A DNA stretch of 64,000 bases from Actinokineospora bangkokensis. Lineage in GTDB: Bacteria; Actinomycetota; Actinomycetes; Mycobacteriales; Pseudonocardiaceae. Where the stretch lies: NCBI RefSeq assembly GCF_001940455.1, contig NZ_MKQR01000021.1, positions 62,001 through 126,000 on the forward strand, read 5' to 3'. Below, in pieces: positions 1-64,000 of this stretch. The notes under the pieces are model-generated. The model was not told the origin of the DNA. It saw only the letters and a list, made by a program, of their open reading frames with translations, and did no database searches. The position numbers and the translations under genes were made by a program. Position 1 is the stretch's first letter, and each line of letters opens with the position of its first letter.

Positions 1-878
1 ACCGGCAGCAGGTTCGTCGACCCGTCGGACAGGCGCACCCCCGTCCCGGCCGCGCCGACCTGCATGGCGTGCTTGGCGAAGTCGGCGGCCGGGTGGTCGA
101 GGTGCTGGCTGCCCGCGCCGAGCCCGCACGCGGCGGTGTAGTCGTAGGTGCCGAAGTGCAGCCCGGTGACCCGGCCGGAGCCCGCGGCGATCAACCGGGG
201 GACGGCGAACCGGCCCTCGCCGTCGACCACCGCCTGGGTGGTCTCGACCTGGATCTCGAAGCCGAGCCGGTCGAGGCCCAGCGCGGTCTCCAGCAGCGTC
301 AGCACCCCCACCAGGGTCTCGACCTGCTCGGGCATCGTCACCTTGGGGAAGGTGATGGTGAACCCGGGAGGCGGCGCGCCCAGCTCGGTGAGCAGCAGGT
401 CGAGGGTGCGCAGGCCGCGGGTGAGCAGTTCCGGGGTGTCGAAGGACTTCATCCGGATGCCGCTGCTGAGCAGGCCCCAGCCGCGGAGCAGGGCCGCCGC
501 GCGCAGGGCGTCGGCGTCCTCGGCGGCGTCGGCGCGGGTGCCGTAGCCGTCCTCGAAGTCGACCCGCAGGTCCTCGACCGGTTCGGCGGCCAGCTTCTCC
601 CGCACCCGCTGGTGGACCGGTCCGGCCAGGGCGTCGTCGAGGTCGAGCAGGGCGGCCAGGTCGGCGGCGGAGGGCAGGTGCTCGTCGAGGGCGGCCAGCG
701 CGGCGGCGCCCCACGCCGCCGGGGTGCCCGCGTCCACGCGGTCGGCGGGCACGTAGCAGGTGTGCACGGGCTGGCGGGTGCCCGGGTCGCCGGGGTAGCG
801 GGCGGCGCGCTCGGCGTCCGGGGCGGCGAGGCGGGCGGTGGCGGCGGCCAGCAGCGCCGGGTCGAGGGAGGTCGGCAT
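1..878 (-). CDS. DUF6986 / citrate lyase beta-like protein (partial, 3' end outside window)
   Basis: The reading frame starts with ATG at 878 and runs off the left edge, giving about 292 codons. It begins MPTSLDPALLAAATARLAAP and contains a VDFEDGYG segment (near residue 110), a TITFPKV segment and a LEIQVETTQAVVD segment. These resemble the TIM-barrel HpcH/HpaI-citrate lyase fold, in which acidic residues bind the metal. It follows aceB with only three bases between, so the two are almost certainly co-transcribed and probably translationally coupled. Placement beside malate synthase suggests a role in C2/C4 acid metabolism; the exact substrate is unknown. The missing C-terminus prevents a full check of the catalytic residues. 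Confidence 0.75.
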   Translation of the reverse strand, partial: MPTSLDPALLAAATARLAAPDAERAARYPGDPGTRQPVHTCYVPADRVDAGTPAAWGAAALAALDEHLPSAADLAALLDLDDALAGPVHQRVREKLAAEPVEDLRVDFEDGYGTRADAAEDADALRAAALLRGWGLLSSGIRMKSFDTPELLTRGLRTLDLLLTELGAPPPGFTITFPKVTMPEQVETLVGVLTLLETALGLDRLGFEIQVETTQAVVDGEGRFAVPRLIAAGSGRVTGLHFGTYDYTAACGLGAGSQHLDHPAADFAKHAMQVGAAGTGVRLSDGSTNLLP

Positions 879-881
879 GCC

Positions 882-2456
882 TCAGATCCGCTCGTAGGCC
901 GGGACGGTCAGGAAGTCCGGGTAGTCCTCGGCCAGGGCCACCTGCTCGAACAGCTCCGCGGCCACGTCGAGGTCGGGCAGGTCGGCCAGGTCGGCGCGCA
1001 CCTCGGCCAGCACCCCGCGCACCAGGTCGGCGGTGACGGTGTCCCCGGTGTCGAGGACGGTGCCGTTGCGCACCCACTGCCACACCTGCGACCGGGAGAT
1101 CTCGGCGGTGGCGGCGTCCTCCATCAGGTTGTGGATCGCCGCGGCGCCGTTGCCGCCCAACCACGACGACAGGTAGCGGATGCCCACGTCGATCGCCGAC
1201 CGCAGGCCCGCGGCGGTGGCGCCGCCCGGCGCGCTCGCCAGGTCCAGCAGGTCGCCCGCGGCGACGGTGACGTCCGCGCGCAGCCGGTCGAGCTGGTTGG
1301 GGCGGTCGCCGAGCACGCCGTCGAAGACCTCGCGGCACACCGGCACCAGGTCGGGGTGGGCGACCCAGGAGCCGTCGAACCCGTCCCCGGCCTCGCGGCC
1401 CTTGTCCTCGCGCACCTTCGCCAGCGCCCGCGCGGTGACCTCGGGGTCGCGCCGGTTGGGGATGAACGCGGCCATGCCGCCCATGGCGAACGCCCCGCGC
1501 TTGTGGCAGGTGCGCACCAGCAGCTCGGTGTAGGCGCGCATGAACGGGGCCGTCATGGTGACGCTGTCGCGGTCGGGCAGCACGAACCCCGGCCCGGCGT
1601 CGCGGAAGTACTTGATGAGGCTGAACAGGTAGTCCCAGCGGCCCGCGTTGAGGCCCGCGGCGTGGTCGCGCAGCTCGTAGAGGATCTCCTCCATCTCGAA
1701 CGCGGCCGGGATGGTCTCGATGAGCACGGTGGCGCGGACGGTGCCGTGCGGGATGCCCAGCTCGCGCTCGGCGTGGGTGAACACCTCGTCCCACAGCCGG
1801 GCTTCGAGGTGGCCCTCCACCTTGGGCAGGTAGTAGTAGGGCCCGGCGCCGCGCGCCAGCGACTCGGCGGCGTTGTGGAAGAAGTGCAGGCCGAAGTCGA
1901 CCAGCGCGCCCACCGCGCGCTCCCCGTCAACCAGCAGGTGCTTCTCGTCGAGGTGCCACCCGCGCGGGCGCACCACGATCGTCGCGGGGCGCACGCCGGG
2001 GTCCAGCGCGTAGGTCTTGCCCTGGGGGGAGGTGAACTCGATCCGCCCGCGCACGGCGTCGAACAGGTTCACCTGACCGGACACGACGTTCACCCAGTGC
2101 GGGGTGTTGGCGTCCTCCAGGTCGGCCAGCCACACCCGGGCGCCGGAGTTGAGGGCGTTGATCGCCATCTTGCGCTCGGTGGGCCCGGTGATCTCCACCC
2201 GCCGGTCGCGCAGCGCCTCCGGGGCGGGCGCCACCCGCCACTCGGCCTCGCGCACCGCCCGGGTCTCGGGCAGGAAGTCCAGCGACCGCTCGGCCGCGGC
2301 CCGCTCCCGCTTGGCGGCGCGGGCGCGCAGCAGCTCGTCGCGGCGCCCGGCGAAGGCGGTGTGCAGCCCGGCGACGAACGCCAGCGCCGCGGGGGTGAGC
2401 ACCTCCCCGCCGCGCTCGACGTCCGGCCCGGTGATCTCGATCGCGCTGTCGGCCAT
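882..2456 (-). CDS. aceB: malate synthase A
   Basis: Malate synthase (524 aa) condenses glyoxylate with acetyl-CoA to malate in the glyoxylate bypass. The family signature is clear: [20 protein letters not shown], then [17 protein letters not shown], close to the malate synthase pattern KDHxxGLNxGRWDY. The N-terminal [18 protein letters not shown] and WLADLEDAN segments are also typical. Length fits the A form (about 530 aa), not the 720-aa G form. The ATG lies 28 nt after the preceding regulator gene and has no obvious purine-rich ribosome site, so expression may depend on coupling or on a short leader. No isocitrate lyase gene lies in the window. Confidence 0.95.
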
Positions 2457-2484
2457 GCGGACATACTGACCGCTGGGCCGGGTT

Positions 2485-3153
2485 TCAGGTACCCGTGGCC
2501 CGACCGGGTGGCGTCGAGAGCAGCCGGTGGCGCACGGCGAGCGCGGCCGCCTCCACCCGCGAGTGCACGCCCAGCTTGGTCAGCAGCGCCCGCACGTGGG
2601 TGCGCACGGTGGTGGCCGAGACGCCGAGCCCGGACGCCATCGCCGCGGTGCCCGCACCCTCGACGAGCAGGGCCAGGCACTCGCGCTCGCGCGGGGTGAG
2701 GTGGGCGGCGAGGGCGTGCGCGGCGGCGGTGTCGGGGGCCTGGCGCGGGGCCCGCCCGGTGGGCACCTCCACGACCACCTCGCCGTCGAGCACCCGGTGC
2801 AGCGCGTGGGCGAGATCACGGACGGCGCAGGTCTTGTGCAGGTACCCGGCGGCGCCCGCGGCGAGCGCCCGGCGCACCGACGCCCCGTCGGCGGCACCGG
2901 TCAGCACGACGACCCGGGTGCCGGGGGCCGCGGCGGCGAAGGAGGGCAGCGCGGCGAGGGCGTCGCCGTCGGGCAGGGCGCGCTCCACGACGAGCACGCG
3001 CGGCCCGCAGTCGCGGACCGCGGCCAGCGCCCCGGCCAGCGTCGTCACCGGGCGCACCAGGAACCCGTGGCCGCCCAGCGCGGGGGCGAGCGCCTCGGCC
3101 ACGACGGCGTGCCCGTCGCAGAGCACGACCTCGGGCGGCTCGGTGCGGGTCAG
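2485..3153 (-). CDS. NarL/LuxR-type response regulator with atypical receiver
   Basis: An N-terminal receiver-like domain is followed by a LuxR helix-turn-helix ([20 protein letters not shown] then [20 protein letters not shown]), so this is a DNA-binding regulator. The receiver looks degenerate: the first acidic pocket reads LCDGH and the expected phospho-acceptor Asp is Glu ([14 protein letters not shown]), while the conserved Lys is kept (YLHKT). The start is uncertain. GTG at 3126 would cut into the first beta strand. CTG at 3153 overlaps the sortase stop as CTGA and is preceded by a GGGGGGA ribosome site, so it is preferred here. The gene sits between the sortase and aceB, and no partner kinase is nearby. 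Confidence 0.8.
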
Positions 3154-3785
3154 CGGGTTCCCCCCGGGTCGGGCACGGCCGAGACGATGACGTTGTCCCG
3201 GTAGCTGCGGACGGACCTGTCGAAGGTGCCGCCGCAGGTGACCAGGCGCAACTCCGGGCCGGGGGTGGGCGCGTAGACCTCGGCGGTGGGGAAGGCGGCC
3301 TTGGGCGACTGGGTGGTGCCGGTGACGCGGAACCGGGCCGTGGAGCCGTCCGCCCGGCCCACCTCCACCGCGTCGCCGGGGCGCAGGTCGACCAGCTTCC
3401 AGAACACCCCCGGCCCGGCGTGCGAGTCGACGTGGCCCGCGAGCAGCGCCGGGCCGACCGAGCCGGGCGCGGCCCCCGCGGCGAACCAGCCCGCGACGGC
3501 GGCCGACTCCGGCGGCACCAGGGCGCCGGTGCCGTCGACGGCCAGGTCGACCACGTCGGTGTCGACGCCGATGGCCGGGATGCGCAGGTGCGTGGGCCGC
3601 TGCGGGCTCGCGTCGGCGGTGGCGCCGTTCTCCCACGTGGGCGCGGGCCCGCTCGCGGCGTCCTGGTCGGGCACGGCGGCCCAGGGCACCGGGGCGCGCG
3701 GGGGCGCGGCGGGGTCGGGGGCGGACTGGCAGCCGCCGACCGCGAGGGCCGCGGCGACCCCGAGCGCCGTCAGCGACCGCCTCAT
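3150..3785 (-). CDS. class F sortase, lipoprotein-anchored
   Basis: A 211-aa predicted transpeptidase. The N-terminus is a short signal ending in LAVGGC, a lipobox, so it is probably a lipoprotein facing the cell wall. The sortase core has the expected His in LLAGHVDS, Cys in RLVTCGGTFD and Arg in VRSYRDNVIV. ATG at 3785 overlaps the stop of the DUF4397 gene by 4 bp (ATGA). That upstream protein has a tripartite, sorting-signal-like C-terminus and is the obvious candidate substrate. Class F sortases are typical of actinobacteria and their recognition motifs are poorly known. The substrate link is an inference from context. Confidence 0.88.
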   Translation of the reverse strand: MRRSLTALGVAAALAVGGCQSAPDPAAPPRAPVPWAAVPDQDAASGPAPTWENGATADASPQRPTHLRIPAIGVDTDVVDLAVDGTGALVPPESAAVAGWFAAGAAPGSVGPALLAGHVDSHAGPGVFWKLVDLRPGDAVEVGRADGSTARFRVTGTTQSPKAAFPTAEVYAPTPGPELRLVTCGGTFDRSVRSYRDNVIVSAVPDPGGTR

Positions 3786-4621
3786 GCCACGCGGCGCCGG
3801 ACGAGGAGGGCGAACAGGGCACCGGCGGCGCCCGCGGCGGCCAGCAGCCCGAGGGCGGCGGGCGTCGACGGCCCACCGGAGGTGCCCGCCGTGCCGCCGA
3901 AGCCGGTCTCCACACCGCCCGCCGGGACGACCTCGGCGCCCTTGGCGTCGGCCTTCACCTCGGCGACCAGCGCGCCCTGCCGCTCCAGCACCAGGACGGT
4001 GTAGACCCCGCCCGCGTCGATCGTCACCGGCAGTTCGGTGGACGTGCCGCTGGCCGGGACCACCGTGAGCCGCGGGGCGCCGGAGTCGATGAGGGCGTAG
4101 TCGGAGGCGGTGCCGAACCCCGCCTGGTCGAGCACGGTCCGCCCGGACAGGTCGATCTTGAGCTCGCCCGCGTCGGGGGCGGCGTTCACCACGCGCATCC
4201 TGGCCTGCCCCGAGGGCGGGAGGGTGATGTCGTCGGCGAGCACCTTCAGCGCCAGCCCGTCGAACTTGCCCAGGCCCGCGACGGTGTAGGCGTTGCCCTC
4301 GCCCGCGTCGAGGGTGGCGGAGATGACCGGCGCGCTCGCCGGGTCCGCGCCCGCCGGTCGCATCGCGACGGTGTAGTTGCCCGGCTCGATGCGCTGGTAG
4401 CCGGAGATGTCGCCGTAGCCGACGCCGTTGAGCTTCACCGACCAGTCCGGCCGGGCGAAGCTGGTGACGGTGACGTCCACGTCCGGGGTGTCCGGCGACA
4501 AGTGCGCCAACCGGAGGTAGGTGCCCGTCGCGGCGGCGGCGGGCAGGAACGCCGACGCGGCCCCCAGGAGGGTGGCCGCGGCGAGCAGCGGGATCAGGGT
4601 TCGGCGCAGCGTCGAGCGCAT
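3782..4621 (-). CDS. DUF4397 surface protein with C-terminal sorting-like signal
   Basis: This 279-aa protein has an N-terminal signal peptide (MRSTLRRTLIPLLAAATLLG) and a DUF4397 domain, shown by YLRLAHLSPDTPDVDVTV and MRVVNAAPDAGELKI. The C-terminus has the architecture of a cell-wall sorting signal: a Gly/Thr/Ser-rich linker with PAGGVETGFGG (residues 233-243), a hydrophobic helix at about 256-273, and an RRRVA tail. No LPXTG is present. It is the first gene of a tight leftward run, with AAGGA a few bases before the ATG. A surface-exposed adhesin or stalk role is plausible; the real function is unknown. Confidence 0.85.
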   Translation of the reverse strand: MRSTLRRTLIPLLAAATLLGAASAFLPAAAATGTYLRLAHLSPDTPDVDVTVTSFARPDWSVKLNGVGYGDISGYQRIEPGNYTVAMRPAGADPASAPVISATLDAGEGNAYTVAGLGKFDGLALKVLADDITLPPSGQARMRVVNAAPDAGELKIDLSGRTVLDQAGFGTASDYALIDSGAPRLTVVPASGTSTELPVTIDAGGVYTVLVLERQGALVAEVKADAKGAEVVPAGGVETGFGGTAGTSGGPSTPAALGLLAAAGAAGALFALLVRRRVA

Positions 4622-4714
4622 CGGGGTCCTTCGGGGGCACTGCCAGCGGGGACTGGTACCAGCGGGGATGCCCTGTTCATCGTCCGATGTGGCCGCTTGT
4701 TTCGCCCCGGCGCG

Positions 4715-7567
4715 CTACCGCGGCGCGGGGTCGCCGGGATTCGGGATGCGCCAGTCCAGGGCCGCCCCGCCTTCGGCCAGGGGCCGCACGGTCGACGGCG
4801 CGTACGGCGACCGCTGCGCCGTGACCCAGGTGCGCAGGGCCTCCAGCACGGCCGGGTCGCCCGCGGGCCTGCCGTCGACGAGGTCGACCACGACCGTGCG
4901 CAGCGGCTGCCCGGAGCCCTGCTCGGCGGCGGGGTTGAGCACCGCGCCGACGACGAGCTCGTGCTGGGCGCTGATCTCGGCCAGCACGGCCATCGCGCGG
5001 AAGTCGACCCGCCCGGCCCGCAGCTCGTCGCGCACCTGCTGGGTGGCGCGGATGCGCGGGTTGTCCGCCAGCTGCGCGCCCGCCGCGGTGCGGTCCGGCG
5101 CGGGCTGGGCGGGGCCGGTGTCGAGCAGCCGCAGCGTGAGCCCGGCGAACCGGGCGACCTCGACGCCCGCGCCGACACCGGTGCCCACCGCGTACTGGGT
5201 GTACTCGCCCTCGGGCCGCACCAGCTGGGGCGCGCGGCCGCGCAGGTCGCGCCGCAGGTCGGACAGGAGCAGCGGCGGGGCGGAGAGCGTGGCCCCGGGG
5301 GCCGCGGCGGCGAGGAACCAGTCCGCGGCGGCCGCGTGGTCGACCGGCGGCGCGGTCGGCGGCACCGCGCCCACGCCCGCGACGACGACGGCCAGGCCCG
5401 CCGCGGCGGCCAGCCCCATCGCCGCGCGGCGCGCGGGCCGCCGCTCCGCCAGCCCGTCGACCAGCGCCGTGAGCACCAGCACCGACCCGGCGAGCACGAC
5501 CGCCAGCAGCACGTCCGACCCCAGCACGGCCGAGGTCGCCGCGGTGGCCAGCAACCCGGCGGCGCCCGTGCGCGACCGCAGGCGCACCAGGCCGCCCAGC
5601 CCCAGCACGGCACCGGCGGTGAGCAGCCAGGCCCGCTGCGACCCGGTCAGCGCCGAGGTCTCCGCGGGGGCGAGCAGGCCGAGCACGCCCAGCAGCAGGG
5701 CCAGGCCCGCGCCGACGGCGAGCACGCCCGCGGCGACGGCGACGCGCTTGCGGTCGCGCAGCCGCTCCTTCGTCCCGACCCACCAGGCAGCGGTGGCCAC
5801 GGCGAACGGGATCACCAGCGCGGGCGCGGTGACGACGGCGCCCGCCACCGGGATCACCGCGATGGGCAGCGCCTTCCACCCGATCCGGGTCGCCAGCGCC
5901 AGCGGGACCGCCGCCACGGCGAGCCAGGCGGCGGCGAGCGGTCCGGCGCCGGACCCGGCCAGCACCACCAGCGCGGGCGGGCACAGCGCCACCGCCGCGG
6001 TCGCCAGCGCCGCCGCCAGCGGGTGCAGGCGCAGCACGGCGGTCGCCACGAGCAGGCCCAGCGCGATCACGACCGCGCACACCACCGACAGCTCCCGCAC
6101 GCCGGTGAGCACCGAGGCGTGCCGGTCGAAGCTGCTGGCCAGCGACCCGAACCCGGCGAACTGCGCGGTGGCGGGCGCCAGGCCCTCGGGCACGTCGCCG
6201 CCGAACCCGGCCACCCGGCCGAAGACGGCGTCGACGAGGCCGGGCTCGGTGGCCGTCGCGGGCAGCGCCGCCGCGGTGCCCGACACCCGGTGGGCCAGCC
6301 CCGCCGCGGCGGCCGCGGCGGCGACCCAGCCCACCACCGGGACCGGCCACCAGCGCCACCACGGCTTGCCCGCGGGCTCCGGGGCTGCGGTGCGCGCGGG
6401 GCTCAGCCACGGCGACCGGGCCGCGCGCTCGACGAAGGCGTGCGGCAGCGCGGCCAGGAACAGCACCGCGTCGAGCAGCCGCACGAACGGCAGGAACAGG
6501 GCGGGGGCCAGGAAGCGGGGCTGGCGGTGCCGGGCGGCCACGAGCGCGGTGAGCAGCAGGTCGGGCACCCAGACCCCGAGCAGGACCGACCACACCGATT
6601 GCAGCCCGAAGCCCACCAGGAACGGCAGCGCCACCAGCACCACCGAGGTCACCGCGCTCTCCACGGCGAACCAGCCCAGCCCGAGCACCTGCGGCCCCCG
6701 GCGCAGGCCGTTGCGCCGCACCGCCTGCCAGAACCCCACCGACCACTGCCACACCTGCCGCACGTAGCCGACGAGGGTGTCCGGGTCGCGGGTGCTCACC
6801 ACCGCGCCGCGCACGACGACGATGCGGCCCAGGCCCTTGCGGTAGACCTGGTTCGACACGTCGAAGTCGGCGGTGGCCAGCCCCTCGGGAGCCAGGTCGA
6901 GGTCGGTGAGCACGCTGGTGCGGAACATCCGCGCCGGGCTGGGCAGCAGCCGGGCGGCCTCGCCGTTGGGGCGGGTGCGGATGATCGTCAGCAGCGCCTG
7001 GGTGAGGGCGTTGGCGCGGGCGCGGAACGCGGTGAGCAGCGCGCCGAACGGGGTGCGGCGGGCGGTGGTCCAGTCCGTGCGGGCGAACCCGGCGATGGCC
7101 ACGACCTCGGGGTCGTCGAACATCGGCAGGGTGCGGTCGAGGTAGGCCGGGTGCGGGCGGTGGTCGACGTCGAGCAGCAGGGCGTAGTCGTACTCGTCGA
7201 CGAGGTGGAACCCGTCGAGCGCGGTGGTGGCCGCGGCGGCGCGGCCCAGCGGCTTGGCCGTCTCGACGACGTTGACCCCGAGGTCGCGGGCCAGGGCGGC
7301 GGTGCGGTCGGTGGAGTCGTCGGAGACGACGTAGACGTCCTCGGCGGCGACCATGCGGGTGGCCGAGGCGATCGCGTCGGCGATGTCGGCCTCGGCGTCG
7401 TGCGCGGTGATCACGACGGCCACGTCGCCGTGCCTGGCCCCGGCGCGCGGCCTGCGCACGCCCGCCAGCGACCCGCGCTCGCGGTCCCGGCGCAGCACCC
7501 CGAGCAGGGCGTTGACCAGCGGACCGATCCCCACCACGAGCAGCGCCAGCAACCAGGCTGGAATCAC
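4715..7567 (-). CDS. large membrane family 2 glycosyltransferase
   Basis: The protein has 950 aa. After one N-terminal helix (WLLALLVVGIGPLVNALLG) comes a GT-A domain at about residues 45-300 with VAVVITAHDAEADI, a DDSTDRT segment and the metal-binding LLLDVDHRPH. A QVWQWSVGFWQ motif resembles the QxxRW region of processive GT2 enzymes. It is followed by many hydrophobic helices (about residues 320-730) and a soluble C-terminal domain of about 220 residues. The layout suggests polymer synthesis or transfer of a sugar onto a lipid or wall acceptor at the membrane. The substrate cannot be read from the sequence. It stands alone on the minus strand. Confidence 0.85.
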   Translation of the reverse strand: MIPAWLLALLVVGIGPLVNALLGVLRRDRERGSLAGVRRPRAGARHGDVAVVITAHDAEADIADAIASATRMVAAEDVYVVSDDSTDRTAALARDLGVNVVETAKPLGRAAAATTALDGFHLVDEYDYALLLDVDHRPHPAYLDRTLPMFDDPEVVAIAGFARTDWTTARRTPFGALLTAFRARANALTQALLTIIRTRPNGEAARLLPSPARMFRTSVLTDLDLAPEGLATADFDVSNQVYRKGLGRIVVVRGAVVSTRDPDTLVGYVRQVWQWSVGFWQAVRRNGLRRGPQVLGLGWFAVESAVTSVVLVALPFLVGFGLQSVWSVLLGVWVPDLLLTALVAARHRQPRFLAPALFLPFVRLLDAVLFLAALPHAFVERAARSPWLSPARTAAPEPAGKPWWRWWPVPVVGWVAAAAAAAGLAHRVSGTAAALPATATEPGLVDAVFGRVAGFGGDVPEGLAPATAQFAGFGSLASSFDRHASVLTGVRELSVVCAVVIALGLLVATAVLRLHPLAAALATAAVALCPPALVVLAGSGAGPLAAAWLAVAAVPLALATRIGWKALPIAVIPVAGAVVTAPALVIPFAVATAAWWVGTKERLRDRKRVAVAAGVLAVGAGLALLLGVLGLLAPAETSALTGSQRAWLLTAGAVLGLGGLVRLRSRTGAAGLLATAATSAVLGSDVLLAVVLAGSVLVLTALVDGLAERRPARRAAMGLAAAAGLAVVVAGVGAVPPTAPPVDHAAAADWFLAAAAPGATLSAPPLLLSDLRRDLRGRAPQLVRPEGEYTQYAVGTGVGAGVEVARFAGLTLRLLDTGPAQPAPDRTAAGAQLADNPRIRATQQVRDELRAGRVDFRAMAVLAEISAQHELVVGAVLNPAAEQGSGQPLRTVVVDLVDGRPAGDPAVLEALRTWVTAQRSPYAPSTVRPLAEGGAALDWRIPNPGDPAPR

Positions 7568-7681
7568 GAGCGAACCCCACTGTTCTCACCGGGACGGGAC
7601 CGACCGGCCGTCCGCCGACCGAGTGTCACTCACCGTAGGCGTCATTGCCACCATTGGGGTCAGCCCCCGGTATGAGATTCG

Positions 7682-8365
7682 CTACGACGACCGGGGGAGA
7701 TCGCCCCGCTGGGGCACCAGTCCCGCCGCCCGCCCGGCGCTGACGGCGGCCAAACGCGAGTGGACGCCGAGTTTGCCGTACAGCGCGTGGGTGTGTGTAC
7801 GCACCGTGTTCGACGACAGCCCCAGCCGCACCGCGATCTCCGGCCCCCGCAACCCGTCCACCAGCGCCGCCAGCACCTCCCGCTCCCGCCCCGACAGCGC
7901 CGCCAGCGGGTCGCGCCCCTCCCGGTACCGCGCCACCTCGTCCCGGAACGCCCGCAGCACCGCCCCCAGGTGCTCCGGCGGGTACCAGCCCTGCCCGCGG
8001 GCCACCCCCCGCACGACCTCGACCACGCGCTCCACCCCCTCCGCCTTCGGCACCCACGCGTCCGCACCGGCCCGCGCCGCCGCCACCACCCGCGCGGTGT
8101 CCACGAGCCCGGACAGCACCACCAACCGGGCCTGCGGCGCCCCCCGCCGCACCGCGTCGAACAACTCGCCCTCGTCCACCCGGGAGGTGTCCGGGTCCAC
8201 CGACACCACCGCGGGCCGGTCCCGCTCCAACCGGGACACCAGGTCCGGGTCGTCGGTGGCGCCCCGCCCCACCACCCACAGGTCCGCCACCTCGGCCAAC
8301 CGGGCGGCCAGCGCCTCGGTCACCAGCTCGTGATCGTCGACCAGCCACAGCCGCACCAGTTCCAC
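7682..8365 (-). CDS. NarL/LuxR-type response regulator
   Basis: A 227-aa regulator with a receiver domain (LWLVDDHELVTEAL, acceptor region VVSVDPDTS, Lys in AWVPKAEG) and a C-terminal LuxR DNA-binding domain (LSGREREVLAALVDG and SSNTVRTHTHALYGKLGVHS). I chose GTG at 8365, giving VELVRLWLVDDHE; longer in-frame extension runs into Arg/Gly-rich sequence overlapping repeat family 3. GTG at 8371 is an equal alternative. It is an orphan, with no histidine kinase nearby. It lies downstream of the ECF sigma/anti-sigma pair on the same strand, separated by about 235 bp of repeat DNA. Confidence 0.85.
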   Translation of the reverse strand: MELVRLWLVDDHELVTEALAARLAEVADLWVVGRGATDDPDLVSRLERDRPAVVSVDPDTSRVDEGELFDAVRRGAPQARLVVLSGLVDTARVVAAARAGADAWVPKAEGVERVVEVVRGVARGQGWYPPEHLGAVLRAFRDEVARYREGRDPLAALSGREREVLAALVDGLRGPEIAVRLGLSSNTVRTHTHALYGKLGVHSRLAAVSAGRAAGLVPQRGDLPRSS

Positions 8366-8424
8366 GCCCACACCGTGCCCCACCCCGCACCCCGCGACCA
8401 CCCCGCGCCGCCCCACCACGAACC

Positions 8425-8552
8425 GCAATCCCCTACCACGAACCGCAGTGCGGCGGTGAAATCTACCCACAGGCCCCGGGGGACCCCCGATTTCCATCCT
8501 CGCGCAGGGGACCGACAGAACAGTGCCCGGAGCCAGGGGTTGTCCACAGGCC
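8425..8552. repeat. dispersed repeat family 3, copy A
   Basis: The stretch shares an ordered set of blocks with 57480-57604: CTACCAC(G/A)AA, a TC(T/C)A(C)CCACAG-like block, a GGGA(C/T)CCCCCGATTTCCATCC block, CCGACA, and a final GTTGTCCACAG. Spacing between blocks varies, as expected of an old or RNA-like element. The 3' block holds the 9-mer TTGTCCACA at 8540-8548, which matches the actinobacterial DnaA box. It fills the gap between the anti-sigma gene and the LuxR gene. No ORF is convincing here. Confidence 0.6.
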
Positions 8553-8600
8553 GGCCGAGCGAGGGCAGGCCGAGCGCGGACGGGTCAGGGGCGGGGCGGG

Positions 8601-9251
8601 TCAGGCCGGCGCGGGGACGTCGACCAGGACGCGGTCGTCGTCGGTGACGACCTCGACGCGGTCGATGGCGGAGCGGGTGATGGAGGTGCTGCCGGGGATG
8701 ACCTCGTCCTGCAGGGAGCTGCTGGACCACCAGCCCGCGACCTCGCGGTTGCCGTCGCGGCCGCGGACGACGAGCTTGCAGGGCTTGCCGGGGGGCACGT
8801 CGCGCAGGGTGAGCTTGACCTCGGTGCCCCAGGCGCGGTCGATGAGCTGGACGTCGGCGCGCACGCCGCTGGTGGAGTCGGTGGCCGACCAGCTGACGCC
8901 GGGGCCCGCGGGGTCGCCCGCGCGCAGCAGGGAGTAGCCGATGACGCCGCCGACGGCGAGGGCGACGACCGCGGCGGCGGCGCTGAGCAGCACCCGGTGG
9001 CGGGCCCAGCGGCCGGGTGCCGCCGGGGCGGGGGCGGGCACGACGGCGAGGTCGGCCGCGGTGGGCTCGACGGCGTCCTCGAAGTCCTCGACGCCCACCC
9101 GGTGCAGCAGCCCGGGCAGCGGCGACAGCCGCACCAGCTCGGCGCGGCAGTCCGCGCAGCCTGCGAGGTGGGCCTCGAAGTCGGCCCGCTCGGCCGGGTC
9201 GAGCGCACCCAGCAGGTACGCCCCGAGTGACGTGGTCCGCGCGCAGGTCAC
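8601..9251 (-). CDS. zinc-finger anti-sigma factor (membrane)
   Basis: This 216-aa protein has an N-terminal zf-HC2/ZAS-type motif, FEAHLAGCADC (HxxxCxxC), preceded by TCARTTSLGAYLLGALDPAE. A single transmembrane helix (about residues 85-105, VLLSAAAAVVALAVGG) leads to an extracytoplasmic beta-rich domain of about 110 residues. This is the layout of a membrane anti-sigma factor that holds its ECF sigma partner at the membrane. The GTG start at 9251 overlaps the stop of the sigma gene (GTGA), which assures coupled synthesis. The outer domain contains one Cys (GKPCKL). The signal sensed is unknown. Confidence 0.87.
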   Translation of the reverse strand: MTCARTTSLGAYLLGALDPAERADFEAHLAGCADCRAELVRLSPLPGLLHRVGVEDFEDAVEPTAADLAVVPAPAPAAPGRWARHRVLLSAAAAVVALAVGGVIGYSLLRAGDPAGPGVSWSATDSTSGVRADVQLIDRAWGTEVKLTLRDVPPGKPCKLVVRGRDGNREVAGWWSSSSLQDEVIPGSTSITRSAIDRVEVVTDDDRVLVDVPAPA

Positions 9252-9763
9252 AGCTCTGTCACCCCTCGCTCCTCCAGCGCGTTCCGCAGCGCCCGCAGCG
9301 CGTAGAACGACCTCGACTTGACCGTGCCCGGGGGTATCCCGAGGACCTTGGCGGCCTCGGCCACCGTGCGGCGGCGGTAGAACAGCTCCGCGATCACCGC
9401 GCGGTGGTCGCGCGAGAGCGCGCGCATCGCCTCGGCCACCTGCCAGCCCTGCAGGACCTGCTCGAACTCGTCGCCCGAGCGCGGCCAGTCCTTGTCCTCG
9501 ATGGGCACCTCGGCGACGCGGGCGCGCTGCCTGCGGTAGCCGGTGATCACCAGGTTGCGCGCCACCGTGTACAGCCACGGCCCGGCCTTCTCGGCCTCCA
9601 GGGTCCCGGCGTTGCGCCAGGCGCGCAGCAGCGTCTCCTGGACGACGTCCTCGGCCCGCTGGTGGTCCCCGCCGACCGCCCGCAGCACGAACCCCAGCAG
9701 CGGCCGCCGGTAGCGGTCGTAGAGCTCGCGGACGAACGCGTCGTCGGGGTCCGGGGTGGGCAC
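9248..9763 (-). CDS. ECF RNA polymerase sigma factor
   Basis: A 171-aa sigma-70 family protein with region 2 (FVRELYDRYRRPLLGFVLRAV, then AEDVVQETLLRAWRNA) and region 4 (SRDHRAVIAELFYRRRTVAEAA then GIPPGTVKSRSFYALRALR). The GTG at 9763 is fixed by an AGGAGGGGG ribosome site directly upstream. It overlaps the anti-sigma gene by 4 bp and the two form an operon. It directs RNA polymerase to a small stress regulon, probably including its own promoter, but no autoregulatory promoter could be assigned with confidence. Confidence 0.92.
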   Translation of the reverse strand: MPTPDPDDAFVRELYDRYRRPLLGFVLRAVGGDHQRAEDVVQETLLRAWRNAGTLEAEKAGPWLYTVARNLVITGYRRQRARVAEVPIEDKDWPRSGDEFEQVLQGWQVAEAMRALSRDHRAVIAELFYRRRTVAEAAKVLGIPPGTVKSRSFYALRALRNALEERGVTEL

Positions 9764-9807
9764 ACCCCCTCCTACGCCGCCGGGGCCTGGTCGGTTCACC
9801 CGACCTC

Positions 9808-10140
9808 TCACCGCTCGACGAAGCCGTCCAGGTTCCCCTTCGGCCCGGCCCACTGCTCCACCACCGCCTCGACCGACCCCGGGGTGGTGCCGGAGCGCAG
9901 CGCCGCCAGCAGCCGCTCGCAGCCCTCCCGGGCGCCCTCGGCCACCACCTCGACGCGGCCGTCCGCGGTGTTGCGGGCCCAGCCGACCAGCCCGATCTCC
10001 AGCGCCCGCGCGCGGGTCCACCAGCGGAAGCCGACGCCCTGCACGCGGCCGCGGACCCACGCGGTCAACCGGACGGGGGACGGCGCGCTGGGCGGTGCGG
10101 ACACCCCACTATCGTGCCCGATACCGGACGAGGCGCTCAT
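9808..10140 (-). CDS. acyP: acylphosphatase
   Basis: This small enzyme (110 aa from ATG at 10140) hydrolyses acyl phosphates. The family motif is complete: [24 protein letters not shown], where the Arg in GVGFR binds phosphate, and the catalytic Asn in [21 protein letters not shown] chose 10140 because GAGGTG lies just upstream; ATG at 10161 would add seven residues. The N-terminal 28 residues are extra to the domain. Co-directional with the downstream sigma gene (45-bp gap), but function suggests independent housekeeping. Confidence 0.92.
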
Positions 10141-10242
10141 CCGCACCTCGGGTCCCCTCATCCGGGGGTGCTACGTTACCGGGCCGTGATGCGCCGCCCG
10201 CGCGGACAAGCCGCCGGGGCGACCAGGGAGGAATGTCGGGAC

Positions 10243-10842
10243 ATGTCCGCACCGTTCGACCCCACCGGGCACGAGGACGCGACGAGGATCACCGACCTGG
10301 GCCGCGAGCAGGTGGCCCCACCCGAGGACGGGCAGGGCCTGCGCCGCTCCTCCTACGCCATCCTCGGGGTGAGCGGCGTGGTGCTGGCGACGGTGTTCGC
10401 CGCGGTGGCGGCGTTCGCCGCGGGCGGGGGCGGGCAGAGCCAGCCGACCCCGGTCAACCGGCAGGTCGAGGTGGGTGGGCCGCGCACGTCGGGCACCACC
10501 GCGACCATCACCACCGAGACGGCCACCGACACCCCCTCCACCACGTCGGCGGCGGAGACGACGACCACGTCGACCACGACGGCGGACGAGTCGACCACCA
10601 CGACCACCAAGCGCCCGTCCTCGCACCAGAACCCGGGCGGCGGCAACCCCGGCGGCGGTGGCGGCAACCCCGGTGGCGGCGGCAACCCGGGCGGGGGCGG
10701 CGGGGGCAACCCCGGCCCGACCTCGAACCAGCCCTCGCCGACCACCCCCTCGACCACGAAGACCACCCCGCCGACGACGCCCCCCACGACCACGCCGACC
10801 ACCCAGCCGTCGAACCCGGGGTCGTCCACGTCCGGCCTGTAG
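10243..10842 (+). CDS. membrane-anchored Thr/Gly-rich protein
   Basis: A 199-aa protein of unknown function. Residues 1-35 are polar, a single helix spans about 38-60 (SYAILGVSGVVLATVFAAVA), and the rest is low complexity: Thr/Ser-rich (ETTTTSTTT, then TTTTTK), a Gly/Asn/Pro block of GGGNPGGGG repeats at about 125-158, and a second Thr/Pro stretch. The topology fits a type II protein with a flexible, probably glycosylated extracellular tail. The ATG follows GGAGGAATG at slightly long spacing. It lies 65 bp before a CAP-domain gene that also has a Thr-rich linker, so both may belong to envelope surface biology. Confidence 0.7.
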   Translation: MSAPFDPTGHEDATRITDLGREQVAPPEDGQGLRRSSYAILGVSGVVLATVFAAVAAFAAGGGGQSQPTPVNRQVEVGGPRTSGTTATITTETATDTPSTTSAAETTTTSTTTADESTTTTTKRPSSHQNPGGGNPGGGGGNPGGGGNPGGGGGGNPGPTSNQPSPTTPSTTKTTPPTTPPTTTPTTQPSNPGSSTSGL

Positions 10843-10870
10843 GACCAGGCGTTTTGGTGCTGTTGGGGTA

Positions 10871-10887
10871 GTGGGTGGTTCACCCAC
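10871..10887. promoter_or_regulatory. perfect inverted repeat before the CAP-domain gene
   Basis: The stretch reads GTGGGTG-GTT-CACCCAC, a perfect 7-bp inverted repeat with a 3-nt spacer. It lies 21 bp before the GTG of the CAP-domain gene and 29 bp after the previous stop. It has no T-run, so it is more likely an operator overlapping the promoter than a terminator; the binding protein is unknown. Confidence 0.4.
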
Positions 10888-10907
10888 CAGTGGTACGTTG
10901 CCCAATC

Positions 10908-11636
10908 GTGACCTCCGCACGCAGGCGCCGCACGGCACTGGTCCGCGCCGCGCTCGTCGCCGCCCTCGCGGGCGCGGGCGCGGCGGGGGTGACCACCACC
11001 CTGGGCATCACCCCGCTGCTCCCGGCTGCCCAGCCCGACGGGGTGCCGCTCGGCCTGACCGCGCAGCGCATAACCATGCCGCCGCAGGACGGCCCGGTGA
11101 TCGCCTACCCGCGCGGTACCGGCTCGGGTGAGATCGACGGCGGCGGGCGGCCCGCCCCCGCTCCCACCACCGCGCCCACGACGACGACCGGCACCACGAC
11201 GTCCGCGCCGCCGACGACCGCGGACACCACGACCACCACGACCGAGCCGCCCGTGACGGCCGCGGCGTCGAACGCCGACGAGGCGGTGCTGGCCCTGGTC
11301 AACGAGGAGCGCGCCAAGGCGTCCTGCGCCCCCGTGTCCCTCGAACCCCGGCTCACCGCCGCCGCGCAGGCCCACAGCGACGACATGTCCGCGCACGACT
11401 ACTTCTCGCACGTGAGCCAGGACGGCCGCACGTTCGGCCAGCGCATCGAGGCGCAGGGCTACCCCTCGCCCGCCGCCGAGAACATCGCCAAGGGCCAGCG
11501 CACGCCCGCGCAGGTGATGGAGGCGTGGATGGGTTCCGAGGGCCACCGCCGCAACATCCTCGACTGCGACCTCAAGACCCTGGGCGTCGGCTTCACCCTC
11601 GACGGCTACTACTGGGTCCAGGACTTCGGCCGCTGA
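10908..11636 (+). CDS. secreted CAP-domain (SCP/PR-1) protein
   Basis: This 242-aa protein has a Tat- or Sec-like N-terminus (RRRRTALVRAALVAALAGAG), a Thr-rich linker at about 85-120, and a C-terminal CAP domain at about 123-242. The domain includes VLALVNEERAKASCAPV, LTAAAQAHSDDMSAHDYFSH, and the conserved ENIAKGQ and W-x-S-x-GHRRNIL segments. The His, Glu and His typical of the CAP cavity are visible. Two Cys in the domain (SCAP, LDCDLK) could form a disulfide, as in many secreted CAP proteins. GTG at 10908 is preferred over upstream in-frame codons. Bacterial CAP proteins are secreted and their ligands are mostly unknown. Confidence 0.9.
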   Translation: MTSARRRRTALVRAALVAALAGAGAAGVTTTLGITPLLPAAQPDGVPLGLTAQRITMPPQDGPVIAYPRGTGSGEIDGGGRPAPAPTTAPTTTTGTTTSAPPTTADTTTTTTEPPVTAAASNADEAVLALVNEERAKASCAPVSLEPRLTAAAQAHSDDMSAHDYFSHVSQDGRTFGQRIEAQGYPSPAAENIAKGQRTPAQVMEAWMGSEGHRRNILDCDLKTLGVGFTLDGYYWVQDFGR

Positions 11637-11668
11637 TCCCTCGGCTCACCGCACGGCCGAGCCGCACC

Positions 11669-11722
11669 TCACGGCCCCTCGCCACCCGGCGCACGTCACG
11701 GCCCCTCGCCATCCGGCGCACG
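11669..11722. repeat. 27-bp direct tandem repeat
   Basis: Two adjacent 27-bp units (11669-11695 and 11696-11722) differ by one base, and a partial third unit begins at 11723. Each unit starts with TCA, which on the minus strand is TGA in the frame of the neighbouring gene, so the stop codon of that gene is the beginning of the third unit. This fills most of the convergent gap after the CAP gene. Confidence 0.75.
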
Positions 11723-12316
11723 TCACGGCCGAGTGCCGTCCCACTCCGCCAGGGGCGCCACGTGCCAGCGCCAGGACGTCAGCCGCGGCCGCGCCCCCAG
11801 CACCGCGCGCCCGTTGGCCCACAACAACACCTGCCACCGGTCGCCGCCCGCGGGCGCCCACGGGAACATCCGCCCCAGCACCGCGTGCGCGACGTCCGCG
11901 GGGCCCTCGAAGTCCACGCCCAGCGCCTGCGCCGCGTCGTGGGTGTGGACGACCACCTCGTCGCACCCCATGCCCGCGAAGCCCGACGCGTCCCCGATGC
12001 CTGCCGGGTGCCAACCCCGGTCGCCCGGGTCCGCCGCGTCCACCACCGCCGCCAGCACCCGCCCGGCGGCCCGCAGCGCCCGCAGCAGCTCGACGGGTTC
12101 GGCGCCGTCGTCCACCGACACGGTGTTCGTCGCCAGTTCCCGCGGCCCGGCGCAGAAGTCGACGCCGTACCAGAGCAGGCAGTTCGCCATGTGCGCCACC
12201 AGCTGCGCGGCCGACATCTCCACCTGCTCGCCGGGGCGCCGCCAGTCGCCGTCGAGGTGCCGCTCCAAGAAACCCGCGCTGTGCTCCACGGCGCGCAACA
12301 AGGTCGTCCCGTCCAC
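11723..12316 (-). CDS. DinB-fold / maleylpyruvate isomerase-type protein
   Basis: A 197-aa protein with the mycothiol-dependent maleylpyruvate isomerase N-terminal (DinB-like) architecture: helix 1 TTLLRAVEHSAGFLERHLDG, then VEMSAAQLVAHMANCLLWYG with a His in the usual metal position, and a later GCDEVVVHTHDAAQALGV segment giving further His residues. GTG at 12316 is favoured because upstream sequence is Arg/Pro-rich. Proteins of this type are widespread in actinobacteria and their substrates are generally unknown; thiol-dependent detoxification is the usual guess. The gene stands alone next to the membrane protein gene. Confidence 0.78.
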   Translation of the reverse strand: MDGTTLLRAVEHSAGFLERHLDGDWRRPGEQVEMSAAQLVAHMANCLLWYGVDFCAGPRELATNTVSVDDGAEPVELLRALRAAGRVLAAVVDAADPGDRGWHPAGIGDASGFAGMGCDEVVVHTHDAAQALGVDFEGPADVAHAVLGRMFPWAPAGGDRWQVLLWANGRAVLGARPRLTSWRWHVAPLAEWDGTRP

Positions 12317-12353
12317 GCGGGCAGCATGGACGGGACGACCCGGGGGGTTCAAC

Positions 12354-12779
12354 TCAGGCGGCGGGCGCGCCGCCCTTCTGGTTCGCCAGGAAGGTCACCA
12401 CGCCGGACCCGGCGGAGGCGATGACGGCCAGCAGCAGCAGGAACCAGCCGATGGTGGGGCCGCCGGGGCCCGAGGCCAGCGACACCAGCACGAACAGCGC
12501 GGCCAGGGCGCCCGCGCCCGCCCAGATCATCGAGCGGTAGGGCACCTGGACGCCCAGGTGCGGCAGGAGCACGACCACCGCGGCGCCGATCATGAGCAGC
12601 ACGGCGAGGATCATGGTGCCCACGCTCCAGGCGCTCCAGCTGACCGAGACGTCGTAGTAGCCCGGCAGGCCCGCGTCGTAGCTGAAGGCGGGGAAGAAGC
12701 TGAAGATGAAGGCGGCGGCGCCCGCCCCCACCCCAGCCCACTCGACGGGGGTGACGGTCTTGGGGTCGAAGTTGGCCAT
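12354..12779 (-). CDS. small four-helix membrane protein
   Basis: A 141-aa protein with four predicted transmembrane helices: about residues 18-34 (GVGAGAAAFIFSFFPAF), 50-72 (AWSVGTMILAVLLMIGAAVVVL), 84-104 (IWAGAGALAALFVLVSL) and 112-132 (IGWFLLLLAVIASAGSG). It begins MANFDPKTVTPVEWAG. ATG at 12779 is preceded by AGGAAGG at acceptable distance. I do not recognise a family with confidence. It is followed by the DinB-fold gene on the same strand after a 37-bp gap and may share its transcript. Confidence 0.75.
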   Translation of the reverse strand: MANFDPKTVTPVEWAGVGAGAAAFIFSFFPAFSYDAGLPGYYDVSVSWSAWSVGTMILAVLLMIGAAVVVLLPHLGVQVPYRSMIWAGAGALAALFVLVSLASGPGGPTIGWFLLLLAVIASAGSGVVTFLANQKGGAPAA

Positions 12780-13072
12780 CGTGGGGCGCCTTCCTGGGCG
12801 GCGGAGCGGGGAGGCGGGCGATCGGCTTCGGACCGCCCGGCGACGCACAAGTATCCGTCCACCCCGGACCGGCGCAAGTCACGAAAGCACATCGCACCTG
12901 CGGGTTTACCCAACCGGGTGAGGCCATGGGTCCTAATGGTCGGATCCGACTACTCACCGCTGGGAACCGGTTGCTCACCGCGTCCGCCCGCACCGCCGAG
13001 CGCCCCGCGCCACGGCGTCCCCGGGCCGTAATTCCCTCGCGGGGAACGCGTCCAGCGTTCACGATTCCGGGC

Positions 13073-13996
13073 ATGTACGCCACTCGTCCCGCCACCGCCG
13101 CCGACCGCCCCGCGGTCGTCGAGCTGGTCGCCCGCCTGCAGGCCGATCCCGCGCAGCACATCGGCTACCACGGCACGACCGCCGAGGAGGTGGAGGCCGA
13201 GCTGGCCGGGTTCGCGCCGGACTGGGCGGGCGGCGCCGCGCTGGCGGTGGACGACGCGGGCGCGGTGCGCGGGGTGCTCAGCGTCGACGCCGACCCGGTG
13301 GTGGGCCGCGCCTGGCTGCACGGCCCGTTCGTCGAGCTGCCCGACGGCCACCCCGTGCCCCGCCAGGCCTGGCACAACACCGCCGACGACCTGCTCGACA
13401 CCGCGCTGCGGCTGCCCCGGCTGACCGGGGTCGCGGACCTGGAGCTGTTCGGGCACCGCAAGCACCGGCTGCTGGCCGACTTCGCCGCCCGGCACGGCTT
13501 CGACGCCACCGGCGCCAGCCGGGTCTTCGCCCTCACCGGGGCGCCGCTGCGGGCGGTGCTCGTCGGCGCGGCGCCGGACGAGCACGAGCGACCGGTGCCG
13601 CTCGCCCGCGCGGGCTCCGGTGCCGCGGCGGGGGTGGCCGCGCTGCACGAGCGGTGCTTCCCGAACCGCACGGTCACCGGCCACCAGCTCGTCACCCGCG
13701 ACCGCGGGCACACCGTGGTCGTGCTGACCGGCGTCGACGGCGTCCTGGGCTACGCCGCGGGCTACCCGCAGGAGGCGGAGCACTACGTCGACTACGTGGC
13801 CGTCGACCCCGACATGCGCGGGGTCGGCACCGGGCAGGCCCTGGTGCGCGCCCTGCTGCGGGAGCTGGCGGCGGCGTCGGGGCCCCGGCCCAAGGCCGCG
13901 GCGACGATCTCGCTCGGCAACGACGCCTCCGAGCGGATGTTCGCCAAGCTCGGCTTCGAGCTGGAGCTGGAGCTGGCGGGCTACCGGCGCCGCTGA
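13073..13996 (+). CDS. tandem GNAT acetyltransferase
   Basis: A 307-aa protein whose C-terminal half (about 180-307) is a clear GNAT domain: HYVDYVAVDPDMRGVGTGQALVRALLRE is the acetyl-CoA loop (here R-G-V-G-T-G), followed by ISLGNDASERMFAKLGFELE. The N-terminal half begins YATRPATAADRPAVVELVARL and has a GVLSVD-like strand, suggesting a degenerate first GNAT fold. ATG at 13073 is chosen because the sequence upstream is not protein-like. Substrate unknown. It ends 4 bp from the convergent symporter gene. Confidence 0.83.
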   Translation: MYATRPATAADRPAVVELVARLQADPAQHIGYHGTTAEEVEAELAGFAPDWAGGAALAVDDAGAVRGVLSVDADPVVGRAWLHGPFVELPDGHPVPRQAWHNTADDLLDTALRLPRLTGVADLELFGHRKHRLLADFAARHGFDATGASRVFALTGAPLRAVLVGAAPDEHERPVPLARAGSGAAAGVAALHERCFPNRTVTGHQLVTRDRGHTVVVLTGVDGVLGYAAGYPQEAEHYVDYVAVDPDMRGVGTGQALVRALLRELAAASGPRPKAAATISLGNDASERMFAKLGFELELELAGYRRR

Positions 13997-14000
13997 GCCG

Positions 14001-15542
14001 TCACGCAGGCTCCGGCGCGGGCTCACCTTCCTCGGCCGCGGGCGCGGGGTCCTTGTGCCGCAACGACAGCAGCCCGCCGACGAGCAGCACCACCAGCGCG
14101 CCCAGCGGGGTGTACCAGGGGAACGCGAGCGCCTTGGAGTCGGCGGTGGCCTTGGCGAAGTCCACCCCGAGGAAGGTCCCGTCCGGGGCGAACTTCAACC
14201 CCAGGATCACGAACGCCATCACCGCCACCGACGCCACGAACCCGGTGATCGCGTCGACCTGGCGGGCCTTGCGCAGCCACAGCCCGAGGAAGAACGCGCC
14301 GAGCAGGGCGCCGTAGGTGTAGCCGGTGATCGCCAGCGCCGTCTCGACGATCGGGTTCTTCGTGGTGGTGAACATCGAGGCGAACACGATCAGCGCGCCC
14401 GCCCACACCACCGTCCAGATCCGGCCCTGCTTGAGCAGCTCGGCGTCGGACAGCGGGCGGCGCACCAGCTTCTGGTACACGTCGGTCACCGTCGAGGACG
14501 CCAGCGCGCCCAGCGAGGAGCTCAGCGCGGCGGCGAGGATGCCCGCGATGACGAACCCGGACAGCCCGCTGGGCAGCTCGGAGACGACGAAGTGGGCGAA
14601 CAGCTCGTCGTTGGTGCCCAGCCCGAGCCCGGTCACCGGGTCGGCGCCGCGGTAGAACGACCACAGCATCGTACCGATGAACAGGAACAGCGCGAACTGC
14701 AGGAACACCACCACACCGCTGGCGATCAGCGCCTTCTGCGAAGCGCGCACGTCGTTGCAGGCCATCAGCCGCTGCACGATCAGCTGGTCGGCGCCGTGGC
14801 TGGCCATCGACAGCACCGCGCCGCCGAGCACCCCGGTGAGCGCCGCGTACGGGCCGGTGACCGGGCTGGAGGCGAAGTCGAGCACCTGGAACTTGCCCGC
14901 GTCCAGCGCCGCGGTGAACCAGCCGTCGGGCAGCTTGCCCGCCAGCACCGCGATGACCGCCGCGCCGCCGAGGACGTACCAGAGCATCTGGATGGCGTCG
15001 ACCCAGATGACCGCGCGCACGCCGCCGAAGAAGGTGTAGACGACCATGGCGATGCCCAGCACCACGACGATGGCGAAGTAGGACGCGTCGAGGCCGTAGG
15101 CGGCCAGCACCACCTTCACCGGGATGGCCGTGGCGAACAGCCGCACCCCGTCCGCGAGCAGCCGGGTGAGCAGGAACGTCACCGACGCGGTGCCCTGCAA
15201 CCCGGCGCCGAAGCGCTTGCCGAGGAAGTTGTAGGCCGTGGTCATGTTGCCCGCGACGTAGCGGGGCAGCAGCACGAACGACACCACGATGCGCCCGAGG
15301 ATGTAGCCGATGGCCAGCGTCAGGTACGTCGAGGCGCCCAGGTAGGCCACCGTGGGCACGCTCAGCACGGTCAGCGTGGAGGTCTCGGCGGAGACCACCG
15401 ACAGGCACGCGACCCACCAGGAGATGCGGCCCTCGCCGACGAAGTAGTCGTTGCCGGAGCGCTGCCTGCCGCCGATCCACACCCCCAGCAGCGGCATGCC
15501 GACGAGGAAGACCGCGATGATCGCGAGGTCAAGGGCGCGCAT
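14001..15542 (-). CDS. sodium:solute symporter (SSS family)
   Basis: This 513-aa transporter has the SSS/SLC5 architecture of about 13 helices. Recognisable segments are LDLAIIAVFLVGMPLLGVWIG, NDYFVGEGRISWWVACLSV with the SAETST motif in helix 1, and GGVRAVIWVDAIQMLWYVLGG, which matches the family pattern GG-x-x-AV-x-x-D-x-x-Q. It would couple import of a small solute to sodium. Its start overlaps the end of anmK by 14 bp, so the two are translationally coupled. This suggests anhydro-N-acetylmuramic acid or a related wall sugar as substrate. That substrate is inferred only from context. Confidence 0.88.
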   Translation of the reverse strand: MRALDLAIIAVFLVGMPLLGVWIGGRQRSGNDYFVGEGRISWWVACLSVVSAETSTLTVLSVPTVAYLGASTYLTLAIGYILGRIVVSFVLLPRYVAGNMTTAYNFLGKRFGAGLQGTASVTFLLTRLLADGVRLFATAIPVKVVLAAYGLDASYFAIVVVLGIAMVVYTFFGGVRAVIWVDAIQMLWYVLGGAAVIAVLAGKLPDGWFTAALDAGKFQVLDFASSPVTGPYAALTGVLGGAVLSMASHGADQLIVQRLMACNDVRASQKALIASGVVVFLQFALFLFIGTMLWSFYRGADPVTGLGLGTNDELFAHFVVSELPSGLSGFVIAGILAAALSSSLGALASSTVTDVYQKLVRRPLSDAELLKQGRIWTVVWAGALIVFASMFTTTKNPIVETALAITGYTYGALLGAFFLGLWLRKARQVDAITGFVASVAVMAFVILGLKFAPDGTFLGVDFAKATADSKALAFPWYTPLGALVVLLVGGLLSLRHKDPAPAAEEGEPAPEPA

Positions 15543-16755
15543 GCGGGCCTCCAGCGGGGACCGGGTCGGGGGTGGTGCTCGGGGGGCTGCTGTCCTGCTG
15601 CGGCGATCCTCGCCCGGCGGGGGCGATCCGCAAGGCGTTCGCGGTGCCCGCCACCGGTTCGGGCCAGCGCGCGGGGTCGCGGCCGGGGGTGACGCTGCCC
15701 AGGACGCGCGCGCCGCCGCCGGTGCCGGTGTCGACGGGGATGCCGCACCAGGTCAGGAACCCCAGCAGGGCGGTGAGGTAGGCCTCCTTGGCCTCCGCGG
15801 GCAGGCCCAGGGCGTCGGTGGTGGTCAGCTCGGCCGGGCCCAGGGCCACCGCCAGGGCGTCCATCAGCGCCGGGTTGCGCACGCCGCCACCGGAGGCCAG
15901 CACCCGCGTCGGCCGGTAGGGGGCCAGGGCGCGGGCGACGGTGGTGGCGGTCAACTGGACGAGGGTGGCGAGCAGGTCGGCGTCGTCGACGGCGGGCACC
16001 CGCGCCAGCGCGGCGTCGAGGTGCTCGGCGCCGAAGTGCTCCTTGCCGGTCGACTTCGGCGGCGGCGCGGCGTAGTAGGGGTCGGTCAGCAGCACGTCGA
16101 GCAGGTCCGCGCGGACCCGGCCGCGGCGGGCGACCGCGCCGCCGGTGTCGCACGGCAGCCCGAGCCGGGTGCGGGCGGCGTGGTCGAGCAGGGCGTTGGC
16201 GGGGCCGGTGTCGAAGGCGGTGCCCGCGACCGTGGCGTTGGCGATGCCGCCGAGGTTGAGCGCGGCGGCGGAGGGGTCGCCCGCGAGCAGCAGCCGGTCG
16301 AGCACCCCGGCCAGCGGGGCGCCGTGGCCCCCGGCGGCGACGTCGCGGGCGCGCAGGTCCGACACCACGGGCAGGCCGGTCGCCTCCGCGATCCAGGCGG
16401 GCTGGCCCAGTTGCAGCGTGCCGAGGCAGCGGTCGCCGTCGACCCAGTGGTAGAGGGTCTGCCCGAGGGAGGCCACGAGGTCGACGCCGCCCACCGCGCC
16501 CGCCAGCGCGGCCGCGGCGGCCCCGAACGCCTGCCCGACACCGGTGTCGAGCGCGCACACCCCAGCGGCGTCGCACGGGCCGGGGGGCAGCGCGGCGAGC
16601 AGCCGCGCGCGCAGGTCGGCGGGGAGGTCGACCTCCGCGTGGCGCACCGGAGCCAGTTCGACCACCCCCGACTCCAGCCGCAGGTCGGCCACGGCCACGT
16701 CGATGCCGTCCACCGACGTTCCGGAGATCATCCCGAGCACGCGCCGCCAACCCAC
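15529..16755 (-). CDS. anmK: anhydro-N-acetylmuramic acid kinase
   Basis: AnmK (408 aa) opens the 1,6-anhydro ring of anhydroMurNAc and phosphorylates it, recycling peptidoglycan turnover products. The signature GMISGTSVDGIDVAVADL lies at the N-terminus, with LVASLGQTLYHW, ALNLGGIANAT, FDTGPANALLDHAA and the ATP-site LASGGGVRNPALMDAL. GTG at 16755 gives VGWRRVLGMISGTS, as in the family; GTG at 16740 is possible. It is the first gene of a two-gene unit with the SSS symporter. No murQ etherase is in the window. Confidence 0.95.
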   Translation of the reverse strand: MGWRRVLGMISGTSVDGIDVAVADLRLESGVVELAPVRHAEVDLPADLRARLLAALPPGPCDAAGVCALDTGVGQAFGAAAAALAGAVGGVDLVASLGQTLYHWVDGDRCLGTLQLGQPAWIAEATGLPVVSDLRARDVAAGGHGAPLAGVLDRLLLAGDPSAAALNLGGIANATVAGTAFDTGPANALLDHAARTRLGLPCDTGGAVARRGRVRADLLDVLLTDPYYAAPPPKSTGKEHFGAEHLDAALARVPAVDDADLLATLVQLTATTVARALAPYRPTRVLASGGGVRNPALMDALAVALGPAELTTTDALGLPAEAKEAYLTALLGFLTWCGIPVDTGTGGGARVLGSVTPGRDPARWPEPVAGTANALRIAPAGRGSPQQDSSPPSTTPDPVPAGGPHARP

Positions 16756-16893
16756 AGCCCTGTGGTCTATTGCACACCCGCTGGTTGCGCAAGACTCTGG
16801 TGAAATTTTTCCCGGATCGTCGCCAAACCAGTCGACATCCCACGTGGGCACGTCCGGGCGGCCGCGCCCCGACCGGGGTGCGAGGATGGCCCG
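16756..16893. promoter_or_regulatory. divergent promoter region anmK / ftsY
   Basis: This 138-bp gap separates divergent anmK and ftsY and contains an unusually A/T-rich island near 16792-16812 (CTGGTGAAATTTTTCCC), against a background above 70% GC. Promoters for both genes should lie here. I cannot assign -35 and -10 elements with confidence. Confidence 0.45.
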
Positions 16894-18276
16894 GTGTCGA
16901 GCACCGTGATCACCATCCTGGTCGTCGTCGCCGTCCTGCTGGTCGCCGCCGTGGTGACCGGCGCGGTCCTGGCCCGCCGCAGGCGGATCACCCTGGACAA
17001 GCCGGAGCAGGTGGACAAGCCCCGCGGCGGCGGCTACCAGGCGGGCTCGGGCATCAGCCTGGCACCCGCCAAGCCCAAGGACGCGCCCACCGCCCCGCCG
17101 CCGCACCCGGCGGGCGAGCGCACCGAGGTCGACGGGCAGCCCGGGGTCGGCGACGACGCCTCGGTCCCGCGCGACTCCGAGAAGCGCACCCTGGTCGACG
17201 TCGACCTGCCCGACGAACCCGCGGGCAGCCTGCCGACCGACCGCATCCCGGCGCAGGCCGAGCCGCCCACCGAGCAGATCCCCGCGCAGGCGCCCCCGAC
17301 CACGCCGGTGCCCGCCACGGCGGCACCGGTCGAGGAGGAGATCGCCCCCACCTCGGGCCGGTTGGAGAAGCTGCGCGGCAGGCTCTCCCGCTCGCGCTCC
17401 AGCCTCGGCCAGGGCCTGCTCGGCCTGCTCGGCGCGGGCGACCTGGACGAGGACTCCTGGACCGACGTCGAGGACACCCTGCTGTTGGCCGACCTCGGCG
17501 CGGCCACCACCGCCGACGTCGTGGCGAAGCTGCGCGCGGAGCTGTCCACCCGGGGCGTGCGCACCGCCGAGCAGGCCCGCGCGGTGCTGCGCTCGGTGCT
17601 GGTCGAGGCGCTGCGCCCCGACTTCGACCGGGCGGTGCGCGCGCTGCCGCACGGCGACGGCGAGGCCAAGCAGCCCGCCGTCGTGCTCGTCGCGGGCGTC
17701 AACGGCACCGGCAAGACCACCACCACCGGCAAGCTCGCCCGCGTCCTGGTCGCCGACGGCCGCTCGGTGGTGCTCGGCGCCGCCGACACCTTCCGCGCCG
17801 CCGCCGCCGACCAGCTCCAGACCTGGGCCGACCGGGTGGGCGCGCGGGTCGTGCGCGGCAAGGAGGGCGGCGACCCGGCCGCGGTCGCCTTCGACGCGGT
17901 CAAGACCGGCCGCGCCGACGGCGTCGACGCCGTGCTGGTCGACACCGCGGGCAGGCTGCACACCAAGGTCGGCCTGATGGACGAGCTGGGCAAGGTCAAG
18001 CGGGTGGTGGAGAAGCAGGCCGAGGTCGACGAGGTGCTGCTCGTCCTCGACGCCACCACCGGGCAGAACGGGCTCACCCAGGCCCGGGTGTTCTCCGAGG
18101 TCGTCGAGGTCACCGGCATCGTGCTGACCAAGCTCGACGGCACGGCCAAGGGCGGCATCGTCTTCCAGGTGCAGCGCGAGCTGGGGGTGCCGGTCAAGCT
18201 CGTCGGCCTCGGCGAGGGCCCCGACGACCTGGCGCCGTTCGAGCCGGAGGCGTTCGTCGACGCCCTGCTGGGCTGA
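16894..18276 (+). CDS. ftsY: signal recognition particle receptor FtsY
   Basis: FtsY (460 aa) is the GTPase that docks SRP-ribosome complexes at the membrane. An N-terminal helix (VITILVVVAVLLVAAVVTGAV, residues 5-25) anchors it, then an acidic, Pro-rich linker (about 40-150), the N domain (about 155-255) and the G domain. Visible motifs are G1 GVNGTGKTTTTGK at about 268, DTFRAAAADQL, DTAGRLHTK at about 349, and LTKLDGTAKGG at about 411, ending with GLGEGPDDLAPF. The true membrane helix and linker are typical of actinobacterial FtsY. GTG start. smc follows after 87 bp. Confidence 0.97.
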   Translation: MSSTVITILVVVAVLLVAAVVTGAVLARRRRITLDKPEQVDKPRGGGYQAGSGISLAPAKPKDAPTAPPPHPAGERTEVDGQPGVGDDASVPRDSEKRTLVDVDLPDEPAGSLPTDRIPAQAEPPTEQIPAQAPPTTPVPATAAPVEEEIAPTSGRLEKLRGRLSRSRSSLGQGLLGLLGAGDLDEDSWTDVEDTLLLADLGAATTADVVAKLRAELSTRGVRTAEQARAVLRSVLVEALRPDFDRAVRALPHGDGEAKQPAVVLVAGVNGTGKTTTTGKLARVLVADGRSVVLGAADTFRAAAADQLQTWADRVGARVVRGKEGGDPAAVAFDAVKTGRADGVDAVLVDTAGRLHTKVGLMDELGKVKRVVEKQAEVDEVLLVLDATTGQNGLTQARVFSEVVEVTGIVLTKLDGTAKGGIVFQVQRELGVPVKLVGLGEGPDDLAPFEPEAFVDALLG

Positions 18277-18363
18277 TCGGCGGCACCCGCCCGGCCCCCG
18301 GGCGGGCCCCGGTAGCCTGCTGCGGATGAGCACCGGCCGCGGGCAGCGAAGGGGTCGAGCCTC

Positions 18364-21300
18364 GTGCACCTCAAGAGCCTGACGCTGAAGGGCTTCAAGT
18401 CCTTCGCCTCCGCCACGACGCTGAAGTTCGAGCCGGGCATCACCTGCGTCGTCGGCCCCAACGGCTCCGGCAAGTCCAACGTGCTCGACGCCCTGCGCTG
18501 GGTGATGGGCGAGGGCTCGGCCAAGGGCCTGCGCGGCGGCAAGATGGAGGACGTCATCTTCGCGGGCACCGCCGGGCGGGCCCCGCTCGGCCGCGCCGAG
18601 GTGACGCTGACCATCGACAACGCCGACGGCGCGCTGCCCATCGAGTACGCCGAGGTCAGCATCACCCGGCGGATGTTCCGCGACGGCGCCTCCGAGTACG
18701 AGATCAACGGCAACGGCTGCCGGTTGATGGACGTCCAGGAGCTGCTGTCGGACTCCGGCATCGGTCGGGAGATGCACGTCATCGTCGGGCAGGGCCAGCT
18801 CAGCGCCATCCTGGAGTCCAAGCCCGAGGAGCGCCGCGCGTTCATCGAGGAGGCCGCGGGCGTCCTCAAGCACCGCAAGCGCAAAGAGAAGGCCATCCGC
18901 AAGCTCGACGCGATGCAGGCCAACCTCACCCGGCTCACCGACCTCACCGCCGAGCTGCGCCGCCAGCTCAAGCCGCTGGGCAAGCAGGCCGAGATCGCCC
19001 GCAGGGCCCAGACCGTGCAGGCCGAGCTGCGCGACGCCCGGCTGCGCCTGCACGCCGACGACCTGGTGTCCCAGCGCGCCGACATCGCCCGCGAGGAGGC
19101 CGACGAGGCCACCGCCCGGCGCAAGCGCGCCGAGGTCGAGCAGGCCCTGGAGCTCGGCCAGGCCCGCCAGCAGGAGCTGGAGGAGGACCTGGCCGCCGAC
19201 CAGCCGCTGCTGGCCGCCGCCCAGGAGACCTGGTACCGGCTCTCGGCGCTGGAGGAGCGGCTGCGCGGCACCGTCCGGCTCGCCGTCGAGCGCGCCAGGC
19301 ACCTGTCGGCGGCCACCGAGACCCGCACCGGCGGGCGCGACCCGGAGGAGCTGGAGGAGGAGGCCGAGGTCACCGCGATGCGCGAGGCCGAGCTCTTCGA
19401 GGCCGTCGCCGAGGCCCGCTACGCGCTGGCCGAGTCCACCGAGCGGCGCGCCGAGCTGGAGCGGATGGTGCAGGCCGCGGAGAAGGCGCACCTGGCCGCG
19501 GTGCGCGCCATCGCCGACCGCCGCGAGGGCCTGGCCCGGCTCTCCGGGCAGGTCGAGGCGCTGCGCTCGACGGTCAACGCCACCGGCGCCGAGGTCGAGC
19601 GGCTGTCGTCCTCGCTCGGGGAGGCCCGCAGGCGCGCCGAGGTCGCCGCCGAGGAGCTGGCCGAGGCCGAGGCGGGCACCGAGGTCGAGGACACCGACGA
19701 CGCCGGGCTGGCCGAGCGCCACCAGCGGGCGTCGGCCGCCGCCGACGACGCCAGGGCCAGGGTGGACGAGCTGGTGCGGGCCGAGCGGCAGGCCGAGCGG
19801 GACATCGCCTCCTGGCGGGCCAGGGTGGACGCGCTGTCGATGGGGCTGCGGCGCAAGGACGGCACCGGCGCGCTGCTGGCCGCCGCCGACCGGCTGCCCG
19901 GGCTGCTGGGCTCGGTGGCGGCGCTGCTGACCGTGCGGCCGGGGCACGAGGGGGCGCTGGCCGCCGCGCTCGGCCCGGTCGCGGACGCGGTGGCGGTGCG
20001 CGACCCGCACGGCGCGGTCGAGGCGCTGCGGATGCTGCGCGCGGGCGACGCGGGCCGCGCCGGGCTGCTGGTGGGCGGGGACGGTCCGGTGGACCGGTCG
20101 GGGTGGCCCGCGCTGCCGCCGTCGGCGCACTGGGCCGTCGACCTGGTGCAGGCCCCCGACGCGCTGCTGCCCGCGGTGCACCGGGCGCTGGACCGGGTGG
20201 CCGTGGTCGACGACCTGCCCGCCGCCCGGGCGCTGGTGGACGAGCACCCCGCGGTGCGGGCGGTGACCGCGGAGGGCGACCTGCTCGGCGCGCACTGGGC
20301 GATCGGCGGGTCGGAGAAGGCGCAGAGCGCCATCGAGGTGCAGGCCGCGGTCGACGAGGCGGGCACCAGGCTCGCCGCCGCCGAGCGGGCCCTGGAGCAC
20401 GCCGCCGCCCAGCTGGAGGGGGCCCGCGCCGAGCAGCAGGCCCGCCGCGACGACGTCAGCGCCGTCAAGGAGCTGATGAACGAGGCCAAGGTGCGCGCCG
20501 CCCGCTCCTCGGAGCGGCTGAACCGGCTGCGCCAGGTGCTGCGCTCGGCCGAGGCCGAGGTCGAGCGCGCGCTCACCCAGCGCGGCAAGGTCGAGGCCTC
20601 CCGCGAGGACGCCCTGGCCAAGCTCGCCGACCTGGAGGAGCGGCTGCTCGCCGTGCAGGAGGAGCACGTCGAGGACGAGCCGGACTCCGCCGAGCGCGAC
20701 GAGTACAGCGCGTCGCTGTCGGCGGCCCGCCAGGAGGAGATGGACGCCCGGCTGTCGCTGCGCACCGCCGAGGAGCGCCACCGGGCCCTGCAGGGCAAGG
20801 CCGACCAGCTGCGCCGGGCCGCCCGCGCCGAGCGCGAGGCCCGCGAGCGCGCCGCCAGGGCGATGGCCGCCCGCAGGCGCGCGGCGACCGTGGCCGACGC
20901 CGTGGTCGAGGGCGGGGAGCTGGCGCTGGAGCGGATCGCGCGGTCGCTGGCCCGCGCCGCCGAGGAGCGCGACGTCGTCGCCGCCCGGCGCGCCGACCGC
21001 GAGCGGGTGCTCACCGACGTGCGCGCCAAGGTGCGCGAGCTGTCCGCGGAGCTGGAGAAGCTGGTCGACGCCGTGCACCGCGACGAGGTGCTGCGCGCCG
21101 AGCAGCGGCTGCGCCTGGAGCAGCTGGAGCAGCGCATCACCGAGCAGTTCGGCATCGGCCTCGACGACCTGGTGGCCGAGTACGGCCCGGACGTCGAGGT
21201 GCCGCCCCCGGCGGGGGAGCTGGCCGAGTACGAGGCGGCCCGCGAGCGCGGCGAGGACGTGGTCCGCCCGCCCTCGACCCGCTACGACCGCGACACCCAG

Positions 21301-22104
21301 GCGCGCCGGGCCAAGCGCGCCGAGCGCGACCTGGCCACCCTGGGCAAGGTCAACCCGCTGGCGCTGGAGGAGTTCGCGGCCCTGGAGGAGCGCTACCGGT
21401 TCCTGTCCACCCAGCTGGAGGACCTCAAGGACACCCGCCGCGACCTGCTCACCGTGGTCAAGGAGGTGGACGACAAGATCCTGGAGGTCTTCACCACCGC
21501 CTACGCCGACGTCGCCCGCGAGTTCGAGGTGGTGTTCGACGTGCTGTTCCCCGGCGGCGAGGGCCGGATGGTGCTCACCGAGCCCGAGGACATGCTCGTC
21601 ACCGGCGTCGACGTGGAGGCCCGCCCGCCCGGCAAGAAGGTCAAGCGCCTGTCGCTGCTCTCCGGCGGGGAGAAGTCCCTGGTGGCGGTGGCCATGCTGG
21701 TCGCGATCTTCCGCGCCCGCCCCTCGCCCTTCTACGTCATGGACGAGGTCGAGGCCGCCCTGGACGACACCAACATGCGCCGCCTCATCGGCCTGCTCGA
21801 CCAGCTCCGGGAGAGCAGCCAGCTCATCATCATCACCCACCAGAAGCCCACCATGGAGATCGCCGACGCCCTCTACGGCGTCAGCATGCGCGGTGACGGC
21901 ATCACCCAGGTCATCTCCCAGCGCCTCAACGAGACCCGCAAGCCCCCCGCCCGCATCACCGCCCCACCGGCCCCTGCGCAGGACGCGGCACCGGCCGAGG
22001 CCCCAGCGGCGGTGGACCCGGTGGCAGGGGACGCGGCACCGGCCGAGGTCGAGGTGGCCGAGCCCCCCACTGAAGAACCCGCCGAGGCGGCGCCCGAGGT
22101 CTAG
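18364..22104 (+). CDS. smc: chromosome segregation protein SMC
   Basis: SMC (1246 aa) is the ATPase of the bacterial condensin and works with ScpA and ScpB. Walker A GPNGSGKSN lies near residue 32, the first coiled coil at about 165-500, the hinge at about 505-665 (with LPGLLGSVAALLTV), the second coil at about 670-1000, the ABC signature LSGGEKSL near 1098 and Walker B YVMDEVEAALDD near 1126. A Pro/Ala/Glu-rich tail of about 50 residues follows the head and lies outside the usual fold. GTG start at 18364. Neither scpA nor scpB is in the window. Confidence 0.98.
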   Translation: MHLKSLTLKGFKSFASATTLKFEPGITCVVGPNGSGKSNVLDALRWVMGEGSAKGLRGGKMEDVIFAGTAGRAPLGRAEVTLTIDNADGALPIEYAEVSITRRMFRDGASEYEINGNGCRLMDVQELLSDSGIGREMHVIVGQGQLSAILESKPEERRAFIEEAAGVLKHRKRKEKAIRKLDAMQANLTRLTDLTAELRRQLKPLGKQAEIARRAQTVQAELRDARLRLHADDLVSQRADIAREEADEATARRKRAEVEQALELGQARQQELEEDLAADQPLLAAAQETWYRLSALEERLRGTVRLAVERARHLSAATETRTGGRDPEELEEEAEVTAMREAELFEAVAEARYALAESTERRAELERMVQAAEKAHLAAVRAIADRREGLARLSGQVEALRSTVNATGAEVERLSSSLGEARRRAEVAAEELAEAEAGTEVEDTDDAGLAERHQRASAAADDARARVDELVRAERQAERDIASWRARVDALSMGLRRKDGTGALLAAADRLPGLLGSVAALLTVRPGHEGALAAALGPVADAVAVRDPHGAVEALRMLRAGDAGRAGLLVGGDGPVDRSGWPALPPSAHWAVDLVQAPDALLPAVHRALDRVAVVDDLPAARALVDEHPAVRAVTAEGDLLGAHWAIGGSEKAQSAIEVQAAVDEAGTRLAAAERALEHAAAQLEGARAEQQARRDDVSAVKELMNEAKVRAARSSERLNRLRQVLRSAEAEVERALTQRGKVEASREDALAKLADLEERLLAVQEEHVEDEPDSAERDEYSASLSAARQEEMDARLSLRTAEERHRALQGKADQLRRAARAEREARERAARAMAARRRAATVADAVVEGGELALERIARSLARAAEERDVVAARRADRERVLTDVRAKVRELSAELEKLVDAVHRDEVLRAEQRLRLEQLEQRITEQFGIGLDDLVAEYGPDVEVPPPAGELAEYEAARERGEDVVRPPSTRYDRDTQARRAKRAERDLATLGKVNPLALEEFAALEERYRFLSTQLEDLKDTRRDLLTVVKEVDDKILEVFTTAYADVAREFEVVFDVLFPGGEGRMVLTEPEDMLVTGVDVEARPPGKKVKRLSLLSGGEKSLVAVAMLVAIFRARPSPFYVMDEVEAALDDTNMRRLIGLLDQLRESSQLIIITHQKPTMEIADALYGVSMRGDGITQVISQRLNETRKPPARITAPPAPAQDAAPAEAPAAVDPVAGDAAPAEVEVAEPPTEEPAEAAPEV

Positions 22105-22225
22105 GGCGTGCAGCTCGTGCGTCGTCGTGACGGGCTGCCTCGGCCGGTACCGGCGGCCGTGGCGCCAGGTCGAGGACGGTGCCGGGCGGGGACGCGGGGG
22201 TGGGTGGCGGGTCTGTGGAACCCAG
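22105..22225. repeat. dispersed repeat family 2, copy 1
   Basis: The convergent gap between smc and the KdpE-like gene is almost wholly one copy of family 2. It carries the family core (ACCGGCGGCCGTGG, CCAGGTC, ACGGTGCCGGGCGGGGACG, GGGTGGGTGGCGGGT) and ends with TGTGGAACCCAG, close to the GTGGAACACAG end seen at 35081 and 35228. The left end starts GGGCGTG, like 34953, but has diverged after that. No terminator-like U-run is present. Confidence 0.65.
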
Positions 22226-22229
22226 CGCT

Positions 22230-22904
22230 TCAGGGTTCGAGGCGGTAGCCCATGCCCGCCTCGGTGATGAGGTGGCGAGGCTTGGCGGGGTCGTCCTCCA
22301 GCTTGCGGCGGAGCTGGGCGAGGTAGACGCGCAGGTAGTGGGTCTCCTTGGCGTAGGCCTCGCCCCACACCTCCCGCAGCAGGGTGCGCTGCGGGACGAG
22401 CTTGCCGGGGTTGCGGGCCAGGACCTCCAGCAGGCCCCACTCGGTCGGGGTGAGGTGGACCTCGGTGCCCGCGCGCAGGACCTTGCGGGCGGCGAGGTCG
22501 ACGGTGAAGCCCGCGGTGGTGACGACGGGTTCGCCTGCGGCCGGGGTGGCGCGGCGCAGGGCGGCGCGGAGGCGGGCGAGCAGTTCGTCCATGCCGAAGG
22601 GCTTGGTGACGTAGTCGTCGGCGCCCGCGTCGAGGGCGCGGACCTTGTCGGGGCTGTCGACGCGGGCGGACAGCACGATGACGGGGACGGTGGTCCAGCC
22701 GCGCAGGCCCGCGATGACCTCGGTGCCGTCGAGGTCGGGCAGGCCGAGGTCGAGGATCACCACGTCCGGGTGGCGCTCGGCGGCGGCGCGCAGGGCGGCG
22801 GCGCCGTCGGCGGCGGTGACGACGTCGTAGCCGTGGGCGGTGAGGGTGATGCGGAGCGCGCGCGCGATCTGCGGCTCGTCGTCCACCACCAGCACCCGGG
22901 TCAC
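22230..22904 (-). CDS. OmpR/KdpE-type response regulator
   Basis: A 224-aa two-domain regulator. The receiver has DDEP at the N-terminus, acceptor Asp in VVILDLGLPDLDG, Thr/Ser in VIVLSAR and Lys in YVTKPFGMDELLARLRAAL. The C-terminal winged helix includes VHLTPTEWGLLEVLARNPGKLV and HYLRVYLAQLRRKLEDDP. TPTEWGLLEVL and the length fit KdpE, the potassium-transport regulator. No KdpD kinase or kdpFABC genes are nearby, so the KdpE name stays tentative. GTG at 22904 is chosen; GTG at 22913 is possible. Autonomous on the minus strand. Confidence 0.85.
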   Translation of the reverse strand: MTRVLVVDDEPQIARALRITLTAHGYDVVTAADGAAALRAAAERHPDVVILDLGLPDLDGTEVIAGLRGWTTVPVIVLSARVDSPDKVRALDAGADDYVTKPFGMDELLARLRAALRRATPAAGEPVVTTAGFTVDLAARKVLRAGTEVHLTPTEWGLLEVLARNPGKLVPQRTLLREVWGEAYAKETHYLRVYLAQLRRKLEDDPAKPRHLITEAGMGYRLEP

Positions 22905-22987
22905 GCGGTCCACGGTAGACGGTGGGGCGGGGACGGGCCCCCGACGCCCGTCCCCGCCCCGTCCCCCCTGGCCACCAGGCCTCCCGA

Positions 22988-24157
22988 TCACCTGGTGGTG
23001 GTCGTCACCGCCGGTGCGCTGGTCGGCGGGGTGCTCGTCGGCGCGGTCGTCGGTGCGCTCGTCGGCGCGGTGGTGGCGGTGGTGCTGGGCGCGGTCGACG
23101 CGGACGGCACCAGCGGCGGCACGAACGGCGCGCTCGTGCTCTCCACGCACCGGCCCGACCGGTAGTCGACCTCCGGGCGCGGGAACCGGTTGTCCAGCGC
23201 GCGGTCGACCACCCCGTCCGAGCAGGTCCGGTGCGGCAGCGCGATCGGCCTGCCCTCGTCGTCGTAGAGGTAGAAGCGCTCGACGAGCTTGCCCTGGGCG
23301 TCGACGGCGTAGAAGTTCTCCACGTACCGGCCGTCGACGTACACCCCCGGCGCGGTGGCGTAGGCGACCGGTGACGAGCGGTTCCCCGAGCCCTCCACCA
23401 GGGTCGCCAGCAGCCCGATGAGCACGCCGACGGCGAAGGCGTTGGCGGTGAGGACGAGCGGGGCGAACCGGCCGTCCTCGCGCACCCGCAGCCCGGCCCA
23501 GACCGTCACCACGGCGACCACCGCGACCAGCAGCACCCCGGCGCTGCGCGCGGACAGCGCCGCCACCAGGGCCAGGCCGAGCAGCACGACCCGGGCCAAC
23601 CACCACGCGGGCCGCAGCCCGCGCAGGTAGCCGACGAAGGCGGGCGGCAACCCGCCCGCCAGCGAGCGGCCAGCCCGCACCAGCGCCTGGTACTCCCCCA
23701 GCTCCACCACGTCGGCGCGGCGCACCCGGCGGCTGACCACCAGCCACAGCGGGGGCACCAGGGCGAGCACCGCCAGCACCAGCAGGCCGAAGGACACCTC
23801 CTCCTCGTGGGTGGCCACCGCGCCGGACAGCAGCGCCAACCCCATCGCGACGCCGGTCAGCCAGGCCACCGCGCGCGCCAGCACCCCCTGCGCGCCCGGC
23901 CGGGCCGCCGCCCGCGGCGGGTAGCCCCCGGCTGCCCGCAGCTCGTCGGCGTAGGCCTCCGGTGCACCCAGCCTGGCGGTCAACCCCGACACCGACCCGG
24001 TCTCGGCGTGCACCTCGAAGACGTTGCGCTCCACGTCCTCCATCACGTCGCCCAGCTCCTCGGCGGGCAGGTCGGACAGCGCCGCGCGCACCCCGGCCAC
24101 GTAGTCCGCCACCTCCGGGCGGGTGTCGGTGCCCCCGTTCACGACGTCGCCGTTCAC
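22988..24157 (-). CDS. HAAS-domain membrane protein with Thr-rich tail
   Basis: This 389-aa protein begins with a HAAS-type (DUF1700-like) helical domain (VADYVAGVRAALSDLPAEELGDVMEDVERNVFEV), which typically accompanies PadR regulators. Six or so membrane helices follow (about residues 95-270), then an outer domain with YVDGRYVENFYAVDAQGKLVERFYLYDDEG, and a Thr/Pro/Ala-rich tail of low complexity. GTG at 24157 overlaps the PadR stop (GTGA). The pair likely forms a regulator plus its membrane effector or sensor. Function is otherwise unknown. Confidence 0.82.
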   Translation of the reverse strand: MNGDVVNGGTDTRPEVADYVAGVRAALSDLPAEELGDVMEDVERNVFEVHAETGSVSGLTARLGAPEAYADELRAAGGYPPRAAARPGAQGVLARAVAWLTGVAMGLALLSGAVATHEEEVSFGLLVLAVLALVPPLWLVVSRRVRRADVVELGEYQALVRAGRSLAGGLPPAFVGYLRGLRPAWWLARVVLLGLALVAALSARSAGVLLVAVVAVVTVWAGLRVREDGRFAPLVLTANAFAVGVLIGLLATLVEGSGNRSSPVAYATAPGVYVDGRYVENFYAVDAQGKLVERFYLYDDEGRPIALPHRTCSDGVVDRALDNRFPRPEVDYRSGRCVESTSAPFVPPLVPSASTAPSTTATTAPTSAPTTAPTSTPPTSAPAVTTTTR

Positions 24158-24483
24158 GCCGCCGCCCCCTTCCGCAGAATCCCGTCGAGCGTCTCCTGGA
24201 AGGCGCGCCACGCCTTCTCCGACTCCACCAGGCGCGCGCGCCCGGCGTCGTTCATGCCGTAGTACTTGCGGTGCGGCCCCTCGTCGCTGGCCACGACGTA
24301 GGACGTCAGCAGCCCGGCCTTGTACAGCCGCCGCAGCGTGCCGTACACCGACGCGTCCCCGACCTCACCGATCCCGCCCGCCCGCAGCCTGCGCAGGACG
24401 TCGTAGCCGTAGCCGTCCTCGTCCCGCAGCACGGCGAGCACGGCCAGGTCCAGCACCCCCTTGAGCAGCTGGCTGGTGTCCAT
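24154..24483 (-). CDS. PadR-family transcriptional regulator
   Basis: A 109-aa winged-helix protein: MDTSQLLKGVLDLAVLAVL opens the DNA-binding domain, followed by GYGYDVLRRLRA, ASVYGTLRRLYKAGLLTSY and RKYYGMNDAGRARL, the PadR wing. The ATG at 24483 has GGGGAGGAG upstream at good distance. The short C-terminal helix places it in the small PadR-s2 group, which dimerises through that helix. It is coupled by 4 bp to the HAAS membrane protein and its own promoter carries a 17-bp iterated sequence (24499-24558), so autorepression is likely. Confidence 0.9.
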   Translation of the reverse strand: MDTSQLLKGVLDLAVLAVLRDEDGYGYDVLRRLRAGGIGEVGDASVYGTLRRLYKAGLLTSYVVASDEGPHRKYYGMNDAGRARLVESEKAWRAFQETLDGILRKGAAA

Positions 24484-24498
24484 CCGATCTCCTCCCCG

Positions 24499-24560
24499 GT
24501 ACCGCGCACTCCCCGGTATCGCGCTGCGAACACTATTACGCATTACGCAGTACCGCGCAA
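24499..24560 (-). promoter_or_regulatory. PadR-gene promoter with 17-bp iterated operator
   Basis: On the plus strand GTACCGCGC occurs at 24499, GTATCGCGC at 24516 and GTACCGCGC at 24550, with a weaker CTATTACGC at 24533. The four sites are exactly 17 bp apart. In the minus direction a promoter TTGCGC (24560-24555), 16 bp, TAATAG (24538-24533) overlaps two of the sites, so the element is well placed for autoregulation by PadR. Confidence 0.55.
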
Positions 24561-24648
24561 GTCGCAGAACAGCGGGCGCGAAGGAGTGCAGCTCAGCGTG
24601 GTGGTGGACGCCGGGGACGCTGCGGACGCCGGGGACGCCGCGGTGGCG

Positions 24649-25515
24649 TCAGAGGGAGAAGCCCGCCGGGTGCGGCTGGCACCGCGGGCAGGAGAAGGAC
24701 GAGCGGTTCATGAACGGCTCGCGGCGGATGGGCCTGCCGCAGCGGGGGCAGGGCTCGCCCTCCTGGCCGTAGGCGTTCAGCGAGCGGTCGAAGTAGCCCG
24801 ACTGGCCGTTGACGTTGACGTAGAGCGCGTCGAACGACGTCCCGCCCACCCGCAGGGCGGCGTCCATGACGTCGGTGGCGGCGCCCAGCAGCTCCGCGGC
24901 CTTGGCGCGGGAGAGCTTGTCGGTGGGCCGGGCCCAGTGCAGCTTGGCGCGCCACAGGGCCTCGTCGGCGTAGATGTTGCCGATGCCCGACACCAGGGTC
25001 TGGTCGAGCAGGGCGCGCTTGACCTCGGTGCGCTTGCGCCGCAGGGCGGCGACGGCGGCGTCCGGGTCGAACCGGGGGTCCATCGGGTCGCGGGCGATGT
25101 GGGCGACCGGCAGCGGCAGCGTGGCGCCGTCGACCTCGGTCGTCTCCTCCACCGACAGCCCGCCGAACGTGCGCTGGTCGACGAACCGCAGCTCGGGGCC
25201 GCCGTCGGCGAAGGTGAAGCGCACCCGCAGGTGCTTCTCGTCGGGGGTGCCCGGCGGCTGGACGAGCAGCTGCCCGCTCATGCCCAGGTGGGCCAGCACG
25301 GCCTCGCCGGAGCTGAGGTCGAGCCAGAGGTACTTGCCGCGGCGGCGCGCGGCGGTGAGGGTGGTGCCGACGATGCGGCCCGCGAAGTCCACCGCCCCGG
25401 GCACGTGCCTGCGCACGGCCCGGTCGTGGAAGACGTCCACCGCGGTGACCGCGCGCCCGGCGGCGTGCTCGGCGAGGCCGCGCCGGACGACCTCGACCTC
25501 GGGCAGTTCAGGCAC
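24649..25515 (-). CDS. mutM: formamidopyrimidine-DNA glycosylase
   Basis: MutM/Fpg (288 aa) removes 8-oxoguanine and formamidopyrimidines and nicks the abasic site. It begins with the catalytic PELPEVE after the start; the helix-two-turn-helix [18 protein letters not shown] and the C-terminal zinc finger (CPRCG then FSCPRCQPH, four Cys) are intact. The start is GTG at 25515, within the last codons of rnc, so the two genes overlap by 8 bp. It is the last gene of the rpmF-rnc-mutM group. All catalytic features are present. Confidence 0.96.
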
Positions 25516-26248
25516 CGTCCCCCGCCGGGGAGATCTTCTCGGTCAGCTCGCGCCAGGCCGCCTCGGCGGCCTTCTGCTCGGCTTCCTTCTTGGTGCTGCC
25601 GTCGCCGTTGCCGTAGCTCTGGCCGCTGACCACCACCACCGCGGTGAACTCCTTGCGGTGGTCGGGGCCCTCCTCGCGCACCCGGTACTCGGGCACGCCC
25701 AGGCCCGCCGAGGCGGTGAGCTCCTGCAGGCTGGTCTTCCAGTCCAGGCCCGCGCCGCGCAGCGGCGCCTCGGCCAGCAGCGGGTCGAAGTGCTTGTGCA
25801 CGACCCGGCGGGCGACGTCGATGCCGTGCTCGAGGTACACCGCGCCGATCACCGCCTCCATGCCGTCGGCCAGGATGCTGGCCTTGTCCCGGCCGCCGGT
25901 GAGCTCCTCGCCCTTGCCCAGCAGCAGGTGCGCGCCCAGACCACCGGGGCCGAGGCCCCTGGCCACGCCCGCCAGCGCGTGCATGTTCACCACGCTGGCG
26001 CGCAGCTTGGCCAACTGCCCCTCCGGGAGGTCCGGGTGGGTGCGGTAGAGGTGGTCGGTCACGACCAGCCCGAGCACCGCGTCACCGAGGAACTCCAGCC
26101 GCTCGTTGGGCGGCAGGCCGCCGTTCTCGTAGGCGTACGAGCGGTGCGTCAGGGCAAGGCCGAGCAGCTCGGCGTCCAGTAGGACGCCGAGCGCGTCGAG
26201 CAGCTCCTGCGGGTCCGCGGTCGGGCCGCGGGACGCCTTGCCCCCCAT
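25508..26248 (-). CDS. rnc: ribonuclease III
   Basis: RNase III (246 aa) cleaves double-stranded RNA in rRNA maturation and mRNA decay. The catalytic signature [21 protein letters not shown] is present near residue 42 and the second acidic cluster at [15 protein letters not shown]. The C-terminal double-stranded-RNA-binding domain (about 165-240) contains [19 protein letters not shown] and [13 protein letters not shown]. It follows rpmF by about 25 bp and overlaps mutM, the order found in most actinobacteria. Confidence 0.97.
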
Positions 26249-26274
26249 GCCGTCGTTCTCCTAGCGGCGTGGGG

Positions 26275-26457
26275 TCACGCGGGCTGGATGACCTGACGGC
26301 CGTCGTACTGGCCGCAGGCGGGGCAGGCCACGTGCTGCGGCTTGAGCTCGCGGCACGCCCGGTTCGAGCAGGGCACCAGGTGCACGGCGGCAGCCTTCCA
26401 CTGCGAACGGCGGGAGCGGGTGTTGGAACGCGACATCTTCCGCTTGGGGACGGCCAC
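26275..26457 (-). CDS. rpmF: 50S ribosomal protein L32
   Basis: L32 (60 aa) is a small component of the large ribosomal subunit. It has the usual N-terminal [16 protein letters not shown] and a zinc-ribbon with [11 protein letters not shown] and [10 protein letters not shown], so it is the zinc-binding, not the zinc-independent, form. DUF177 lies just upstream (61 bp) and rnc downstream, the conserved rpmF context. A GAGGAGAG-type ribosome site lies a few bases before the ATG. Confidence 0.97.
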
Positions 26458-26517
26458 GACTGACTCTCCTCTGGACGAGCTGTTGGTGCAGGATCTGCGG
26501 TGGTGCGTGGGGCGGAC

Positions 26518-27099
26518 CTACTGACCCGACCCCTGTTGGAACCGCTCCTGCAGCGCGGCCCACCGGGGGTCAATGGTCTCATGCCGGTGATCGGGCCCGA
26601 CCTCGGCCCACTTGCGACCGCAGTCGGGGCACAGCCCGGCGCAGTCCGGCCCGCACAGCGGGACGTTCGGCACGGCCAGCACGACCGCGTCGCGCACCAC
26701 CGGTTCGAGGTCCACCCGGTCGTCGACCAGGCGGCTGACCTCGTCGTCGTCGGTGGTCTCGTCGGTGGTGCTGTCCGGGTAGGCGTAGAGCTCGGTGATG
26801 TCGACGACCACCGGTTCGGTGATCGGGTCCAGGCACCGCGAGCACTCGCCCACCAGCGTGCCCGAGGCGGTGCCGGTGACCAGCACCCCCTCGACGACCG
26901 ACTCCAGCAGCAGGTCCAGCTCCACCGGGTCGCCGGGCGGGATCGCGATGACCCCCTCCAGGCCGATGGCGTGCGCGGCCTCGGCGGTGCGCCGCACCGG
27001 CCTGCTCGACCCCGGGCGCCGCCCCAGCTCACGGGTGTCGACGACCCACGGGCTGCTCAGCGCCGGTCGGTTGTCGGGGGTCTTGCGTGCGGGGGACAT
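26518..27099 (-). CDS. DUF177 / YceD-family protein
   Basis: This 193-aa protein belongs to the YceD (DUF177) family, always found beside rpmF and implicated in 23S rRNA processing or stability. Features are a conserved DTRELGRRPGS start region, EVDLLLESVVEGVLVTGTASG-like strands, the zinc-binding CSRCLD pair at about residue 105, and CGPDCAGLCPDCG near 160. Its ATG at 27099 lies after a 125-bp gap from sepIVA. It and rpmF, rnc, mutM form one co-directional group. Confidence 0.92.
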   Translation of the reverse strand: MSPARKTPDNRPALSSPWVVDTRELGRRPGSSRPVRRTAEAAHAIGLEGVIAIPPGDPVELDLLLESVVEGVLVTGTASGTLVGECSRCLDPITEPVVVDITELYAYPDSTTDETTDDDEVSRLVDDRVDLEPVVRDAVVLAVPNVPLCGPDCAGLCPDCGRKWAEVGPDHRHETIDPRWAALQERFQQGSGQ

Positions 27100-27224
27100 G
27101 GCTCTCGCGTCAGCACCTTCTGCGGGGGTGGTCGGACCTGCGGGGTGTGGTCAGACCGGTCGGTCAACTGCAACAGGGTACGTGACGCGCGGGCCCGCGC
27201 GGAAATCGGGATGCCGGGGCGCGG

Positions 27225-27968
27225 TCAGGCGCCCTCGTAGTCGAAGGGGGCGCCGCCGGGGACCACGGCGGCCGGGGCGCCGGTGAAGGCGGCGCCGCCG
27301 CGCAGGTGCAGCCGCCCCTTGGAGACCGAGCGCAGGGTGTGGCTGAGCAGGTCCTCGAACTCACCGAGCTTGTCGTCGACGTAGGCGTCGCAGTCGGCCT
27401 TCTGCCGGGCGGCCTCGGCGGCGGCGGCGTCGAGGATGCGGGTGCTCTCGGCCCTGGCGGCCTGCACGACCTCGGTCTGGGAGACCAGCCGCCCCTGCTC
27501 GTAGCGGCCCTCCTCGACGGAGCGCTCGTAGGACTCGCGGCCCGCCTGGATCATCCGGTCGGCCTCGTCGCGGGAGCGGCCCACGACGTCCTCGTACTCG
27601 GCGCGGGCGGCGGCGCTGGTGCGGTCGGCCTCGTCCTGGGCGTCGGCGATGAGCCGGTCGGCGGTGGCGGTGGCGTCGGCGACCAGGCGCTCGGCCTCGG
27701 CGCGGGCGTCGGCGAGCATCGTCTCGGCGTCCAGGCGGGCCTTGCTGAGCATGGCCTCGGCGGCGTGCTCGGCGCCGCCGACGATCTCGTCCTTGCGGTC
27801 GAGGACGTCCTGGGCGTCGTCGACCTCGGCGGGCAGCGCGTCGCGGACCTCGTCGAGCAGCTCCAGCACGTCGCCCCGCGGCACGACGCACCCGGAGGTC
27901 ATCGGCACGCCCCTGGCCTCCTCCAGGATCGTGACCAGCTCGTCGATGGCCTCGAAGACCTTGTACAC
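27225..27968 (-). CDS. sepIVA: SepIVA-like DivIVA-domain protein
   Basis: A 247-aa, mostly helical protein starting VYKVFEAIDELVTILEEARG. It has a Glu/Ala/Arg-rich coiled coil over residues 85-215 and a short C-terminal tail. Start GTG at 27968 has GGAGGTGGG upstream. The position next to DUF177 is where mycobacteria keep sepIVA (Rv2927c), a DivIVA-domain protein required for cell division and polar growth; that comparison supports the name. In the tail, LSHTLRSVSKGRLHL and PFDYEGA are of unknown role. Whether it is essential here cannot be told. Confidence 0.78.
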   Translation of the reverse strand: MYKVFEAIDELVTILEEARGVPMTSGCVVPRGDVLELLDEVRDALPAEVDDAQDVLDRKDEIVGGAEHAAEAMLSKARLDAETMLADARAEAERLVADATATADRLIADAQDEADRTSAAARAEYEDVVGRSRDEADRMIQAGRESYERSVEEGRYEQGRLVSQTEVVQAARAESTRILDAAAAEAARQKADCDAYVDDKLGEFEDLLSHTLRSVSKGRLHLRGGAAFTGAPAAVVPGGAPFDYEGA

Positions 27969-28033
27969 AGCACCCACCTCCGCGCGGCTCCCGCGGCCGA
28001 TTGTTCCAGCGGGGCGCGCGCGGGGCGGGGACC

Positions 28034-28077
28034 CCGGGCCCGGGCGTGTCCCCCCGACGCGCACGACCGGGCCCGGG
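28034..28077. terminator. stem-loop between sepIVA and the ribonuclease gene
   Basis: CCGGGCCCGGG at 28034-28044 pairs with an identical palindromic arm at 28067-28077, with a 22-nt loop. It lies just past the ribonuclease stop on the minus strand and fits a GC-rich terminator without a U-run. Confidence 0.5.
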
Positions 28078-28081
28078 CCGG

Positions 28082-28510
28082 TCACACGTCGATCAGCGAG
28101 AAGCTGCCGTAGTGGTCGCCGGTGTAGAAGTACTCGCCGCCGCTGCCGGTGACGATGCGGCGGGCGCCGCGGTCGCTCGAACCGGGCGTGATGACCGTGT
28201 ACTCGTGGTAGTAGCCGGACGAGCACGAGGGCAGCAGGCCCTCGCGGTTCTGGAACACCGTGCCGTCCTGGTCGAACGGGAACGGCCCGTCGGTCTGGAT
28301 GAGGTCGTAGGTGTCGGTGGCCTGCGCGGGCAGGCCGCCCAGGGGGACGACGTCGAAGCCCGACGTGTCCCCGCAGGCGGCCTGGGCGGAGACCTGGCCG
28401 GCGGGCAGGGTGGGGGAGGCGGAGGCGGTGGTCCCGGCACCGAGGAACCCGACCAGCGCGAGCACCAGGGCGAGGAGCGTCTTCACCGACTTCGCTGTGA
28501 TGTTGCTCAT
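28082..28510 (-). CDS. secreted guanyl-specific ribonuclease (RNase Sa/T1 family)
   Basis: A 142-aa precursor with a signal peptide (about residues 1-32, LLALVLALVGFLGAG) and a mature domain close to RNase Sa of Streptomyces. Matching segments are ATDTYDLIQTDGPFPFDQDG, VFQNREGLLP and YYHEYTVITPG, where Glu is the catalytic base, then RGARRIVTG giving the two Arg and TGDHYGSFSLIDV giving the catalytic His. Both Cys (ACGD and PSCSS) lie elsewhere than the usual disulfide, and the classic C-terminal Cys is missing. No barstar-like inhibitor gene is nearby. Start ATG at 28510. Confidence 0.9.
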   Translation of the reverse strand: MSNITAKSVKTLLALVLALVGFLGAGTTASASPTLPAGQVSAQAACGDTSGFDVVPLGGLPAQATDTYDLIQTDGPFPFDQDGTVFQNREGLLPSCSSGYYHEYTVITPGSSDRGARRIVTGSGGEYFYTGDHYGSFSLIDV

Positions 28511-28581
28511 TCACCAACCGTAACCCGAACCGGTGATCACTCGGTAGAGGTCGTGTGAACGCGCTGTGGCAGTCTGATCAC

Positions 28582-29022
28582 GTGGAGATCCGGCGGGCCA
28601 CCGCGGCCGACGTGGCGGGCATCGTGGCGCTGCTGGCCGACGACCCGCTCGGCGCCGCCCGCGAGCGCCCCGGCGACCCCCGCTACGACGCGGCCTTCGC
28701 CGCCATCGACAGCGACCCGGACCAACTGCTCGCGGTGGCCGACGAGGGCGGCGCGGTGGTCGGCACGCTCCAGCTCACCCTCACCCCCGGTCTGTCGCGG
28801 GTCGGCGCCACCCGCGCCACCATCGAGGCCGTGCGGGTGCGCGGCGACCAGCGCGGCGACGGGCTCGGGCAGCGGCTGGTGGAGTGGGCCGTCGACGTCG
28901 CCCGCGAACGCGGCGCGGTGCTCGTGCAGCTCACCACCGACGCCTCCCGCACCGACGCCCACCGCTTCTACGAGCGCCTGGGCTTCGTCCCCAGCCACAT
29001 CGGCATGAAGCTCCCGCTGTGA
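28582..29022 (+). CDS. GNAT-family acetyltransferase
   Basis: A 146-aa single GNAT domain: VEIRRATAADVAGIVALLAD at the start, VGTLQLTLTPGLSR, and the acetyl-CoA loop RGDQRGDGLGQRLVEWAVDVARERG. The end, HRFYERLGFVPSHIGMKL, is typical of the family. GTG at 28582 is preferred because it begins exactly with the VEIRRAT motif; the upstream GTG at 28555 would add nine residues. Substrate unknown. It stands alone, divergent from the ribonuclease gene with about 70 bp between. Confidence 0.85.
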   Translation: MEIRRATAADVAGIVALLADDPLGAARERPGDPRYDAAFAAIDSDPDQLLAVADEGGAVVGTLQLTLTPGLSRVGATRATIEAVRVRGDQRGDGLGQRLVEWAVDVARERGAVLVQLTTDASRTDAHRFYERLGFVPSHIGMKLPL

Positions 29023-29030
29023 CATTTTCT

Positions 29031-29285
29031 CCCGCCACCCACCCCCACGTCCCCGCCCGGCATCGTTCCCGACTTGGTGCGCACGGCCTGCGGTAACAGC
29101 CGCCCCCCGCGTCCCCGCCCGGCATCGTTCCGACTTGGTGCGCACGGCCTGCGGTAACGGCCCCCACGTCCCTGCCCGGCAGCGTCCCCGGCTTGGTGCG
29201 CACGGCAACACTCCCCCCGCCACCCGCCCCCACGTCCCCGCCCGGCAGCGTCCCCGACTTGGTGAGCGCGGTCTGCGGTGACCGC
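29031..29285 (-). repeat. dispersed repeat family 2, four tandem core copies
   Basis: The convergent gap between the GNAT gene and coaD is filled by four copies of the family 2 core in minus orientation, at about 29032-29096, 29102-29157, 29160-29209 and 29214-29282. Each carries GTCCC(C/T)GCCCGGCA(T/G)CGT, CTTGGTG(C/A)GC and, in three of them, TGCGGT(A/G)AC. They lack the GTGTTCCAC ends of the copies at 34957 and 35093. The 322-bp gap holds no credible ORF. Confidence 0.75.
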
Positions 29286-29344
29286 CTCGACGCGCTTTTC
29301 GCCGCCGGGCGGCTCTGGTGGTCGTGCCTCGGCGGGGGGCTCCG

Positions 29345-29833
29345 CTAGCCCTTGCGGTTCTCCGCGAGGCGTTCCAGGAGCTTGTGGTGGACCTGGTCGG
29401 GGAGCATGCCGGTGACGTCGCCGCCGAGGGCGGCGACCTCCTTGACCAGGGAGCTGGAGAGGTGGCTCATCCCCGGGCGGGTCGGCAGGAACAGCGTCTC
29501 CACCCCGGTGAGCTGCTGGTTCATCTGCGCCATCGGCAGCTCGTAGTCGAAGTCGGTGGCGGTGCGCAGGCCCTTGACGATCGCGGCGACGCCGTGGCGG
29601 GAGCAGTAGTCGACGATCAGGCCCTGCCAGGAGTCGACGCGGACGTTGCCCAGGTGGGCGACGGAGTCGGTGAGCAGGGCGATGCGCTCCTCGACGGAGA
29701 ACAGGCCGCGCTTGTTCGGGTTGACCCCGACCACGACGACGACCTCGTCGAACAGGCGCGAGGCCCGGTCGAACACGTCCAGGTGGCCGGTGGTGGGCGG
29801 GTCGTAGGAACCGGGGCACGCGGCGCGGGTCAT
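29345..29833 (-). CDS. coaD: pantetheine-phosphate adenylyltransferase
   Basis: CoaD (162 aa) adenylates 4'-phosphopantetheine in CoA synthesis. The nucleotidyltransferase motif PGSYDPPTTGHLDVFDRA contains the T/HxGH, and the second signature lies near residue 128 as LSSSLVKEVAALGGD. Other family segments are VGVNPNKRGLFSVEERI and TATDFDYELPMAQMN. ATG at 29833 is chosen; rsmD lies 10 bp upstream, so the two are co-transcribed, as in most bacteria. Confidence 0.96.
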   Translation of the reverse strand: MTRAACPGSYDPPTTGHLDVFDRASRLFDEVVVVVGVNPNKRGLFSVEERIALLTDSVAHLGNVRVDSWQGLIVDYCSRHGVAAIVKGLRTATDFDYELPMAQMNQQLTGVETLFLPTRPGMSHLSSSLVKEVAALGGDVTGMLPDQVHHKLLERLAENRKG

Positions 29834-29843
29834 GGCCCGGAAG

Positions 29844-30410
29844 TTACCCGACCGGGCCCTGGTGGGAGGCCCAGAACAGCTCCGTGTCCCCGTACCGGCG
29901 CGAGCGCAGCGGCACCAGCTCGGCGGGCCACCCGGGCTCACCCGCGCGGGCGGCCCGCTCCACGACCACGGTGCTGCCCGGCGCGGTCCACCCGTGCTCG
30001 ACCAGCGCGGCCAGCGCCGCACCCAGTTCGGCGTCGGCCAGCGCGTACGGGGGGTCGGCGAAGACGACGTCGTAGGGGGCCTGCGGCCGTTCGGCCAGGA
30101 CGGTGGCGACCTTGCCGTGCCGGACGTCCGCGCCGGGCAGCCCGACCGCGGCGGCGTTGCGGCGCAGCACGCCCACCGCGTCGCGGTGGTGCTCGACGAG
30201 GGTGGCCAGCGCCGCGCCGCGGGACAGGGCCTCCAGGCCCAGCGCGCCGGACCCGGCGTAGAGGTCCAGGACGCGGGCGCCGTCGAGGCCCACCGAGGAC
30301 TCCAGGGCGCTGAACAGCGCCTCGCGCACGCGGTCGGAGGTGGGGCGGGTGCCCTTGGCCGGGACGCCGAGCCTGCGCCCGCCCGCGGTGCCCGCGACGA
30401 TCCTGGTCAC
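29844..30410 (-). CDS. rsmD: 16S rRNA (guanine-966-N2)-methyltransferase
   Basis: RsmD (188 aa) methylates G966 of 16S rRNA. The motif sequence is clear: TRIVAGTAGGRRLGVP at the start, RPTSDRVREALFSAL, the AdoMet loop VLDLYAGSGALGLEALSRGA, and the catalytic FADPPYALADAEL (DPPY). GTG at 30410 begins the TRIVAG motif, with a GGGGGT ribosome site; a longer ORF upstream is not conserved in character. Operon with coaD. Confidence 0.95.
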   Translation of the reverse strand: MTRIVAGTAGGRRLGVPAKGTRPTSDRVREALFSALESSVGLDGARVLDLYAGSGALGLEALSRGAALATLVEHHRDAVGVLRRNAAAVGLPGADVRHGKVATVLAERPQAPYDVVFADPPYALADAELGAALAALVEHGWTAPGSTVVVERAARAGEPGWPAELVPLRSRRYGDTELFWASHQGPVG

Positions 30411-30560
30411 ACCCCCATTGTCGTCCCGGCGGCGCACCGCCGGTCGGGGGGCCACCGGGCGGGGTGAGGCGGAGCACATAGACCCGGCGCCCGGTCACCG
30501 GCCGCGGGCGAGCGCGTAATCTCGTTCCTCCGTCCGACGAGAACCCCGGGGGAGCAGTTG

Positions 30561-32633
30561 GTGTCCGAAAGCTCGGTGCGAGAGGCCGAGATCGCGGTCG
30601 AGCAGAAGCACGTGGACCTCGTCTACGCGCGGGTCGCCGAGATGCGCGACGAGGCCGAGGCGATGCGGACCCGGGGCGACGAGCTCGCCCACGGCGCGCG
30701 CAACGAGGCCGTCTTCGAGCAGGCCGCGATGCTGTTCGAGCGGGACGTCATGGTCCGCCACGCCAACCAGATCCTGCGCTCGCTCGACGCCGAGCACGAG
30801 GGCCTGGTGTTCGGGCGGCTGGACAGCACCGACCACGAGACGATGTACGTGGGCCGGTTGGGCGTGCGCGACAGCGAGTTCGACAACCTCGTCACCGACT
30901 GGCGCGCCCCCGCGGCGGCGCCGTTCTACCAGGCGACCGCCGAGCAGCCGATGGGCGTGGTGCGCCGCCGGGTGATCCGCTCCACCGGGCAGAGCGTGGT
31001 CGACATCGACGACGACCTGCTCATGCCCGACGCCCGGCTGGAGTCGATGCCGGTGGTCGGCGACGGCGCGCTGATGGCGTCGCTGACCCGCGCGCGCGGC
31101 GAGAGCATGCGCGACATCGTGGCGACCATCCAGAAGGAGCAGGACGAGGCGATCCGGGCGCCGTGGCGCGGGGTCACCGAGATCACCGGCGGCCCGGGGA
31201 CGGGCAAGACCGCGGTGGCCCTGCACCGGGTGGCCTACCTGCTGTACCGCGACCGGCGGCGGATGGGCGGCTCCGGCGTGCTCGTCGTCGGCCCCTCCCC
31301 CGCGTTCACCTCCTACATCTCCCGCGTGCTGCCCGCGATGGGCGAGGACACCGTGGAGCTGCGCTCGCTGGGCGACCTGGTGGACGGCGTGAAGGCGACC
31401 AGGGTCGACCCCGGGCCGGTGGCGGCGGTCAAGGGGTCGCTGCGGATGCGCAAGGTGCTCAGGAAGGCGATCCGCGAGGCGCCCGCCGACGCGCCCCAGG
31501 AGTTCCGCATCGTCTACAAGGGCGAGGTGCTCAAGCTGGACGCGCGCGAGCTGCAACGCGTGCGCTCGGCGGTGCACAACGGGCGCAAGCCGCCGAACCA
31601 GTCCCGGGTGGACGCCGCCGAGGCGCTGCTGGAGGCGCTGTGGCGCAAGGCGGAGTCCTACGACGGCTTCCAGGTCAAGCGCGCCGACCTGCTCAACGAC
31701 CTCGGTGAGCGGATGGACTTCCACCGCTTCGTCGTCGTCTGGTGGCAGCTGCCCACCCCCGCCGAGGTCCTGCGCGGCCTGGCCGACCGCCGCCGCCTGG
31801 CGCGGATGGCGGGCCGGGGCCTGACCCGCGCCGAGGTCGACCTGCTGGCCGACTCCTGGGCGCTGGACGGCTTCTCCACCGCCGACGTCGCGCTGCTCGA
31901 CGAGCTGCGCGTGCTGCTGGGCAAGCCGCCCCGGCGCCGCCGCGGCGGGCAGGTCGTCGGCCCCCCGCCGCCGCGGGAGGACTACGACGAGTACGCCCAC
32001 ATCGTCGTCGACGAGGCCCAGGACCTGTCCCCGATGCAGTGGCGGATGGTCGGCAGGCGCGGCAAGTACGCCAGCTGGACCGTCGTCGGCGACCCGGTGC
32101 AGTCCTCCTGGCCCGACCCCGCCGAGGCCCGCGAGGCCCAGGAGGCCGCGTTCGGCGGTCCCCGCACTCAGCACCGCCGCTTCGCGCTGCGCACCAACTA
32201 CCGCAACTCCGCGGAGATCTTCGCGCTGGCGGGCGAGGTGGTCCGCGACGTCGCCGAACCCGACCAGCTGCCCATCGCCGTGCGCTCCACCGGCGTCGAG
32301 CCCCTGGTCCAGCTCACCGACCCGGACGACGTCGAGTCTGCCGCGCTCAAGGCCGCCGCGGACCTGCTGTCCCAAGTGGATGGAACGGTGGGGATCATCA
32401 CCCCTGCGGGCAGGCTCGACGCCCTGCGCACCGCCGCCGAGGGGCTGGGTGAGGAGCGCCTGCGGGTCGTCGACGGCCTGGAGTCCAAGGGCCTGGAGTA
32501 CGACGCGGTCGTCCTGGTCGAACCCACCGAGGTGGTGGCCGAGTCCACCACCGGCCCCCGGACCCTCTACGTGGCCCTCACCCGGGCCACCCAGCGCCTC
32601 ACCGTGCTGACCTCCGACCCCGACTGGCCCTGA
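30561..32633 (+). CDS. helD: HelD-type RNA polymerase-recycling ATPase
   Basis: This 690-aa protein is a superfamily 1 helicase-like ATPase of the HelD group, which removes stalled RNA polymerase from DNA. The N-terminal helical arm (about 1-80, EIAVEQKHVDLVYARVAEMRDE) reaches the secondary channel. VTDWRAPAAAPFYQAT is a HelD signature, followed by Walker A GGPGTGKTAVALHR at about 215 and DEAQDLSPMQW at about 480. The C-terminal helicase lobe ends ALTRATQRLTVL. GTG at 30561 has GGGGGAG eight bases upstream; TTG at 30558 is possible. No rifampicin-associated upstream element was seen. Confidence 0.88.
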   Translation: MSESSVREAEIAVEQKHVDLVYARVAEMRDEAEAMRTRGDELAHGARNEAVFEQAAMLFERDVMVRHANQILRSLDAEHEGLVFGRLDSTDHETMYVGRLGVRDSEFDNLVTDWRAPAAAPFYQATAEQPMGVVRRRVIRSTGQSVVDIDDDLLMPDARLESMPVVGDGALMASLTRARGESMRDIVATIQKEQDEAIRAPWRGVTEITGGPGTGKTAVALHRVAYLLYRDRRRMGGSGVLVVGPSPAFTSYISRVLPAMGEDTVELRSLGDLVDGVKATRVDPGPVAAVKGSLRMRKVLRKAIREAPADAPQEFRIVYKGEVLKLDARELQRVRSAVHNGRKPPNQSRVDAAEALLEALWRKAESYDGFQVKRADLLNDLGERMDFHRFVVVWWQLPTPAEVLRGLADRRRLARMAGRGLTRAEVDLLADSWALDGFSTADVALLDELRVLLGKPPRRRRGGQVVGPPPPREDYDEYAHIVVDEAQDLSPMQWRMVGRRGKYASWTVVGDPVQSSWPDPAEAREAQEAAFGGPRTQHRRFALRTNYRNSAEIFALAGEVVRDVAEPDQLPIAVRSTGVEPLVQLTDPDDVESAALKAAADLLSQVDGTVGIITPAGRLDALRTAAEGLGEERLRVVDGLESKGLEYDAVVLVEPTEVVAESTTGPRTLYVALTRATQRLTVLTSDPDWP

Positions 32634-32666
32634 CCCGCGGCACGAGCACCGGGCCGGGGCCGCGCG

Positions 32667-34940
32667 TCACCGGTTCTCGGCCATCCAGTGCGCCAGCTGC
32701 GCGCGCCGCCGCAGCCCCAGCTTCGGCAGCAACCGCCGCAGGTGCGTCTCCACGGTCCGGTCACCGATCCGCAGCTCCGCCGCGATCTCCTTGGTGCTCA
32801 ACCCCTTCGCCGCCAGCTGGGCCACCTGCCGCTCCCGGGCGGTGACCTCCGCCCACGGGTCGCGCGTGGGCAGCGGCTCGTCCAGCGCCGCCGCCAACCC
32901 CTCGTCCGGTGTCAGCGCCGCGCCCCGCTCGAAGGCGTCGCGGAAGGCGATCGGCCCCAGCGCGCGCAGGCAGGTCCGCTCCACCTTCGCGTGCAGGGCG
33001 CCGAACGCGGTCAGCGTGGTGATGTGCACCCCGGTCGCCGCGCGCAGGGTCCGGGTGGCGCCCAGCAGCAGGGCCGCCCGGGCGGGCTCGCCCTTGGCCG
33101 ACATGGCCCAGGCGACGCCGTGGGCGCTCCACGCGGTGCCCCAGCGCTCGCCCATCGCCCGCTGCTCGCGCAGGGAGGTGCGGAACAGGCCCAGCGCGCG
33201 GTCGGGGGTGCCGTGCAGCAGCTCGGTGAGGGCCGCGGTCCAGCGGGTCCAGCTCACCGCCCAGGGCGCCCGCCGCTCGCGGGCGGCCTCGTCGGCGCGG
33301 CGGGTGGCGGCGGCGGCCTCCCGGCGGGAGCCGAGGAACGCCGCGCCCATGCCGGTGAACAGGGCGGCCATGTGGGCGTCGCCGGGGCGGCCCGCCAGGC
33401 ACAGCTCGGCGGCGGCGCGGTCGAGGACGGGGACGCCGGTGGGGTCCTGCTCGATGAGCATCCGGTAGCAGCCCTCGGCGAACAGGGCGGCCGGGTTGCC
33501 CGCGGGCAGCGCCCTGACCTCGGTGAGGGCGGCCCTGGCCTGGTGCTTGTCGCCCATGCACGCCGCCATCCAGCAGACCCAGGTGAGCGCCCGGGTGCGC
33601 AGGTCCACCGGGACGCCCGGGGTGGCGGCGAGCAGGGTGCGCAGCCACTGGTAGCCCTCGCGGATGGGGCCGCGGAAGAACCACACGCGCAGCGCGGCCA
33701 GGTCGACGGCCAGCTGCAACCCGCGCGGGTCACCGACCTCGGCGGCGTGCCGCATCGCGGCCCGCAGGTTGGGGAAGTCGGGCAGCACCCTGGTCAGCCA
33801 GTCCAGCTCCCGCGGGCCGAACCACTCCCGGGCGGCCCGGCGGGCCAGTGCGGCGTAGTGGGCCAGGTGGCGCTCGCGGACCTCGGCCAGCTCACCCCGC
33901 TCGGCCAGCCGCTGCACCCCGTACTGGCGGGTGGTCTCCAGCATCCGGTAGCAGGCGACCCCCTCGCCGTCCTGCTTCACCAGGATCGACTTGCGCACCA
34001 GCCCGTCGACCAGGTCGAGCACCCGGTCCCGGTCGATCGGGTCGGCGGCGCACACCGCCTCGGCGTCGTCGAGGTCGAAGCCCGCCTCGAACACCGAGCA
34101 CCGCTGCCACACCAGCCGCTCGGCCGGGTCGCACAGCTGCGAGCTCCACTCCACCACCGCGGCCAGGGTGCGCTGGTGGCGGTCGAGGCCCGCGCCGGTG
34201 CCCAGCAGGTGCAGCACCCGGTCGAGGCGGTCGACGAGCTGCTCGACGGTGAGGGTGCGCAGCCGGGCCGCGGCCAGGGTGATCGCCAGCGGCATCCCGT
34301 CCAGGCCGCGCACCAGGCGCACCACGGCGTCGCGGTTGCGGTCGGTCGGCTCCAGCGCGGCGCCCGCCGCGGCGGCCCGGTCGCGCAGCAGGCGCACGGC
34401 GTCGAACCCGGCCAGCTCCTCGGTGGTGGCGCCCAGCTCCGGCACCGGCAGCGGGTCCAGCCGCAGCAGGTGCTCGTCGGGGGCGCCCAGCGGCGCCTCC
34501 CGGCTGGTGGCCAGCACCCGCAGCCGCGGCACCCTGGCCAGCAGGTCGGTGACCAGGTCGGCCACCGCGGGCACCAGGTGCTCGCAGTTGTCCAGCACGA
34601 GCAGGCACTCCGGGCCGCGCAGGTAGTCCACCAGCGCGTCGCCCACCGGGCGGCTGGACTGGTCGCGCACGCCCAGCGCGTCGGCCACCAGCGCCTCCAC
34701 GGTGTCCGGGTCCGCGACCGGTGTCAGGTCCGCGAAGTGCACCCCGCCGGGGAACTCCGGTTCCAGCTCGCGGCCCACCCGCAGCGCCAGCTCGGTCTTG
34801 CCCACCCCGCCCGCGCCGTGCACGGTGAGCACGCGCGCCGCCCGCAGGCGCGCCCGCACCTGCTCGATCTCCGCGCCCCGCCCGACGAACGCCGCGACGG
34901 CGGTGGGCGCGCCCCCGGTCCGATATCCGCCAACCCCCAT
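32667..34940 (-). CDS. NB-ARC ATPase / LuxR-type transcriptional activator
   Basis: A 757-aa regulator. The N-terminal P-loop ATPase has Walker A HGAGGVGKTELALRV at about residue 40 and Walker B LLVLDNCEHL at about 112, with GLDGMPLAITLAAARL near 230, as in AfsR-like regulators. The middle (about 380-640) is Ala/Leu-rich helical repeat sequence of TPR character. The C-terminus is a LuxR HTH (VTARERQVAQLAAKGLSTKE then RTVETHLRRLLPKLGLRRRAQ). No receiver domain. Signal and targets unknown. Upstream are two family 2 repeats and pyc; the end is convergent with helD. Confidence 0.88.
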   Translation of the reverse strand: MGVGGYRTGGAPTAVAAFVGRGAEIEQVRARLRAARVLTVHGAGGVGKTELALRVGRELEPEFPGGVHFADLTPVADPDTVEALVADALGVRDQSSRPVGDALVDYLRGPECLLVLDNCEHLVPAVADLVTDLLARVPRLRVLATSREAPLGAPDEHLLRLDPLPVPELGATTEELAGFDAVRLLRDRAAAAGAALEPTDRNRDAVVRLVRGLDGMPLAITLAAARLRTLTVEQLVDRLDRVLHLLGTGAGLDRHQRTLAAVVEWSSQLCDPAERLVWQRCSVFEAGFDLDDAEAVCAADPIDRDRVLDLVDGLVRKSILVKQDGEGVACYRMLETTRQYGVQRLAERGELAEVRERHLAHYAALARRAAREWFGPRELDWLTRVLPDFPNLRAAMRHAAEVGDPRGLQLAVDLAALRVWFFRGPIREGYQWLRTLLAATPGVPVDLRTRALTWVCWMAACMGDKHQARAALTEVRALPAGNPAALFAEGCYRMLIEQDPTGVPVLDRAAAELCLAGRPGDAHMAALFTGMGAAFLGSRREAAAATRRADEAARERRAPWAVSWTRWTAALTELLHGTPDRALGLFRTSLREQRAMGERWGTAWSAHGVAWAMSAKGEPARAALLLGATRTLRAATGVHITTLTAFGALHAKVERTCLRALGPIAFRDAFERGAALTPDEGLAAALDEPLPTRDPWAEVTARERQVAQLAAKGLSTKEIAAELRIGDRTVETHLRRLLPKLGLRRRAQLAHWMAENR

Positions 34941-34956
34941 GGGGCCACCCTAGGGC

Positions 34957-35081
34957 GTGTTCCACCGGTGGCGCGGCGTCAGCGCGGTCGTCGTCGCGAA
35001 CCGCCTCGGGCCGCACCGGCGGCCGTGGGGCCAGGTCGGGAACGGTGCCGGGCGAGGACGGGTGGTGGGTTGGTGGAACAC
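34957..35081. repeat. dispersed repeat family 2, copy with perfect 10-bp ends
   Basis: This 125-bp element starts GTGTTCCACC (34957-34966) and ends GGTGGAACAC (35072-35081), a perfect 10-bp terminal inverted repeat. Between are the family blocks GGCGTCAGC, GCACCGGCGGCCGTGG, CCAGGTCGGGAACGGTGCCG and GAGGACG. It stands directly before the NB-ARC/LuxR gene (its start is 16 bp away). It has no coding capacity, so it is MITE-like. Any movement would need an enzyme encoded elsewhere. Confidence 0.8.
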
Positions 35082-35092
35082 AGCACAGGGCC

Positions 35093-35228
35093 GTGTTCCA
35101 CCAGAAGGACGGCGTCAGCTCCTTTGTCGTTGAAGCGACCTGCCTCAAGCGACACCGGCGGCCGTGGTGCCAGGTCGGGAACGGTGCCGGGTGGGGACGT
35201 GGGGGTGGGTGGCGGGTTCGTGGAACAC
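35093..35228. repeat. dispersed repeat family 2, second copy with terminal inverted repeats
   Basis: The 136-bp copy starts GTGTTCCACC and ends GTGGAACAC (9-bp perfect inverted ends), and is separated from the preceding copy by 11 bp. Internal blocks match the first copy in order: GGCGTCAGC, CACCGGCGGCCGTGG, CCAGGTCGGGAACGGTGCCG, then GGGGACGTGGGGGTGGGTGG. The left halves have diverged more than the right halves. Confidence 0.8.
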
Positions 35229-35422
35229 AGGCCGTCCTCGGGAGGGCACGCGGCGCTCAGCCCACCCCCAGGTGGTGCTCTTCGCGAGCTGAGCCCGCGC
35301 CGCCCTCCCGGGACGCCCGCAGATCGTGACCGGGCACGGGGTCCGCGCCAAGCGCGTCCGCGCGCCGACCTGGGCACCCGCGCGGAACCGGCGTCGCGCG
35401 TACGGGAAAGCGCGTACGCGCG

Positions 35423-35462
35423 GCGCGGGCCGGGCCCCCGGGTGGAGGGGCCCGGCCCGCGC
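35423..35462 (-). terminator. strong GC hairpin downstream of pyc
   Basis: A perfect 16-bp stem (GCGCGGGCCGGGCCCC at 35423-35438 with its complement at 35447-35462) with an 8-nt loop lies 41 bp past the pyc stop. It is very likely the pyc terminator, of the U-less type common in high-GC actinobacteria. Confidence 0.75.
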
Positions 35463-35502
35463 GGCACGGCGATCGGCGCACCCGGCCCGCGGCCGGGGGT
35501 GC

Positions 35503-38500
35503 TCAGGCCAGGACGACCAGCAGGTCACCGCCCTCGACCTGCTGCACGCCGCCGATGGCCAACCTGCCCACGGTGCCCGCCTTGGGGGCGGTGATCGCGG
35601 CCTCCATCTTCATCGCCTCGATGGTGGCGACGGTGGCGCCCGCCTCGACCGCGTCGCCCTCGGCCACCGCCAGGGTGACCACGCCCGCGAACGGCGCGGC
35701 CACGTGGTCGGGGTTGGACCGGTCGGCCTTCTCCGCGGCGGGCAGGTCCGCGGCCACCGAGCGGTCGCGCACCTGGATCGGGCGCAGCTGCCCGTTGAGG
35801 GTCGCCATCACCGTGCGCACGCCGCGCTCGTCGGCCTCGCCGATGGCCTCCAGCTCGATGAGCAGGGTGACGCCGCGGTCGAGCTCGACGGCGTACTCCT
35901 TGCCCTGCTCCAAGCCGTAGAAGAAGTCCTTGGAGGCCAGCACGCTGGTGTCCCCGAACTGCTCGCGGTGGGCCAGGAACTCCCGGGTGGGGCCCGCGAA
36001 CAGCAGCCGGTTGAGCGTGCCGCGGCGGTCGTCGGCCAGCCCGGCGCGGTCGTCGGCGGTCAGCTCCGCGACGCCCTTGGGCTCGGCCCGCCCGCGCAGC
36101 GCCTTGCTGCGGAAGGGCTCCGGCCAGCCGCCCGCCGGGTCGCCCAGCTCGCCGTGCAGGAACCCGATCACCGACCCGGGGATGTCGAAGCGGTTCGGCT
36201 CGGCCTCGAACTCCGCCGGGTCCACCCCCGCGCCCACCAGGTGCAGGGCGAGGTCACCGACCACCTTGGACGACGGGGTCACCTTGACCAGGCGGCCCAG
36301 CATCCGGTCGGCGGCGGCGTACATGGTCTCGATCTCCTCGAACCGGTCGCCGAGGCCCAGCGCGACGGCCTGGGTGCGCAGGTTCGACAGCTGGCCGCCG
36401 GGGATCTCGTGGTGGTACACCCGGCCGGTCGGCGCGGGCAGGCCCGCCTCGAACGGCTTGTACACCTTGCGCACGATCTCCCAGTACGGCTCCAGGTCCG
36501 ACACCGCCTGCAGCGACAGCCCGGTGTCGCGGTCGCTGTGGTCGGTGGCGGCGACGATGGCCGAGAGCGAGGGCTGGGAGGTGGTGCCCGACAGCGACGC
36601 CACGGCTCCGTCCACCGCGTCCACCCCGGACTGGATGGCCGCGAGGTAGGTCGCCAGCTGCCCGCCCGCGGTGTCGTGGGTGTGCAGGTGCACCGGCAGG
36701 TCGAACTCCGAGCGCAGGGCGGTCACCAACCGCTGCGCGGCCGGCGGGCGCAGCAGCCCGGCCATGTCCTTGATCGCCAGCACGTGCGCGCCCGCGCCGA
36801 CGATCTGCTCGGCCAGCTTGAGGTAGTAGTCCAGCGTGTACAGCTGCTCGGCCGGGTCGGACAGGTCGGCGGTGTAGCACAGCGCGACCTCGGCCACGGC
36901 GGTGCCGGTGGCGCGCACCGCCTCGATGGCCGGGCGCATCTGCTCGACGTCGTTGAGCGCGTCGAAGATGCGGAAGACGTCGATGCCGGTCGCGGTGGCC
37001 TCCTCGACGAAGGCGTCGGTCACCTCGGTGGGGTAGGGCGTGTAGCCGACGGTGTTGCGCCCGCGCAGCAGCATCTGCAGGCAGATGTTGGGCACCGCCT
37101 CGCGCAGCGCGGCCAGCCGCTCCCACGGGTCCTCGGCCAGGAACCGCAGCGCCACGTCGTAGGTGGCCCCGCCCCAGGCCTCCAGCGACAGCAGCTGCGG
37201 GGTGGTGCGGGCCACGTGCGGGGCCACGGCCAGCAGGTCCTTGGTGCGCACCCGGGTCGCCAGCAGCGACTGGTGGGCGTCGCGGAAGGTGGTGTCGGTG
37301 ACCCCGACCCGGCGGGACTCGCGCAGCCACCGCGCGAAGCCCTCCGGGCCCAGCTCCACCAGCTTCTGCTTCGACCCGGCGGGCGGCTCGGCGGACAGGT
37401 CGACCGCGGGCAGCTTCTCCAGCGGGTTGATGACCTTGGGGCGCTCGCCGTTGGGCTTGTTCACCGTCACGTCGGCCAGGTAGGTCAGCAGCCGGGTGCC
37501 GCGGTCGGCGGACTGGCGGGCGGTGAGCAGGTAGGGGCGCTGCTCGATGAACGCGGTGGTGACCCGGCCCGCGCGGAAGTCCGGGTCGTCGAGCACCGCC
37601 TGCAGGAACGGGATGTTGGAGGCCACGCCGCGGATGCGGAACTCGGCCACGGCGCGCTTGGCCCGGCGCACCGCCAGGTCGAAGTCGCGGCCCCGGCAGG
37701 TGAGCTTGACGAGCATGGAGTCGAAGTGCGCCGAGACCTCCGCGCCCGCGGCGGTGCCGCCGTCGAGGCGGATGCCCGAGCCGCCGGGCGAGCGGTAGGC
37801 CGAGATCATCCCGGTGTCCGGGCGGAACCCGTTGGCCGGGTCCTCGGTGGTGATCCGGCACTGGAGCGCGGCGCCGCGCAGGTAGACGTCCTCCTGGCGC
37901 AGGCCGAGGTCGTCGAGGGTCTCCCCGGCGGCGATGCGCAGCTGCGCCTGCACCAGGTCGACGTCGGTGACCTCCTCGGTCACGGTGTGCTCGACCTGGA
38001 TGCGCGGGTTCATCTCGATGAAGACGTGGTTGCCGCGGGTGTCGAGCAGGAACTCCACCGTGCCCGCGTTCGTGTAGCCGATGTGCTCGGCGAACCGCAC
38101 GGCGTCGGCGCAGATCTTCGCGCGCAGCTCCGGGTCGAGGTTCGGCGCGGGGGCGATCTCGATGACCTTCTGGTGGCGGCGCTGGAGGGAGCAGTCGCGC
38201 TCGTAGAGGTGGATGACCCCGCCGACGCCGTCGGCGAGGATCTGCACCTCGATGTGGCGCGGGTCGAGCACCGCCTGCTCCAGGAACACCGTGGCGTCGC
38301 CGAAGGCCGACTCCGCCTCGCGCATGGCCGCCTCCAGCGCGTCGCGCAGCGCGCCGGGCTCGGCCACCCGGCGCATGCCGCGCCCGCCACCGCCCGCGAC
38401 GGCCTTGACGAACACCGGGAAGCCGATGTCGTCGGCGGCCGCGAGCAGCGCGTCGACGTCCTTGGACGGCGGGCACGAGCGCAGCACCGGCAGGCCCGCC

Positions 38501-38877
38501 TCGCGCGCGGCGGCGATGGCGCGGGCCTTGTTGCCGGTCAGCTCCAGGATGTCGGCGGAGGGCCCGACGAAGGTGATCCCGTTGTCCGCGCACGCCTTGG
38601 ACAGCTCGGGGTTCTCCGAGAGGAAGCCGTAGCCGGGGTAGACCGCGTCGGCCCCGGCCCTCTTGGCGGCCTTGATGATCTCCTCGACCGAGAGGTAGGC
38701 GCGCACGGGGTGGCCGGGCTGCCCGATCTCGTAGGCCTCGTCGGCCTTCATCCGGTGCTGGGAGTTGCGGTCCTCGTGCGGGAAGACGGCGACGGTCCCG
38801 GCGCCCAGCTCGTACCCGGCTCGGAACGCCCGGATGGCGATCTCGCCTCGGTTGGCGACCAGCACCTTGCGGAACAT
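35503..38877 (-). CDS. pyc: pyruvate carboxylase
   Basis: This is a single-chain biotin enzyme of 1124 aa that makes oxaloacetate from pyruvate and bicarbonate. The biotin carboxylase part (about 1-450) begins FRKVLVANRGEIAIRAF and has the ATP-grasp Gly loop GGGGRGMRRV and IEMNPRIQVEHTVTEEVTD. The carboxyltransferase part (about 520-830) contains RDAHQSLLATRVRT and LHTHDTAGGQ. The biotinyl domain ends with AMKMEAAI, where Lys carries biotin. ATG at 38877. Single gene with its own terminator and a 306-bp upstream region. Confidence 0.98.
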   Translation of the reverse strand: MFRKVLVANRGEIAIRAFRAGYELGAGTVAVFPHEDRNSQHRMKADEAYEIGQPGHPVRAYLSVEEIIKAAKRAGADAVYPGYGFLSENPELSKACADNGITFVGPSADILELTGNKARAIAAAREAGLPVLRSCPPSKDVDALLAAADDIGFPVFVKAVAGGGGRGMRRVAEPGALRDALEAAMREAESAFGDATVFLEQAVLDPRHIEVQILADGVGGVIHLYERDCSLQRRHQKVIEIAPAPNLDPELRAKICADAVRFAEHIGYTNAGTVEFLLDTRGNHVFIEMNPRIQVEHTVTEEVTDVDLVQAQLRIAAGETLDDLGLRQEDVYLRGAALQCRITTEDPANGFRPDTGMISAYRSPGGSGIRLDGGTAAGAEVSAHFDSMLVKLTCRGRDFDLAVRRAKRAVAEFRIRGVASNIPFLQAVLDDPDFRAGRVTTAFIEQRPYLLTARQSADRGTRLLTYLADVTVNKPNGERPKVINPLEKLPAVDLSAEPPAGSKQKLVELGPEGFARWLRESRRVGVTDTTFRDAHQSLLATRVRTKDLLAVAPHVARTTPQLLSLEAWGGATYDVALRFLAEDPWERLAALREAVPNICLQMLLRGRNTVGYTPYPTEVTDAFVEEATATGIDVFRIFDALNDVEQMRPAIEAVRATGTAVAEVALCYTADLSDPAEQLYTLDYYLKLAEQIVGAGAHVLAIKDMAGLLRPPAAQRLVTALRSEFDLPVHLHTHDTAGGQLATYLAAIQSGVDAVDGAVASLSGTTSQPSLSAIVAATDHSDRDTGLSLQAVSDLEPYWEIVRKVYKPFEAGLPAPTGRVYHHEIPGGQLSNLRTQAVALGLGDRFEEIETMYAAADRMLGRLVKVTPSSKVVGDLALHLVGAGVDPAEFEAEPNRFDIPGSVIGFLHGELGDPAGGWPEPFRSKALRGRAEPKGVAELTADDRAGLADDRRGTLNRLLFAGPTREFLAHREQFGDTSVLASKDFFYGLEQGKEYAVELDRGVTLLIELEAIGEADERGVRTVMATLNGQLRPIQVRDRSVAADLPAAEKADRSNPDHVAAPFAGVVTLAVAEGDAVEAGATVATIEAMKMEAAITAPKAGTVGRLAIGGVQQVEGGDLLVVLA

Positions 38878-39183
38878 GCCCGGCTACCTCCTGCTGATTC
38901 AGGGTCGGTCGCGGCAGGTTACCGTGGATTTCCCAGGTGGCGGGAGCGTCGTCCCACGACCCGGTCGACCTCGGTCCGACGGCGCACCTCACCGGGGATT
39001 GTGCCGGTCGTGCGGGAGAACCGCAGCCCGGACAAGATCCACGGCGCGGTTTCGCGCACGGGGTGAGCACCGGCGCCCACCCCGCGGGCGCGCGCCCCGG
39101 TGCGCCCGGTGCCGCCGTCGGAGGCCGTTCGACCACGGGGGGTGACGCGCGCCCGCTGCCGCGGTCCGGGCGCGCGTGCCGGC
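38878..39183. other. intergenic region between pyc and the subtilisin-like gene
   Basis: This 306-bp stretch contains the pyc upstream region and the downstream end of the subtilisin-like gene, both on the minus strand. I see no credible ORF, no repeat family member and no clear promoter motif, only GC-rich sequence with short inverted pieces near 39088-39110. Confidence 0.5.
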
Positions 39184-40089
39184 TCAGCGGCCGAAGGGTC
39201 CGGTGTGGAGGATGCGGTTGGGGGTGCCCGCCGGGAACGCGCACGCGCTGGGCACCGCCGAGCCGACGACGGCGGCGTGCACCTGCGCGGGCGTCATGGT
39301 CGGCGCCACCGCCAGGCGCAGCGCGGCCGCGCCGCCGGTGAACGCGGCGGCGGCCGTCGTGCCGGACAGGGTGTTGGTGCCGCCGCCGGTCCACGGCCCC
39401 TTGATGTCGACGCCGGGGGCGTGCACGTCGACCAGGGGGCCGTAGTTGGAACTGCTCGCGTGGCAGTCGGTGCGGGTGAGCGCGCCCGCCACCAGGGCCT
39501 CGGGCACGCGGGAGGGCGAGTAGTTGCCCGCGTCGCTCGCCGAGGCGCCCGCGGCGACCGCGACGGTGACCCCGGAGGAGATCACCCGGCGGACGGCGTC
39601 GTCGAGCGCCTGGCTGGGGCCGCCGCCCACGGACAGGACGGCGACGGCGGGCCGGGTGGCGTGCGCGGCGACCCAGTCCAGGCCGGCGACGACGGTCTGG
39701 GTGGACCCGGACCCGCTCGCGCCGAGCACCTTCACCGGGACGAGCTTGACGCCCTTGGCCACCCCGTAGGTGGTGCCGCCGACGAGGCCCGCGAGGAAGG
39801 TGCCGCTGCCGTTGCCGTCGGCGGTGCTGCCGCCGCCGGTCGCGTCGTGGCCGGGCAGCAGGCGGCCGGAGAAGTCCGGGTGCGGGCTGACCCCGGTGCC
39901 GATGACGTAGACCGTGACGTTCGCGGCCGTGGTCTCGTAGTGGTAGTTGCCGTTGGTCCCGGTGACCTGGTCGATGCGGTCGAGGCCCCAGTTCGGCGGG
40001 TTGGGCTGGTCGGCGGCGGCGGCCGGGGTGGCGGCGAGCGCGCTGAGGGCGAGGGCCGCCAGGGCGGCCGCGGCGCGAGTCCTGGTCAT
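39184..40089 (-). CDS. secreted subtilisin-fold protein lacking catalytic residues (pseudo-protease)
   Basis: This 301-aa secreted protein has a signal peptide (about 1-26, ending ALAATPAAAA) and an S8 subtilisin/proteinase K fold starting WGLDRIDQVTG. There is no I9 propeptide. The fold motifs are recognisable but each catalytic residue is replaced: the Asp motif reads VYVIGTGV (Gly64), the His motif DGNGSGTFLAG (Ser95 and Phe98), the oxyanion-hole Asn is Ala182 in AAGASASDAG, and the Ser motif SGTTAAAAF (Thr245). It therefore should not hydrolyse peptides. A binding or decoy role is possible; nothing nearby points to a partner. ATG at 40089 with GAGGTCAC upstream. Confidence 0.88.
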   Translation of the reverse strand: MTRTRAAAALAALALSALAATPAAAADQPNPPNWGLDRIDQVTGTNGNYHYETTAANVTVYVIGTGVSPHPDFSGRLLPGHDATGGGSTADGNGSGTFLAGLVGGTTYGVAKGVKLVPVKVLGASGSGSTQTVVAGLDWVAAHATRPAVAVLSVGGGPSQALDDAVRRVISSGVTVAVAAGASASDAGNYSPSRVPEALVAGALTRTDCHASSSNYGPLVDVHAPGVDIKGPWTGGGTNTLSGTTAAAAFTGGAAALRLAVAPTMTPAQVHAAVVGSAVPSACAFPAGTPNRILHTGPFGR

Positions 40090-40525
40090 GTGACCTCGGT
40101 AACGGACCTGGTTCGGCCGGGGCAAGGTTCACCAGTTGCCGGTTCGCCGTCCGGGGGAGCGCCCCGACTGGCCGCCACCCCGGCCGGTGACACCCGGCGG
40201 CGAGGTGTCACGGGGGCGCCGGAAAGGCCGGAATCCGCGACCACCACCGGTCAGCGGGTGAACACGAAAGGATATCGGGACCGGCTCGGAAATGAGCGCG
40301 CCCGGAAGCGGTTCCACACCAGCCTGATAGGACGGACAATTCCGCGATGGCTTGCGGGGGCTGAAATCTGCGCCCAGGTGAGCACGCACGGGCGGAAGTC
40401 CACAGGATCCCCCCGGTGCCAGTGGACAACGCGCCGTTGTCACGTCGAGTTGCCGAGCGGGGCGTCACCGGGAATTATGCCCTCCGCCGTGTTCACCCCT
40501 CGGGTGGGCATACTAAAGTGAGGCA
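40090..40525. other. intergenic region between divergent subtilisin-like and coiled-coil genes
   Basis: This 436-bp divergent gap holds two promoters. Short ORFs on the minus strand at 40129-40443 and 40208-40468 lack ribosome sites and protein-like composition. A TACTAA box at 40511-40516 stands ten bases before the coiled-coil ATG, with GTGAGG between, suggesting a very short leader. No copy of the repeat families is present. Confidence 0.4.
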
Positions 40526-42283
40526 ATGCCCTCTGGTGACGTCGCCGAGTCGAACGACCGGCTCCCCCACTTCGACACCGTCCTGCGCGGGTACAACCCG
40601 CGGCAGGTGAACGAGCGAGTCACTCGCCTGACCTACGACCTGCGCCACGCCCAGAAGGACCGGGACGAGGCCTCGTCGAAGGTGGCGGAGCTGACCAAGT
40701 CGCTCGGGTCGCTGCAGCAGCAGCTGCTGGAGACGACCACCCGCCTGAACCGGATCAGCGCCAACCCCAACAGCACCGAGGGCATGACCGAGCGGGTCCG
40801 CCTGATGATGCAGCTGGCGGAGGAGGAGATCGCCGAGTTCAAGCGGCAGGCCGACGAGTACGGCAAGTCGACCCGCGCGGACGCCGAGACGTACTCGGCC
40901 AACACCCGCAAGGAGGCCGACGGCTACTCGGCGGGCACCCGCAAGGGCGCCGACGAGTACGCCGCGCAGACCCGGCAGAAGGCCGAGCAGTACGCGCAGA
41001 ACACCGGCAACAAGGCCAACGAGGCCGCCAACGCCACCAAGGCCGCCGCGGACAAGTACGCCGCCGACCTCAAGGCCAAGCACGACAAGATGATCGTGGA
41101 CCTGGAGGAGCGCCGCAAGCAGCTGGAGGCGGACTACACCCGCAACCACGCCGAGCTCGACGCCGAGTACGAGACCATGCGCGCCACCCTGACCGCCGAG
41201 CACAAGAAGCTCATGGCCGACGCGCGCGCCGAGGTCGAGGCCCAGTCCAAGGCCAACGACGAGCGGATCGCCGGGCTCTACGCCGACGCCACCGCCCACC
41301 GCGACCAGCTCGACGCCGAGGCGCTGCGGGTCCGCGAGGCCGCCGACGCCGAGGCGCTGCGGCTGCGCAAGGACGCCGACGCCCAGGCCGAGAAGGAGCT
41401 GGCCGCCAAGCGCGCCCAGGCCGAGCAGGCCCTGGCCAAGCGCACCGACGAGGTGGAGGCCACCCTCAAGGCCCGCACCGAGCAGACCGACAAGGCGCTG
41501 GCCGACCGCACCGCCAAGGTGGAGGCCGACCTCAACGCCCAGGCCGCGCGCACCGAGAAGGCCCTGGCCGACCAGACCGCGGCCACTGAGAAGGCCTTGG
41601 CCGACCAGCGCGCCAAGACCGACGCCGAGCTCAAGGCCAAGCGCGAGCAGGCCGAGGCGGCCGCGGCCAAGCTCGTCTCCGACGCGGAGAAGATGAAGGC
41701 CGACACCGAGAAGGCGATGGCCGACCTGCGCAGCCGGACCGACGCCGAGCTCAAGACCAAGCGCGAGCAGGCCGAGGCGGCCGCGGCCAAGCTGGTGGCC
41801 GACACCGAGAAGATGAAGTCGGACACCGAGAAGTCCATCGCCGACCTGCGCGCCAAGGTCGACGCGGAGATCCGCGCGCAGCGCGAGGCCGCGGAGAAGC
41901 AGGCCGAGAAGCTCATCGCCGACGCCGAGAAGCACAAGTCCGACACCGAGAAGTCGGTGGCCGACCACCGCGCCAAGGCCGAGGCCGACATCCGCTCCCA
42001 GCGCGAGACCGCCGAGAAGCGCGCCGCCGACCTCATCGCCGACGCCGAGTCCAAGCTCGCCAGCGCCACCGACCGCCACGAGAAGGCCGACGCCTTCGAG
42101 AAGAAGGTCAGCGCCCAGGTGCACAGCACCTTCTCCATCCTGGAGGAAGCCAAGAAGCACTTCGCCGAGGTCTTCGCCAAGGCCGAGGCCGCGGCCACCC
42201 CGGACGCCAAGCCCGCGCCCGCCAAGCAGGCGGACGCCAAGGCGCAGACGTCGAACGGCACCCCCGCCCGCGCGGGGCGCTGA
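40526..42283 (+). CDS. long coiled-coil DivIVA-domain cytoskeletal protein (Scy/FilP-like)
   Basis: This 585-aa, almost wholly helical protein starts with a DivIVA-like polar segment (FDTVLRGYNPRQVNERVTRL) and then runs as a highly charged Ala/Glu/Lys/Arg coiled coil over about residues 35-555. Between about 365 and 525 four 40-residue repeats recur, each three hendecads plus a heptad (for example DAELKAKREQAEAAAAKL, then DTEKAMADL). A mixed heptad/hendecad period is a feature of Scy and FilP, the polar-growth scaffolds of Streptomyces. The Lys/Ala/Pro-rich tail is flexible. The assignment to that group is an inference from architecture. Confidence 0.75.
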   Translation: MPSGDVAESNDRLPHFDTVLRGYNPRQVNERVTRLTYDLRHAQKDRDEASSKVAELTKSLGSLQQQLLETTTRLNRISANPNSTEGMTERVRLMMQLAEEEIAEFKRQADEYGKSTRADAETYSANTRKEADGYSAGTRKGADEYAAQTRQKAEQYAQNTGNKANEAANATKAAADKYAADLKAKHDKMIVDLEERRKQLEADYTRNHAELDAEYETMRATLTAEHKKLMADARAEVEAQSKANDERIAGLYADATAHRDQLDAEALRVREAADAEALRLRKDADAQAEKELAAKRAQAEQALAKRTDEVEATLKARTEQTDKALADRTAKVEADLNAQAARTEKALADQTAATEKALADQRAKTDAELKAKREQAEAAAAKLVSDAEKMKADTEKAMADLRSRTDAELKTKREQAEAAAAKLVADTEKMKSDTEKSIADLRAKVDAEIRAQREAAEKQAEKLIADAEKHKSDTEKSVADHRAKAEADIRSQRETAEKRAADLIADAESKLASATDRHEKADAFEKKVSAQVHSTFSILEEAKKHFAEVFAKAEAAATPDAKPAPAKQADAKAQTSNGTPARAGR

Positions 42284-42384
42284 CGGGCTCGCCCGTTGTT
42301 CGGATCTCGCTGACAGTTCGATGACGCACTAGGGCATGCGGGAGGCCCCGGTCCTCGTGACCGGGGCCTCCTGTGCTGCCCGGG

Positions 42385-42640
42385 GCTTTTGCGGCTCGGG
42401 CTTCGCCCGGAGTGAAGAGCCCGGTCGTTTTCCGGCTGGCTCGATGCGGTGGTCCTGTTTGGCCGGGGCCCCTGCGGCGATCATGTGCTCGGGGTGGGGA
42501 AAAGGTGAGGCCTGCGGCCCCACCCCCCGCCGTGAGTAGCACATGATCGCCCACCCCAGCCAAACAAGACCACCGCATCGAGCAGGGGCATAGCCGGGCC
42601 GCCTGCTGCCTAGGTGGTGACGTTGTGGGCAAAGACCGAA
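42385..42640 (-). repeat. dispersed repeat family 1, copy 1 (hairpin at 42439-42583)
   Basis: Its core hairpin (145 nt) is in minus orientation: read on that strand it starts GCTCGATGCGGTGGTCTTG, has the inner stem GCGATCATGTGCT paired with AGCACATGATCGC, and ends CAGGACCACCGCATCGAGC. An outer-stem pair is U-G in this reading, and a C-A mismatch in the other, which supports the minus strand as the sense. Flanks also match copies 3 and 4: TCTTTGCCCACAACG before the hairpin and CGACCGGGCTCTTCAC after it. It lies in the convergent gap between the coiled-coil gene and rpmB. Confidence 0.85.
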
Positions 42641-42718
42641 GAGCCCTGGCTCGGCGCCGGGTTGGGTTGGGAGGGAAGGCGCCCACCCCCACAAGCCGAG
42701 CCCGAACAGCAGGCACTG

Positions 42719-42864
42719 CCCGGTTGGGTGGATCCGCTTGGTCGGGGGTGACGATCATGTGCTACCCAACGGGACGGGCGGGCGTCTTTTCAGCCCGCCT
42801 TTTCCCCGCCCGACAGCACATGATCGTCATAGGGGCCCCGACCAAGCGGATCCACCCAACCGGG
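42719..42864 (+). repeat. dispersed repeat family 1, copy 2 (outer stem rewritten)
   Basis: Exactly 146 nt, the same length as copies 3 and 4. The outer stem has about 29 perfect base pairs, reading CCCGGTTGGGTGGATCCGCT, against GCTCGATGCGG... elsewhere, and both arms changed together. The inner stem ACGATCATGTGCT / AGCACATGATCGT is kept, as is the asymmetric bulge AGGGGC on the 3' arm. The apical loop is different. This is the best case for compensatory change in the family. Confidence 0.85.
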
Positions 42865-42996
42865 CCCACCACCCAAGCCACCCGCTTGTCCAAAACCCCG
42901 CGCAGCGCAAGCCAAGCCCGCCCCACCCCGGACACGGCAGAAACCGGCGCCCTCAGCGAGGGCGCCGGTTCCCGGGGTCTTGTCTGCTGGCTCGAC

Positions 42997-43188
42997 TCAG
43001 CCGCGAACGACCTTGCCCGCCTTGAGGCAGGAGGTGCACACGTTCAGGCGCTTCCGCTGGGAGATGCCCGTCTTCGCGTGCACGGTCTGGATGTTCGGGT
43101 TCCACCGGCGGTTGGTGCGCCGGTTCGAGTGCGAGACCGACTTGCCGAAGCCTGGCCCCTTGCCACAGACGTCGCACACGGCAGCCAC
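42997..43188 (-). CDS. rpmB: 50S ribosomal protein L28
   Basis: L28 (63 aa), a large-subunit protein. It has the Cys-containing form: [12 protein letters not shown], then [16 protein letters not shown] and [13 protein letters not shown], so two CxxC pairs bind zinc. The gene is divergent from fakA with a 180-bp gap containing its promoter. Confidence 0.97.
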
Positions 43189-43275
43189 GTCGACACTCCT
43201 TCAGGTTGCGGGTGCCCGCTTCCCCAGGGGCGCGGGCGCACTACGTCAGCCCAGGCGGGCCCAGGCGGTCGACAC

Positions 43276-43305
43276 AGAGTAGCCCGTGGGCGGTCCGCGC
43301 TCCAA
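43276..43305 (-). promoter_or_regulatory. putative rpmB promoter
   Basis: Reading the minus strand, TTGGAG (43305-43300), 18 bp, then TACTCT (43281-43276) fits a housekeeping sigma promoter. The -10 box is 88 nt before the rpmB ATG, leaving a leader of about 80 nt. The motif fit is fair; no start site evidence is available. Confidence 0.45.
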
Positions 43306-43368
43306 ACCGGGTGGCCCCACCCGGGCGGTTAGGCTCGCCGAGCAGGCGCACGACGGTGGGAGGCCCGG

Positions 43369-44988
43369 TTGCTGGAGGCACTCGACGCGGGGGCGGTCCG
43401 GCGGTGGGCGGCGGCGTGCGTCGGCGCGCTGGACGCGCACCGGGAGGGCATCGACCGGATCAACGTCTACCCCGTGGCCGACGGGGACACCGGGTCGAAC
43501 CTGCTGGGCACGGCCCGGGCGGCGCTGGAGGCGTTGCTGCGGGCGCCCGCGGCGGAGCGGGCGGACGCGGGGGCGGCGTTCGGGGTGCTGGCCACCGGGG
43601 CGCTGACCGGCGCCCGGGGCAACTCCGGGGTCATCGCCTCGCAGGTGCTGCGGGGCATGGCCGAGGCGCTGCGGGAGGTGCCGGAGGTCAGCGGGCCGGA
43701 CCTGCGGGCGGCGCTGCGCCGGGGGGCGGAGCTGGCGCGGGCGGCGATGGCGGCGCCGGTGCCCGGCACGATGGTCACCGTGGTGACCGCCGCCGCGGAC
43801 GCCACCGGCGGGGACGGGCTGCACGACGTGGCCGCCGCTGCGCTGGGCGCCGCGCTGGTGGCCCTGGAGCGCACGCCCCGCCAGCTCGGGGCGCTGGCGG
43901 ACGCGGGCGTGGTCGACGCGGGCGGGCGCGGGGTGGTGGTGCTGCTGGAGGCGCTGCTGGCGGTGGTGGAGGAGCGGGAGCCGGACCTGAGCGGCGTGGA
44001 GGTGGCCGAGCGGGTGGACAACCCCATGTTCGCCTCCCGCGAGGCAGGCTCGGACCTCTACGCCTACGAGGTCATGTACCTGCTCAACGGCGTGCCGGAC
44101 GAGGCGGCGGCGGCGCTGCGGGACGTGCTGGTCGGCATCGGCGACTCGGTGTCGGTGGTGGGCGACGGCGCGGGGCTGTGGACCGTGCACGTGCACTGCA
44201 ACGACATCGGTGCCGCGGTCGAGGCCGGGGTGGAGGTGGGCAGGCCCCGGCGCATCCGGGTCGCCCGGTTCGCCGACGCCGCCCCCCAGGCGCCCGCGCG
44301 GTTCGAGCGGGACCGGGCGGTGGTGGCGGCGGTGCGCGGGCCGGGGCTGGCGGAGCTGCTGCGCGCCGAGGGCGTCGCGGTGCTGCACGTGGAGGCGGGC
44401 ACCGACCCGACCCCGTACGAGCTGCTCCAGGTGATCACCGGGACCCGGGCGGCGCACGTGGCCGTCCTGCCCGGCGGCAGCGGCCTGGTGGACCTGGCCG
44501 ACGAGGCGGCGATCCGGGCGGTGGCGGCCGGGCAGGACGTGGTGGTCGTGCCGTGCGCGTCCCCGGTGCAGGCGCTGGCGGCCGTGGCCGTGCACGACCC
44601 CCGGCGCAGGCCCGCCGAGGACGTGGTGGCGATGGTCGAGGCGGCGACCGCCACCCGCCGCGGCGAGGTCGTGGTGGCCGCCGAGGACGCGATCACCTGG
44701 GTGGGGCGGTGCCGGGCGCAGGACGTGCTGGCCCTCTCCGACGGCGAGGTGGTGCTCGTCGAACCCGGGCCGCCGCACGACGCGGCCGTGGCGCGGGCCG
44801 CGTGCGCGGTGGTGCGCAGGATGCTCGCGGCGGGCGGCGAGCTGGTGACCGCCGTGCTGGGCCGGGACGCGCCGGGCGGGCTGGCCGAGGAGCTGGGCGG
44901 GTTCCTGCGCCGGGAGAGCCCGCAGACCGAGCTGGTCGTCTACCGCGGCGAGCAGGTTGACTCGCTGCTGGCGCTCGGCCTGGAGTGA
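43369..44988 (+). CDS. fakA: DAK2-domain fatty acid kinase FakA-like protein
   Basis: A 539-aa protein with an N-terminal DAK2/DhaL-type kinase domain (residues 1-200) carrying the metal/nucleotide motif INVYPVADGDTGSNL and the GARGNSGVI loop, and a C-terminal FakA-type region (DUF1949-like, with ELVVYRGEQ at the end). FakA phosphorylates fatty acids held by FakB proteins in many Firmicutes; in actinobacteria the role is assumed. The TTG start at 43369 has GGGAGG upstream. It precedes recG on the same strand after 116 bp, the usual neighbour pair. Confidence 0.85.
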   Translation: MLEALDAGAVRRWAAACVGALDAHREGIDRINVYPVADGDTGSNLLGTARAALEALLRAPAAERADAGAAFGVLATGALTGARGNSGVIASQVLRGMAEALREVPEVSGPDLRAALRRGAELARAAMAAPVPGTMVTVVTAAADATGGDGLHDVAAAALGAALVALERTPRQLGALADAGVVDAGGRGVVVLLEALLAVVEEREPDLSGVEVAERVDNPMFASREAGSDLYAYEVMYLLNGVPDEAAAALRDVLVGIGDSVSVVGDGAGLWTVHVHCNDIGAAVEAGVEVGRPRRIRVARFADAAPQAPARFERDRAVVAAVRGPGLAELLRAEGVAVLHVEAGTDPTPYELLQVITGTRAAHVAVLPGGSGLVDLADEAAIRAVAAGQDVVVVPCASPVQALAAVAVHDPRRRPAEDVVAMVEAATATRRGEVVVAAEDAITWVGRCRAQDVLALSDGEVVLVEPGPPHDAAVARAACAVVRRMLAAGGELVTAVLGRDAPGGLAEELGGFLRRESPQTELVVYRGEQVDSLLALGLE

Positions 44989-45104
44989 CCCGCGGGCGCC
45001 CACCTGTGGACAACCCGGGCGGGTGGCCCGGCCGCTGTCGGGGGTGCTCGACATAATCAGGCGCGCACTCACGGACGGCGATCGGGAGCGGGTGGGGTGG
45101 GGCG

Positions 45105-47291
45105 ATGACGGGCCTGGGCGAGCGGTTGGACCGGGTGGTGGGCAAGAAGTCCGCCGACGCGCTGGCGTCGGCGTTCGAGCTGCACACCGCCGGTGACCTG
45201 CTGCGCCACTACCCGCGCCGGTACGCCGAGCGGGGGCAGCTCACCGACATCGCGGGCCTGGAGATCGGTGAGCACGTCACGGTCATGGCCAAGGTCGTCT
45301 CGGTGGCCAAGCGGCAGATGAAGACCAAGCGCGGCAGCCTGGTCGAGGTCAAGCTCACCGACGGCAAGCGCGACCTGGAGTGCGCGTTCTTCAACCAGCC
45401 CTGGCACGTCGACAAGCTCAAGGCGGGCACCAGCGCGCTGTTCGCGGGGAAGGTCACCGCGTTCCGCAACAAGCTCCAGCTGGCCAACCCCGACTACCAG
45501 CTGCTCGACGTCGAGGTCGAGGGCGCTGAGGGCGCTGAGGGCGCCGTGGTGCCCGCGGTGGAGGAGTTCGCCGGCGGGCTCATCCCGGTCTACCCGGCCG
45601 CGGCCAAGATCCAGTCCTGGCAGATCGCGCAGTGCGTGCAGCAGGCGCTGGCGGTGCTCGACGAGATCGAGGACCCGATGCCGGACGAGCTGCGCAAGCG
45701 CTTGCAGGTGGCGGAGTACGACGCGGCGGTGCGCTCGATCCACCGCCCCGCCGAGTGGGCCGACCTGGAGGTGGCCCGCACCCGGCTCAAGTGGGACGAG
45801 GCGCTGGCCCTGCAGCTCGCCCTGGCCCAGCGCAGGCAGGCCGCCGGGGCGCGCCCGGCGCCCGCGTGCCCGCCCACCCCGGGCGGCATCCTCGACGCCT
45901 TCGACGCGCGGCTGCCGTTCACCCTGACCCGGGGGCAGGTGGAGGTCGGGGAGGCGGTCGCGGCCGACCTGTCCGGCGAGGTGCCGATGAACCGGTTGCT
46001 CCAGGGCGAGGTCGGCTCCGGCAAGACGATGGTGGCGCTGCGGGCGATGCTCCAGGTCGTCGACGCGGGGCGGCAGGCGGCCCTGCTCGCGCCCACCGAG
46101 GTGCTGGCCGCCCAGCACGCCCGCTCGCTGACCGAGATGCTCGGCGACCTCGCGGGCGGCGGTCAGCTCGGCGCGGCGGAGAACGCCACCGCGGTCACCC
46201 TGCTCACCGGGTCGCTGCCCACCGCCGCGCGCAAGCAGGCGATGCTCGACGCGGCGTCGGGGGCGGCGGGCATCGTGGTCGGCACGCACGCCCTGATCCA
46301 GGACAAGGTGTCGTTCGCGGACCTGGGTTTCGTGGTCGTCGACGAGCAGCACCGCTTCGGCGTGCAGCAGCGCGACGCCCTGCGCGCCCGCTCCGGCGAC
46401 GTCAGCCCGCACGTGCTGGTCATGACCGCCACCCCGATCCCGCGCACGGTGGCGATGACCGTCTACGGCGACCTGGAGACCTCGTCGCTGCGCGAGCTGC
46501 CCGCGGGCCGCTCCCCCATCTCCACCACCGTCGTGCCCGCCGCCGAGAAGCCCGCCTGGCTCGACCGGGTCTGGCAGCGCGTCCGCGAGGAGGTCGACTC
46601 CGGCCACCAGGCCTACGTGGTGTGCCCGCGCATCGGCGACGAGGACTCGAACGTGGCCGACGACGGCTCCGGCCGCAGGCCCCCGCTGGCGGTCAACGAC
46701 GTCGCCCCCGACCTCGCGGGCGGCGCGCTCGCGGGCCTGCGCGTCGACGTCCTGCACGGCCGGATGCCCCCGGAGGACAAGGACCGCGTCATGCGCGCCT
46801 TCGCCGCGGGCGAGGTCGACGTCCTCGTCGCCACCACCGTCGTCGAGGTCGGCGTCAACGTCCCGAACGCCACCGCCATGGTCATCCTCGACGCCGACCG
46901 CTTCGGCGTCAGCCAGCTGCACCAGCTCCGCGGCCGCGTCGGCCGCGGCTCCGCCCCCGGCGTCTGCCTGCTGGTCACCGACCTGCCCGCCGCCACCGCC
47001 ACCCGCGACCGCCTCGACGCCGTCGCCTCCACCCTCGACGGCTTCGAACTGGCCCGCCTCGACCTCGAACAGCGCCGGGAGGGCGACGTCCTCGGTTCCT
47101 CCCAGTCCGGCGCCAAGTCCGGCCTGAAGATGCTCTCCCTGCTCCGCGACGAGGACGTCATCGCGGACGCCCGGGTGGTGGCCCAAGCCCTCATCGCCGA
47201 CGACCCCGCGCTGACGGCCTACCCCGGGCTGGCCGGGATGGTGTCCCAGTTGGTCACCGAGGACAAGGCCTCCTTCCTGGAGAAGGCCTAG
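45105..47291 (+). CDS. recG: ATP-dependent DNA helicase RecG
   Basis: RecG (728 aa) remodels stalled replication forks and branched DNA. The N-terminal wedge/OB domain (about 1-200, VTVMAKVVSVAKRQMKTKRG) is followed by DEAD-like helicase lobes: Walker A GEVGSGKTMVALRAM at about 305, DEQH box VVDEQHRFGVQQRDAL at about 412, TATPIPRT, and the C-terminal lobe with TTVVEVGVNVPNA and QLHQLRGRVGRG at about 608. It is full length. ATG at 45105. A TTGTCCACA site lies between fakA and recG (45005-45013, minus strand). Confidence 0.97.
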   Translation: MTGLGERLDRVVGKKSADALASAFELHTAGDLLRHYPRRYAERGQLTDIAGLEIGEHVTVMAKVVSVAKRQMKTKRGSLVEVKLTDGKRDLECAFFNQPWHVDKLKAGTSALFAGKVTAFRNKLQLANPDYQLLDVEVEGAEGAEGAVVPAVEEFAGGLIPVYPAAAKIQSWQIAQCVQQALAVLDEIEDPMPDELRKRLQVAEYDAAVRSIHRPAEWADLEVARTRLKWDEALALQLALAQRRQAAGARPAPACPPTPGGILDAFDARLPFTLTRGQVEVGEAVAADLSGEVPMNRLLQGEVGSGKTMVALRAMLQVVDAGRQAALLAPTEVLAAQHARSLTEMLGDLAGGGQLGAAENATAVTLLTGSLPTAARKQAMLDAASGAAGIVVGTHALIQDKVSFADLGFVVVDEQHRFGVQQRDALRARSGDVSPHVLVMTATPIPRTVAMTVYGDLETSSLRELPAGRSPISTTVVPAAEKPAWLDRVWQRVREEVDSGHQAYVVCPRIGDEDSNVADDGSGRRPPLAVNDVAPDLAGGALAGLRVDVLHGRMPPEDKDRVMRAFAAGEVDVLVATTVVEVGVNVPNATAMVILDADRFGVSQLHQLRGRVGRGSAPGVCLLVTDLPAATATRDRLDAVASTLDGFELARLDLEQRREGDVLGSSQSGAKSGLKMLSLLRDEDVIADARVVAQALIADDPALTAYPGLAGMVSQLVTEDKASFLEKA

Positions 47292-47674
47292 CGCGGCACC
47301 GCCTCGCCCGGCAGGGGCACCCCGTCGCTGCGGGCTGCCTCCCGCGCGGACGGTTCTGTTGCGTGCCGGGCCACGGGATCGGCCGGGAACCACGCGGCCC
47401 CACCATTCCAGCCGGGCTCACAGCTCACCGGTTGTCCACAGCCCGGCGAGTTGTCCACAGCCGGTGCCGTGGGCTCCCTTTTCGTTGCCCTGCGCCGGTA
47501 GCGTTGAAAACAGGGGTCCCCTTGCCCGGGGTACGCCTGCGGCAGCGCGGGCCGAGAGGGCGACGAGGCGCGAGGCCGTAGGGGCCAAGGGGCGAGGGGG
47601 CAAGGGGGCAAAGGGACGAGGCGGCGAGGCGGCGGCGGGGGTGCCAGGTGGTGGCGGCACCCCCGGTGCGCGGG
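47292..47674. other. convergent gap recG/ung with two DnaA-box-like sites
   Basis: A 383-bp gap without a credible ORF. At 47432-47440 and 47451-47459 are two perfect TTGTCCACA 9-mers in the same orientation, 19 bp apart, matching the DnaA box form favoured in actinobacteria. The right end (47550-47650) is purine-rich with GGGGCAAGGGG-type simple repeats. Confidence 0.55.
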
Positions 47675-48349
47675 TTAGGGCAGCTTCCAGTCGATCGGTT
47701 GTCCGCCCTGCTCCTCCAGGAGGGCGTTGGCGCGGCTGAAGGGCTTGGAGCCGAAGAAGCCCGCGTGGGCCGACAGGGGGCTGGGGTGGGCGGACTCGAT
47801 GGCGGGGACGGTGCCCAGCATGGGCTTGAGGTTGCGGGCGTTGCGGCCCCAGAGGATCGCGACGAGGGGGCCGCCGCGGGCGGCGAGGGCCTTGATGGCC
47901 TGCTCGGTGACCTGCTCCCAGCCCTTGCCCTGGTGGGAGTTGGCGCGGCCGGGTTCGACGGTCAGCGCCCGGTTGAGGAGCAGGACGCCGTGGTCGGCCC
48001 AGGGGGTGAGGTCGCCGTTGGTGGGCAGGGGGTGGCCCAGGTCCTCCTGGTACTCCTTGTAGATGTTGATGAGGCTCTTGGGGATCGGCCGGACGTCGGG
48101 GGCCACCGAGAAGGAGAGGCCGACGGCGTGGCCGGGGGTGGGGTAGGGGTCCTGGCCGACGATCAGGACGCGGACGTCGGCGAAGGGCTGCTGGAAGGCG
48201 CGCAGGACGTGCTCGCCTGCGGGCAGGTAGCGGCGGCCCTCGGCGATCTCGCGGCGCAGGAACTCGCCCATGGCCGCGATCTGGTCCGCAACGGGGGCGA
48301 GGGCCTCGGCCCAGCCCGCTTCGACGATCTCCGTCAGTGGTCGTGGCAC
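47675..48349 (-). CDS. ung: uracil-DNA glycosylase
   Basis: Family 1 UDG (224 aa) that excises uracil from DNA. The water-activating loop [22 protein letters not shown] (Asp in GQDPY) and the Leu/His loop [18 protein letters not shown] are intact, with [23 protein letters not shown] between. GTG at 48349 starts [12 protein letters not shown]. The carbonic anhydrase-like gene lies 11 bp upstream on the same strand, so the two are probably co-transcribed. Confidence 0.97.
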
Positions 48350-48360
48350 GGCGTCGGAGC

Positions 48361-48894
48361 CTACTCACCCACCGCGTCGAGCCTGCGCAGGCCTTGCTTG
48401 TAGATCGCGCTGTTCTCCAGGTACTTGGCCACGATGCCCGACGTCATGTCCTCGGGGACGACGTGGCCCTCGCGCACCCGGGCGGGCACGCCGAGCGCCA
48501 TGGCGCGGGCGGGCAGGAAGCCGTTGAACGACATCACCGCGCCCGCGCCCAGCACTGCGCCGTCCTCGACGACCGATCCGTTGAGCAGCACCGACCCGGA
48601 GGCGATGAGGCAGCGGTCGCCCACGGTGGCGCCCTCGACGTGGACGTTGTGGCCGAGCACGCAGTCGGCGCCGATGCGCACCGGGTGGAACTCGGTGCAG
48701 TGCACCACCGTGCCGTCCTGCACCGACGTGCGCTCCCCGACCTCGATGGTGCCGTAGTCGCCGCGCAGCACCGCCTGCGGCCACACCGACACCCCCGCGC
48801 GCAGGGTGACCGCGCCGATGACGGTGGCGTCGGGGTGGACGTAGGCGTCCGGGTGGATGTCGGGGGTCAGGTCGCCGAGGGCGTAGACGGGCAC
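48361..48894 (-). CDS. gamma-carbonic anhydrase family protein
   Basis: A 177-aa left-handed beta-helix protein with hexapeptide repeats ([29 protein letters not shown]). The three zinc-ligand His positions of gamma-class anhydrases are present in [11 protein letters not shown] and LGHNVHVEG. Glu near [11 protein letters not shown] is also as expected. Many members of this family lack measurable carbonic anhydrase activity and function as acyltransferases or scaffold proteins, so activity is not assured. It overlaps the GNAT gene end by 28 bp. Confidence 0.87.
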
Positions 48895-49370
48895 TGCTGC
48901 TCCTGCGGGGTGAGGTCCTTCGCGAGGTGGATCGACTGCGGCGCCCCGGCGTAGTACCCGAACGGGGTCGTCGCGGTGTAGCCGGAGGTGGCGTAGAGGC
49001 GCACCGCTTCCGGCTGCGGTTCCCCGGTCTCCAGCACGACCCGGGTGCGGCCCGCGGCGAGCGCGGCCCGCTCCAGCTCAGCCAGCAGGGCCCTGGCCAG
49101 GCCGAGGCCGCGCGCGGCGGGGGTGACGTACATGCGCTTGACCTCCACCGCGTCGTCGCCGTACGTGCGCCACCCGCCGCTGGCGACCGGGCGGCCGTCG
49201 AGGTAGGCGACGAGGAACAGGCCGCGCGGCGGGGCGAACTCGGCCGGGTCGACGGGGCTGCCGTCCTGCTCGCCGTAGCGGACCACGTACTCCTGCTGGA
49301 CCTCCGCGACGAGCAGCGCGGAGTCGGGGTGGTCGTAGGGGCGGACGCGGATGTCGGTGGAGCTCGGCAC
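48867..49370 (-). CDS. GNAT-family acetyltransferase
   Basis: A 167-aa GNAT domain: DIRVRPYDHPDSALLVAEVQ at the start, RPVASGGWRTYGDDAVEVKRMYVTP, and the acetyl-CoA loop ARGLGLARALLAELERAALAAG, ending AVRLYATSGYTATTPFGYY. Substrate unknown. Its 3' end overlaps the start of the carbonic anhydrase-like gene by 28 bp in another frame, while thiL ends 14 bp upstream, placing all on one leftward transcript. Confidence 0.87.
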   Translation of the reverse strand: MPSSTDIRVRPYDHPDSALLVAEVQQEYVVRYGEQDGSPVDPAEFAPPRGLFLVAYLDGRPVASGGWRTYGDDAVEVKRMYVTPAARGLGLARALLAELERAALAAGRTRVVLETGEPQPEAVRLYATSGYTATTPFGYYAGAPQSIHLAKDLTPQEQQCPSTPSAT

Positions 49371-49384
49371 GGCCCGATTGTCGC

Positions 49385-50362
49385 TCAGCGCCAGTGCTGC
49401 CAGCCCGCGGGACCCGCGTAGGGCGCCCCGTCGACGGTGACGGCGGGCCCGCTCGCGGCGGGCCTGCCGACGGTGCCGACCACCCGCCAGCCGTCCGGGA
49501 CGGCCTGCGGGCCGGGGAAGGTGGCGGCGAGGGCGTGGTCCTCGCCGCCGGTGAGCACCCAGCCCCGCGGGTCGCCGCCGAGCGCGGAGGCCACGTCGAG
49601 CAGCCGCTGGTGCACCTCGACGAGGTCGGTGCGCACGTCGACCGACACCCCGGAGGCGGTGGCGACGTGGCCGAGGTCGGCGAGCAGGCCGTCGGAGACG
49701 TCGACCATGGCGGTGGCGCCCGCGTCGGCGGCCTGCGGGCCCGCGGCGTAGGGCGGTTCGGGGGCGCGGTGGGCGGCCACCACGTTGACCGGGGAGCGGA
49801 AGCCGCGCTTGAGCACGGCCAGCCCGGCGGCGCTCCAGCCCAGCCTGCCCGCGATGGCCACCACGTCACCGGGTCTGGCCCCGGAGCGGGTCACCGGGTC
49901 GCGCCCGCGCAGCTCGCCCAGGGCCGTGACGGAGATCACCACAGTGGGCGCGGAGGTCATGTCGCCGCCGACGACGCCCACCTTGGCCCGGTTCGCCTCC
50001 TGCCACATGCCCGCGGTGATCCGGTCGAGCACCGACGCCCTGGTGGTCGGCGGGCACGCGATGCCGACCAGCACACCGGTGGGGACCGCGCCCATGGCGG
50101 CCACGTCCGCGAGGTTGACCGCCACCGCCTTGTGCCCGACGTGCTCGGGGTCGGACCAGTCGAACCGGAAGTGCACGCCCTCCACCAGCACGTCCGTGCT
50201 GGCCACCACCCGGCCGTCGGCCGCGCTCACCACCGCGGCGTCGTCGCCGGGGCCCAGCAGCGTGGCCGCCGGGTGCGCCCGGCCCGCGGTGAGCCGCCCG
50301 ATCACCCCGAACTCGCCGAGGTCGGCCACCGTCTCCTGCTCGCCCGGCGTGTCCGGTCGCAC
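49385..50362 (-). CDS. thiL: thiamine-monophosphate kinase
   Basis: ThiL (325 aa) makes thiamine diphosphate from thiamine monophosphate. Motifs in order are LLGPGDDAAVV, VASTDVLVEGVHFRFDWS, VGHKAVAVNLADVAAMGA, and VVGGDMTSAPTVVISVTALGE, all typical of the PurM/ThiL fold, with MVDVSDGLLADLGHVA and TGGEDHAL later. GTG at 50362 is fixed by GGAGG six bases upstream; longer in-frame starts upstream lack such a site. Leftward transcript with the GNAT and ung genes. Confidence 0.95.
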   Translation of the reverse strand: MRPDTPGEQETVADLGEFGVIGRLTAGRAHPAATLLGPGDDAAVVSAADGRVVASTDVLVEGVHFRFDWSDPEHVGHKAVAVNLADVAAMGAVPTGVLVGIACPPTTRASVLDRITAGMWQEANRAKVGVVGGDMTSAPTVVISVTALGELRGRDPVTRSGARPGDVVAIAGRLGWSAAGLAVLKRGFRSPVNVVAAHRAPEPPYAAGPQAADAGATAMVDVSDGLLADLGHVATASGVSVDVRTDLVEVHQRLLDVASALGGDPRGWVLTGGEDHALAATFPGPQAVPDGWRVVGTVGRPAASGPAVTVDGAPYAGPAGWQHWR

Positions 50363-50496
50363 CCTGGTCCTCCGATCACCGACAGTCTGGCGTCCCACTG
50401 GTGGACTTCCCACCACCGCGGCCCACGGCGACCCGGTCTGGGGTACGTTGCTGACACGTTCTCACCAGCCCACACCTAGCCGCGAAGGGGCGCGCC

Positions 50497-50730
50497 GTGG
50501 TCCACGCATACATCCTGATCCAGACCGAGGTGGGCAAGGCGGCCACCGTCGCCGGTGAGATCTCCGGCCTGGCGGGTGTCACGACCGCCGAGGACGTCAC
50601 CGGTCCCTACGACGTGATCGTCCGCGCCGAGGCCGACAACGTCGACCAGCTCGGCCAGCTCGTCGTCGCCAACATCCAGAACGTCGACGGGATCACCCGC
50701 ACCCTGACCTGCCCCGTGGTGCACATCTGA
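50497..50730 (+). CDS. Lrp/AsnC ligand-binding (RAM) domain protein
   Basis: A 77-aa protein that is only the RAM/effector-binding domain of Lrp/AsnC regulators (VVHAYILIQTEVGKAATVA, EDVTGPYDVIVRAEA, VDGITRTLTCPVVHI), with no DNA-binding helix-turn-helix. Such stand-alone proteins may form mixed oligomers with full Lrp proteins or bind amino acids. GTG at 50497. It is followed 19 bp later by the DUF3515 gene and so they are likely one transcript. It is divergent from thiL, as in related genomes. Confidence 0.9.
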   Translation: MVHAYILIQTEVGKAATVAGEISGLAGVTTAEDVTGPYDVIVRAEADNVDQLGQLVVANIQNVDGITRTLTCPVVHI

Positions 50731-50749
50731 CCCGTGGTCCACTGGGCCG

Positions 50750-51346
50750 GTGACCACACCGCCCGACGCCGACACCCCCACAACGCCCCCGGTCCAGGGC
50801 CTGCCCCGCCGCGCGGTCACCACCGCCGCGGTCCTGGTCGTCCTGCTCCTGGTCGGCGTCGTGGTCGCCAGCCGCTTCCTCGGTCCCGGTGACACCTCCA
50901 CCGCGACCCCCACCTCCGCACCCCCGCGCACCGGCCCCGTGGGCCTGGTCCCCGTGGAGGCCCCCGCGGCCGGGTCGACGGCGTGCACGTCCCTGGTCAC
51001 CGAGCTGAACGGCGCCCTGCCCAGCAACGGCAAGACCCTGGACCGCCTCCCCCTCGCCGACCCCGCCCCCACGGGCGCGGTGGCCTGGGGCGATCGCACC
51101 GGCGACCCCGTCGTCCTGCGCTGCGGCCTGAACAAGCCACCCGAGCTGACCCCGACCTCCCAGCTGCGGGTCATCTCCGGCGTCCAGTGGCTCCCCGTGG
51201 AAGGCGACGGCGCCACCACCTGGTTCGCCGTCGACCGGGGCGTCTACGTGGCACTCACCCTGCCCGACGGGGTGGGCACCGGCCCGGTGCAGACCGTGTC
51301 CGAGATCGTGGGCCGCGTCCTCCCCGCCCAACCCGTCACCCCCTGA
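50750..51346 (+). CDS. DUF3515 membrane-anchored protein
   Basis: A 198-aa protein with one N-terminal membrane helix (about 23-43, VTTAAVLVVLLLVGVVVAS) and an outer DUF3515 domain. It contains ACTSLVTELNGALPSNGKTLDRLPLADPAP, AVAWGDRTGDPVVLRCGL and DGATTWFAVDRGVYVALTLPDG. Two conserved Cys (ACTS, LRCG) probably form a disulfide outside the cell. DUF3515 genes in actinobacteria normally flank ddl/thiL, as here. Function unknown. Confidence 0.9.
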   Translation: MTTPPDADTPTTPPVQGLPRRAVTTAAVLVVLLLVGVVVASRFLGPGDTSTATPTSAPPRTGPVGLVPVEAPAAGSTACTSLVTELNGALPSNGKTLDRLPLADPAPTGAVAWGDRTGDPVVLRCGLNKPPELTPTSQLRVISGVQWLPVEGDGATTWFAVDRGVYVALTLPDGVGTGPVQTVSEIVGRVLPAQPVTP

Positions 51347-51740
51347 CTCCCCCGAAGGGCCCAGCCTCACCCCAACCCCGCAGCCGGGGGTTCCTTCGCT
51401 TCGCCCACAACGCAACCCCCACCGCCAGCCCGGCTACGCCCCTGCCGGAAGAAGCGGTCTTTGCCCACAACGCCACCACCCCCACAACCGGCGGCCCGGC
51501 TACGGAGGTGCTCGATGCGGTGGTCTTGTTTGGCCGGGGAAGGCGATCATGTGCTACCCACGACCGGGGGGTGGGGCCGAAGGCCTCACCTTTCCCCCAC
51601 CCCAAGCACATGATCGCCGCAGGGGCCCCGACCAAACAGGACCACCGCATCGAGCCAGCCGGAAAACGACCGGGCTCTACCAACGCCGAAGCCGAAGGCG
51701 AGGCGAGCAAGCCCCCGCAGCAAGCCCCCGCCCGCCACGA
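51347..51740. other. repeat-filled convergent gap DUF3515/ddl
   Basis: This 394-bp gap holds copy 3 of family 1 plus its shared flanks. On the left (51390-51428) is a diverged copy of the GCCCACAACGC block; on the right (51656-51720) the shared CGAAGCCGAAGGCGAGGCGAG tail. I see no ORF. Confidence 0.65.
51429..51655 (+). repeat. dispersed repeat family 1, copy 3 (hairpin at 51510-51655)
   Basis: A 227-bp stretch that matches 57184-57410 with only two mismatches that I can find. Its 146-nt hairpin starts GCTCGATGCGGTGGTCTTG (51510) and ends with the near-complementary CAGGACCACCGCATCGAGC (51655). Inner stem: GCGATCATGTGCT with AGCACATGATCGC. The 3' arm has the AGGGGC bulge. Located between convergent DUF3515 and ddl genes. 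Confidence 0.9.
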
Positions 51741-52835
51741 TCAGCGCAACCCGGTCCCCCGAGCCAGCGCCGTGTCCACCAGCGTCGCCAGCAGCGTCGG
51801 GTAGTCCACCCCGGTCACCGACCACATCTTCGGGTAGGCGGACGTGGGCGTGAAGCCGGGCATCGTGTTGACCTCGTTGATGGTCAGCTCCCCGCCCTCC
51901 CCCACGAAGAAGTCCACCCTGGCCAGGCCCTGGCAGTCCAGGGCGGTGAAGGCGCGGATCGCCATCTCGCGCAGGGCGGCGGCGACCTCGTCGTCGAGCT
52001 TGGCGGGGATGTCGAGCTCGACGGAGTCGTCGACGTACTTGGCGTCGAAGTCGTACCACTCGACCCGCTCGTCGAGGATGCGGACCTCGGCGGGGGCGGA
52101 GGCCTCGACGCGGCCGTCGGGGAACTCCAGGACGCCGCACTCGACCTCGCGGCCGACCACGGCGGCCTCGATGAGGACCTTGGGGTCGACCGCGCGGGCG
52201 GTGGCGATGGCGGCGTCCAGGTCGGACCAGTCGGAGACCTTGGTGATGCCGGTGGACGAGCCCGCGCGGGAGGGCTTGACGAACACCGGCAGGCCCAGGT
52301 GGTCGCGCTCGGCGGGGGTCAGGGTGGTGGCGGTGCGGCGCAGCTCGACGAACCGGCCCACCGGCAGGCCCTCGGCGGCGAGCAGCTTCTTGGTGAAGCC
52401 CTTGTCCATCGCGACCGCGCTGGCCAGCACGCCGGGGCCGACGTAGGGGACGCCGACCATCTCCAGCAGGCCCTGGATGGTGCCGTCCTCGCCGTAGGCG
52501 CCGTGCAGCAGCGGGAACACCACGTCCACCTCGCTGAGCACCTCGCCCTCGCGGCCCGGTTCCAGGGCGACCAGGCCCACCGACCCGGGGTCGGCGGGCA
52601 GGGTCAGCGCGGTGCCGGAGGTGACCGAGGGCAGCGTGCGGTCCTCGATGCGCAGGGTGGTGGGGTCCGCCGGGCCGAGCACCCAGCGGCCCTCGGGGGT
52701 GATGCCCACCGGGACCACCTCGAAGCGGCCGCCCGCCAGGTTGCCGAGGACGCCCGCCGCGGACAGGCAGGACACCACGTGCTCGGTGGAGCGGCCGCCG
52801 AAGACGACCGCGACCCGGATCTGAGAGCTGGCCAT
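51741..52835 (-). CDS. ddl: D-alanine--D-alanine ligase
   Basis: Ddl (364 aa) joins two D-Ala for peptidoglycan. The N-terminal domain has [20 protein letters not shown], the ATP-grasp core [27 protein letters not shown], the substrate loop [16 protein letters not shown], and the catalytic end [35 protein letters not shown]. Residues for D-Ala recognition look as in vancomycin-sensitive ligases, not D-lactate types, though this was only judged by eye. ATG at 52835. Confidence 0.97.
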
Positions 52836-52879
52836 GGTCTGGACCCTACCGGGCGCCCCGGCGCCCCCCGGAACGCGCG

Positions 52880-52913
52880 CGGGCCGCGCCCCCGGTGGTG
52901 GGGGCGCGGCCCG
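52880..52913 (-). terminator. terminator of the sigK-rskA operon
   Basis: A perfect 14-bp stem (CGGGCCGCGCCCCC at 52880-52893 with its complement at 52900-52913) and a 6-nt loop GGTGGT, 15 bp beyond the rskA stop on the minus strand. Confidence 0.7.
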
Positions 52914-52928
52914 GGCGGGCGGGGCGGG

Positions 52929-53675
52929 TCAGGCGGGCAGGGCCATCTGCATCACGACGTCGTTGCTCGGCGCCTGCGAGCCGCCGGTGGGCTCGACGGT
53001 GACGCCGACGTTGTCGGCCGCGCCGACGCCGGAGGTGTCGAGCAGGGTCGCGTGGCCCGCGTCGTCCGGCGAGATCAGCCCGATCGAGCGCGGCGCGCCG
53101 TCGCCCATCAGCCACACCTGGTAGGTCTTGCCGCTGGGCGCCGAGGGCACGTTGCCCGCCAGCAGCAGCACCTGGCCGCGCTCGCGGGAGACGACCACGG
53201 TGCCGTTGATCCCGGAGGTGGTGGTGCCGGTGACGACCTTGGCGTCGGTGGCCGACAGCAGCTCGGAGACCGCGGCGGCCTGCTGCTGGGTGGAGTCGAG
53301 CTGGTTGGTGTTGCGGACCAGCAGCACCCCCAGCGACACCGCGACCACGAGCAGGACCGCGGCGGCGATGCCGAACAGCTTCGTGGCCAGCGGCGCCGCG
53401 CGCAGCTGCTGCTTGCGCTCGCGCAGGGCGGACAGGTCGTCCAGCGGCGGCAGCTGGCGGACCTCGGCGATGCGGGCGAGCACGGCGGCCTTGAGCTCCG
53501 GCGGCGGGGGCTCGTGGGCGGCCTCGCCCAGCCGGGTCGCGGTGGCCTGCAGCTCGCGCACCTCCTGCGCGCAGGCCTCGCAGTCGGCCAGGTGGCGCTC
53601 GAACTCGGCGCGCTCGGCCTCCGGGATGGCGTTGAGGGCGTAGGCCCCGGTCAGAGCGTGGATGTCGGCGGTCAT
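52929..53675 (-). CDS. rskA: anti-sigma-K factor RskA
   Basis: This 248-aa protein regulates SigK. The N-terminal cytoplasmic domain has the ZAS-like HLADCEAC motif, then a helix at about residues 100-125 (FGIAAAVLLVVAVSLGVLLV) and an outer RskA domain with VSRERGQVLLLAGNVPSAPSGKTYQVWLM and GVTVEPTGGSQAPS, a RskA C-terminal hallmark. Release of SigK normally needs regulated proteolysis. ATG at 53675 overlaps the sigK stop (ATGA). Confidence 0.93.
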   Translation of the reverse strand: MTADIHALTGAYALNAIPEAERAEFERHLADCEACAQEVRELQATATRLGEAAHEPPPPELKAAVLARIAEVRQLPPLDDLSALRERKQQLRAAPLATKLFGIAAAVLLVVAVSLGVLLVRNTNQLDSTQQQAAAVSELLSATDAKVVTGTTTSGINGTVVVSRERGQVLLLAGNVPSAPSGKTYQVWLMGDGAPRSIGLISPDDAGHATLLDTSGVGAADNVGVTVEPTGGSQAPSNDVVMQMALPA

Positions 53676-54271
53676 CGGGCCACCCCCAGGCAGTCGCGCA
53701 TGCGGATCAGGCCGTCGCGCAGGCGGGTCTTGATGGTGCCGAGAGGGGTGTCCAGCAGCTCGGACACCTCCCGGTAGGTCAGTCCGCGGTAGTAGGCCAG
53801 TTCGACCGACTCCCGCTGCAGGTCGGTGAGCGTGGCCAGGCAGCGCCGGACCTGCTCGTGCTCAAGGCGGGTGCTGACCACCTCGGACACCTCGTCGAAC
53901 TCCCGGGTGGCCTCGCGCCGGTGCGCCTTGTCCTCCCGGTCGGTGGCGGCCTGCGCCGAGCGGACCCGGTCCACCGCGCGCCGGTGGGCCATGGTCATCA
54001 CCCAGGTCATCCCGCTGCCCCGGTCGGGGGTGTAGCGGGCGGCGGTGCGCCACAGCTCCAGCAGCACCTCCTGGGTGACCTCCTCGGACTGGGCCGGGTC
54101 GCGCACGATCCGCTTGACCAGGCCGAACACCGGCCCGCTGACCAGGTCGTAGAGCCGCTCGAAGGCCGCCTCGTCGCCGCGGGCGACCTGCTGGAGCAGC
54201 CCCCCCGCGTCGGGCGGGGCGACCGGGGCGACCTCCCGCTCACCTGCGATGTGACGCAGTCGTTCCGCCAT
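53672..54271 (-). CDS. sigK: ECF sigma factor SigK
   Basis: A 199-aa ECF sigma factor. Region 2 reads AAFERLYDLVSGPVFGLVKRIV and SEEVTQEVLLELWRTAARYTPDRGSGMTWVMTMAHRRAVDRVR; region 4 contains LTDLQRESVELAYYRGLTYREVSELLDTPLGTIKTRLRDGL, matching SigK. ATG at 54271 begins MAERLRHIAGEREV. It is coupled to rskA, the standard sigK-rskA pair. The upstream 296-bp gap is shared with a divergent cysteine dioxygenase gene; SigK may control itself and perhaps that gene. Confidence 0.93.
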   Translation of the reverse strand: MAERLRHIAGEREVAPVAPPDAGGLLQQVARGDEAAFERLYDLVSGPVFGLVKRIVRDPAQSEEVTQEVLLELWRTAARYTPDRGSGMTWVMTMAHRRAVDRVRSAQAATDREDKAHRREATREFDEVSEVVSTRLEHEQVRRCLATLTDLQRESVELAYYRGLTYREVSELLDTPLGTIKTRLRDGLIRMRDCLGVAR

Positions 54272-54567
54272 GTGCACCTGCTCCCGTGGTCCGCGCGCGG
54301 GATGGGTCCGCGGCGCCTGGCCTTTCCGCCACCGTTGGTTCGGACCGGTGGCCCCGGTGGATTGCCCCGCGCCCGCCGCCCGGGTCCCACCCCGTGGGCG
54401 CGGTTGCACCGCGCCCAGCCTGGCTGGTTGGCTCTCCCCGTGTCCAGCCGCGCCCTCGCCACCACCGGGTACTCCGCGACCCCGGGTGCGCGCGCGTGCT
54501 GTCGCCGCCGGTGATCCGCCCCATCCCAGGCCGCACCCGCAGCACGCACCCCCGCGAGGACACCACC

Positions 54568-55038
54568 ATGTTCGCCGTGCCCGCAGGCACCACCGCCACG
54601 CCCGGCTCGCTCCTGGGCGCCCACCCCGTCCGGGTCGCCACCGCCGTCGCCGCCGACCGCGCCGCCTGGGCGCACCTGCTGCGCTACGACCCCGACCAGC
54701 GGTTCACCGCCCTGGTCGAGCGCACCGCCGAGCAGGAGGTGTGGCTGATGGGCTGGTTGCCAGGCCAGGCCACCGACCTGCACGACCACGCGGGCAGCAC
54801 CGGGGCGTTCACCGTCGTCTCGGGGGTGCTCACCGAGTCGGTGGCGCGCACCGGGCGCACGGGCGAGGCCGTGCACGCCCTGGTCGCGGGCCAGTCCCGG
54901 GTGTTCGGACCGGGCTACGTCCACCAGGTGCGCAACGCCGGGCCGGACCCCGCGGTGAGCATCCACGTCTACCGCGCGGCCCGGCCCGAGATGGGCCACT
55001 ACCGGCTGGACCCGCTCACCGGTCCGCAACCCGTGTGA
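54568..55038 (+). CDS. cysteine dioxygenase family protein
   Basis: A 156-aa cupin-fold enzyme of the type I cysteine dioxygenase family, which converts cysteine to cysteine sulfinate. The iron-binding motif TDLHDHAGSTGAFTVVSG (two His) and the third His in GPGYVHQVRNAG are visible, and VSIHVYRAA is typical. ATG at 54568 follows GCGAGGA at good spacing. Its end overlaps the convergent flavin-binding gene by 23 bp. Divergent from sigK. Confidence 0.87.
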   Translation: MFAVPAGTTATPGSLLGAHPVRVATAVAADRAAWAHLLRYDPDQRFTALVERTAEQEVWLMGWLPGQATDLHDHAGSTGAFTVVSGVLTESVARTGRTGEAVHALVAGQSRVFGPGYVHQVRNAGPDPAVSIHVYRAARPEMGHYRLDPLTGPQPV

Positions 55039-55690
55039 CGTGCGACGGAACCACCCAACCGGGTGACAGGTCGGCGGCGGGGACGGGTTCGCCCGCGACC
55101 AGCGCCAGCGGCACGTGCCCGGCCCACGCCCGGTCGGCGGCGACGTCGTCCTCGTCGTCGACGGGTCCGCCCGCGCGCACCTTCACCGCCGCCTCGGCCA
55201 GGTCGACCGCGAGCACGGCGGTCGCGGCCAACTCCTTGCGCGAGGGCTGGCGTGCGTGGTCCCAGGAGCCGGGGGTCAGGTGCTCGGTGATGGCGCGCAG
55301 GCCCGCCAGCTTCTCCGCCTCGTCGGTGACAGGCACGGCGGTGCCGTGCACGACCGCCGAGCGGTAGTTCATCGAGTGGTGGAACACCGAGCGCGCGTAG
55401 ACCAGGCCGTCGAGGACGGTGACGGCCAGGCAGACCTCGACGCCGGACGCGGCGGTGCGCAGGCTGAGCGCGCCGGTGGACCCGTGCAGGTAGAGGGTGT
55501 CGTCGACGCGCCCGTAGCCGGTGGGCAGGACGAGGGGGGCACCGCGGACCACGGTGGACAGGTGGCAGACGTACCCGGCGTCGAGCACGGCGTGCAGCTG
55601 AGCGCGGTCGGCGACCGCCCGCTTCGCGCCGCGGCGGACGGTGGAGCGCTCGGTGGGCGACAGGGGCTGCTGGTGGGCTGCTGTGGTCAC
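55016..55690 (-). CDS. pyridoxamine 5'-phosphate oxidase family (FMN-binding split barrel) protein
   Basis: A 224-aa flavin-binding split-barrel protein: LHAVLDAGYVCHLSTVVRGAPLVLPTGYGRVDDTLYLHGSTGAL is the strand arrangement, followed by VEVCLAVTVLDGLVYARSVFHHSMNYRSAVVHGTAV and WDHARQPSRKELAATAVLAV. Families like this include heme-degrading and nitroreductase-like proteins, so activity is unknown. GTG at 55690. It is divergent from a MocR regulator with only 67 bp between, which suggests that regulator controls it. Confidence 0.86.
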   Translation of the reverse strand: MTTAAHQQPLSPTERSTVRRGAKRAVADRAQLHAVLDAGYVCHLSTVVRGAPLVLPTGYGRVDDTLYLHGSTGALSLRTAASGVEVCLAVTVLDGLVYARSVFHHSMNYRSAVVHGTAVPVTDEAEKLAGLRAITEHLTPGSWDHARQPSRKELAATAVLAVDLAEAAVKVRAGGPVDDEDDVAADRAWAGHVPLALVAGEPVPAADLSPGWVVPSHVTRVADR

Positions 55691-55757
55691 CCCACCAGCA
55701 TCAACGAGCAGGTGGCATCCTGGTATGGCCACAGCCAGCAGAATCCAGGAGGCCACT

Positions 55758-57158
55758 TTGCCAGACACGCCCGCGCTCCCGGTGGAGCTGGACCGCGCCT
55801 CGCCCACCCCGCTGGCGGTGCAGCTGGCCGAGCAGCTGCGCGCCTTCGCCGCCGACGGCACGCTGCGCAGCGGTGACCGGCTGCCCTCGACCCGCGCGCT
55901 GGCCGCCCAGCTGTCGGTGAGCCGGACGGTGACGGCCGCGGCCTACGAGCAGCTGCACGCCGAGGGCTGGATCACCGGCAAGCACGGCTCGGGCACCTAC
56001 GTCACCACCGCGCCGCCCGGGTCCCCCGCCGACCGCCCGCGCCCGCAGCGCGCCGCCGCGGGCCCGCCCGCCGCGGTGGACCTGCGGCCGGGCGCGCCGT
56101 GGGTGGAGGGCCTGGACCGCGCGGCGTGGCGCCGGGCGTGGCGGGGCGCCGCGGACGTCCCTCTGCTGGAGCGCCACCAGCGGGCCGGGGTCCCGGCCTA
56201 CCGGGCGGCGGTCGCCGAGCACCTGCTGCGGCACCGTGGCCTGCGGGTCAGCGGCTTCGACGACCACCACGGCGGTGAGGCGGTGCTGGCCACCGGCGGC
56301 ACCACCGCGGCGGTGTTCGAGCTGGCCAGCGCCGTCCTGCGGCCGGGGGACGTGGTGGCGGTGGAGGACCCCGGCTACCAGCGCGCGGTGGCGACGTTCC
56401 AGGCGGCGGGGATGCGCGTGGTGCCGGTGCCGGTCGACCGCGACGGCCTGCTGGTCGACGCCGTCCCGCCGGGCACCCGGGCGGTGTACTGCTCGCCCGC
56501 GCACCAGTACCCGCTGGGCCAGCGCATGTCCGCCACCCGCAGGGTCGAGCTGGTCGAGCGGGCCCGCCGCGAGTCCTGGCTGGTGGTCGAGGACGACTAC
56601 GACGGCGAGCTGCGCTACGACGTCGCCCCGCTGCCGCTGCTGGCCGCCATGGCCCCCGACGTGGTCGTGCACCTGGGCACCACCAGCAAGATCCTCACCC
56701 CCGTCCTCGGCGTCGGCTGGATGGTCGGCCCCGGCCCGGTCATCACCACCGTCCTGGAGCACCGCGACGACACCGGCACCACCCCCTCCGCTGCGGGCCA
56801 GCTCGTCCTCGTCGAACTCGCCCGCAACGGCGACCTCGGCCGCCACCTCCGCAAGCTCCGCCGGGAGCTCTCCGACCGCCGCGCCGCCCTCGTCACCGCC
56901 CTCCACCAAGCCCACCTCCCCACCCTCGGCGACGACGCGGGCGCCCACATCGTCATCCCCCTCCCCCACCCCGCGGCCGAGCGCGCCGTCATCGAAGCGG
57001 GCCGCCACCGCGCCCTCCAGCTCGACGGCCTGGCCCGCCACCACCAGGGCCCCGCCCGCACCGCGGGCCTCGCCATCGGCTACGCCGCCGCCACCCGCGC
57101 CCAGTTCACCGCCGCCATCCCCACCCTGGTCGACCTCCTGAGCACCGCCCTGACCTGA
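55758..57158 (+). CDS. MocR-type PLP-dependent regulator (PdxR-like)
   Basis: The N-terminal GntR-type winged helix (LAVQLAEQLRAFAADGTLRSGDRLPSTRALAAQLSVSRTVTAAAYEQL, then KHGSGTYV) is fused to a class I aminotransferase-like domain. The PLP Lys is in HLGTTSKILTPVLGVGWMV, with DDYDGELRYD before. The TTG at 55758 (466 aa) is chosen because AGGAGG (55747-55753) sits in front of it. The ATG at 55725 falls within a TATGGC -10-like box. It probably regulates the divergent FMN-binding gene and may sense PLP. Confidence 0.88.
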   Translation: MPDTPALPVELDRASPTPLAVQLAEQLRAFAADGTLRSGDRLPSTRALAAQLSVSRTVTAAAYEQLHAEGWITGKHGSGTYVTTAPPGSPADRPRPQRAAAGPPAAVDLRPGAPWVEGLDRAAWRRAWRGAADVPLLERHQRAGVPAYRAAVAEHLLRHRGLRVSGFDDHHGGEAVLATGGTTAAVFELASAVLRPGDVVAVEDPGYQRAVATFQAAGMRVVPVPVDRDGLLVDAVPPGTRAVYCSPAHQYPLGQRMSATRRVELVERARRESWLVVEDDYDGELRYDVAPLPLLAAMAPDVVVHLGTTSKILTPVLGVGWMVGPGPVITTVLEHRDDTGTTPSAAGQLVLVELARNGDLGRHLRKLRRELSDRRAALVTALHQAHLPTLGDDAGAHIVIPLPHPAAERAVIEAGRHRALQLDGLARHHQGPARTAGLAIGYAAATRAQFTAAIPTLVDLLSTALT

Positions 57159-57183
57159 CCCCCAAGCCCCTGTCCCCCACCAC

Positions 57184-57410
57184 CCCGGCTACGCCCCTGC
57201 CGGAAGAAGCGGTCTTTGCCCACAACGCCACCACCCCCACAACCGGCGGCCCGGCTACGGAGGTGCTCGATGCGGTGGTCTTGTTTGGCCGGGGAAGGCG
57301 ATCATGTGGTACCCACGACCGGGGGGTGGGGCCGAAGGCCTCACCTTTCCCCCACCCCAAGCACATGATCGCCGCAGGGGCCCCGGCCAAACAGGACCAC
57401 CGCATCGAGC
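57184..57410 (+). repeat. dispersed repeat family 1, copy 4 (hairpin at 57265-57410)
   Basis: Nearly identical to copy 3 over 227 bp (two differences seen: GTGGT for GTGCT in the inner stem, and GGCC for GACC in the 3' arm). The hairpin occupies 57265-57410. Located in the convergent gap between the MocR gene and the lyase gene. The 3' flank also matches copy 3 to about 57475 (CGACCGGGCTCTTCA... then CGAAGCCGAAGGCGAGGCGAG). Confidence 0.9.
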
Positions 57411-57479
57411 CGCCAACAAACGACCGGGCTCTTCACAGCCGCCGAAGCCGAAGGCGAGGCGAGCAAGCCCCCGCCACAA

Positions 57480-57604
57480 ACCACCTACCACAAACCCCCC
57501 GCAAGCAGCGGATTCCATCCACAGCCCCCAGGGATCCCCCGATTTCCATCCTCCTCCACCCCACCGACATCCCCGGCGCAACGACCGGGAGTTGTCCACA
57601 GCCC
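57480..57604. repeat. dispersed repeat family 3, copy B
   Basis: Matches 8425-8552 in block order: CTACCACAAACC, TCCATCCACAG, GGGATCCCCCGATTTCCATCC, CCGACA, and GTTGTCCACAG. The final block holds TTGTCCACA at 57592-57600. It stands directly after family 1 copy 4 in the same 478-bp convergent gap. Confidence 0.6.
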
Positions 57605-57636
57605 CAGGGAAGCCACGGCGCAGGGCCGTGCCCAAG

Positions 57637-58737
57637 TCACGCCCGCAAGGCGCGCAGCACGTCGGCGACGAGGTCTTCCGGGTCCTCGCAGCCGCAGGAG
57701 AAACGCACCAGGCCCTCGGGGACCGGGTCGCCCCACTGGGCGCGGCGGTCGGCGGAGGAGTGCAGGCCGCCGAAGCTCGTGGCGGCGGCGACGAGCCGGG
57801 CGGCGCCCAGGAACCCGGCGACCGCGGCGGCGGACTCCAGCTCGAAGGTGAGGACACCGCCGAAGCGGCGCATCTGGGTGCGGGCGGTGGGGTGGGCGGG
57901 GTCGGCGGCGGCGCCGGGCCAGCGCAGGCCGCGGACGCGGGGGTGGTCGCGCAGGGCGCGGTAGAGGGCGGCGGCGTTCTCGGCCTGGCGGGTGAGGCGC
58001 AGGTCGAGGGTGCCGAGGCCGCGGTGGGCGAGCCAGGTCTCCAGGGGGCCGGGGACGGCGCCGGAGGCGGTGCGCTCGGCGCGGAGCCTGGCGAGCAGGG
58101 CGACGTCGCGGGTGGTGGTGTGGCCGAGCAGGACGTCGCTGTGGCCGGAGAGGGCCTTGGTGTCGCTGGCGACGACGACATCGGCGCCGAGGTCGAGGGG
58201 GAGCTGGCCGAGGGGGGTGGCGGTGGTGTTGTCGACGGCGAGCAGCGCGCCCTCGGCGTGCGCGAGCTCGGCGACGGCGGCGATGTCGCAGACGTCCAGG
58301 CCGGGGTTGGACGGGGTCTCGACGAGCACGAGGCGGGCCCCGCGCACGTGGGAGGCGTCCCAGTCCGCGGCGGTGGGCACCAGCCGCAGGTCCAGGTCCA
58401 GGGCGGACATGTGCTCCCGCACGTACGCGCGGGCCAGGTAGTACCCGTCCGAGGGGAGCACGACGGTGTCCCCGGCGCGCAGGGTCACCCGCAGCAGCGC
58501 GGAGATGGCGGCCATGCCCGTGGCGTAGACGACGCACTCGCCGCCGTCGAGCGAGCCGATGGCCGACTCCAGCGCCCGCCAGGTGGGGTTGGTGGCCCGG
58601 CCGTAGAAGTCCGCCGCGTCGCCGAGGTGGTAGGGCGCGGCCAGCACGGGTTGCGGCACCAGCGGGGCGCCCGGCTCGGCGGCGGGCTCCCCGGCGTGCA
58701 CGCACCGCGTTCCGTCGCCCGAGGGGGTGGTGGTCAT
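57637..58737 (-). CDS. PLP-dependent cystathionine gamma-lyase-type enzyme
   Basis: A 366-aa enzyme of the Cys/Met metabolism PLP family. It has FYGRATNPTWRALESAIGSL (with the active-site Tyr/Arg and N), ECVVYATGMAAISALL, LVLVETPSNPGLDV, and the PLP Lys in VVASDTKALSGHSDV. The C-terminus includes VRFSCGCEDPEDLVADV, where Cys residues are unusual for the position. It could be a cystathionine gamma-lyase, beta-lyase or methionine gamma-lyase; the sequence does not decide. ATG at 58737. Single gene on the minus strand. Confidence 0.88.
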   Translation of the reverse strand: MTTTPSGDGTRCVHAGEPAAEPGAPLVPQPVLAAPYHLGDAADFYGRATNPTWRALESAIGSLDGGECVVYATGMAAISALLRVTLRAGDTVVLPSDGYYLARAYVREHMSALDLDLRLVPTAADWDASHVRGARLVLVETPSNPGLDVCDIAAVAELAHAEGALLAVDNTTATPLGQLPLDLGADVVVASDTKALSGHSDVLLGHTTTRDVALLARLRAERTASGAVPGPLETWLAHRGLGTLDLRLTRQAENAAALYRALRDHPRVRGLRWPGAAADPAHPTARTQMRRFGGVLTFELESAAAVAGFLGAARLVAAATSFGGLHSSADRRAQWGDPVPEGLVRFSCGCEDPEDLVADVLRALRA

Positions 58738-58823
58738 GGCTCGCTCCGATCCCGCGGCATCCGGGGCACCCGACCCGCCGCGCACCCGGTGCGCGCCGCC
58801 GCCGCAAGGGTAGGCGCCGCCGG

Positions 58824-58849
58824 GCCGCCGGTCGGCGCCGACCGGCGGC
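58824..58849 (-). terminator. perfect palindrome downstream of gpsA
   Basis: A perfect 26-bp palindrome (two 13-bp halves, GCCGCCGGTCGGC and its complement) lies 9 bp past the gpsA stop. It is the probable terminator of the plsC-gpsA unit, without a U-run. Confidence 0.6.
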
Positions 58850-58858
58850 GCGGCGGGG

Positions 58859-59869
58859 TCAGCGCTCGCGTTCCGGCTTGGTCTTGCGGCCGATGAGGGC
58901 GCCCGCCATCTCCCGGGGGTCGAACCCGTCGTGGCAGACCCGGTGGACCACCTCGGTGATGGGCATCTCGACGCCGTGGCGCAGGGCCAGCTCGCGGATC
59001 GAGGAGCAGGACTTGACGCCCTCGGCCACCTGGCCCGCCGCGGCGGCCTGGGCCTGGGCCATGGTCTCGCCGCGGCCGAGGCGGGCGCCGAAGGTGCGGT
59101 TGCGCGACAGCGGGGACGAGCAGGTGGCCACCAGGTCGCCCAGGCCCGCCAGGCCCGCGAAGGTGAGGGGGTCGGCGCCCAGGGCCGCGCCCAGCCGGGA
59201 GGTCTCGGCCAGGCCGCGGGTGATGAGGGTGGCCAGGGTGTTGGCGCCGAAGCCGAGCCCGTCGGCCATGCCGCAGGACAGGGCGATGACGTTCTTGCAG
59301 GCGCCGCCCAGCTCGCAGCCCACCACGTCGGTGATGGTGTACGGGCGGAAGTAGCCGGTGGTGCACGCGCGTTGCAGGGCCACGGCGCGCTCGTGGTCGG
59401 CGCAGGCGATGACGGTCGCGGTGGGCTGCTCGGCGCCGATCTCCTTGGCCAGGTTCGGCCCGGACACGACGGCGATGCGGTCCGCCCCCGCCCCGGTCAC
59501 GTCGGCGATGACCTCGCTCATCCGCTTGAGCGTGCCCAGCTCCACGCCCTTGGCCAGGCTCACCAGCGTGGCCCCCGGGTCGATCAGGCTGCGCCAGGAG
59601 GTCAGGTTGTGCCGCACGGTCTGGCTGGGGATGCCCAGCACCACCGTGCCCGCACCCTCCAGCGCCCGCCGCGGGTCCGATGTGGACGTCAGGGTGGCGG
59701 GCAGCCGCACCCCGGGCAGGTAGTCGGCGTTCTCCCGGTCCCCGGCGATGGCCTCGGCCAGGTCGCCCCGGCGCGCCCACAGCACCACCCGCTGCCCGGC
59801 GTCGGCCATGACCTTGGCGAACGCCGTGCCCCAGGACCCCGCGCCGAGCACGGCGATGTGCTCACCCAC
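58859..59869 (-). CDS. gpsA: glycerol-3-phosphate dehydrogenase [NAD(P)+]
   Basis: GpsA (336 aa) reduces dihydroxyacetone phosphate to glycerol 3-phosphate for phospholipid synthesis. The Rossmann motif [19 protein letters not shown] starts the protein, [16 protein letters not shown] and the catalytic Lys in [22 protein letters not shown] are present, followed by [16 protein letters not shown]. It follows plsC by 3 bp and the two supply and use glycerol 3-phosphate in one operon. Confidence 0.97.
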
Positions 59870-59872
59870 GGC

Positions 59873-60619
59873 TCAGCCCGCCGCCTCGTCGCGGTCGGTG
59901 TCCGCGGCGGCCCGGGAGCGGGCGGCCGGGTTGAAGAACTCCGCGGGCGGGCGCTCGCCGCGCACCTCGGCGAGCAGGTCGCGCACCTCGGTCATCATGA
60001 GGTCGGTGACCTCGCGCAGCAGCGCCGCGGTCTGCGGCTTGCCCCGGTAGGCCGACAGGTCGACCGGGTCGCCGAGCACGGTGACGACCGGCTTGCGGGG
60101 GAACGGGCGGAACTTCTTGGTGTAGCCGTTCCAGATGTCGTTGGTGCCCCACCGCGCGGCCGGGATGACCGGCACGTCGTTCTCCAGCGCGAGCCGGGCG
60201 GCGCCGGTGCGGGCGCGCATGGGCCAGCCCGTCGGGTCCTTGGTGATGGTGCCCTCGGGGTAGATGAGCACGACCTTGCCCTCGCGCAGGGCGGCGTGCG
60301 CGGCGCGCAGGCTGTCGGCGGCCACGGCGGACCCCCGGTAGACCGGGATGCCGCCGGAGCCAGCGAGGATGCGGCCGAAGACGGGGACCTTGAACAGGCT
60401 GTCCTTGGCCATGAACCGCGGCACCCGCCGGTTGCGGTGCACGAACACCGCGTCGTTGGGCGGGTCCAGGTGCGACACGTGGTTCATCACCAGCAGCGCC
60501 CCACCGGTGGCGGGCAGCTTCTCCACGCCGCGGTAGTCGCGCTTGCCCAGCCAGCTCAGCGGGTAGAAGAACGACGCCGCCGCCCAGACCCAGAACCCGC
60601 TCGGTTCCCGCTCGCCCAA
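59873..60619 (-). CDS. plsC: 1-acyl-sn-glycerol-3-phosphate acyltransferase
   Basis: PlsC-type acyltransferase (248 aa) acylating lysophosphatidic acid at the membrane. The HX4D motif is in [15 protein letters not shown] at about 49-55, the substrate motif in [13 protein letters not shown], and the EGT box in [13 protein letters not shown], with [13 protein letters not shown] further on. The start TTG at 60619 has GGAGG at good spacing and no ATG or GTG fits better. An N-terminal hydrophobic segment ([15 protein letters not shown]) is the membrane anchor. Operon with gpsA. Confidence 0.9.
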
Positions 60620-60709
60620 CTCCGGTCCTCCTCCGTGCGTCCGTGGCCCGCAAGTCTCCCCTCCCCCGGCCCCGCGGGTCCAGACGGGGTGCCCTGGCAC
60701 GATCGGGGC

Positions 60710-61372
60710 GTGGGTGGAGCACAGGGCAGCGGGCGACCGGTCGACCTCGTGGTGCCCGTCAAGCACCTGGACCGGGCCAAGTCCCGGCTGCGCGGCGCCG
60801 TCCCCGGCGGCCACCGGGCCCACCTCGCGCTGGTGGGCGCCGTCGTCGCCGACACCGTCGCCGCCGCCACCACCGCCGCCCGCCGCGTCCTGGTGGTGTG
60901 CGAGGACCCCCGCGTCGTGGACCTGCTCGCCCCGACCGGGGCCGACTGCGTGGTCGAGGTGGGCCTGCCCGGCCTCAACGCCGCCCTGTCCTTCGGCGCG
61001 GCCAAGCTCCGCGCCGACGACCCCGGCTCGGTGGTCGGCGCGCTCCAGGCCGACCTGCCCGCGGTGTCCCCGGCCGACCTGCGCTCCGCGTTCGACGAGG
61101 CCGCCGGGCGCCGGGCGTTCGTGCCCGACCGGCCGGGCACGGGGACGGCGCTGCTGCTGTCCGGCGCGGGTCGGCGGCTGTTCCCGCGCTTCGGGCCGGG
61201 GTCGGCGGCGGCGCACGGCGCGGACGCGGTGGCGGTGGGGTGGGGGCTGGCGGGGTTGCGGTGCGACGTGGACACGGCCGAGGACCTGGCCGCCGCGGTG
61301 GCGCTGGGGGTCGGGGCGCGGACGGGCGCGGTCGTCGGGGGCGGGGCCGCTGGTGGGGAGGGGGCGGGGTGA
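60710..61372 (+). CDS. cofC: 2-phospho-L-lactate guanylyltransferase
   Basis: CofC (220 aa) activates phospholactate or phosphoenolpyruvate with GTP in the synthesis of coenzyme F420. The N-terminal motif [14 protein letters not shown] with the RAKSRL loop and [27 protein letters not shown] and [15 protein letters not shown] are typical of CofC. GTG at 60710. Position next to ppk and gpsA is conserved with mycobacteria. Its presence indicates that the organism makes F420. Confidence 0.9.
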
Positions 61373-61436
61373 GAATTCACCGCGCGTTCGTCGTGGGACG
61401 GGCCAACCGGGGGTTCTTGCTGGACAATGGGGTGCC

Positions 61437-63608
61437 GTGAGCACTGACAGCAGCCAGAGCACGGAGTCCGGGGTCCCGGTCGAGGGGTCGGGCGAGGGGC
61501 GGTCGGTGCCCTCGGCACCGCCCGCGGTGACCGCGCCCGCGGTGGCGGAGACGGACCTGCCCGACGACCGGTACTTCAACCGGGAGCTGTCCTGGTTGGA
61601 CTTCAACGCGCGGGTGCTGGCGCTGGCCGAGGACGAGTCGCAGCCGCTGCTGGAGCGGGCCAAGTTCCTGGCGATCTTCGCCTCGAACCTCGACGAGTTC
61701 TACATGGTGCGGGTGGCCGGGCTCAAGCGGCGGAACGAGACGGGGCTGTCGGTGCGCAGCGCGGACGGGCTGACCCCGCGCGAGCAGCTGGCGTACATCG
61801 CCAAGCGCAACCAGGAGCTGGTGGAGCAGCACTCGCGGACGTTCTCCGAGCGGGTGCGCCCGGAGCTGGCCGAGCGCGGCATCCGGATCGCGGCCTGGTC
61901 GGAGCTGACCGAGGAGGAGCGCACCCGGCTGTCGAACTACTTCCGGGACCAGGTGTTCCCGGTGCTGACGCCGCTGGCGGTCGACCCGGCGCACCCGTTC
62001 CCCTACATCTCCGGGCTGTCGCTGAACCTGGCCGTGACCGTGCGCGACCCCGAGGGCGGCACGGAGCGCTTCGCCAGGGTCAAGGTGCCCGACAACGTGC
62101 CCAGGCTGGTGCCGATCGACCGCAGCGCCGACGAGCGGGTGGCGATCTTCCTGCCGCTGGAGGAGCTGATCGCCGCCCACCTCGGCGCGCTGTTCACCGG
62201 CATGGACGTCACCGAGGTGCACGCCTTCCGGGTCACCCGCAACGCCGACCTGGAGGTCGAGGAGGACCGCGACGAGGACCTGCTGCAGGCCCTGGAGCGC
62301 GAGCTGGCCCAGCGCCGGTTCGGCCCGTCGGTGCGCCTGGAGGTCTCCGACGACATGAGCGAGCACATGCTGGAGCTGCTGCTGCGCGAGCTGGAGGTGC
62401 ACCCCAACGACGTCGTGGTGGTGCAGGGGCTGCTCGACCTCACCTTCCTCTGGCAGGTCTACGGCGTGGACCGCAAGGAGCTCAAGGACCCGCCGTTCGT
62501 GCCCGCCACCCACCCGGCGTTCGGCGAGCGGGAGACGCCCAAGAGCGTGTTCGCGACCCTGCGCGAGGGCGACGTGCTCGTCCACCACCCCTACGACTCG
62601 TTCTCCACCAGCGTGCAGCGGTTCGTGGAGCAGGCCGCGAGCGACCCGCACGTGCTGGCCATCAAGCAGACCCTCTACCGCACCTCCGGCGACTCCCCGA
62701 TCGTCGACGCGCTGATCGACGCGGCCGAGGCGGGCAAGCAGGTGGTGGCGCTGGTCGAGCTCAAGGCGCGGTTCGACGAGCAGGCCAACATCAAGTGGGC
62801 GCGGGCGCTGGAGAAGGCGGGGGTGCACGTCGTCTACGGGCTGGTGGGGCTCAAGACGCACTGCAAGACCGCGCTGGTGGTGCGCCAGGAGGGCTCGACG
62901 ATCCGCCGGTACTGCCACATCGGGACCGGCAACTACAACCCCAAGACCGCCCGGCTCTACGAGGACGTCGGCCTGCTCACCGCCGACCCGGGCATCTGCG
63001 CCGACCTGACCGACCTGTTCAACGTGCTCACCGGCTACGCCCGCCAGGACGAGTACCGCAGCCTGCTGGTGGCCCCCTACGGGGTGCGGCGCGGGATCGT
63101 CGAGCGGATCGAGGCCGAGGTCGAGCACCAGCGCGCCGGGCGCGCCGCGGGCGTGCGCATCAAGGTGAACTCCCTGGTGGACGAGCAGGTGATCGACGCG
63201 CTGTACCGGGCGTCGCAGGCCGGGGTGCCGGTGGACGTGGTGGTGCGCGGCATCTGCGCGCTCAAGCCGGGGGTGGCGGGGCTGTCGGACAACATCCGGG
63301 TGCGCTCGATCCTGGGCCGGTTCCTGGAGCACTCGCGCATCTTCACCTTCGCCGGGTCCGGGGAGCACTGGATCGGCAGCGCGGACATGATGCACCGCAA
63401 CCTCGACCGCCGGGTGGAGGTGCAGGTGCGGGTCACCGACAAGCGGCTGACCCGGCAGCTGGACGAGATCTTCGAGTCGGCGCTGGACCCGGCGACCCGC
63501 TGCTGGGTGCTGTCGGCCACCGGGGACTGGGAGCCCTCGCCCGCCGGGGAGTCGACGGTGCGCGACCACCAGACCCAGACGCTGCTCAAGCACAAGGCCC
63601 TCGGCTGA
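61437..63608 (+). CDS. ppk1: polyphosphate kinase 1
   Basis: PPK1 (723 aa) polymerises ATP gamma-phosphates into polyphosphate. The four-domain family starts after a 40-residue Ser/Pro linker with [21 protein letters not shown]. The catalytic His region is in [42 protein letters not shown], and the second His region is in [33 protein letters not shown] at 61437. Ends 3 bp before the Nudix gene, with which it probably forms one transcript. Confidence 0.97.
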
Positions 63609-63611
63609 CCG

Positions 63612-64000
63612 ATGGCCGCGCACATCCGCGCCGCCGGGGCGGTGCTGTGGCGCCGGGCCCGCGGTGGACCCGAGGTGGCGGTGGTGCACCGCCCGCGCTA
63701 CGACGACTGGAGCCTGCCCAAGGGCAAGCTCGACAAGGGTGAGACGACCATCGCCGCCGCGGCCAGGGAGGTGGCCGAGGAAACCGGCAGCGGGTGCGCC
63801 CTGGCGGGCCACCTGGGCCGGGTCGAGTACGCGGTGGCGGGCGTGGACAAGGTGGTGGACTACTTCTCCGCCCGCGCCACCACCGGCTCGTTCGAGGTCA
63901 ACGACGAGGTCGACGAGCTGCGCTGGTTGCCCCCGGCGGCGGCGGCCGGGCTGCTGACCTACCCGCACGACCGCGGCGTGCTCGACCGGTTCACCGCGCT
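63612..64000 (+). CDS. MutT1-type Nudix hydrolase (partial, 3' end outside window)
   Basis: The ATG-started ORF runs off the right edge after about 129 codons. The Nudix box GKLDKGETTIAAAAREVAEETG matches GX5EX7REUXEEXG exactly. The start IRAAGAVLWRRARGGPEVAVVHRPRYDDWSLP is as in mycobacterial MutT1, which sits next to ppk and degrades oxidised nucleotides and diadenosine polyphosphates. MutT1 has an extra C-terminal histidine phosphatase domain; whether it is present here lies beyond the window. Confidence 0.85.
   Translation, partial: MAAHIRAAGAVLWRRARGGPEVAVVHRPRYDDWSLPKGKLDKGETTIAAAAREVAEETGSGCALAGHLGRVEYAVAGVDKVVDYFSARATTGSFEVNDEVDELRWLPPAAAAGLLTYPHDRGVLDRFTA

What the first reader, a model, noticed from the sequence alone, without database searches (positions are those of the whole stretch)
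42385..57410. A polar 146-nt hairpin repeat in convergent gaps with compensatory stem changes
Seen: four copies (42439-42583 minus; 42719-42864, 51510-51655 and 57265-57410 plus), all 145-146 nt. Each has an outer stem of 26-29 bp, an asymmetric AGGGGC bulge on the 3' arm only, an invariant inner stem GATCATGTGCT / AGCACATGATC and a variable apical domain. Copy 2 has a rewritten outer stem in which both arms change together, and in copies 1, 3 and 4 an A/G exchange is tolerated only as a G-U pair on the strand defined by the bulge. These facts argue for selection on an RNA or extruded-DNA fold, not on sequence. All copies lie between the 3' ends of convergent genes. No U-run follows, so simple intrinsic termination is not an adequate explanation. 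Copies 3 and 4 share 227 bp with two differences, which suggests recent spread or gene conversion. I know of no named family with this core.
Basis: seen in the sequence. Interest (0 to 1): 0.82.

Follow-up and report, generated by a model that had tools for sequence, protein, structure and literature searches.

The report
Mobile giant-hairpin repeats between bacterial genes
A 146-base giant hairpin is repeated over a hundred times in one soil bacterium, mostly just after the ends of genes, and related species carry their own rewritten versions of it; in some relatives pairs of such hairpins bracket a gene of a nuclease-like family, which suggests a little-known kind of mobile DNA.

Summary
The window lies in Actinokineospora bangkokensis. 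The oriented core occurs at 126 places there; 0 of 118 fetched elements lie in a predicted gene and 67 of 96 occupied gaps are convergent (about 10% of unoccupied gaps). Pairing is kept while sequence changes: 20 of 50 pairs in 44 own copies and 42 of 50 in 33 sequences from other congeners show double-sided changes. A covariance model finds the architecture (30-bp outer stem, AGGGGC bulge on the 3' arm, inner stem, apex) in 15 of 16 Actinokineospora genomes and in seven other Pseudonocardiaceae genera, but in none of 196 other genomes drawn from the class. One convergent gap of 258 bp holding a hairpin is a 4-bp gene overlap in a 93.6%-identical relative, so units are gained or lost. In another genus, all 12 fetched hairpin regions hold a DUF222 (13E12-type) gene, usually with an outward-facing hairpin at each end; two further genera each show one DUF222-HNH case. 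Best reading: ends, and solo miniature derivatives, of a DUF222/HNH mobile element. Mobility by that protein is inferred; no DUF222 gene was found beside fetched Actinokineospora hairpins. General intrinsic termination is not supported.

The parts
42439..42583 (-). Hairpin copy 1 (145 nt); apex type GGTGGGGCC..GGCCTCACC; bulge AGGGGC at 42468-42473 (-); inner arms 42538-42548 and 42479-42489
42718..42865 (+). Hairpin copy 2 (148 nt), class GCCCGGTTGGGTGG; bulge AGGGGC 42831-42836; inner arms 42753-42763 and 42815-42825
42439..42865 (.). Outward-facing inverted pair (copy 1 -, copy 2 +) in one convergent gap; same order as the hairpin pairs around DUF222 genes in genus g20
51510..51655 (+). Hairpin copy 3 (146 nt); bulge AGGGGC 51621-51626; inner arms 51545-51555 and 51605-51615
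57265..57410 (+). Hairpin copy 4 (146 nt); bulge AGGGGC 57376-57381; inner 5' arm 57300-57310 carries one mismatch
51429..51656 (+). 228-bp block identical in copies 3 and 4 except two positions: 5' flank plus hairpin
51656..51707 (+). 3' flank whose parts recur among copies of this class (AAACGACCGGGCT..GCCGAAGCCGAAGGCGAGGC)
42340..42371 (.). Separate ordinary hairpin GGAGGCCCCGGT..ACCGGGGCCTCC after the left gene
   Evidence: read directly
42942..42972 (.). Separate ordinary hairpin AACCGGCGCCCTC..GAGGGCGCCGGTT after the ribosomal L28 gene
   Evidence: read directly
50750..51346 (+). Left neighbour of copy 3, DUF3515 protein
51741..52835 (-). Right neighbour of copy 3, D-ala-D-ala ligase; in ten congeners only 6-83 bp separate the matches of the two neighbours

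Best explanation
The hairpin is the structural end module of a mobile element. In its full form (seen in other Pseudonocardiaceae genera) two outward-facing hairpins bracket a gene for a DUF222 protein of the 13E12 type, with an HNH domain detectable in two of three genera. In Actinokineospora it is seen as solo units of very roughly 250 bp (5' flank, hairpin, 3' flank) or mostly outward-facing groups: miniature, non-autonomous derivatives spread over the genome. Copies persist where they do least harm, between 3' ends of convergent genes. The fold is kept because the mobilising machinery, presumably the DUF222/HNH protein, recognises the hairpin on the strand defined by the AGGGGC bulge, as extruded or single-stranded DNA or as RNA. 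Shown: repeat family, covariation, polarity, intergenic placement, presence/absence at orthologous gaps, hairpin-DUF222-hairpin composites. Inferred: that the DUF222 protein moves them, which nucleic acid is recognised, and that Actinokineospora solos derive from such composites.
For: 126 oriented cores in the genome, control 0. CM R1 hits in 15 of 16 Actinokineospora genomes, own included; R2 hits in 23 of 200 family genomes, 10 of them Actinokineospora and 13 in seven other genera; R3 hits in 6 of 8 chosen family genomes and in none of 196 other genomes drawn from the class. Presence/absence: stop-to-stop distance 258 bp with the hairpin in G190, a 4-bp overlap of the two convergent genes in G220, 93.6% identical over 4.1 kb of another locus; the convergent gap of window copy 3 is 394 bp here, 6-83 bp between matches in ten congeners. 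0 of 118 own elements inside predicted genes; 67 of 96 occupied gaps convergent against 9-11% of unoccupied gaps (8% by length), p 2e-42 or less; G236 18 of 33 and G190 21 of 30 gaps convergent, none inside genes. G142: 12 of 12 fetched hairpin regions hold a DUF222 gene (11 with 381 open codons, one partial), a second hairpin in 9 of 12. Composite with DUF222 2e-36 and HNH 1e-5 in genus g31 (L338); DUF222 1e-31 and HNH 1e-5 beside a hairpin in g8 (L278). Outward order: 15 of 18 close own pairs, 11 of 15 multi-copy gaps in G236, as in the composites.
Against: No DUF222 gene was found near fetched Actinokineospora hairpins: none in own loci and window, only a weak E 0.05 hit in one G236 locus, none in 396 kb from seven congeners; the whole genomes were not searched for DUF222. 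In genus g20 the HNH domain is not recognised by Pfam above cut-off (E 0.015 in L283, none in L284 and L331). DUF222 adjoins 1 of 8 fetched G030 places and none fetched from G022, G055, G193 or G183. No target-site duplication was recognised by eye. Cross-genus homology of the hairpin rests on architecture and short motifs, R2 scores 54-79 bits. The composite could also be a DUF222 element that settled between existing hairpins.
Confidence: 0.5

Rival explanations
1. A host-useful RNA element: a 3'-end hairpin that stops or insulates converging transcription, or shields mRNA 3' ends, amplified and kept where it helps.
For: 67 of 96 occupied gaps convergent; single copies in tandem gaps are sense to the upstream gene 17 against 6, p 0.035; wobble pairs favour one strand, copy-weighted G.U:A.C 103:15 own, 85:7 G236, 17:0 other congeners, 1:0 G190; a shared orthologous hairpin in G190/G220 is 139/145 identical with flanks 183/241 and 215/265, including two compensated stem changes; 26 of 58 single convergent copies have no other perfect stem of 7 bp or more in the gap.
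Against: Positions are not conserved: the same convergent gaps lack it in relatives. T-run within 40 nt in 29 of 113 own copies, 1 of 21 other congener copies, 3 of 18 from other genera, but 0 of 62 in G236 and 0 of 30 in G190. In the window copies 1 and 2 sit between two other hairpins, and 32 of 58 single convergent copies have another stem of 7 bp or more in the gap. Arrays of up to five units in one gap serve no obvious termination need.
Confidence: 0.27
2. Arms stay complementary without selection: template switching or gene conversion between arms and between copies makes quasi-palindromes perfect.
For: Within a species copies are homogenised and classes are mosaic; in the two deeply sampled genomes the numbers of distinct mismatch positions do not favour G.U over A.C (own 10 against 10, G236 4 against 7); the shared G190 locus could have been converted from another copy.
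Against: Arm correction should erase the bulge, yet an asymmetric AGGGGC-type bulge recurs on the 3' arm in the species and most genera looked at; recurrent mismatches are mostly G.U on one strand, and 7 positions against 0 in the other congeners; pairing retained with almost wholly different stems.
Confidence: 0.13
3. REPIN-type element moved by a RAYT (Y1 HUH transposase).
For: High copy number, extragenic, palindromic, species-specific sequence, inverted pairs.
Against: PF01797 matches in only 2 of 16 Actinokineospora genomes, not in the own genome nor in G236 with about 146 copies.
Confidence: 0.04

Closest known systems
REP / REPIN elements (RAYT-mobilised)
   Same: Short extragenic palindromic repeats in many copies, species-specific sequence, single and inverted-pair forms (REPIN description from the search listing of PMC3116915 and recall)
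   Different: Far longer hairpin with 30+14 bp stems and a polar bulge; no Y1 transposase found in the genome; stems rewritten with covariation
MITEs
   Same: Small non-coding units with inverted ends, presence/absence at an orthologous gap, plausible parent element with similar ends
   Different: The end itself is a complete giant hairpin; no target duplication recognised; the parent protein would be DUF222/HNH, not a classical transposase
REP13E12 / 13E12 (DUF222-HNH) repeats of Mycobacterium tuberculosis
   Same: Same protein family between the hairpins (PF02720, PF01844); REP13E12/HNH endonuclease/DUF222 is listed as a repeat category in PMC10589994 (passages read); the 13E12 name itself is recalled
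   Different: No hairpin match in 196 other genomes drawn from the class; ends of REP13E12 itself were not examined here
IS200/IS605 and OMEGA (TnpB/IscB) elements
   Same: Structured element end adjoining a nuclease gene (recalled)
   Different: No Y1 enzyme in the own genome; symmetrical outward hairpins; only a weak PDB sequence hint of the HNH part to IscB (E 0.06-0.46)
Intrinsic terminators
   Same: Stable hairpin beyond stop codons
   Different: No general U-tract, far longer stems, not conserved in position

Membership tests
REPIN/REP | RAYT (Y1 HUH transposase) in the genome | tested here: not met
   PF01797: none in the own genome, matches in 2 of 16 Actinokineospora genomes
REPIN/REP | Extragenic, high copy, palindromic | tested here: met
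MITE-like non-autonomous element | Presence/absence at orthologous sites | tested here: met
   258-bp gap against 4-bp gene overlap, G190/G220; one clean case; of five G190 places tried, one more was shared and the rest were unclear or unmatched
MITE-like non-autonomous element | Target-site duplication | tested here: inconclusive
   none recognised by eye
MITE-like non-autonomous element | Autonomous parent with the same ends in the same genome | tested here: inconclusive
   candidate parent in G142; not found in fetched Actinokineospora DNA
13E12 (DUF222-HNH) element | DUF222 plus HNH protein in the element | tested here: inconclusive
   both domains in L338 and L278; DUF222 only above cut-off in L283, L284, L331; none near own copies
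Intrinsic terminator | U-tract after the stem | tested here: not met
   T-run within 40 nt: 29/113 own, 0/62 G236, 0/30 G190; a minority of own copies would qualify
Known RNA family | Rfam match | tested here: not met
   0 matches at gathering threshold in window 40000-60000
IS200/IS605 | Y1 transposase | tested here: not met
Integron attC | Cassette array with IntI and R'/R'' boxes | not tested
   considered from memory only

The most novel reading that the evidence does not exclude
DUF222-HNH proteins are the enzymes of an unrecognised class of mobile element whose giant polar hairpin is read as a structure (RNA or single-stranded DNA), perhaps an OMEGA-like nucleoprotein whose hairpin transcript runs outward into flanking DNA, and whose recognition stem is rewritten from species to species while its shape is kept.
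Probability: 0.12. Interest if true: 0.93.

Novelty: new variant of a known kind. Interest (0 to 1): 0.74.

Why it matters
DUF222/13E12 is a named repeat protein with little interpretation in the library searched (one search lists 15 papers holding a word that begins with 'DUF222'; in the one whose passages I read it is only a repeat category). Linking it to structured hairpin ends and miniature derivatives would give it a role and make it testable. The family is also an unusually clean natural experiment in RNA/DNA structure evolution: up to about 150 copies per genome, with most stem positions changed in a compensated way between species.

Tried and rejected
RAYT/REPIN: searched, no Y1 transposase in the own genome. 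Rfam: no match at gathering thresholds in 20 kb. U-tract terminator: no general U-run. Strict 'G-U only' argument: softened, because distinct mismatch positions are balanced or reversed in the two best-sampled genomes. In one search one of five measures, further pair types, does not exceed shuffles (39 against 40.3). The IS3-like rve/HTH transposase between two G236 hairpins (L257) was judged a secondary insertion. The 1.66-kb interval in L043 holds DddA-like and Imm1 genes, not DUF222. The largest protein cluster near own copies (12 loci) looks like low-complexity frames; the next (4 loci each) are regulator- and ABC-type genes by eye; neither was followed. The exact-core scan of genome contigs also hit a Microbacterium and a Thermoplasmata contig; R2 found nothing in those loci. 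DUF222 on plasmids: only distant Arthrobacter and Tsukamurella hits, not pursued. Ten literature searches showed no description of this hairpin family or of hairpin-ended DUF222 elements; subscription papers and preprints are mostly not covered.

Rows dropped before counts: of 118 detected own elements, 113 had both arms and full flanks for arm counts; six with an unknown neighbour were left out of the 112 context calls, and one of these, L135, is probably spurious. Position 31 of the arm alignment, outside the stem, was left out of the mismatch counts (which kept it, gave 117 G.U for own). Hit counts can include reverse-strand duplicates and are capped by scored candidates per genome (150, or 15-16 with stricter filters). 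Context and mismatch counts for G236 use 62 places and for G190 30 places, the better-scoring part of the 148 and 43 matches listed. R2/R3 pair counts are on alignments fitted to the model and lean towards its structure. Gene calls are from my own codon-usage script, not a standard caller.
Full report
What is there. The four hairpins are present as described, with small corrections to coordinates and to the 'invariant' inner stem. The window belongs to G000, 7,453,713 bp in 32 contigs, which matches the published A. bangkokensis 44EHW draft in length, scaffold number and largest scaffold (passages of PMC6273641 read).

Genome-wide. The core GATCATGTGCT occurs 89+86 times, reversed control 0; the oriented 22-base core with up to two mismatches at 126 places, control 0. 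With up to one mismatch, 33 of 297 family genomes match, but many times only in the own genome, G045 (14) and G136 (8). I fetched DNA around most own copies and detected 118 elements in it (one is doubtful). None lies inside a predicted gene. Of 112 with both neighbours called, 76 are convergent, 35 tandem and 1 divergent. By gap, 67 of 96 occupied gaps are convergent, while 9-11% of unoccupied gaps in the same loci are. The unit is longer than the hairpin: roughly 50-60 bp of 5' flank and 50 bp of 3' flank recur by class, judged by eye. Of 18 neighbouring pairs within 2.5 kb, 15 face outward. Three of the 118 retain only one half, with the break in the apex.

Structure. In 44 non-redundant own copies, 99.1% of cells pair (shuffles 89.3%), 20 of 50 pairs have double-sided changes and the covariation score is 0.309 against 0.129, none of 500 shuffles reaching these; slid controls give 0.03-0.06; the number of further pair types (39) does not exceed shuffles (40.3). 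The inner stem is nearly fixed in this species while the outer stem varies.

Other species. Model R1 gives matches in 15 of 16 Actinokineospora genomes, from 3 (G220) to 149 (G078), counts that can include both-strand duplicates and are capped. The species looked at mostly have their own inner stems (for example GAAGAAAGGCCCCT in G190, GAAGGAAGATCGCC in G152, several related versions in G236; G045 and G136 share the own core), while the outer frame and the AGGGGCCCC bulge recur. In 33 such sequences from eleven congeners 42 of 50 pairs have double-sided changes, covariation 0.643 against 0.173. In G236 the outer stem is the more constant part and the inner stem varies, and up to five units share one gap; 11 of 15 multi-copy gaps are in outward order, three hold only same-direction copies and one is inward. 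Model R2 matches 23 of 200 family genomes at E 1e-6 or less: 10 Actinokineospora and 13 in seven other genera, with the bulge on the same side, an AAGCT-like motif after the inner 5' arm in several, and unrelated stem sequence (by eye). R3, built from the 13, finds 88 (G022), 40 (G142), 24 (G030), 19 (G193), 9 (G055) and 1 (G183) matches and none in G081 or G024; in 197 genomes drawn from the class only the own genome matches (stricter filters, 16 candidates scored per genome).

Strandedness. Outer-stem mismatches within 30 positions, weighted by copy, are G.U on the strand with the 3' bulge more often than A.C: 103:15 own, 85:7 G236, 17:0 in 21 other congener copies, 1:0 in G190; transversion-type mismatches number 33, 28, 2 and 1. 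Against a strong reading, distinct mismatch positions are 10:10 in own and 4:7 in G236, so the excess there comes from a few recurrent positions (16, 17, 25 in own; 13, 24, 26 in G236); in the other congeners they are 7:0. This favours a single-stranded form but does not prove it.

Gain and loss. At G190:182331 two convergent genes are 258 bp apart, stop to stop, with the hairpin between them; in G220, 93.6% identical over another 4.1-kb locus, the same genes overlap by 4 bp, and 270 bp in G190 face 8 bp in G220 between aligned sequence. This was one of five G190 places compared; one other was shared, two were rearranged or unclear, and one found no counterpart in the fetched G220 DNA. The convergent gap of window copy 3 is 394 bp here, while 6-83 bp separate the matches of the two genes in ten congeners. 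At G190:236911 the hairpin is shared with G220: 139 of 145 identical with 3 gap columns, flanks 183/241 and 215/265 with 62 and 60 gap columns; two of the changes are compensated pairs (positions 27 with 118, 41 with 102) and one stem change is not (17). That is one locus, and conversion from another copy is possible.

The gene between hairpins. In G142 and G109 (one genus) hairpins come as outward pairs about 1.5 kb apart. The interval encodes a 380-381-aa protein with DUF222 (PF02720; E 7e-18 to 8e-23 in three tested); its C-terminus looks HNH-like by eye, but Pfam HNH reaches only E 0.015 in L283 and nothing in L284 or L331. All 12 G142 regions I fetched, each chosen because a hairpin lies there (40 R3 matches in that genome), hold this gene: 11 with full-length open frames, one partial; a second hairpin is seen in 9 of 12, in L333 by its arms only. 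In another genus, L338 has hairpins at 773-896 (-) and 2161-2286 (+) around a gene with PF02720 at 2e-36 and PF01844 at 1e-5. In a third, L278 has a gene at 175-1299 (-) with PF02720 at 1e-31 and PF01844 at 1e-5 beside the hairpin at 1501-1640. Other fetched loci, including those from Actinokineospora, show no such gene beyond a weak E 0.05 hit in L245. A protein clustering found DUF222 as the one gene common to the G142 loci and no convincing companion gene for own copies.

Mechanism. I read the hairpin as the cis end of a DUF222/HNH mobile element and the solo units as its miniature derivatives, tolerated mainly at convergent 3' ends. The mobilising role of the protein, the nucleic acid it recognises and the descent of the Actinokineospora solos from composites are inferences. 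A host role at 3' ends is the main rival: placement, sense bias in tandem gaps (17 against 6) and wobble asymmetry fit it; turnover of positions, lack of a T-run in G236 and G190, and separate hairpins in many gaps (32 of 58 single convergent copies have another stem of at least 7 bp; 26 do not) speak against it as the general reason.

Literature. Ten searches of the held library showed no account of this family. PMC10589994 (passages read) lists REP13E12/HNH endonuclease/DUF222 only as a repeat category in Mycobacteria. REPIN papers were seen as search listings only.

Noticed in passing
L043:2985-4125 (G000:C6, between a hairpin and a half hairpin): A DddA-like deaminase gene (PF14428, E 9e-29) and an Imm1 gene (PF14430, E 2e-9) on the minus strand sit in a 1.66-kb interval next to a half hairpin.
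   Followed up: partly
L228:10569-11327 (G220:C70): Tandem array of a 92-bp unit, 8.2 copies at 98% match, near the place where G190 has a giant hairpin.
   Followed up: partly
L140:2668-2926 (G045:C77 contig end): Array of about 68-bp units containing hairpin-arm-like segments beside the orthologue of the gene right of window copy 3; the contig ends there.
   Followed up: partly
L257:813-2035 (G236): IS3-like transposase genes (rve, HTH_Tnp_1) between two outward hairpins about 1.5 kb apart, apparently a secondary insertion.
   Followed up: partly
L043 +4244, L108 +2709, L083 minus strand, L051 (own genome): Half hairpins in which one half is missing, with the break in the apex.
   Followed up: no
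own inverted pairs L080, L101, L105, L121 and several 5' flanks of the GCCCGGTTGGGT class: A second conserved intergenic motif, GGTAACGTTGAAAACAGGGGTCCCCTTGCCCGGG.TACC, 5' of the hairpin.
   Followed up: no
3' flanks of own copies, e.g. 51687-51705: Mini hairpins with GNA loops on the + strand, i.e. UNCG-type loops on the - strand, between the giant hairpin and the opposing gene (by eye).
   Followed up: no
G190:C1:3353181-3353546 and G179:C1:4831705-4832067: Single Y1 transposases in two of 16 Actinokineospora genomes, not tied to hairpin copy number.
   Followed up: no
G100:C2:722736/723029, C6:154851/155116, C4:385620/386795: In this congener close hairpin pairs face inward (+ then -), unlike the outward order elsewhere.
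   Followed up: no
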